A program made the position numbers and the translations under genes. Under the pieces are notes generated by a model. It was not told the origin of the DNA. It made no database searches and saw nothing but the letters and a program-made list of their open reading frames with translations. From Pleurostoma richardsiae (lineage: Eukaryota; Ascomycota; Sordariomycetes; Calosphaeriales; Pleurostomataceae), in assembly GCA_030052745.1 (NCBI GenBank), contig JANBVO010000092.1:1-35541 (forward strand): a DNA stretch of 35,541 bases, written 5' to 3'. Of the stretch, positions 1-35,541 are shown one piece after another (the stretch's first letter is position 1; each line of letters begins with the position of its first letter).

Positions 1-1011
1 GCTCTTCTTCAGGAAGCAAGCGTATGCTTGGTCAAACAGCGCCGCGACGTGACGGCCATGGAAGTTCAGATGCCGCCAGGTTCTGCAGGAAGCCACGAAA
101 TCGCACTCATTGAGCAGAAATCCCTCCAGCTTCTTACAACGGGCCCTGTCTAATATCGTCTCTCCTGGGCCTAGGGGACAGACGGAAAGGCCTGCGAAAG
201 CCGTATTGAATGGCCTATCGGCCTTCTTGCATAGCTCGCGAAAGAAGCTCGATTCCCACTCGACCGTATTGCCTCCAGTCTCTTGAGTGACAATAACCAG
301 TCGCGGGAGAAGCAATGACGGGGAGCCTGGCGAGGCGTGGATCCAGGCCGAAATGAAATTGGCAAGATCTGGCATACCTGGAAAGTCTGAGAGGAACAGA
401 CAGACAACATCTGTAAACGGACCTAACAGACGGCAGTATACAGCCTGGAGAGCGGTGGCGAAGCCTGCTTCCGGCCACTCTACGGCATCCCCGGTAGATT
501 CGTCCTCATCCGAGGTTATATTCGCCACGGCAGGCCCGTCAGCAAGGAGCAGTGGTCGGCTACAATCAGATGTCTTGGCAGCTGGCTGTAAGTAAATGGT
601 GTTGGGCCCGTCACGCCTCTTTGCGGCCGCTGTCATGTGTCGTAGAGCTGCTCGCCTGCCTGCCGCGCCCACAAAGAGGACAACGCTCGGGCTAGCGTCT
701 ACGCCATCTAGGAGACATCGGAGACGATCCGTTCGTTCTATAGCAAAGCCCCCTCCGTGGTGATGGAGCGTGAGCCACTGGTTGTCCTGTCTGCTACGCA
801 TTTTGTTACCCGGTTTTCCCAAAATGACTCCAGAACGGCGTAGCACGGGGTACTTGTACCCTCTCTTCGAGCGCAGAAGAGCTATATGCAGACAAAGAGT
901 TCTATTCTTATCCCACCATTATCCGGCCTGGACTATTTTTAGGTCTGGGACTCGAACAAGACATGATGGGCTAGCATGGACGAGAGCTGCTCTCAGCCTA
1001 CGTCGTTCCAT
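1..1011 (-). CDS. P-loop NTPase-like region of a probable patatin-type multidomain protein (partial, one internal stop)
   Basis: The minus strand is open from 918 to the left edge (306 codons), so the gene continues outside the window. The same frame extends up to an ATG at 1011, interrupted only by a TAA at 919-921; the next in-frame ATG is at 801. Visible blocks are GYKYPVLRRSGVILGK; then a beta-strand/loop SVVLFVGAAGRRAALR where a Walker A would sit, without the usual GKS/GKT; then PLLLADGPAV, LLGPFTDVVCLFLS, and LPRLVIVTQETGGN. This order matches, from memory, the NTPase-like region before the patatin domain in fungal FabD/lysophospholipase-like proteins. The patatin catalytic domain would lie beyond the left edge, so the name is an inference. 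The stop and the missing Lys suggest decay or a non-hydrolysing relative. Confidence 0.55.
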
Positions 1012-2082
1012 TTTAAAAGCCAATCATTCATGGGCAGGGTCAACATATAATATCTGTTGACGGCAGGTTCTATTCGAGTCAGAGAGAAGAAACGGTGTCG
1101 TTCGCAGTGACCAGCCGTGTCGAAACGGCTCCGACAAGGTCTCGCATTCGGAACGACACCCAGGATTGCCAATTTATCGACTACAGTATATACAGAGTGG
1201 TCGCTCTCCGGAGTCCAATACACAGAATGAGCAATAGCGAGCTTCTTCGGACAAGCAATCGAGCGCTAAGAGAAACCATGATGTGCCGCGGGAAAAATCC
1301 GCATGTCATGGTTGAGCCCGATTGCTTCAACGAACATTACCCGGAATTTGATACAGTCAGGTGTGTGTTAGTGCAATGTACTCGAGTCAGCATGTTTCTC
1401 AACGCCGATAGGAACGTACGTGCGTACGCCGAATCCGCAGCTGGTGCAAAAATATCTATCCCACGGTCCAGGTATAGGACTGTGAACAGGCTTAACACGT
1501 ACTAGGGAACGGCATACGATGGTTCGTCGTCTGTCCTCTTAAAGTCATATGTGTACGTCCTGAGTTTTTTTTTTAAGTTTTCCTTAGAATAGGAACATTT
1601 CAGGTTCATGCAATATTGCAAGGGATCAAACCTACTACTCGATTCTTCTAGTCATGCTGCTGTACACTCTTCAAGCCTGGTTCACTACTGGCGATGCCTC
1701 AACGTCCTACCCGATACTCACTCAGCTTGATCGTGGACTACTTCTCGCCATTATAACTCGTAGATGAGTTAGCTAACCCGCCTATGACGTTATCACCACT
1801 TTGTCTTTGTTGGCACCGATGGCCAGTCATCAGTGACATTTCGTTGGCCATGCTGTATAGTCCAGTTTCCTATAGAGTAGAACGCAAAGTTAGCGCCCCA
1901 GGCTTCTTAGCTTCACTTTCATCAAGGTCCATTTCGTGGCACATATGGCTTTGCATCATTGCGCGGTTGTACTGTATGCCAAAGCTAGTATCGACTGATC
2001 TAGCCGCTATAACGAAAGGATGCAAGCGGATTCTTGCTCACTTCTGCGTCCACACTCCGACGTCAAGCTCCTCCCTGATTTA
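1012..2082. other. gene-free stretch
   Basis: Short ORFs on both strands overlap each other and show no recognisable domain, intron pair or promoter. I see no repeat or RNA gene here. It separates the NTPase-like gene from the zinc-finger relic. Confidence 0.5.
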
Positions 2083-2942
2083 CTAAGCCCGGTGCTGGCT
2101 ACGTTGATGACGACGTACATAGTCTTTTCGCTCCAAATGTTTGCCACATACGGGACACTCGCCCGAAATAGGAGGATAGCTGTTTTGCTTAGCCCATTTC
2201 CTGTGAATCTTCCAGACATGGCGGCTCTTTTCTTTCTCGTCTTTCCCTTGCCCCCATGGACAGTCCTCTTTCGGACATTTCTGATGTCGCTGTATGTGTA
2301 GTCTACGTGGCAGGCAGTTAGATCAGGCAAGCAGTCACAGTTTCGATGAATTAGAAGGGCATGAACTATACTTACTCTAGCTCACTCCGTGAGGGAGCCT
2401 TGTACGAGCAGCTCTTCCAATTACAACGAAGACGTGTCCTTTTTTTTGCGTGTTTTTCTTTTGGCCGCCGTCTACCAAGGACATTCCTAGCAGGAGTAAA
2501 GAGTCAACAAACTGTGAATATTAGGGGGGAAAGGTACATTTCTTCTTCGTTGTGGCTATGCTCCATACCCTTCGGACGAGGACCTGTCATTATTCTCAGG
2601 CACCGCTTGAGCCGTATCTTCACCAAAGGCAGTGTGCTCCTGATGGAACGGTCCAAATTCACCAGTAGCTCATGCTCTCTGGGATGGTGCTGAGGACTTT
2701 CTCCGGTCTAGTAGTGCTGGATCAACTGTCCCACTATTGTCGGGAAACACCAGTGGTCCTCGGTTCGGGTCTGTCGAAAGTGCGGTGCTGGATGGGGGCT
2801 GATTTCTCCCGGTCAAACTGTACCATTGTGACCGCTCTTCACTCTGATCAGCATTTTCCCACAGTGGTGGATCCTCTGCTCCGTCACGAAACCCCGACTG
2901 CGACGGCATGCTTTGAGAGGCAGCTCGGCGTTGAAAATGCAA
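2083..2942 (-). pseudogene. decayed C2H2 zinc-finger protein
   Basis: The 3' part encodes three C2H2-like fingers. The first (CNWKSC ... HIQRH, C-x4-C-x12-H-x3-H) is formed only by removing a 73-bp intron at 2303-2375 (GTAAGT donor, TCTAAC branch, GTAG acceptor), which restores the frame exactly. It is followed by CPKEDCPW ... RHVWKIH and by CPVCGKHLERKDY ... H-x4-H, and then a TAG stop at 2083-2085. The 5' part (2942-2670) is a Ser/Pro/Gln-rich segment typical of such regulators. It is cut off by an in-frame TGA at 2670, then a TAG, and it differs in frame from the fingers around a run of eight A at about 2440. No full-length protein can be read. A nuclear DNA-binding role is inferred from the fingers only. 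Confidence 0.6.
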
Positions 2943-3538
2943 TAGCCGTCCCAGCGGTTGGATAGGCGGGCGGGGCTTCGTAGTCGAACACGCCGCAGCC
3001 CCCTTTCCCGAGGGCTTTTCAGGAGTACTAGCGCTAATATGAGTTAACTTGGAAAAAATAAAAGATAATGCAGAGTATTTTCCTTTTTGCGGAAGGCTTT
3101 TGATTTATATACCCAGAACGACGGGGTGTAGTTCCCTGTTTCATTCTACATCAGTGCAAGATAACGGCATCTGAGCTGCATCCAAGGTCCACTGAGCACT
3201 AGCATCCCAAAATATGTCTCGCACCGGCCAATGAAGGTAGCTCGTTCCACACACCTCCGAGGTTATGACTAGATACGTACATAGTTTCTCTTAGATGTGC
3301 GCAGACCATTGGTTGAGATTGCATACACGCCGACCACCCGACACACCTTTTCATGCATCATCGCCCAATTAAGAATGTCCGGCCCCCCGCATGGGACTAG
3401 AGCGTGGTTCCGTGGGATCAGGCTGTGGAAGGATGCCACGTCGACTCCAGAAACATTTTACCTTATCCTCGAATCAGACCCAACTTACCGCGAGCTCAAA
3501 GAGCCGTTGGTGATCTCGCTTGCTAGGGTCAAGAGGCC
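2943..3538. other. intergenic region upstream of the deaminase
   Basis: AT-rich around 3045-3115 and otherwise without coding signal. It presumably holds the promoter of the deaminase gene; no strong TATA box is close to the start. The ORF at 3297-3662 is out of frame with the deaminase and shows no domain. Confidence 0.4.
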
Positions 3539-5050
3539 ATGTATGACGAAGAGACGACGTCCTCGCTTCAACGACAGCAGCCTGAGCGTCCGTCGGAAGC
3601 GCATGGGCTCATCGGCGCTGCTCACAGACGCTTCGTTATTGTTACCTCACTGCTGTGTCTAATTGATCCGGTGCGAGGCGAGCCAACTGCACACAGCCTG
3701 GATAGACATCCGCATGACAGTAACTGGAGACTCGAAAACCTCCAGAAGAAGTTCCTGGACTCCTTTGCCTTGGTATGCTCTACCTCGAGGACAGGCGGAA
3801 ACACGGCTTCGGCAGTCTGTCTAGAACAGGGCCATCCAACTGGGAATGTGTTACGCCTTGCTCGGAATCTGGGCGTCCCTCAGGACCTTCTCAGCCAACT
3901 TCAGCAAATTCTCAATGACCTTGCCGCCGTTGCTGCAAAAGGTGAAGAACTACACGGAATCACAATCTGGAGCCCACAAACCGCTAACACTATGACATTT
4001 TCAGAAAAGACACTGAAAGACGGAGAGTCCGAGATCTTGCTTAAGATCATCACTTTGACGTATGACAAGATCTGGTCCCTATTGGAGAAGCTTCGTGATC
4101 CAGAGATCCATGCTTCTGTCCAACGAGCAATTTCCACAATGGAGGCAGACCACGTAGCATCCTTCGAGGATGGCGAAGAAGCCAATTTTCGGCAATGGAT
4201 CACTAACCTTCCCGTTCTGTTGTCACTCAAGCCTGATGCGACGCCGACTCAGCTCATTCCGCATATCAAATGGACGTCCCAGGCAAGATGGGTTTACGCC
4301 GAACATCTCGAAGCATTGTTCTGCCCTGAAGAAGAAGAATTACCGCTGTGGATCAAGCACATCTACAAACTCGCGCGGTACTTCTCAGCAACTAAAGCCA
4401 TGCTCAAGCTCGCTACCAAGCAACCTGATCTCTTCACGTCGATCTACGTCGAGGCTGTGCAAGCTCCAGAGCAGGAGAATTTCTCCTTGGGGAATGACAA
4501 GACGGCCCTCAGGACCGTTCTTCAGAGGTTGACTAAGGCCGACCCTGAACCACTTATTAAAAAGCTTGGCCAGAGCTGGCTCACGGATGACCCAGAAGCC
4601 CGATTGCGTAAAGCCTGCCATCTCAAGCTCACTGTCCACGCCGAGATGCAGCTCCTCGCATTCTATGATCATCACCCTGAACTCACTCCACGGCTGCTGT
4701 TCATGGGCACGAGTAAAAAAGCTTGTTTTCTCTGCCATGAGTTCATGTCCCGGCACCCGCTGACGATAGGGGTGTCAGCCAGTCACCAGAAACTGTACCC
4801 CACGTGGATGCCAGCTCCATGCTCATCTACGGTGCGGAAGAAACACAAAGTCTTGCTCTGGGACCTCAGTCGGCATCTAGAGCAAACGACTATCCGCGAC
4901 CTTGAGACCAGATTGGGAATTCGCCGACCGATGCAGATGGATTCTACGGCAGGTCCGTCCCTAACAACAACTGGAACCATCTCATCAGGGTTTGCTGCTC
5001 TGGAACTGCCTCTTCAATCTCTATCTATGAACGATCAGGACTCATCTTAA
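3539..5050 (+). CDS. OTT_1508-like nucleic-acid/nucleotide deaminase family protein
   Basis: A single uninterrupted 503-residue ORF. The C-terminal third carries the zinc-binding signature of the cytidine deaminase fold: H367-A-E369 in the motif TVHAEMQLLAFYDH, and C396-F-L-C399 in KACFLCHEFM. His plus two Cys bind zinc and Glu is the proton shuttle in this superfamily. The long helical N-terminus, with blocks AHGLIGAAHRRFVIVTSLLC and LDSFALVCSTSRTGGNTASA, is typical of the fungal branch of the OTT_1508-like deaminases, a group known mainly from comparative genomics. Their substrate is not established; roles in RNA/DNA editing or in conflict with mobile elements have been proposed. The start at 3539 is the first ATG of the frame; an upstream exon cannot be excluded. 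All motifs are intact, in contrast to the decayed neighbours. Confidence 0.85.
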   Translation: MYDEETTSSLQRQQPERPSEAHGLIGAAHRRFVIVTSLLCLIDPVRGEPTAHSLDRHPHDSNWRLENLQKKFLDSFALVCSTSRTGGNTASAVCLEQGHPTGNVLRLARNLGVPQDLLSQLQQILNDLAAVAAKGEELHGITIWSPQTANTMTFSEKTLKDGESEILLKIITLTYDKIWSLLEKLRDPEIHASVQRAISTMEADHVASFEDGEEANFRQWITNLPVLLSLKPDATPTQLIPHIKWTSQARWVYAEHLEALFCPEEEELPLWIKHIYKLARYFSATKAMLKLATKQPDLFTSIYVEAVQAPEQENFSLGNDKTALRTVLQRLTKADPEPLIKKLGQSWLTDDPEARLRKACHLKLTVHAEMQLLAFYDHHPELTPRLLFMGTSKKACFLCHEFMSRHPLTIGVSASHQKLYPTWMPAPCSSTVRKKHKVLLWDLSRHLEQTTIRDLETRLGIRRPMQMDSTAGPSLTTTGTISSGFAALELPLQSLSMNDQDSS

Positions 5051-5614
5051 CTACCGTAGCCGTTATACGTACTGGAGCGTGACTTTAATTTACTACAGTG
5101 CGTAACGGGGGCAGAACGTGATGGAGATAAGGTTTAGGGAAGACTGGCAGGGATTCGCAGTGGATAAGCTAGATTTACCTTTCCTAGATATTGCCTCTTC
5201 AATGTTGTTAAAGTACCTCTCACTACTGTACAAGTGTAGGCCGCGAGACCAGACAAGCCACAGGCTTACCAGTCCCCGGACCCCTTATCTCCGGCGTGGC
5301 CAAGCTGGTTCCGCTATACGCATTATCTACCATACTTTCACCTCCAATGGGAATTAAGCAAGCTAACATCCGTTTCCCGAGTTGCGGCCAAATTCTGTAA
5401 AAGCGTACTAGGCTGACCAGCCGTTGTCTCCCTGTCCCCAAGCTAGTGATTGTAGTACCTCGGACATAGAAACAAGGATGACCAGACAGACAAAGTAGGA
5501 ATGTCACAGCGCTACAATAGATTCAAGTATATATAGTAGGAAAATCACCACTGAAGTATATCACCTACGCTCCACGGACAAGATATCAACTATGCAATCC
5601 TTAAGGCTACATCA
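5051..5614. other. intergenic region with promoter of the Zn2Cys6 gene
   Basis: No coding signal. It contains the 3' flank of the deaminase and the TATA box listed separately. A tRNA box A look-alike at 5297-5308 was examined and rejected. Confidence 0.5.
5528..5535 (+). promoter_or_regulatory. TATA box of the Zn2Cys6 gene
   Basis: TATATATA lies 80 nt before the ATG at 5615, a normal distance for a fungal core promoter. Confidence 0.5.
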
Positions 5615-6040
5615 ATGGCAGCGAAACGAACCCAAGCTCACATTCCGGGGAGATCTACAACCAGGCAGCGGAGAGGCCACAGAAAGAGCAAAACGGGCTG
5701 TCTTGTGTGCAAGCGACGACGGATCAAATGTGATGAGCGGAAGCCTACCTGTCAAAATTGCGAGAAGTACGGGGTCTCCTGCAGCTACACCATCGAAGAT
5801 CGCGCAGGCAAAGCTGGGGACTCTATCATACAGCCAATTCCCGGTATAGTCGCCGGAAAGGGCGCACCAGAACAGGCCACAGAGGAGCCTGGAGGCTTTA
5901 CCCACTACACGCAAGCCACGAATTTCTCATGCACGCACTTTTGTTTCCCGGTATACGGGCTCCCGACCACGTTCCCTGTTCCTTGGCCTTGGTGGGAACA
6001 ACCAGAGCAACGACACACGAATAGTGCTCATTTCCTTTGA
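5615..6040 (+). CDS. truncated Zn(2)-Cys(6) transcription factor
   Basis: A 141-residue ORF. Residues about 28-58 form a canonical Gal4-type zinc cluster: GCLVCKRRRIKCDERKPTCQ followed by NCEKYGVSC, six Cys with C-x2-C-x6-C-x5-C-x2-C-x6-C spacing. It is preceded by a basic RRGHRKSK stretch of the kind that contacts DNA. Full-length relatives are usually 400-700 residues with a fungal regulatory domain; here translation ends soon after the DNA-binding domain. Another frame around 5920-5960 reads HEFLMHALLFPG, similar to the start of the regulatory domain in Upc2-like factors. This suggests that an internal deletion or frameshift removed the rest. It could still act as a DNA-binding-only competitor. 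It lies 740 bp upstream of, and on the same strand as, the ferric reductase, so a former regulatory link is possible but unproven. Confidence 0.75.
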   Translation: MAAKRTQAHIPGRSTTRQRRGHRKSKTGCLVCKRRRIKCDERKPTCQNCEKYGVSCSYTIEDRAGKAGDSIIQPIPGIVAGKGAPEQATEEPGGFTHYTQATNFSCTHFCFPVYGLPTTFPVPWPWWEQPEQRHTNSAHFL

Positions 6041-6706
6041 CGTGTGCATGCGATCATCATGACATAGTGGTTGGTAGAGGTGATGGGCTGTATAGTATGT
6101 TCTGTGGCATTCTAGCATGGCACTATCTGAGACATTCGCGGAACTTTGTGCTCATTCTCCCTTTTATCCTGCTCATCATCTGCCTTCTCGCGGCTTTCGG
6201 CGGCTTCGTCGAGCATAAGCAACCATGCCTTCCAGAGTATCAGATTCCTTGCCAGTGCTCTGCAATCCACGACTACCGCGCGCGAAGCCTCGCGCCAATG
6301 AATGTTCTGTCGAACGGCACATTGAACTGTTATCGCCAAATGCTACGTGCCCCCTTTTGCCTATGCTTCGTAAGACCAGTATTATTCTAACTTGTCAATC
6401 TATTTCTAATTTCGAAACATTTCTCAACCACGCTTGACCTCTCTGGCGTCGCGATGGGTCAAGGGCCTCGGACGTCTCAGCTGACTACAGAGCACGGTCT
6501 AGCTGTCATGGCCATTGTGACCTTTGCACCGTAAGCAATCATAATACGTCGGGGAGATACGAGTATCCGATGGATGCTTGCTAATACATAATGTACATGT
6601 GCCCCTCCCCGTTATGATGACAGGTCAGCTAACCTCGGACGGCCGCCTATTCCTCGCCGATAGCTGTAGTTGACAATCACGAGACTTGATGACCACCTCG
6701 GATTTC
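6041..6706. other. probable decayed 3' part of the Zn2Cys6 gene plus intergenic DNA
   Basis: No continuous frame. Fragments in several frames could be remnants of the regulatory domain, but none is clear enough to call. The hydrophobic ORF near 6112-6200 has no homology I recognise. Confidence 0.3.
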
Positions 6707-6713
6707 TATAAAT
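6707..6713 (+). promoter_or_regulatory. TATA box of the ferric reductase gene
   Basis: TATAAAT sits about 75 nt before the ATG at 6782, in a context free of ORFs. Confidence 0.5.
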
Positions 6714-6781
6714 CACAACAATTCCGGAAAAGGCCTTTGACTTTCCATTGGCATTGACAAGTTCTCGTTGCAGAGAACAAA

Positions 6782-8433
6782 ATGGCGGCTTCCGTGGCCT
6801 TGGTCTACGTCTGCTCAATCGCCGGGATATTGCTTCTCATCATCTCAGTCGCGTATTTTTTGGCGCTAAAATCGTCATTGAGAAGATCACGGCCGTTCAA
6901 CGCCGTCCGCTACTTCCGCATCGGTACTTGGAATCTGATCGACATACTCGCTGTCCTGGCTTACTTGGTCCTGAACGTCGTGGCCGTGTATTCCACGTCG
7001 GCAACAACCAGCGATTTCGGGCTGCGGGCCGCCGATTTGTCTCTTATCAACATGATCTGGCTATATGCTAATCCTTACATTGATTTCACTACTAGTGTCC
7101 TGGGGATCAGCCTGCGGAGGACGCACCGGTGGCATGCTACCATCGGCATCGTCGCATTCGTCCTCCTACTGACACATCTCGTCATATTTGACACATCTCG
7201 GGCCCCGTTCGAGCTGGACATCTCTCGAAATGCAGGAGGCTTGGTTGTATGTTGTTTTCCCAGCATAAGATCGTTTGGGATTGACGTCAATTCGTTCTTA
7301 GGGGGCGTTGTCCATGGGAGCTAGTTTGCAGTCTCGCCTCCTCCGAGGGCTGCCCTACGAGAGCTCGGTCCGACTGCACCAAGCCTTTGCTATCGTATCA
7401 GTGTTGGCCATCTGGTGCCACCTGTCCTCTGAGCCCATCCTACCGCGGATCCTCTTTTACGTCCTCTCCGGGGTGTTCGCCTCCTCGAGCCTCGCCTTAG
7501 CTGTTCTCATTCTCAGCAAGAATGGTGCCTTCGGCTATGGCTTCCCCCGTGGGGAAGTCATCTATCGAGATGGTGCTGTCATATTGAAGGTCTTGCTCCA
7601 ACGCCCTTTGCGATTGAAACCAGGTCAATTCGTCAGCCTCTGGATGCCCAGCGTGCGCGTTTGGCAGTGCCACCCCTTTGTCGTCACATCCCCCGGCCAG
7701 TCTCTGAAGGTGCTTGAGTTTCTCATCCAGCCTCGAGAAGGATTCTCGAGAGATCTCATGCTAGAAGCAGATACAGGCAGAAGGTCGGACATACTTGTCC
7801 TGTTCGGCGGCCCAAGTGGCAGAAGCGTCCCAGTCGGGAATTACGATGTTGTGCTCCTCGTTGCAAGCGGATTTGGCATCGCCGCACAGCTTCCCTATCT
7901 TTCGGTACTGCTTCACCGACGCAAGACCAACAATACTCGCAACAGCCGAGTACACCTGATCTGGCAACTATACACCCCGACTGAAGCCTGTGAGCATAGC
8001 CCCTCATCCGCAATACATGAAGCTGACACACCCTAAGTTCTGGTGAAGACTTTAGCGGAAGAGCTTGGCGACCCGTTCAACACCGCTCTTCGAGAAAAAA
8101 AATTCACTGTTTCGATCTACAATGCACACCTAAAGCGGAAGCATGAGGAAAACCCCAGCATCAGAGCTAAACAGGTCAGAGGTAAGGCAAATTGGGAATC
8201 TATCCTGAGAAGCGAAGTGGAAGGAGAGTTCATTGAAGTTGCGAAACGGGAGAAGCCAGTGCCGCTGGACATTATAGTTCTGGGTGAGCTTCATGAACCG
8301 GTCACCGTAGGTCATTGCTGACTGCCGAACAGTGTCCGCGACCCAGGAGATAAAGACAGAGCTTCACGCAATCCGGCGTCGCCATTTGAATCGGAACATC
8401 ACTCTAACTGAACTAGACTACCAACCGCCATAG
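6782..8433 (+). CDS. ferric reductase (FRE)-type transmembrane oxidoreductase, four exons
   Basis: Exons 6782-7246, 7302-7989, 8038-8283 and 8333-8433 join in frame to 499 residues; each intron has GT..AG ends, and a TGAC-type branch site is visible in all three. The N-terminal half is multi-pass membrane. Two His pairs, H118/H132 (HRWHATIG ... THLV) and H181/H195 (RLHQAFA ... WCHL), each 14 apart, are the bis-heme ligands of the family. PGQF (262-265) and H279-P-F (HPFVVTS) form the FAD site. VLLVASGFGIAAQLPYL is the NADPH-binding turn. The C-terminus ends in ITLTELDYQPP, typical of the family. The late Cys-Gly-Pro nicotinamide motif is not seen (VLVSATQE instead). The protein would move electrons from NADPH across a membrane to iron or another acceptor. 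It appears intact. Ferric reductases are recurrent Starship cargo. Confidence 0.88.
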
Positions 8434-9109
8434 AAGCTCAATAGCCTCAGCGTCGCAATGCGACGAGCATTACTTGACATATTTGCGTAATTTTATCTGG
8501 GCAGCTAGGAGGCTTTCTTCTTGAAGCGAATTACCAGCCTGATGGAACTCCAATAAACCCAATACCAAACCCAATGACAAGCACTCCGGAGTGTGGATAT
8601 GAGCGTATAGCATCTGACCTGTCGACGCCGACTTACTCGAGAACTTGGGTGGCCCCATTGAGAAGCTGTGCGGGTGATGCAAAGCCGGAACTGGTGACAA
8701 TAGACTTGCTCAAATACGTTCATCTCAAGATCAAGAGTGACGGTTACGCTCTAACTGAAGTGAGTTACTTACACAGGAACAGTCGTTCGCCCACTTGTCA
8801 TACATTAGCAGTTTTAGACTACCGTAAATTGTCCATGGTAGATGTGCCTCTTATCACTAACAGTCATCGCTGGTGTGCCATACCCCACCCTCAAGGCAGG
8901 ATGCCCGCCATAGAGACCGTTCATCACTCCCAGAGGCCGCTGTTACCAAGAGCAAAGTTACGTTATACGAGGTCAGCGGCCACAGCCCACTCGGATGCTC
9001 CGCCTCCCGCAGTATTGATATACCATTAAGCTCGCATATCTTTCTTTCTAGGTAGGAGTATTATGTATCTCAACAGCCGTGGTTACAGCCTGCGCTGCAT
9101 CGGACCGCC
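8434..9109. other. intergenic region between ferric reductase and DUF3723 genes
   Basis: The ORF at 8574-9029 has no domain, repeat or splice support and overlaps antisense ORFs. I treat it as non-coding. Confidence 0.45.
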
Positions 9110-12100
9110 ATGACGTCTGTCAATCCCGCCACTGTAGCAAGAAGGATCGAGTCGGAACGCCTGCGAAAGTTTTTGGGAACGGCCAATGTGAGATTTCAAT
9201 CCCTCGATTTCCCCGTCTCTGAGAGCGGAAGACGTAAAGATCATCTCGAATTGAGGTTCCAGCAACAAGGCCACCGGGGTTCGAAAGACCTCAGGCACCG
9301 CATAAACGCTACTGTCAGCCTCGCTGACCTAGAAGCCGCACTGGACATTACTGGTATATCAAGGTCCGACCTTCTAGATAATTCACAGCGGACTAGGAAC
9401 CTCGAGTTTCCTCCGGACGTCCGACTCACGTGCCTCCATGGTCGAGCTGCAGTCAAGGCTGCTGAGGAGGTCTTTGACGATGAAGACGGGCGTTGGCTCG
9501 TCAATCTCTATCTCCCAGGTTCAAAACCTAGCCATGTTACTCTATATCTATTGATCTGCCTCTTCCTGCTGCTTCATTGTCCGACTTCCTTCGTCTAACT
9601 TGTCATTAGACATAAGTCCCGAGCTGAGAACATCTCTCGCCGAGAGGTACGACTACGACGCGGAGCCGGACGACGGCGAGTTCTTCTGTAGGATTCGCGA
9701 ATACCAGGGAGTCCTTGGCGAGCCGAATGCGTATCTCGAAAACGAATGGTGGGCACGGCTGTTGGAGAAATCCCCGTCACGCCGACAACGATTCGACCAG
9801 CTCTTCAATCATGAAGGCTACTTGTCGGCTTTCACCAGGCTGCTCGAAGCCGGATTGGAAGGGCTATTTGGCGGATTCAGAGCCAGCGTGATGCACGAGG
9901 TGATCGCCTCGGGGTGTGAGATTGTGAGGACTCTGGGCTCCCCGACTTTCTTCACTAACCTGGAGCAGGAGTGCATTTCATACATAGACAGCATTCTCGA
10001 CTTCTTTCGGAGCCTGTTCAACAAAAGTAATAATCGGATGAGAAGATTGAGCAGAGGAGACGTCATGGAGCTGCAGGGAAAAGCACCCGGAGCATTTCCT
10101 GCAGACGCACAAGATCTCATTGGGAAGCTGAAGACTCGGCAGATTTTGACAGCCTACAGCGAAGAAGAGAGAGACGAAATATGGTCGGGACTATGTGCTA
10201 TGACAAAAGAACGGTCCATCCCATCTATCTTCACCTTCTTCGAGGACACTAAATTCTTGAGGACAGCCGGGATTCTGATGAAGCGGCTCATGCCACAGGG
10301 ACGCACGATCTCCCTCCATCTCCGGACACACATGTTCCAAGACAAGAATCAGAAGCCCAACGAGTGCGTGATACAGCTCACAGAATCGACTTATTCGTCG
10401 GTTCCTGGCAATGCTGATGACCGATTGGAACTTGGCCGCCGCCAGCTTTGGCTAGCGGCGCTTCGAGCGTACCATCCCACGGGTCCAACGAGAAGAAGAA
10501 GCGCAGCTTCACCGGACAGGACTGCTGAGGAGGTCACGTTAGTCATGTTGGCTGCTCTTGCCAATACGCTGGGCTTTGACTCTAAGGAAATCCAAAAACT
10601 CCTCAAGGAATCGCCTGACAGGCGCATTGCGAGCCAGATGCTCCGTCGCGCGAGGAATCCCGACCTATACCGATACGAGAACTTTGATGCTTGCGTTGAT
10701 ATGGTCGAAGAAGTCATCTGCACGGCTCAGGAAATACCGGAGTCAGGCAGGTCAGAGGCCCTTCGGGTGAACAGACGCCCTGGCCAGGCATACAGATGGG
10801 GCAAACCCAGCGATTTCGACCATAGGTCGGAGATGTTCCTTCATACGTTACACAGCCCGTTTCGCGGAAGACGTCATCGGATCACCACTGCTTTTGTTCT
10901 CCGGTCTATGTACTTTGCCTTTTTCGGAGCAGAGCTTGGTACTGAACTCCAGTGCAGGGGCCAGCCCAGACAGCAGGTGCATAACTGGGTGTCCTTACCT
11001 CGTTCGAATCCGTTTCGAGAGAGAATTGACACGATACGAGGGTTATCCGAGGCTGAAGAGTGCGAAAGGCGACTCTCAAAACTGAAGGAGCTGGAGTCGG
11101 AGAAGGAGGCTTCCCTGCAACGTCTGATCGAAGTCGTTGAGCGCTATGAAGCAGAAGCGGACTCTCTTGCGAGGGAAAGAGATACGTCAGAATCAAAACT
11201 TTGGCAGCTTTCACGGCAGATTACCATGGCGGAAAGGCGGTTAATGGAACTTGACGAGACGGTGCTCAGATATAGCAGGCGGGACGAAGGGCCGAGGGAC
11301 CAAGGACCAGGGACGGCGCCGTCTAGAACGTATCGAACACGCAGTCCGAACCAGTCCACACCGAGCAGCTCAGCACGCGGCCATCGCTTCAGTCAACCTG
11401 AGGGCTCGGCAACACCAGAGGCGAACCAAGATTTTCCAGCGCATCTTGAACCATGTAGAACCTTTCTCTCTCACCAGTTAGAGGCCGACGGTCCAGTCCC
11501 TCCTGCGGCAGGAGATCCTCACCAGAGCTCAAGAGGGACGAACGGGAGAAGATATCAAGAGGAACCACGTAAGCGGCGGAAGACCGACGCCGCACTAGAA
11601 CCGCAAAATGAGACGACGTCTGCCAGTAGCAGTCGCCATTTGCTTCGCGAAACAGCCACGTCCGTTTCGCATAGCAACAGGCACCGAATCACGCAGCTTC
11701 ATTTCGATCAGGATCCAGATACTGTGGACACGCCCGGGGCACAATCCCTCAGCAGTTACACTGAGGTACTCGATTTTTCTTTTTTTCCTTTTTTTCTCTT
11801 TTTTTTTTCGCTAACCTCTGTTAAAGCCCAACAGTCCGATGAGAGAGACATTTGATCTTGAAAGAGCTCTGATCGAGTTCAAGACGCGAACATTGGATGG
11901 TAAATGGGAGACAGCGAATGTGCTGTTGGCTGATCCGTCAGGCCTGTCCCATGTGGAGCAAACCGCGGAAAAGTATGAGAGAGAAGGCTTCTACCTTTTT
12001 GACAGGGACGGTCGTAGATTGGATCCTAAAACACTCTTTGCCGGCATTAAAGAGAAAGGCAATATTGTCTTGATGATTCCCAGGCCCAGACCACCCCTTC

Positions 12101-12135
12101 CACGTCCGTCGCTGCGGGAGAATGAAGCCTACTAA
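9110..12135 (+). CDS. DUF3723 family protein, three exons
   Basis: Exons 9110-9518, 9610-11765 and 11827-12135 give 957 residues. Intron 1 (91 bp, TCTAAC branch, TTAG acceptor) restores the diagnostic block WLVNLYLPDISPELRTSLAE across the splice. Intron 2 (61 bp) has a very long T/C tract and a GCTAAC branch, and joins to a C-terminal module beginning PNSPMRETFDLERALIEFKT. The family block is followed by DDGEFFCRIREYQG and a helical region. About residues 613-690 are a strong coiled coil (ECERRLSKLKELESEKE onward). Then comes a long Ser/Arg/Pro-rich disordered part. The size fits the family, whose biochemical role is unknown. DUF3723 genes recur in Starships and on accessory chromosomes of ascomycetes. 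No stop or frameshift is seen, so it may be functional. Confidence 0.88.
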
Positions 12136-12606
12136 GCTGATCTCTGCCGGCCATGTAACACTCAGATAAGACCATAATACCACCAGTGCACTGATTGAGA
12201 AGACGGAGATCCGTGCACATCCAGCAGCATGGCGAAGACACTGAGATGCTCCACGGACCGCATTGCAACACGGCCCTGTGTTGTAGCCCCATTGAAGGAC
12301 AGTTCGAACAGTTTCGTGTACCGTCTAGGGGGTGGTTGACAGGTGTCATAAAATATGTTGGCCTGACCTGGATCGTTAGTTTCCAGTTATTAAAGTACTG
12401 CTTATCGCATCTAAAACGTGGTTAGCTCTCTCAATCTGCTGACAATTTATGCGGCAGCCGTCAGACGAATGACCAATCGTCATGGCTTGTGCAACATAGA
12501 TGTCAAGTGTGTGGTTTACGGCACCGTCTCATTCATTATATCACTGGCATGATTACGTGTTCACAACGTCTGTGTATTATGTAATGTGGTCATCGAACGT
12601 TTTATC
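12136..12606. other. intergenic region
   Basis: No coding signal above background. It becomes AT-rich from about 12350 towards the HMG-box promoter. Confidence 0.5.
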
Positions 12607-12615
12607 TATATATAA
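12607..12615 (+). promoter_or_regulatory. TATA box of the HMG-box gene
   Basis: TATATATAA lies about 70 nt before the ATG at 12678. Confidence 0.5.
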
Positions 12616-12677
12616 TGTGTAGATGCTTCAACAATCTTTATGGTATCTCTTTTGCATAAGTAGATTCTTATAACAAG

Positions 12678-13467
12678 ATGGACGTAGACTCGTCTCTTGC
12701 ATCAACGACACCGATCGACGATGGTTCAATCCCTTGGGCCTACGAAGTTCAGCATCGAGCGAATGACCGTTTCGAAGACGCGGATCCTATGAATCAAGAC
12801 GTCTTCGGTTGTCTGTTGGCTTCTTCCATGTTACCCACGTTCACGACATTTGAGCCTCTCGCAGAGCAGTACAGGGCTGGTGCCTTTCACAATAATGACC
12901 TTGCCTCGGGCCAAGAGCGTCACGTTGCATTGCCGCCACAGCGGAGTCCTGAGTCACCGTCTTACTGCGCGAACCTAAAGTCCGGCTCTAAGGTAAGAAT
13001 ATTTCTTTCCTATGTAGCGATACCTGTCATTTCTAACATCTCAGAGCAACGATTTCCCCCGCAACCAAGATATGATGGAGGCTGCAGGGCAGCTCGAAGA
13101 ACTTGAGCTTCCATTGAGCGAACTATTGCACTGTGTCCCAGTGGATGAAGTCGAGGCGTATGTATATAGGGCGATTGATCTCCGGCGACGGGAAATCAAA
13201 GGGCGAATTCCTCGACCCTTGAACGCGTTCATGCTCTACAGGAAAGCCTTTCAAGGGTACGTATTGGAGCGGTGCAACTTCAGATATAATGACATCTCAC
13301 GCTTGTGTGGAAAGAGCTGGAACATTGAGGCAGAGACGGTACGAGCCCAATTCAGATGGTGGGCGGCCATCGAAAGAGCAGCTCACCGGGCAGCTCATCC
13401 TGACTATAAGTTGCACTTCTCGCGACCTCGAGATAGACGTATGGCGCCGTCAAGAGTGCATCGTTGA
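12678..13467 (+). CDS. HMG-box DNA-binding protein, two exons
   Basis: Exons 12678-12992 and 13045-13467 (52-bp intron: GTAAGA donor, TTCTAAC branch, CTCAG acceptor) encode 245 residues. Residues about 158-230 form an HMG box of the MATA_HMG/Sox type: GRIPRPLNAFMLYRKAFQ, then NDISRLCGKSW, then an acidic/basic helix with W/W/H residues ending AAHPDYKLHF. The basic tail RPRDRR fits nuclear DNA binding. The acidic N-terminus resembles that of fungal mating-type HMG proteins, but no MAT-flanking gene (APN2, SLA2) is present, so I do not call a mating-type gene. No break is seen. A regulator of the surrounding accessory genes is one possibility. Confidence 0.75.
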
Positions 13468-13545
13468 GCCCCTTGTGTCCAAGAACACCACCTTGGGAGA
13501 TTATAATGATATAGCGGCCCTAGAATCCAAAAAGCATTATACTAT

Positions 13546-14313
13546 CTAGCCTCGGGGAAACGCCCGGAAACGCCCCACTGGAGGATTCCTTCGCACAGCA
13601 GCCCCCAACCCTCTTGGAAGCCCATCGGTAGGAGCGTCGTTGACGTAAGTGACTAGACTTCCCAGTCCATGGTCTTGAGGTCGAAGATGGTGTCCACGTG
13701 CTGGACTAGAATCGTAAGAGGCAGCCCACCAGGGTACAATCTTCCAACTCCGCAATTCGCCCGCTACTTCGAGCTTGATGCAATAACCGCAATTCCTGCG
13801 ATACTCACTAACCTCATCTCGGAGTCCCGCGCTACTACCTCTTCGTGTTTCCGCATAGGTGGTAGCACATGTAGAATATGTACGCGTCGTCCGATTCTGC
13901 ATATAGTCATGAACCAACCGGTCGGGTTCTGCGACTACTGTTTCCTGGTGGCATATTAAGTTATCAATGTTCAACCTTATATTCAACTTACTGAAGATCA
14001 TCTCATGGTTATCTTCGTTAAACACATGTGCCCGCAAGCATCGTCTGAAGTCGTTCCAGTCGTCTTGAGTCAGTCGGAGACCGCTCTCGTTCACCACGAG
14101 CAGAGCCAGGTACAGATCGCCACAAGGTCGCGACGAAAGGCGCTCTAAACCGTTAGTAGCAAAAATGACGGCGAGGTTGCAGCCAATGATCAAAAAGGTC
14201 ATCCCGTTGCTGGTCCACCGATCGACAAATGACAGGTCGCGGAACAAAATGCTCCAAATGCGGTCGTACTTGCCTGATGCATTGGCGAACTTGATGTGTG
14301 ATACTAGGTTCAT
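13546..14313 (-). CDS. hypothetical protein
   Basis: A 255-residue ORF convergent with the HMG-box gene, 79 bp away. The first 107 residues look coding (mixed composition with a hydrophobic stretch MTFLIIGCNLAVIFATNGLE and an amphipathic LRLTQDDWNDFRRCLRAHVF). They are followed by an intron-like segment at 13945-13991 (GTAAGT donor, TGATAAC branch, CCACCAG acceptor). If spliced, the frame closes at 13917 and the protein is about 119 residues; unspliced, it continues to 13546 with less natural composition. I do not recognise the family. The start at 14313 is the first ATG. Confidence 0.4.
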   Translation of the reverse strand: MNLVSHIKFANASGKYDRIWSILFRDLSFVDRWTSNGMTFLIIGCNLAVIFATNGLERLSSRPCGDLYLALLVVNESGLRLTQDDWNDFRRCLRAHVFNEDNHEMIFSKLNIRLNIDNLICHQETVVAEPDRLVHDYMQNRTTRTYSTCATTYAETRRGSSAGLRDEVSEYRRNCGYCIKLEVAGELRSWKIVPWWAASYDSSPARGHHLRPQDHGLGSLVTYVNDAPTDGLPRGLGAAVRRNPPVGRFRAFPRG

Positions 14314-15701
14314 GCTTAAGAGGTGTCTAGCCTATATTGCGTCCAATCTCGACACCTTCTAGCGATCTGGTTGAGGATGAATGCTTATATGATCGAGCCT
14401 AAGACTCGGTGGTATTCTAGGTCGGAACTAATTTAGACATGACGGCCCGTATATCAACTTGTCTATAATTAGAACATTGTGACAGAAATAGATAGCATGA
14501 CAAAGTCACTTATTGGGAATGAGTCTACGGGTAGAGTCTTTCTTGAACCAATTTCCGCGGTACATCTTAAATATAGAAACGAGGAGACAATGTAGGGTTC
14601 GCCGTACGGTACGAGTACGCGTGGATTGAGCCATGTATAGACGATTTGACGCTTAAAGCGAGAAACCGGTTCTATTTTTGCTTTTCAGCGAGATCGCAGC
14701 ACCCTGGAGTTATGGTTGCGGCCACTGCAGTACTAATTATTTAAAATCTTAATTAATGCCTGAATCAAACCGTCAGTTTCCGCTTCAGCCACAACCTTTC
14801 ACCGCGGTGGACTCCTCGCTAAGGCCTCTGTATCTCGTATCTTTCTTTCTACGTCTATATTTCTTTACCGCATCCGTTGACTTATCAACTCGCAATATGG
14901 CCTAGGGGATCATCATAGCAGAGGTTGTAGCAGGGCAAGGAGGTTCTCTCGTCCGCTCGAGTCCTACGAGCATGCCTCGTCGCCCCTAACATATACAACG
15001 CTCATCCGACTTGATTGGTGATGTAGGGACAGATAACGCAGATAGCTCCCGATACTATCTACAGCTTCGCAATCCTTGGCACGGGCGCACATTGTTCTCC
15101 TCATATGCTATGGCAATGCTTGAGCCTGCAGGTTGCGCGCACCGGCGCACAAGTGATATAGACTATGAGGGCAACATTTCTCGCCGATGGCGTGGAGAAT
15201 CGCGAGTGTGCTGCACCATGACGCAAGGGTAAAAGCCCTGTCGCAAGTCGCCAATAACCTGAGATAACTTCTCATATTCGAAGTGCTTGATGACCCAATA
15301 TACTATAGCAAGTCGGGTATAGGCGTGAGCATCATCAGACAATGGCTACTACATGCACAGTCCCACAGGACTTGAGTGGGTGCGCAGCACGAGAAAGTTA
15401 GCGGGGATTGGGTCGGTCAAATTAGGGAGGTCTGAGCAATCATCCTGTCCCTGACACGGAGAACGTCATGGTCAGCTGGTAACTTGCATGTCTTCCTTGC
15501 TGACGTACACTCCTCGTACGTATTATATATTATATGGGCGTCACGGGTCAATGTCAGCCGTTCCGCGAGCGGGCGATTTTACATATAGCATGCGTAGGCG
15601 CAATCATGGTACAGTACAGCAGGAGCCGTGTCTGCGTGTGTTATCTCGACCGCTCTATCTCATCCACTTTACTCTCGGAACAAATAGCAAGAGTCACGGC
15701 T
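14314..15701. other. gene-free stretch
   Basis: AT-rich to mixed DNA with stops in all frames and only short shadow ORFs. No repeat unit, RNA gene or recognisable relic is visible. Its right end must contain the promoter of the acyl-CoA oxidase-like gene. Confidence 0.5.
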
Positions 15702-17620
15702 ATGACCTTTTCAAGGTCTATGCTGAGTCGAGACCTCTGGTCAATCTCCAGGGATAGGGACGTCCGTCCACCGGCCGAAAAGATCCAGCTCCACTATGGT
15801 CGGGCCAAAGCCATTTGCGAAGCGAGTGGTATGTACGCGGCGCATGTGTCCCGCGATGTGGTTCACTGACTGTTCCCAGGCTTGACGGTCAGTGACGTCG
15901 TCCATCTAACTTCTAAGTTCTGGGATTTCCACTTCGATCGTGAGTCTGGAAGCCTCAACTTCCGATCCTTGCTGACGCTCGGGAGTCATTGCGGCTCGAG
16001 ACATGACAGCATTCATAATCGCTACTATTCATCTGAACCTCTGTGTCGGCACGATAGGAGCGTTTGTCGACAATCGGCCTGATCTCCTGCCAATACTAGC
16101 TAAGCTTGAACGGTTCGAGGTTTGCGGTGAATTCATGCTCACAGAGTTTGGACACGGCCTCGATGCGCGCAACCTGGAGACTACAGCCCATATGTGCTCC
16201 GATGGTTCGTTCGATCTGCACACCCCGACGCTCGCGGCCGCTAAGGCCATGCCTCCGACGACCCCCGAGGCGGGAGTGCCCCGCGTGGCCGTCGTCTTTG
16301 CTCGACTCATGATCGATGGCGACGACGTCGGCGTCAGACCGTTCCTCGTATGGCTTAACGATGCAGTCGGAATGCGCCCGGGTGTCACATCCCGTGCCCT
16401 CCCCATACGTCCGGGCACGAAACCCCTCGACCACTCAATCACAAGCTTCGACCACGTCCGCCTCCCGCGCGGAGCACTGCTCGGTTCTGCGTCGCCGCCG
16501 GATAACATCCGGTCCGACTTCTTGAAGCAGATCTGGCGCGTATCTGTCGGCACTCTTTCGCTGTCCATCATGGGCGTCTCGGCACTGAAAGTCGGCAGCT
16601 ATATCGCCGCACGATACAGCCAACAGAGACATGTCGAGGACACCAGTACTGGAAAGCGCGTGCCGATCTTCTCATTCAGCACCCAACAGGAGCCCATCAT
16701 TAGAGGGCTTGTCTTCTCCAAGGTTCTCGACGTGTATGCAAGATGGACCATCAGTGAATTTATGAATCGTTCGCTCGATCAGCGTGTGCGTCACGGGCTA
16801 GCGACCGTGTTCAAGGCGCTTGTCATGCGCTCTGTGAAGACGTTAGATGAGCTTGTGCACCGCTGTGGATGGCAAGGATTGTTCAACCACAATCAGATAG
16901 CCGAACTGGCGTTGACAATTCAGGGGAATTCCATCGCTGAGGGCGATACACTAGTCTTGTGCATCCGTGAGTAATTCGTCCTTGATATGCGGCGGGTAGT
17001 CTGACAGGCGTCTTCCAGGGCTCGCTTCTGAACTTCTACTGGATCGATACGCGCTACATGCTCCCAAAGAACGAGAGGGCCTCCTCGCCAAATATGAACA
17101 CGGAATCTTTGGAGAGGCGCGTGAAAAGCTCGCGGGAATGCCGGGCGGACATCGCAGCCGCGAGTTTGACGGATATATCCTTCCCAGGTGCGGCCAACTT
17201 GTCGGAGCACTTGGCCAGCGGATGGCATACGAAGCGGCCGAGTCTTCGGGTCTGGACCATGCAATACTGGAATTCTTTGAGATATCCTGCATAACAAACG
17301 ATCTGAGCTGGTACAATGAGAATGCCGGCCTTACGCGCTCCAAGGCGGCTGATAGGCAAGCCAGAGCACTTCGCAACGTGCTTCCGCTCCTCCCACAGTT
17401 ACTGGACGAGTCTGAAGTCGCGGCCTATGTCACTGCGCCGATTATAAATGAGAAGAATCAGAAGACTTTGTGGTGGGTTTGCCAAAGTTCGAGGACGATG
17501 GTGGGCGGAGGCTTCCTGAAGAAAGACATGTTGATGCTAAGCTCTAAGAGTTGCCCACTAGGCATGGACAGCTCTTGTCACTATAGCTCGTCTGTTAGAT
17601 GGTCTATACACAGCATTTAG
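15702..17620 (+). CDS. acyl-CoA oxidase/dehydrogenase-like protein, four exons, 3' end shifted
   Basis: Exons 15702-15828, 15880-15939, 16001-16966 and 17019-17620 join in frame (584 residues if read to 17620); all introns are 51-61 bp with good donors and acceptors. Blocks match the short fungal acyl-CoA oxidase group: KIQLHYGRAKAICEASGLT, SKFWDFHFD, LTEFGHGLDARNLETTA (substrate/FAD region), a middle helical domain with IWRVSVGTLSLSIM, and a C-terminal HNQIAELALTIQGNSIAEGD. The enzyme would oxidise an acyl-CoA with FAD, usually in peroxisomes. Near 17463 one base seems lost: the expected tail FVVGLPKFEDDGG is in the next frame and ends at 17547, so the annotated last 50 or so residues are out of frame. 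Start choice: ATGs at 15702 and 15720 are both in frame; the earlier one is taken. Function may survive, since only the tail is affected. Confidence 0.78.
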
Positions 17621-18118
17621 GAGTCGCTAATGCAGTGGAGCATGGCGGTAGTCAGGATTGAACTGTGGCTAGAGTAGTGTCAGCACGTCAGCATTGGGGC
17701 GTGTCAGCACCCAAGCGTGGCTGTCGGCCTCCAAAGGTGGCCTTGGTGGGAGGACCAATCAGCGAAAGACCTCCTAAAACAGCTGGAGAGGGCGCCCAAT
17801 TCATGGAATGCTAGGACGGCGACAAGTTATTCTCTCCGTAGATGTCTCTCAATTTCGCAAGCGGTAGAGGCACGCATCATACTGATAGAATATTCAGCAA
17901 CAGGCCTACAGAGCTGCTGCGAGACCGCGGATGCTTCAGCTGCTTGGTTGCATACCAATGTAACGGACTGATGTTGACGTGCAGGATTCGTTGCACAGTC
18001 CTCGGTGCTTCCCTGAAATAGGAATGCACTGGCCAAATGATAGCCTTGGCATTACATCTTCAACCCAGTCATCTGGCGCCCGACGGGATGCTTGACCTGA
18101 AAGGCAGCGTGAGGAGAG
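17621..18118. other. gene-free stretch
   Basis: Contains one short ORF (17717-17971) without recognisable features. A short near-repeat with GTCAGCA occurs twice around 17677-17708 (cagcacgtcagcattgg / gtcagcacccaagcgtgg). Confidence 0.35.
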
Positions 18119-19276
18119 GACGTTGATTTATGCGTCTGGCACGTGTGTGCGGCTGAAAACCGGCACCGCGCGGTCCCGGAGCAGAAGAAGGCCCGTGCAG
18201 GTGCTTAGCTCCTGCGGCTCTACTCTCCTCACCACGAGCCAAGCAGCCACAAACGAAGCTCTCCAGAGGCGGATCTGGCCCCGGCGCCTGATGTCACTTG
18301 CCCCGTCAGGGCCGAACTTTTGTGCTGGCTCATAAGCTCAGGTGTGCCCTGCGAAACTATCGGCGAATCTTGATGGTATAACGGCGATACGATGATGCGC
18401 GAGACACCCGGCCTCATAACCCTCAGCGTACCCGATTCTAGTGGTGATGTCCATGTCATGAGACACGAGCTACCAATGAGTCGTCATCAGCGAGATGAAG
18501 CGTCTGTTTGGCACAACGATCAATACAATGCAACGCTTGTCCTAAGACGTCATATCCGACACCTGGGTTGATGTGGGCCGTTCCACGGACAGAAGCATGG
18601 TCAGGGGAGACTCGACGTTCTAATGTCCTGCCAATGAGGCTACCACCTCCTAGTACTGGTTCGGGTACGATTTAGACAGCATCTCGCATGGCGGGAAGCA
18701 CCTCGAATGTACCGGGCTCAGTTCGCCCGCATCGCCACCGTCTAGGCGTCCTCCGCCATTGGTCTGGGCTTTGGGGGCAAGGAAGACAAGTCTGTCAAGG
18801 AACACCTGAGTTCAGAATCTTTGCAGTTAGCCCAGGGCTACTTAACGGCTTCTGCGCTCCCGATTTCGCTGGTCTCGTCTCTTCGTACTAGCGCTCCTGG
18901 GGAGAGTGTGCCACTGTGGGCACCGCGCTCGAGCCCCGGAGGTTCGAGGTTGGTGTATATCGTTCTCGAGGAGGTCATGCTGCGGGTCGGCGTGGGCGCG
19001 CGCTTTGCAAGTGGTATCGCCGAGCTGGATTCTGGAGATGCTCGTACGGGCTGAGCCTGCTGATTGGAGCCTGTCATTCGAATAGCTGGACATTTGGAAC
19101 TGGCGAAGGTGCGGTTGGAGGGTGACGCCACGCCTGTTCACGTTAGCCGAGAGGGAGGAGGGTATGTACTTGAAGGGCATCATGTGGATGGCGAGATTCT
19201 CGTGATCCCTTGGGGTGAGTTCAGGGAGATGTTTGAGCGACCATCAAGTAGATCGTACGTGGGCTTCGTCATGTAA
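18119..19276 (+). pseudogene. long stop-interrupted reading frame, family unknown
   Basis: One frame can be followed for about 386 codons with roughly eight stops, all TAG or TGA, while the segments between them keep protein-like composition. Examples are LITLSVPDSSGDVHVMRHEL (about 18410-18475), ASSAIGLGFGGKEDKSVKEH and SRLVYIVLEEVMLRVGVGAR (about 18745-19010), and GYVLEGHHVDGEILVIPWGE (about 19160-19220), closing with TAA at 19274. That one frame stays preferred across several stops points to an old gene inactivated by point mutations rather than to chance. I do not recognise the family. GC-rich sequence can create long frames, so confidence is modest. Confidence 0.35.
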
Positions 19277-20289
19277 CGTTGAGGTGGCTTCTTCCTATAC
19301 ACTAATCGTTTTCACCCTAGAAGCAAAAACATTTCGGATAGGATGACGTGAGACGGCAATGTGATGGTTCAGTAAGTAGATTCTGACCTGGCGGAGAAGA
19401 TTTGGCTGCGTTTCCGTCCTGGTTCTGCTCATTAGAGCTATCGGCCAAACAAGGCGAAATAGGCCAGATACTTGAGCAAAGCACCAGCCGGTGATTGTTG
19501 CTACAATTTCTGTCGGATATGTCCCGTGCGGACCCCACGTGATCAATATCCGTGTCTGCGGCCGTCGCCATGTCGTTGATAGCTTCATCGTCCGACAATC
19601 TAGCCCTTTGACTCTTGCTTCTTTCCTCGAGTGACCGGATGTGAAGAAGATGATGGGACAGCGTCGACATATACAAAAGCCGCGTTCAGCCACACCGTGT
19701 GAGAAACAATGCAGAGGATGTTCCGGGAAACAAAATCCGTTCCGATGACACCTCGCACTCCAAAGACCCGCGGTGGATCCAAATTGCTCGTCGAGTATGA
19801 CCAGTCCCGACTTTCAGCATCCATTCCCAAACTAGAGTCTCCAAGTTTGCTGGAAGTGGTCTTTCTAGCCTCAAAGCCACTGCCAGAGAAAGCACATAGC
19901 TTGTCGTCTGCAACCTGCGGACTGGGAGCCTCGGTGACCTGAACGCGTTGGGACGACCGGCGAACAGGTCTTTCGGACAAAGTTACAGAATGTGCACGAC
20001 ATATGCTTGGCTAGATGACAGCTCCGTTCTAGCTCGAGCAGGGGATTGATTACGTGCAAGTACCTCGACCCTAACCAAAGACACTGACCGGATGACCGAT
20101 GACAGCAGTGATGAAACAAACGATGACGAGTAGTCAGCACACAAAATCTATTAGAAAGAGGTGGCTAGCCGTCTAGGTAGCATAAAGAACGTTGATGCCT
20201 TACCTCTAGAAACTACCGGAATTCACTCGCTAACTACTGCTGTTCATACCGCACCCAGTCGATCAGACATATAATTAACCGGACTCATA
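19277..20289. other. gene-free stretch
   Basis: ORFs occur on both strands between 19295 and 19980, overlap each other, and have no recognisable domain or splice signals. None is supported well enough to call. Confidence 0.4.
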
Positions 20290-20793
20290 ATGCCGTCAAG
20301 ATACAGACATCGCCTACCACTTGTCAAGACGACGTTAACGAAGAAAACAGTTAAAAGACAAGCCCTTTACACAGCACAGTTGGCAAAGACATTACGGAAG
20401 GTTGTCGACGTAGTAGATGGGTATATATTCTGCAGAGAACGCTCCTTGCACGACAGGAGGGGGCTAGAGCTATGGACAGTCACAATCTGCCATCTAAAAG
20501 ACTATGACCGCAACAATTCCGGCACTACCACTGGCTGCTACGGCATTGTGGTTGATAATAAGGAGAGCGCTCAGTTGACAGTCTATGTACTCGATGCCGT
20601 GGAAAACTACATGAGGTCCGCAAAATATTGTCGTTACCTACTGGAATGTCTGCATCTGGGAGAAGGGAATTTTGCTGGAAGCAACTTCATTACATGTTCA
20701 TATGAAGGGTTCTTCTTTTTGCTTCCCGCTAACCTGAAAACCCTCGAAACGCTGAAAATAAAAGTAACAGGATGGGCGAATGATGATTCTTAA
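20290..20793 (+). CDS. hypothetical protein, 167 residues
   Basis: An uninterrupted ORF with a basic N-terminus (RHRLPLVKTTLTKKTVKRQ) followed by a mixed alpha/beta-looking body (LELWTVTICHLKDYD, GCYGIVVDNKESAQLTVYVL, AVENYMRSAKYCRYLLECLH). Composition and balanced hydrophobics look like a real globular protein, and antisense frames are closed. No signal peptide or membrane helix. Not recognised. The flanking DNA is AT-rich and gene-free. Confidence 0.5.
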   Translation: MPSRYRHRLPLVKTTLTKKTVKRQALYTAQLAKTLRKVVDVVDGYIFCRERSLHDRRGLELWTVTICHLKDYDRNNSGTTTGCYGIVVDNKESAQLTVYVLDAVENYMRSAKYCRYLLECLHLGEGNFAGSNFITCSYEGFFFLLPANLKTLETLKIKVTGWANDDS

Positions 20794-21936
20794 TTTGGTA
20801 TGTAATTAGCTAACAAGACATCGCTTTACTGATGCTCCTCCTTGGCAGTATGTAGTGCGGTGTAGAATAATGACAGAACAGCCCATACACGCACTTTGTA
20901 CGCAGTGAGCATGGACGCTATACAGTATGTTTCCTTTTCTCACTGCCTCGAAACGCAGTGTGGCGTTCAATCTTAGGAGCTACCCTCCTACGCCTAGTAA
21001 GAAATGAATTGAGATTGTCCATAGGCTTAGGAAACTATTGGTCGAGTATGTGGCGCGATTTCGTCGAGTTGGTACGCAGGGCAGCATCAGCTCGTACTTA
21101 CATCCTCAATACTAAGCTAGTGCCATCGTGGCCCAGTCATTGATCATCTTAACCATCAATGCCAGCTTGCCGCCAATTGACGAGAAGCTGTCCGTCACAT
21201 GTGATCGTATTGAGACTCACGCTGTTTTTGCGTACATTTATGCGCGTTTAACCACTGAATCAGAACATGCGACGGCGCCGCCAGTTTCCAAGGCGTTGTC
21301 GCCCCTCCAGCCCAGGAGCAGACATTGGAGCTGCAATTTCAGGAGATTGCTCTCTACTGTAGAGGGGGGAGATCGCCCTGTCCACCATGACCGACGTTTC
21401 ACAATGCAACCCAGGCCGCCGATGCTATCACGGTGTGTGTATAGGATGTCTGATCTCCAACACTCTGCAGGTGGCGGTGGCGTACACATGCAATCGTGTC
21501 TAGGTCCACCATACTCTACATCCAGTTCTACCTAGCAATCACCGAGTCAATGCAAGTAACGCCAGCAAAGCTTCTTTTCGCGCTATAATCCTCGGCGTAG
21601 GCCGCCTTGGCCAGTGTACCAATCACGTCCATGATTAAGCCAATTCGCCCCTGAACCGAACCAGAAGGACTCTATCTGGCGTTCATTACTCTACATTACA
21701 TGGCTAGCCCAAGACACCCATGATCTGCACGAGGTGGAAAGGCGCATGTCAGTCATTGTGATTGAATGGAACTTCCTTGACGAGCTTATACATAAATACA
21801 GGTCTGTCCCGCTTCCCGGGCATCGTCGCATCTTTACTCTCACAGAGATCTCTGAACATATCCACTTCCCAATTCTTCAGGACCTTCTTCAGCAAGTGGC
21901 CTGCCACCACTCCGTCACGGAACCTAGTACTTTACG
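20794..21936. other. gene-free stretch
   Basis: Only short overlapping ORFs. A Cys-rich reading around 21400-21500 was considered but has no start, signal peptide or partner exon. Confidence 0.4.
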
Positions 21937-22728
21937 ATGATTCTTACGTACACTCCTACGTCAAACTGGGACCATTCACTCGTTCTGTCAGAGTTGCCCC
22001 AGGTCTTGGATGATGATGGCAGTGACGAGAATTGTACGCCCTCAGAGTTTGCCCTCTTCACTTTTCTACCCGCCGAGCTACGCTTCCAGATCTGGAAATA
22101 TGCCCTACCGGAAGGTATGCGGGTATACCGGGTCTGGAACATGTACAAACAGCACTACGAACTCAGAAGGCCGGTACCTACCCTCCTACAGGTCTGTCGA
22201 GAAACACGCGAGTGGTTCATCGGAGAGCCGAGAAGTAATCACTCGTCTAAGTCGTCTAGTTGGAAATACCAGTTGGTACATTGAACGTCAAAAAGAACGG
22301 CGGAGTTTACGTAAACTGGTTGAAGGACGACATCTACATTACGCAACCCTGTAAGACTCGATCCGAAATCAATATACCTTAGCCAGCTAATAGTCTCGAA
22401 CACAGTCATAATCCAGACCTCAGAACTGGACCAGCTCCAAAATCTCCGTCGTCTAACGATGAACTGGGGAGTGCTGCCATGCTGGGCCGTGACGTCGGTC
22501 TCTCAAGGAGTCCGATTCATACGGCACTTCCCGAAACTTGAGACTATGACTATCGCGGTGGACTGCCTAGTATATTTCTTTGAAGACCTGAACCCAGTGG
22601 TTGCTCATTCCATCAAGCGGCGCGAGCTCCGCAGAATTGCCGGTATTATTCGAAGGGAAATTGAGGAGGAGCGGCGACGCGATCCGGCCTGGCGCGCCCC
22701 CGACATACGAGTAGTCTGCGACATGTAG
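21937..22728 (+). CDS. 2EXR-domain protein, three exons
   Basis: Exons 21937-22234, 22273-22350 and 22406-22728 join in frame to 232 residues. The domain signature is FTFLPAELRFQIWKYALPEG (residues 41-60), then PTLLQVCRETREWF, and, across introns, GGVYVNWLKDDIYITQPF. The tail contains QLQNLRRLTMNWGV and ends VVCDM. Intron 2 is 55 bp (GTAAGA donor, GCTAAT branch, CACAG acceptor). Intron 1 is only 38 bp; it restores the frame exactly but is shorter than usual, so a small indel is the alternative. 2EXR proteins are abundant and variable in Pezizomycotina and have no known biochemical activity. Confidence 0.72.
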
Positions 22729-23461
22729 CATGCTGGGAGCTGAAAAGGGCCTGTCTTCACCAGCAGTCAGAGGTAGTAAATCTTGCGCGTGGATCTACAT
22801 ATAGGCATTTCGTCATATATAGACCTGTAAGAGTTGCCAATGGCCTGAACGTTGTATCTGTGTATGCGTTCGGCCACCTAGTGACTGCCCGTATATTGCC
22901 TCATGAAAACACCTCTATCAACCAGTGAATTCTCGCACATTCTCCTTTCTCCAACTCAAGGCAATACTATGGCGGTTATACTTCATGGCTGAGAGACCGT
23001 CTCGATATCCCGTCAAGTGAAAGACGCCGCGAGACCTCTGCAGCTATCCTCAGGCTTCCATGTCATAACCTTTAACGATACACTATCTCGTGATTGATAT
23101 GTTCCTACCACTTCTGCGTTCATCTGGGCATACTGGCGGTGAATGTACGGCCCGCACCTGTCCTTAGATCCCTATCTTCTACCTGCTACGCGACGTTCAC
23201 TGTCGCCCCCAGGCTTCTGTCACGAGTGTCAAATAGAGTTAACACGTCACAGTAAGGCCGTCAAGGAGGTAAAGCGACCTTCCGGCCGGCACAGGATATG
23301 CCAATAACGTGAAGCATCAGTCATTTTCTAACTGTACATCTGACTCGTCAAGCGTCGGAAGGGAATACAGCGTATATTGCAGGAGACTGTCCATCTGCCA
23401 TCATTATCGCCCTTCAGCCTCCTAGACAAAGCTGGCACTTTCGTGCCGCTTCGCATCCCAC
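22729..23461. other. gene-free stretch
   Basis: 3' flanks of two convergent genes. No coding or repeat signal seen. Confidence 0.45.
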
Positions 23462-23937
23462 CTAATTCAATCGATCTTCCAGCCGGGTCTGCCGCTCGTT
23501 TAGGCTGCCTATCTCTTTCTCTAGTGTCTCTGCGGTGACCCGCAGCTCGTTCAGCTCGTCTTCGCTCTTCTCTCCCTTCGTAGCCTCCTTCAGCAACTTC
23601 TCGATCTTTTCCAGCCTCTCATCCTTCTCTACCACGAGATCATCCAAGTCCTCCAACTTCGCCACGACTTAGTCGTATTCGTCTGACACCTCGACATAAT
23701 CACCTAGATCGTCCGACTCCTTGGGCTTCTCCCTCTGCTGATCCTTCAACGCAGCCTTCATTTCTTTTCTCGCCTGGGCTTTTAATCTGTCAGACTGTCC
23801 TTGCAGATTCTAAGACACAAATCAGTCGGCGTTAGGAAAGGAAGGATGGACAGATTTGTGCTCGCGGCAGATCCGAGGTAACTCACCGTACAGGCTTCAT
23901 ACCGTCGGCTTATCTGCTTGCGATTGGTATTGGCCAT
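23462..23937 (-). pseudogene. small coiled-coil protein split by one in-frame stop
   Basis: The ATG at 23937 opens exon 1 (23937-23887, MANTNRKQISRRYEACT). A 77-bp intron (23810-23886, GTGAGT donor, TTGTGTCTTAG acceptor) leads in frame to NLQGQSDRLKAQARKEMKAA and an acidic segment ending EVSDEYD, then TAA at 23669-23671. The same frame continues without another stop to 23462 as a charged heptad-rich coiled coil (DERLEKIEKLLKEATKGEKS ... LEKEIGSLNERQTRLE). Either the product is 63 residues, or a single mutation (for instance CAA to TAA) split a protein of about 132 residues. The family is not recognised. It is divergent from the small ORF starting at 24158, with 220 bp between the starts. Confidence 0.5.
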
Positions 23938-24116
23938 GCTCCTATCGCCAACAAGACAGGCACCAGGAAGAAGCAAAGAAGAAAGTACATCTTTTGAGCG
24001 TGTTCCGCGTTGAGCGGATAGAGAGAATGAAGAGAGCAGGATGACAATTCAGGACTCGCATAGAGCATGCGAGTCGACTGGCTGACCGCCCGTGAAAGTA
24101 CGCAGGACTGCTCCCT

Positions 24117-24122
24117 TATATA
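24117..24122 (+). promoter_or_regulatory. TATA box upstream of the 24158 ORF
   Basis: TATATA lies 41 nt before the ATG at 24158, within the short region shared with the divergent coiled-coil gene. Confidence 0.35.
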
Positions 24123-24157
24123 CTGATGCACCTAGCTCACAGACACATCTCGCACTC

Positions 24158-24319
24158 ATGGCCACGCGCGCCACCCGGGAAGCGACACGCTATGAGATTG
24201 TACCTGATAAAGCCAAAGTCTATGGAAGAGACGGGGAGAGGGTTATCCCCTGTGTAGATATCACATTGCTGACGATGGTTCACACGGCCAATTATGGGCC
24301 AAGGATGGCTCTTTCATAG
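24158..24319 (+). CDS. small hypothetical protein
   Basis: A 53-residue ORF (MATRATREATRYEIVPDKAK ... NYGPRMALS) that follows a TATA box. After the TAG at 24317-24319 the same frame stays open to about 24555, so a single stop may have shortened a longer gene. No family recognised. The alternative is chance. Confidence 0.3.
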   Translation: MATRATREATRYEIVPDKAKVYGRDGERVIPCVDITLLTMVHTANYGPRMALS

Positions 24320-25699
24320 GTATCCTCCGGATGGTATCCCGCCAAGCACCACATATGGCTCAAGGGGCGTGTCCAATACCACTCTTGCTCTTGGTACGCA
24401 TGCGGCATAGCTGATATAGCCACAGTACGTTCAGTTGATTCTTGCCACTGTCTCTACAGACGAGCTTCACAGGCATCCACCACTCATCATGCGTACGCCG
24501 AGTTGTGCCATTCCAGGCTCATGAGACAGGTTCCTTCCCGCATTTCCGTCCTCTGACAGTCCTACCAAAAAATATGCGTTTCCTAACCCATATATTAGAC
24601 TCTCTTCCTATGTCTCTCTTGAAGCCATACTCGATCCACTGCAAGCTCCACCACATCAGCTCTAGGCATGCTAATTCCTCCTGACGGCTCCCTGTCAGGA
24701 CTAGTACCTCCTAGGTCCGTTGGTCCCTCCGTTCCTCCCTCTTGGGTCTCAATCTCTGCTTCAAGACATATGGCTAGTTTCCGCCTGTGCTAACAATGAT
24801 TCCCGTTTCTGTAAACTATTAGCTAGGGCATTGTGGAACTGGACAAGACGATGTCACCCCGTGTCGCGCTTTCTTAGTACTTACAGTAAGAACCTCCGCC
24901 TAGCCAATCTCAGCTGATTCCCAACTGGAGCTTCCTTGGCTCAATAAGAAGTCTTATTCCCGAGACGAAGGAGGATTTGGGGCCAAGAGAGCCTCCTCTA
25001 GGCAGATTAGTTATCTCCTGGTTGCCTACGTGTTTAGGTCGTCAAGTTCCGTTTCTCGCACAGAAAATGATTTGTAGGACGCTATCACCTGTCCTTGCGT
25101 AGCCTCGAGTCAATTTCAGGCTAGCGAAAAGCGCAAGTCCCTCCCCTATGCAGCCTCACAGATAGAGCATCGGCACCACAATTTGGGTTGCTCTCGTTTT
25201 CAATCCTAACTATCGCTAATTGGCAAGGGAGACCTTTATTAGCGGCATGAGACATTGGGCGACGTCATGTTTAGTGAATTGCATAATGCGCAAGCCAGGA
25301 CCAGATTTTAGACGTGCGGAAAGCCGAGACCCAAAAGAGGGCCGCTGGCCCAGGTTCGGGGCCTCGCAGGTGCAGTTCCAGGGCGTACGAACCCAGTATC
25401 GGGCCCGTCCATAACATTGGCTCAAAGCTCAGCCTGGCTAAGTCGGCGCCCCAGCTTGCTCAGGGACCAGCTCAGGTAGGGCGGCACGAGCTCGCCCCGA
25501 AGACGGAAAAATGGATTTTAGTGAGCTTGAATTTCGTCTCCGAGTAAGATCGACCCTATCACGTCAACAGGAGCCGGGTCCTGGGGATGGGAAAAGGTTG
25601 CCTGTCCAGCCCGGTAACTGTAACCCGGATCCAGGATTCTAGGTTGCCGACACTAAGTTGCGAAGCCAGGTCCTCGGGATGCTGTCATGCCCCTTGATC
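24320..25699. other. gene-free stretch
   Basis: Mixed composition with short ORFs only. No repeat, RNA gene or domain found; it leads into the SNF2 helicase relic. Confidence 0.45.
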
Positions 25700-26760
25700 A
25701 ACTGTACCTAGTCCATGTAATTATATGCTCGCGATCGTGCAGGGTAACTCAACCATGTCCGCTCCGTTCTCACACATGTCGCAGGCCACGCTATCTACCC
25801 AGTCCTCAGTCTTGCTGTGCAACGTCGGGGTAGGTGCCGCCAGGAACCCGTACCCCTCTTAGCCCGGGACGCCCTCGAGACGCGTGGATTCGACAGGGAC
25901 CGTCGTCGTCTAGGTCATTGAACTCCCAGTTCGTGGTCTTGAGTAGCTTCTGCACACGGTGTCATCATACGGTACATAATGATGGCTGACAAATTCTTTG
26001 TTGCCGGTCGCTCTATTCGGGCGCTGCCACGAGGACGATCTTCATCCCCATCTTCTCGAGGTCCACGAACTTGTCCAGCTTCCGCATCCAGTTGCCGACG
26101 AAGCTGGGCGACACGAACCATCGTGGGACCGTGGGTGAGGTCGCCGACGACGCGCGCCGTCCATCCTCTGTCGATGCAGCACCACTAAGACTCGCACTCT
26201 GACGAGCATGTCGCGTTCGGAGGAGCCGCTCCGACGTGCGTGCCCCTCTGGAGATGTTGTTTGCAGTTGTCCTCCTTTGCGCGCTCGGCATTCACCTCGC
26301 CTCCCCGACGCAGCATCTGGATTTGCAGGATGATGGAGGCGTACGTCATGCACGACTTGCCGAGTTCATGTCGTTAATGAGGAGGAAGACCTGCACGCCT
26401 CTCTCGGCGTACCGGAGCCGCGCGGAAGGAGACAGTGACGAGCTGGTGGGGCCTAAAGGCGAGTTTCATACCGTATATCGTGTAGCCCGGACAGGAGCGA
26501 GACGTCCTTGGGGTCACGGCCGAACAGTTCACAGGCAACTGCCCAGTATCTGTCCATGGCCACCTTGCTCTTCCTAACTAGCGCGCCTCTGTTGTCCAGG
26601 ACATCTAGTCCTTCCAAGTCATGGTCATTGTGGTCATCGTGGTACCAATCACTAGGCGGCAAGCGCTCGATGCACTGGTGGGTGATTTGCTTGACTGTTC
26701 CAGGCCGAGATCAGGGACCAGGCTAATATGGAGCCATTTCCAGACTTCGTCTTTTCTAAC
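25700..26760 (-). pseudogene. SNF2-type helicase relic
   Basis: Reading on the minus strand, pieces in different frames follow the order of an SNF2 N-terminal ATPase region. They are KQITHQCIERLPPSDWYHDD; then VAMDRYWAVACELFGRDPKD and LLSGLHDIRYE; then HQLVTVSF; a Walker-A-like GKSCMTYASIILQIQMLRRG near 26340; WFVSPSFVGNWMRKLDKFVD near 26080; and KTTNWEFNDLDDDGPCRI near 25920. At least two frameshifts and several stops separate them, so no functional enzyme is encoded. The intact family remodels nucleosomes or translocates on DNA using ATP. Outer limits are approximate. Confidence 0.55.
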
Positions 26761-27243
26761 CCTGGGGAGCGGGACACCCTCGGCAATACTCCCGCGTTAG
26801 CCGAAGTCTCGACTGCCTCAATGAGGTGAAGTGATGCTTCGAAACCGGCCAGGCGGAGCATGGCTGGAACTGCGCCATCCACTACTAGTTGACGTCGCAG
26901 CGGCAAGAGCAGCTAATTGACTGCACACATTGGTAGGAACCGCATTCGCATGCACCCAATTCGATGCCCATACGCGGTGCAGGTAGCCGTTTAGTCGGGC
27001 CATCCCTGTTGATCCTGGATGCGAGCATGTATGGAGCTCAGCGCCGTCATTATGACCGCTAGCTCGGCATAGTATGGGTCTGCTCTGTTCTTGCTCCTAC
27101 CATAGGAGCGTGACGGTAAAGGTCATTGGCACCTCATGTCGGCCGTGTACCGCTGTATCGCGTATAACAACTCCCCACACCAAAGTCAACTCACTCGCAG
27201 TCCCCGAGGTCTTCCGAAATCCGCAACGGCGCATGATTCAGTG
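26761..27243. other. gene-free stretch
   Basis: Downstream flank of the Gcn5-like gene and possible further helicase debris on the minus strand (26700-26900). Nothing that can be called. Confidence 0.4.
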
Positions 27244-28487
27244 CTAAGGCTCGAGATACGACAACTCGGGTACGGCCTTGATCTGCTGCCACATGTACTT
27301 CTCGAGTCTGTTGGCGCTCTTGGCGTAGGGCGTGTTCTCGGAGTTGTAGCGGCGGCAGTTATCGAAGATGAGCTTGGCGTCCTTGATGAACTCCTCAGGT
27401 GTGGGATACTGGTCGGCCTCGAGCTTGGACTCCATGGTAGTGAGGTCCATGGGCTCCTTAATTATGTCATGGTAGTCGGCGACGTCGTCCGTATTGACAG
27501 GTATGAGGAACGGCCACGATGACGCGTGGGTCTGCATGTCGTTGAGCAGGTGCAGCAGCAGGTTGTAACCGGGCCCATGGCGTGGCTGGCGCGCAAGCTC
27601 GTCCATGTCGGGGGACCACCCCGAAGCCCGGATCGTCTCGATGGACAGGGGGTCAATCGGCGTCACGCCATCTTTCCACTGCTTGGGGGGCTGGTGAACG
27701 ATATGCGACGTGGAGAAGGCGCGGATCTTGGCGTGCACGCACTCCTTCTGCTTCAGCAGCATGCGGTGCGTTTCGAGGTAGCGGATACGTGGCAGCATGC
27801 TGCACTGCATGATGGTGCCGCCCTCATAGTCCTTGATGTAGCCACCCCACACGCTCCTGTCCAGTGTGATATCCTTGGTGAAGCCCTGTTTCTTGAAGAA
27901 GCCGATGGCATAATTGTCTGCATACGTCAGGAAGTGCATCACGTCCGACGTCGCCTTGACGTAGTCCTTCAGGTGCGACATCATGTGGGCACCGTACCCC
28001 TTGACCTGCTGGTCCGATGAGACGGCGCAGAAGACAATCTCGGCGAAGCGCCGTCCCTTGACGGGCCGATATGTGATACCACCCACCACCTGGAGTGGCT
28101 TCTTGACGATTGCGATTGATAGATGCGCCCGGTCGTAGACAAGCCGAGCGATGTAGCGCTTTGGCATCTCGGGCAGCTGTTTCTGGAAAATGCACTTCAG
28201 GCCCGTCAAAATGATCAGGCTCTCGCGCTCGTTGTCGTTGTTAACGACGCGGACCTCGATGTCACCATTGAGCTCTTCTACGACGACGGGCTTGGGGTGC
28301 AGGTTAGCGATCTCCAAGTCCACTGCTCAGCAACGACGGGGTGTACTGTCGCAATTACCTTCTCAGAGAGAGATATGATAGGCGGCTTAGGTTCCTTCTC
28401 AGATTCAGGCAGGGTATCCTGCTTGGGTCGTTTCGAGGCCATTGGCAAAGGCGTCTCTCCGCTCGCCTTGCGTTTCTCTTTCGACAT
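27244..28487 (-). CDS. gcn5-like: Gcn5-type histone acetyltransferase with bromodomain (probable paralog), two exons
   Basis: Exons 28487-28359 and 28290-27244 give 391 residues, the normal Gcn5 length. The 68-bp intron (GTAATT donor, GCTAAC branch, CCAAG acceptor) joins SLSEK to [20 protein letters not shown] in frame. The start was chosen at [10 protein letters not shown], as in other fungal Gcn5 proteins. The GNAT domain covers about 75-240: the general base E127 in [11 protein letters not shown], the acetyl-CoA loop [11 protein letters not shown], and [15 protein letters not shown]. The bromodomain covers about 284-385, with acetyl-lysine-binding N359 in [13 protein letters not shown]. 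It would acetylate histone H3 as the catalytic subunit of SAGA/ADA. Several positions I expect to be invariant differ (for example [12 protein letters not shown] instead of [12 protein letters not shown]), and it lies between a helicase relic and an NLR relic. I therefore infer an extra, diverged copy. Confidence 0.92.
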
Positions 28488-28920
28488 CCTGATGGATGCC
28501 GACAACGGTGGCAGCAAGGCGGCCTTGGCCGATTGCGAAGTGTACTACTTTGAGACGTGAAGTAAACGGGCTTGTGGCTGAGCACCACGTCACGGTTGGG
28601 CAGAGGCGCTAAGTCTTGGCACATACACTTCCCCCAGGGTAATATTTGGATCACAACTTCAGGTCAAGGATATTGCTCCTCTTGTTTCGAGCTTTAGAAT
28701 TAACTCAAACGGTACGTTATCTCGACTCTTGACAGGATGACATTTATTACTCTGCGGGGAAATCCAGTGGCGGACATGTTCAAAGCACGTGCGGGAAGTG
28801 GGGCAGCGCCTAACTTGCAGTCGAGTGATTGGCTATTATCGACCGACTAGTGACATTCGCGGTAGAAGAGCAAATCACAGTTCGAGATGAGCCTAGAACC
28901 GCAAATGGGAGGATGCCTCC
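28488..28920. other. intergenic region upstream of the Gcn5-like gene
   Basis: Divergent promoter space between the Gcn5-like gene and the NLR relic. Antisense and sense ORFs here are shadows without domains. Confidence 0.4.
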
Positions 28921-30656
28921 GTGGTCCGGTTTTCCACGATCCGGGCGTGCCCTGCACCCATACAACAGTGGGATGGCGTTCAGAAAGCCTTCCGTACAAA
29001 GCTGTCGACCAGCAACCAGCAGTCCAGCTTTCCGGAGTGCCAACGCGTCAGCTGGCGGGGCAATCAGCTCCACCTCTATAACCAGATGCTATTCCCGCAG
29101 TCGAGACTGATCATTCCGATCCTGCGTGACCCCAACTTCGTGGAGCGACCGGACATCGCGGCGTGGATAGGGAGCCAAGTACGTTGAGGCTAACAGTGTT
29201 GTGTACTCAGGCACGCAGTCATGTGACTAGGTTCTTCTCACCCATTTTGAAGTACGCCTGCAATAAAACAGTCGTGCGGCGGTTGTGGGTCGAGGCGGCA
29301 TATGGTATCTGTACCTGCCACTCTGCGTCAGACTTTTCAGACCGCGCTGACGACACTAGTGAAACCCAGCTCGCCGTACAGTATGCGGACGAGATCCTGC
29401 AGTACCGATTTTCTGGGTGCCTGCAAGCAGAAAGAACCGTATCGAGACGGCCTACCGGGACACAACAGCAGCCCAGCTTCGACTACCGCAGCATGCTGAT
29501 CGCAATACCGACACGCTCGGGCTGGTACGCGACCGGATGATGGTTCTCGACAATGCCGATGACATCAAGGTCTTTCACTCGGGCCGTCCTCACGGCTTAG
29601 ACTGAGCCGCGGACGATAGTTCGTCGAACACAATCGTGGCGACATGGCATATCACCTACGAGCAGGTCCGACGCGAATGGCCACCGGCGGCAGATCTGCT
29701 CTCCTTGATGAGCTTCTTCCTCCTGAACAGCGTTCCCGAGTCGGTCCTTCGTTCGCATCGATGTGAGGCTGGGGGACACGACTTCGACGAGGACATCGAG
29801 ATTTTGCGCCGCTACTCGCTGGTGGAGAGTGCCGCGGAGAGTGGCGTATTGGCGACGCAATCGCTGCTTTACCCAACAGCGGAATGCGAGGACTGGAATA
29901 TGTACCGGACACTCGATGCGCATGTCGAAAACATCATCGGTACAATCCCGAGGGATAGCGCGGATACCATGAGATGGGCGGTCCTGCTCACGAACGCTGC
30001 ATGGTGCCGGGGGATGAGCGGCCGATACATCGAGGTGGAAGCAATGCTGAGAGCTGTCGTGGACGCCAGGGAGCAGGTGCTCGGTGTGGGACATCCAGAC
30101 ACACTGACGGGCATTAACAATCTTGCGCAGGTGTTATCGGAGCAGGGCAAACGTAGCGAGTCAGAGCGGTTGCACCGGCCGGTGCTCGGTGAAAGAGAGA
30201 AGACGCTCGGATGCGAACATGCACACGCTGATGAGCGCAAGCAACCTTGCGGCCTGCTATGGGACCGGGATATGTGCGGAACTGCTGTACAGATGCAACG
30301 ACAAGCACTCCACGCAAGGGAGAAAGTGTTGGGCGAGGACTATCCGCACATGCTGGCGAGTGCCAACAATCTCGCGTCCATGCTACTTGTATAGGGCAAG
30401 TACGACGAGGCAGAGCAGTTGTTGGACGAGTAATCCTGGGGCTGGAGAGAGTGCTCGGCCCAGATCATCGATATACTCTCGCCAGTATCAGCAATCTCGC
30501 CTATCTCCTCCGCGACGGAAAGCGGACGGCAGAGGCCGCCGAGCTATATGAACCGGCCTACAGCGGCCATCGCAAAGTCCTCGGATCAGCGCATCCTCGC
30601 ACCGTGTCCTGCGGAAATAATTGTCGATCTGTCAGGGAAGAGGGCACGCCTTGATG
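28921..30656 (+). pseudogene. NLR relic: NB-ARC fragments plus kinesin-light-chain-type TPRs
   Basis: Pieces follow the order of fungal NB-ARC/TPR proteins. RLIIPILRDPNFVERPDIAAWI (about 29095-29175) is the usual entry to NB-ARC. ETQLAVQYADEILQ (about 29360) follows where the P-loop should be, though the P-loop itself is not intact. FWVPASRKNRIETAYRDT and MMVLDNADDIKVF (about 29410-29570, other frames) cover the Walker B region. After an apparent internal deletion, ATWHITYEQVRREWPPAADL (from 29639) begins the winged-helix/TPR part. TPR units of the E-VLG-HPDTL-NNLA type follow until a TAG at 30392-30394, then in another frame VILGLERVLGPDHRYTLASI to 30656. Intact relatives are sensors in non-self recognition and programmed cell death. 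NLRs are recurrent Starship cargo. Confidence 0.75.
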
Positions 30657-32288
30657 ATAAGTGACTGAAGTAGCACACATCTGCATGGTGTTCAGCACAG
30701 GGAGGCATGCAGGAGATGCATAACTCCGATTGCTGACTCTATGCAGGTCTCGGTTCTCTTTCATAGATCTTGCACCACTAGTGAAGGGCGCCGAAAATGG
30801 CTCCCTCGTTGACTCTTAAGGTCTGTCCCCGCTGGACTGGAGAGCGAGCTCCCTCTTTCTTCTTCCGTCTGTCTTTATCGCGCCAGCTCGCGTCTCGCAG
30901 TGGCTGTCGCTATCTGCCCCTTTTCGTCACCATTAGTCTCCAGGATTCATGCCCAGCATGGCGCACTCCGACCACTTGACCGACGATGACTACAGCACCG
31001 GGTCATCGTCGTCTTGAGACGACGACCTCTTGACGACGAAGACGAAGCGTTCTGCTCCGGCACCAAAGCCACTAACGTAGAGCTCCTCTGCGCCTGCGAC
31101 GGCGATAGCGTAGGGACGACGACAGCATCGAGGACCTGATCCTCAAGGGGAACGTCCACTCGCTGGAATGCTACCAGCGGGTCACCGTCGGGGTCATACA
31201 GCTTGACTCGTCCAAAGGAGTCGTCTACATCTCATTCAGCGGGGCTGCTATCTGTGGTATGTGCGAGCTACCATGCGCGGTCGCAATACGTCGGCAGAGA
31301 TACGGGATCCAACATGTCGCTCCAGCGTCGCATACCAGCATCGCACAATAGCAGGCCGAGAATGTGGTCAGGAAGAACTTCGGGAGCATAGATGAAATAT
31401 ACTGTGCTGCAAAGCCGTTGTTCACGCCGAGCTGCAACAACTGGTTGACAGTACGTGGTGGGGTCGGACCTCTTTCCATGTACGTCTTGCCTACCTACTA
31501 CTCGGATGACCAGAGAGCGGTAATGTTCAACTTTTAGCGTAGAGAATCGGCCTAGCAATCCTAACGGTATCAAGGTCTGCGCATGTGATCCAGATGCTGC
31601 GCTGCTCCTGTACGCGGCGAGACGTGATAAAGAGTGCTACTGCTCAGTGAGACACATGGGTCTGACTGAGGTGAGCGTGGCTACGCTGCCTGAATATTCT
31701 GCCGGCGCTGACGGCCAGCAATGAGCCCGCGTCTTGCTCTGGCTGCTCATGACATCCAGGCTTGCTGCAGCGCAGGCCACTGATGACGTTGTCAAACCGT
31801 TTTGATTTTTGCTGATAAACTCTCTGCTGACGAAAGTAAGTTTCTCCTAGTTCGGCGTTAGGTACACGTTATCGGCGCTGACAAGGCTCCAGCCCATTCG
31901 CTACATCCGCCCAATACTGTGACCGTGAGACGGTAAGCGAAGACGAAGCACGGCTATGGTTACCTAGCCGATCAAGGTGCACCAAGACGAAAACCGCGAC
32001 ACCTTGTCACGTGAAGAGAAGCCCATCGTTGTGCGGCGGTCCCTGGGACCTCCGTATGGCCACTCGTGGTCAACAATGAGCGTCCAACTCGACAGGGGGC
32101 GTACCCATCACTGCTAGAGATGAGGCTCGAGTCAGCGTCAGCTCCCCAGCTCGGGGCCGTCATCCTCGATACTATCTAGCGTGCTACGACCCTCGTCCCC
32201 ACTTTGTGGGCCTTTAGGGCTTGTCGCGGAAGATGCTGACCCGGCGGCTGACCGAGGTAACCAGATCTTGACTCCATGTCTGTGGTTC
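30657..32288. other. gene-poor stretch with coding-like fragments
   Basis: Fragments that look protein-like but cannot be joined or named: an acidic/Ser-rich piece from the ATG at 30949 (HLTDDDYSTGSSSS), DSIEDLILKGNVHSLECYQR and QLDSSKGVVYISFSG in another frame (about 31115-31245), and VVRKNFGSIDEIYCAAKPLF (about 31360-31430). They may belong to one decayed gene. The TATA of the next ORF is listed separately. Confidence 0.3.
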
Positions 32289-32296
32289 TATAAATA
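32289..32296 (+). promoter_or_regulatory. TATA box of the gag-like ORF
   Basis: TATAAATA lies 90 nt before the ATG at 32379 and stands out in GC-rich surroundings. Confidence 0.5.
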
Positions 32297-32378
32297 TGGG
32301 GCCACTCCTCTTCACAAGTCAACTGTTTTTGAGTGCCGTCATCCTCCCATATAGCTGCTTGTCGAGTGTGCCTTCATC

Positions 32379-32933
32379 ATGACTCTTCTTCCGTTTGAAT
32401 GTGTTTCCGACGCTTTCTTGTCTAGCCCCGTGACGCGGTTGGCTGGACCAGAAGACATTCAGTCGTGGTCAGTACACCTAGAAAAGATGGCGGAACTAGC
32501 GGGTTGCCATGACGTCCTTTTTGACCGTTGCTTCGACGAGGCTATGAAGAAGTTTGATCCGAGCACTACCGGCGGTCTGCTGGCCAAACTTCGGAGAAAG
32601 CAGGCTATGACTTTTCTGCACAACTCGGTGTCCGGCAAGGTGTGGGCGTACATGAGAGTCATGGACTATCCGGACTTTTCATGCGATCCCTTCCAAGCTC
32701 GGCTATGCGCTATAGAAGCGGCGAGGAGGCTCCCTGCAGCGGAGACATACGAGCAGAGCAGGGAGGAGATCGACGAGTTGTCCACGAGTGGCGCTGCGCA
32801 AAGCTAAAAGTACTACTGGACCGACGAGCGGTACGAGGAGGCTAAGAAGTGGCTGGGCGAGCGGCCGAAACTGTACTATGACAATGGGCATCCCGAGGTG
32901 CGCCGCTTCATGGATATGGAATCTCGAATCTGA
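32379..32933 (+). CDS. gag-like protein with one in-frame stop
   Basis: A 142-residue ORF ends at TAA 32805-32807, and the same frame continues to TGA 32931-32933 with the natural-looking segment KYYWTDERYEEAKKWLGERP and LYYDNGHPEVRRFMD. The N-terminal part (VTRLAGPEDIQSWSVHLEKM ... KLRRKQAMTFLHNSVSGKVW) resembles the capsid-like start of Ty1/copia gag proteins, in which a short hydrophobic motif is followed by a W-containing helix and a helical bundle. No protease, integrase or LTR is visible next to it, so it is either a solo gag relic or a captured gag-like gene with its own TATA promoter. The stop could be a CAA/CAG-type mutation. Family assignment is tentative. Confidence 0.4.
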
Positions 32934-34077
32934 ACAGGCACGATTAATTTGAACGATGCCTCATATGTCGACGAGGCTCCGTCTACGGCAATTATCCGCG
33001 TCAAGCAAGAGGTGCAGTAGATTAGAGGGTGGTTGAGATGGAGCGACCGCGTCGAGTGGCCGAGACGCCCGGCGAGCAAGTCGATGTTGATGTCCTCGAT
33101 CGACTCGTGCCCTCGGACAAGGGAGCCTCGTTCTAGGGTGGAGCAAATATATGGGAGACGGAGAAATACCTGAAAATCGAGAGCTAAAACGGGGTAAATT
33201 ATCGATATAGACGTTTTTCTATTGAAATAAACCCTATCTACTTGCTCCTGCGGATCGCGTGAACCTAATGCTGACATCCGTCTATCGCCGAAGGATCTCC
33301 AAGCGCCGCACTGCCCTGGTCTCGTGGGCGTAGCTGCGCCGTCAACAGACATAGAGCTCGCCGTGACCGAATCAGCATCACGTGAATTCGTGAGGACAGC
33401 CATGCTAAAGACGTGAGGGTTTCTCCGTCAAGTTTTGAAATGGATGACCACGGTGTATTAATTCATTCTCTTACCCCGCATAGTGCTAGTGGACCAGACG
33501 AGGGACAAGGAAGCTATCTTTACTCATAATATGAGTCTGTCACCACAAAATTTCATTGGCTAAATCCGACAAGACACCATGCCCTGTTGGTCAGCCGCCC
33601 TCTTTCTGCCGGCAGAATTGAGCTCCACGGACACCCGCGTTTCCTCCATCGTCATCACGCTTCGAGCCATTTCGAGATTCCACTACGAGTCCTTGGATAA
33701 ATAAGGCCGACGACTCGGAATAAATGCATGACATGCGAGGCTCGCCTCCTTTTGCCGCATCATCATTCCGACATGCGCCACCAGGCGCGACAACCCCCGG
33801 TCGCGGTCGCACATCGAAGTAGACGATGAAGCCGATGACGCCCGCCTCCGAGCACACGAAGAGCGTGCGCCTCCGCGACTGGAGAAAATGTCCTTCAAGG
33901 ACCACGCGCAGGCCATGCACAATCTCGATCTCAGGCTCAGGGTCAAGAGATGGACGACGACGACGAGATCTGTCACCCCAGACGAAAGCGCGGCACCCGC
34001 GACACGGATCATTAACGGCCAGAGTACTGAGAAGGCGAAAACCAGGCCGAAGATCATCCTCCGGCTAGGCGGGCAGG
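32934..34077. other. intergenic region and possible 5' debris of the recombinase
   Basis: 32934-33880 shows no coding signal; it is AT-rich near 33160-33240 and 33440-33560. From about 33790 a plus-strand frame (SHIEVDDEADDARLRAHEER, KMSFKDHAQAMHNLDLRLRV) could be the recombinase N-terminus, but antisense ORFs are equally long. Confidence 0.35.
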
Positions 34078-35541
34078 GACCTATGGACGGACTGGAAGCA
34101 AATCCGGCTGGTGTACGAGATGGCCACGAAGGAAAAGCTCGATCCGAAGCCGAACTACAGGATGCACAAGATGAGGTCCGACTGACAGGACGGACGTGGG
34201 CGATCACTGACATTGGCACGTCCTGAGGAAGTTGGCCACGAAGCACATCCTGAGCAGCTAGAGGAGGGAGAACCGCTGCATGACGATCGACAGCCTCCGG
34301 GACCAGGTCGAGACGACGCTGAGCACGACCGAGAAGTCGTTCGAGCTCGGGCAGATCCGCATCCTGGCCGCACTGTTCCTCCTCCTGCTGGCCCCCGCCG
34401 GCTCTCGACCGCAGTCCATCCTGCGGCTCCGGTTCGGTGACATATGGCTCGTGCTGTCGAGACCCCGAGGGCGGGCCGCACATGGTCAAGTTCACGCTGG
34501 AGTTCACCAAGACGTATCTCGGCGCCAAGGACGCGTAGGTGTGCCGCCACGTAGGCTCGGGCCGCCGTGTCTGGGTTTGGATCTCTTCTGTATATGCTGA
34601 TGAACACGTCCGAAACACCATTCCGTTCCACAAGACCATGTTCAATCCGTCGCTGCTTCTCAGCTACCAAGTCTTTCTCCTGGGCACCCTCTTCTGACAC
34701 CGCGCGTTCCGGGGGCCCAAGCTCGTCTCGTCCGGGCAGCTGGACAGCCTCGACATCCACCCGGACGAGCTCGGGCTGCGCATACCCCTGCGGCGCGACC
34801 TGCGCGATGTGTGCCTGTTCCGCCGCGCCGTCCGGACCCTGACCGGGTACGACATGTCCCCGACGCAACCCATCACCTACGCCATGATAGCGGCGTCGAC
34901 CAAGAAGGTCGGCGAGATCATGGGCCTCGAGATAGGCACGATCCCGTACAACCTGCGCTACAACGCAGGCAACGAGTTTGACCAGAGCGGTCTGTCCCCG
35001 ATCGCCCTTCCCGCCACTGGACCGCCTCAGCTGACTGCGATGCAGGGAGCGTCAGCGATGCGCTTCGCAATCTGATGTTGGGCCACGCCAACTCGAACCC
35101 GTTCCAGAAACACTACCTCGGACGCGAGATCTGCGCGGACCCGTGGGCCCTCCTGCGCGGCCGCACGCCGCAGCAGGCCCTGGTCAAGCAGTCCTGCAGC
35201 GTCGCCTACTCGATCAGCAAGCGCCGCCCGCTGAACCTGACCGCGGAACAGTCGGCATCCGTCCTCACCCACCCCCTGGTCAGGAAGCTAATCAGCGAGC
35301 TCCGAGCACTGCGGCCGGACTCGGCGCGGTACCTGAACACGCGCCGCAAGCTCCGGAACGCGAAGCAGACGCTCAGGAGGGAGCTTCGGGAGCGTATCAG
35401 AGACGAGTGGACGGACGAGCAGGCCGTCGACGACATCAGGCGCCAGCTGCGAGGCATTGGTTTCGCCGAGCCCATCGCGGCCGATGCCGCCCGTCGCCCG
35501 CAACTCCCGGCTCAGAAGCGCCTGGTCGCCGCGCTCACCGC
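34078..35541 (+). pseudogene. DUF3435 tyrosine recombinase (Starship captain family), broken, runs off the right edge
   Basis: DLWTDWKQIRLVYEMATKEK starts the recognisable part in one frame. A second frame holds TIDSLRDQVETTLSTTEKSF to GSRPQSILRLRFGDIWLVL. A third holds DPEGGPHMVKFTLEFTKTYL, FNPSLLLSYQVFLLGTLF, RRAVRTLTGYDMSP and IPYNLRYNAGNEFDQS. A good 56-bp intron (34990-35045, CTGAC branch) then joins to SVSDALRNLMLGHANSNPFQ and KHYLGREICADPWALLRGRT, open to the edge. The candidate recombinase residues are still encoded: Arg 34406-34408, Arg 34956-34958, His 35084-35086, Tyr 35114-35116. Damage: a frameshift near 34455, TAG 34536-34538 and TGA 34695-34697, plus stops in the 5' part. Intact captains move Starships by site-specific recombination; this copy cannot as read. 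Confidence 0.85.
34990..35045 (+). other. intron of the DUF3435 gene
   Basis: GTCTGT donor, GCTGAC branch site and ATGCAG acceptor. Removal fuses NEFDQS to GSVSDALRN with the expected conserved Gly, showing that splicing signals survive although the gene is broken upstream. Confidence 0.6.

Follow-up and report, generated by a model that had tools for sequence, protein, structure and literature searches.

The analysed window is the whole of contig C129 of the Pleurostoma richardsiae assembly (35,541 bp) and holds, from left to right, a series of single genes, a segmental duplication, a dispersed repeat, an intact copy of the acetyltransferase gene GCN5, a TPR relic and the damaged 5′ end of an element of the DUF3435 (captain) family (Table 1).

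Table 1. Features of the window, with the evidence for each
Positions	Strand	Feature	Evidence or remarks
1..35541		Whole contig C129 (the window)	Pleurostoma richardsiae assembly
1..918	-	306-aa open frame, runs off the left contig end	No family match
3527..5047	+	OTT_1508-like deaminase, 507-aa open frame	Pfam OTT_1508_deam, 61.1 bits
5555..6037	+	Zn(2)-Cys(6) cluster protein (exon)	Pfam Zn_clus
6758..8033	+	Putative ferric-reductase-like gene, at least two frames	Pfam
9287..11852	+	DUF3723 protein, two exons	Pfam, 71 and 321 bits
12041..21900		Segment duplicated in contig C120	93-94% in BLAST pieces; 95.7% in aligned columns without gaps
13018..13464	+	HMG-box ORF	dN/dS 0.17 between two copies, no indels; constrained
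13549..14331	-	261-aa ORF	No family match; dN/dS 0.15 between copies, no indels; constrained
15976..16971	+	Acyl-CoA-oxidase-like ORF	ACOX_C_alpha1; dN/dS 0.18; constrained
21894..25655		Dispersed repeat common to C5, C105 and C132	80-96%
26973..28996		GCN5 unit, about 2.0 kb	Also present in C20 and at the end of C85
27244..28487	-	Intact GCN5 gene model, 391 aa
29035..30654	+	TPR (perhaps NLR) relic, broken frames	Pfam TPR_10/TPR_12; relatives in C117, C79 and others
30715..35541	+	5′ end of DUF3435 (captain-family) element	Extends beyond the contig
30958..31181	+	Probable captain exon 1, start codon at 30958	In-frame TGA near 31015; comparison with C44
31182..34084		2.9-kb stretch splitting the captain	323 bp here in C44
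34085..35541	+	Remainder of captain pseudogene, DUF3435 positions 2-392	TGA and TAG; ended by the contig end

Several families named in a first-pass annotation, made from the letters alone, were recovered by Pfam, namely the OTT_1508 deaminase, the HMG-box protein, the acyl-CoA oxidase (just above the cut-off), Gcn5 (GNAT plus bromodomain), DUF3723 in both exons, and the DUF3435 recombinase, which matched in two open pieces as well as in a genome scan. The call of a ferric reductase held in part, FAD_binding_8 lying above its cut-off but Ferric_reduct and NAD_binding_6 just below theirs. The relic described as NB-ARC/TPR retained its TPR repeats but yielded no NB-ARC domain by Pfam and only a trace of DUF7779 (15 bits, short of its cut-off of 27); it also contains what we take to be a kinase-2-like string. 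The least certain call, a patatin-type NTPase region, was not borne out, as neither a patatin nor an NTPase domain was found by Pfam or NCBIfam in the frame at the left contig end. The same two collections gave no family for the constrained 261-aa ORF. The DUF3723 protein covers profile positions 5-508 of 508, and a homologue search that found three proteins placed its closest public relative, at 35% identity, in Colletotrichum sublineola, which is of little use for tracing its origin.

Comparison among contigs shows that the 30.7 kb upstream of the DUF3435 element are a mosaic of duplications. The contig as a whole shares blocks at 87-92% identity with C44 (735 kb), C87 and C64, and the C120-like segment meets the dispersed repeat at 21,894-21,900. 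The left limit of that segment, 12,041, is set by the end of contig C120; the duplication may extend further, and positions 1-12,040 may be collapsed repeat rather than single copy. Of the 10 ORFs tested in the C120-like segment, seven gave ratios of 0.51-1.99, and six of these seven carry a stop and/or indels in the C120 copy. The acyl-CoA-oxidase-like gene may likewise be broken there, because the ORF that follows (17000-17617) carries indels and a stop in that copy.

The DUF3435 gene lies on the forward strand at the extreme right end and reads out of the contig. It is a pseudogene, with stops, frame changes and, mid-gene, a long stretch that includes pieces of dispersed repeats (C133, C79, C54, C60, C15 and C32). 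Repeat-induced point mutation (RIP) was rejected as the cause of the decay in the window, as each of the 17 2-kb bins across positions 1-34,000 gave a negative composite index, read against RIP index thresholds. The genome scan gave no second DUF3435 match in the window, and a PDB search with the captain piece returned only weak matches to unrelated proteins (best E 0.043). At the 5′ border near 30,715, homology was lost within about 20 bp in 5/5 usable copy pairs (C44-C87, C44-window, C44-C79, C87-window and C87-C79), which represent two flank types only, one of the window and C79 and the other of C44 and C87. About 240 bp separate this border, common to the four copies, from the probable captain start codon within the element. 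The moving unit in the window-C79 lineage could exceed the one drawn here, given that the TPR relic is shared beyond the border. A sibling contig, C136, begins in the C-terminal zinc-finger-like region of a captain and continues, downstream of the captain end, with ankyrin, MFS, SDR and histidinol-dehydrogenase-like frames. Several contigs have terminal DUF3435 matches, which read out of C44, C87, C120, C126, C133 and C129 and into C15, C136 and C30. Repeat collapse explains this placement; a link of DUF3435 to telomeres, for which the assembly offers no TTAGGG triplets, was set aside.

On the strength of its gene classes the window had been read as likely Starship-derived, with a captain to be sought at one end. 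A captain-family gene is indeed present at the right end, together with two classes described as recurrent in Starships in excerpts of PMC12134995, DUF3723 and, in part, ferric reductase (FRE); of the other recurrent classes, the NLR is represented by the TPR relic only and no PLP/patatin gene was found. However, the captain is dead and faces away from the listed genes, all of which lie upstream of it. In a Starship the captain comes first among the genes (PMC11623301, PMC12289983, PMC12134995). As this one reads outward from a border near 30,715, the other listed genes fall outside its element, and the window cannot be the cargo of its own captain. Moreover, DUF3435 genes are more often solo than captains (PMC12134995), and therefore a Starship cannot be established from a list of gene classes by itself. 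This case illustrates how such a list can mislead, since the direction and border of the captain put the listed genes outside.

A more elaborate version of the Starship reading treats the whole window as cargo, perhaps nested, the left part (OTT_1508, FRE and DUF3723) having come from a second, older Starship with its captain past the left end. Nested Starships with several YR genes are known (PMC12289983), the FRE and DUF3723 classes fit, and two of the three DUF3723 loci in the genome are on DUF3435-bearing contigs. We nevertheless consider it unlikely, as the only DUF3435 gene in the window points outward from its own border, and OTT_1508 mostly lies far from DUF3435 loci (two of 12 genome matches within 30 kb).

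Our study also revealed that GCN5 is the sole recognised gene in its unit; no terminal repeats were seen by eye at the unit's ends, and a small transposon was rejected as its vehicle. The gene consists of exon 1 (28487-28359), a 68-bp GT-AG intron (28358-28291) and exon 2 (28290-27244), and its product has a GNAT acetyltransferase domain and a C-terminal bromodomain, as seen by Pfam and by alignment to solved Gcn5 chains. It is 86% identical to the canonical Gcn5 of the genome and scores 692 bits against PDB 9ynv chain N. Besides the canonical locus on C96, both domains are spanned by the window copy and by two loci on C64, at 176 kb and 260 kb, and truncated copies, cut by contig ends, occur on C20 and at the end of C85, possibly the two parts of a single gene. 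In one C64 copy (C64a) 17 residues are missing from the acetyltransferase core, and the other (C64b) is 67% identical to the window copy. The control genes Elp3 and Hfi1 (SAGA-Tad1) each gave a single locus.

These results bear on whether the contig is contamination or an assembly artefact. It is small, it ends inside repeated genes, and no TTAGGG triplet occurs anywhere in the assembly. Against this, it shares the 87-92% blocks with C44, C87 and C64, the controls are single, and three of the GCN5 copies differ by dS of 0.12-0.21, which the single GCN5 of one contaminant cannot give. We regard an artefact as highly improbable.

The window GCN5 retains an intact reading frame under purifying selection. 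Compared with its nearest sister, on C20, dN/dS was 0.17 (24.5 synonymous and 15.5 nonsynonymous differences over 328 codons, p 4e-7), and 10/10 copy pairs, which are not independent, fell at 0.13-0.28. Exon 2 differences are distributed 9, 1 and 20 over the three codon positions without gaps, and the 5′ flank diverges by 7.3%. Exon 1 is less constrained than exon 2, and this, with the deletion in C64a, means that preservation is not uniform over copies or parts. An ordinary subtelomeric or accessory-chromosome duplication, in which DUF3435 is one more repeat and the GCN5 copies are decaying chance passengers, would suit the predominance of dispersed repeats, relics and mosaic junctions, as well as the altered or divergent state of the two C64 copies. 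It accounts poorly for the frame, intron signals and codon-position constraint kept by the window GCN5 beside a C120-like segment in which seven of the 10 ORFs tested gave the ratios of 0.51-1.99 noted above, and we give it only a small chance.

In a tree of 54 rows the extra GCN5 clade joined the GCN5 of Phaeoacremonium minimum rather than the canonical copy of its own genome (support 91/85, the bootstrap not having settled, and 90 and 94.5 in further runs), as would be expected had the gene been transferred horizontally from a Phaeoacremonium relative. However, a Pleurostoma-only origin survived the AU test (p 0.53) with a slightly higher likelihood, and the branch of the extra clade is long. 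Pleurostoma and Phaeoacremonium belong to nearby orders, which we also counted against transfer. We think transfer improbable.

Taken together, we favour, as probable though far from certain, an accessory, duplication-rich contig with the derelict 5′ end of a captain element, a left mosaic that is not its cargo, and an extra GCN5 held by selection. Under this reading the contig would come from an accessory compartment of the P. richardsiae genome that is rich in duplications. On the right it would end in roughly the first 5 kb of a DUF3435 (Starship-captain-family) element, now derelict, whose cargo, if any, would have lain rightward, off the contig. We infer that the left 30.7 kb were mobilised through segmental duplication together with recombination between repeated contigs. 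Among the genes of broad function in this mosaic, the second GCN5 is the best preserved. The extra GCN5 would have been re-duplicated inside the compartment as a ~2-kb unit, intron included, after which the window copy and its sister would have been kept by purifying selection. Such selection implies that they are probably expressed, and the extra Gcn5 most likely enters SAGA/ADA, competing with or substituting for the canonical protein.

A bolder proposal is that the DUF3435-rich compartment amplifies and maintains its own SAGA catalytic subunit, the extra Gcn5 proteins acting as alternative (in C64a, poisoning) subunits that keep compartment chromatin acetylated or shift host transcription. 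We hold this to be speculative and doubtful; if true, it would amount to a rewriting of the host's general chromatin machinery by mobile or accessory DNA. Our search found no report, among the top-ranked open-licence papers, of multi-copy GCN5 in fungi or of GCN5 with Starships or accessory chromosomes, and one survey that covered Aspergillus and outgroup species gives Gcn5 as single-copy in all of them (PMC9676040). In contrast, the three extra two-domain copies here, on recombinase-bearing contigs (nearness to DUF3435 being judged at 70 kb, a distance picked after the data were seen) and partly under selection, would offer a natural test of SAGA dosage and subunit swapping, and of a possible manipulation of host chromatin by accessory DNA.

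In comparison with known systems, the right end resembles a Starship in the position of its probable captain start just inside a shared border and in a sibling with metabolic genes past the captain end. It differs in that the window captain is dead, with the other window genes upstream, and the element is known here from one end only. It is likewise comparable to solo DUF3435 genes, the majority of which lie outside recognised elements (excerpts of PMC12134995 and PMC12289983), yet departs from them in having four copies with a common 5′ border and cargo-like genes downstream in a sibling. The window GCN5 has the full GNAT plus bromodomain architecture of the GCN5/KAT2 of SAGA/ADA, and differs from the usual gene, single-copy in the survey cited (PMC9676040), in being an extra accessory copy beside the canonical one.

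Our analysis revealed that this Pleurostoma richardsiae assembly (39.43 Mb, 136 contigs), of which the window makes up one entire contig, C129 (35,541 bp), holds several GCN5 sequences besides the canonical gene, which lies on contig C96 and accounts for 390 of the 391 residues of the annotated protein P0003. The copy in the window is intact, its GNAT domain and bromodomain were both matched by Pfam, and its motifs for the catalytic glutamate and the acetyl-CoA loop line up with the solved yeast Gcn5. A copy at 176 kb on contig C64 has lost 51 bp, in frame, from its acetyltransferase core. C20 and the C85 end each carry a partial copy, and these two may be parts of a single gene. Approximately 2 kb is common to the window, C20 and C85, and GCN5 is the sole gene recognized within it. 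A further C64 copy, at 260 kb, is 67 % identical to the window copy and about 70 % to canonical fungal copies; this strongly diverged sequence has an open exon 2 and is annotated as GCN5-like.

All ten pairwise GCN5 comparisons, which are not independent, gave dN/dS values of 0.13–0.28. For the recent pair formed by the window and C20 copies, dN/dS was 0.17, with 24.5 synonymous and 15.5 nonsynonymous changes over 328 codons, counted after Nei and Gojobori with the transition correction left out, and departed from neutrality (p 4e-7). In exon 2, which aligned without gaps, these copies differ 9, 1 and 20 times at codon positions 1, 2 and 3, and the divergence is 3.5 % as against 7.3 % in the 5′ flank (Fisher p 0.0026). 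Exon 1, at 8.5 % divergence and with 51 gap columns, is less constrained; for the short intron the divergence is 4.4 %. Since the controls Hfi1 (SAGA-Tad1) and Elp3 were each found at a single locus in the genome search, there is no general duplication or mixing of this genome.

Features of the window with their positions
Feature	Position	Strand	Remarks
GCN5	exon 1 28487-28359; 68-bp GT-AG intron; stop at 27244		intact, 391 aa
261-aa ORF	13549-14331	-	beside HMG-box gene; constrained, its two segmental copies being 98 % identical
DUF3435 gene	right edge	+	PF11917

Among the best 120 of 2,772 protein matches, many of which bear no species name, the window Gcn5 itself was absent and the top identity was 88 % (Phaeoacremonium minimum). 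The 260-kb copy, its own annotated protein aside, reached at most 71 % and had no closer relative among the best 120 of 3,091. In a 54-row tree, built from three local copies (one in the wrong frame) and 51 of the 120 proteins listed, the window, C20 and 176-kb copies formed a single clade near P. minimum that took in no other row. A 44-row tree, with ten rows dropped and the frame corrected, gave this clade too. An origin with Pleurostoma's own GCN5 was not rejected by an AU test on 43 rows (p 0.53).

Where measurable, the distance between an extra GCN5 copy or piece and a locus for DUF3435, the tyrosine-recombinase family to which the captains of Starship giant transposons belong, is 7, 29, 54 or 68 kb; C20 and the canonical contig have no such locus. 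At most 4.6 % of the genome is within 70 kb of one, a distance chosen after the data were seen and with two of the GCN5 copies on the same contig. A genome-wide profile search gave 34 PF11917 matches, which were merged with two additional loci into 22 DUF3435 loci, a count that leaves out three short pieces (C30, C108, and C120 at 33.8 kb).

Judged by architecture and constraint, expression of the extra Gcn5 is probable, and the protein would compete for, or replace, the canonical subunit in SAGA/ADA. As a guess, the 176-kb copy, which lacks part of the acetyltransferase core and keeps the bromodomain, could be a dominant-negative subunit. P. richardsiae is a wood-dwelling fungus that occasionally infects humans, which fits published titles. 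Among the top-listed papers of a mostly open-licence literature, none described a fungal GCN5 as multi-copy or as linked to a mobile element.

The first-pass annotation had read the window as likely Starship-derived, and Pfam bore out its OTT_1508, HMG-box and DUF3435 assignments, as well as DUF3723 across two exons; Zn_clus was matched too. Its ferric reductase and acyl-CoA oxidase were matched in part, its NB-ARC/TPR relic gave TPR repeats and a suspected NB-ARC, and the patatin/NTPase at the left end found no support in family searches.

Positions 12,041-21,900 have a second copy on C120. A DNA search of the assembly found none for 1-12,040, which may still be a shared or collapsed repeat, because the limit at 12,041 is merely the end of C120. 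Three of the ten ORFs compared had dN/dS of 0.15–0.18 and no indels: HMG (p 0.0042), the acyl-CoA-oxidase ORF (p 0.0001) and the 261-aa ORF (p 0.0001), which matched no family and is probably a real gene of unassigned function. The other seven, at 0.51–1.99, served as an internal control, and six of them had a stop in C120 and/or indels. A dispersed repeat common to C5, C105 and C132 starts at 21,894 with a visible junction. Segmental duplication, together with recombination between repeats, would enlarge the compartment around the DUF3435 element.

The copies on C44, C87 and C79 point to 30,958 as the start of the window captain. It has an in-frame TGA near 31,015, and its remainder begins only at 34,085, beyond a 2.9-kb stretch that contains pieces of dispersed repeats and corresponds to 323 bp in C44; the element at this end is dead. 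Captain-region homology ends within ~20 bp of 30,715-30,724 in five of the six pairs of four copies; the sixth, window–C79, shares a TPR flank beyond this point and hence gives no border test. The interval was taken as the putative 5′ border of the element on the basis of two flank types.

A sibling contig, C136, begins within a captain C-terminal region and continues with ankyrin, MFS, SDR and histidinol-dehydrogenase-like frames (C136:1-9000); this is apparently the cargo side of this captain family. Near another captain fragment, C120:1-9999 holds an E1-E2 (P-type) ATPase frame, an APH-like kinase and a weak Myb-like frame. A captain deletion derivative (C79:44000-53900) carries a zinc-finger-like C-terminus and downstream flank on a single contig; a 300-bp piece downstream of it recurs in C136 and in C20, ~430 bp from the C20 GCN5 unit.

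According to PMC11623301, PMC12289983 and PMC12134995, a Starship begins at its 5′ side with the captain gene. With its captain reading rightwards from 30,958, the DUF3435 element runs on past the contig end. By this direction and the border, the genes named in the first-pass annotation therefore lie upstream of, and outside, the sole DUF3435 element visible in the window.
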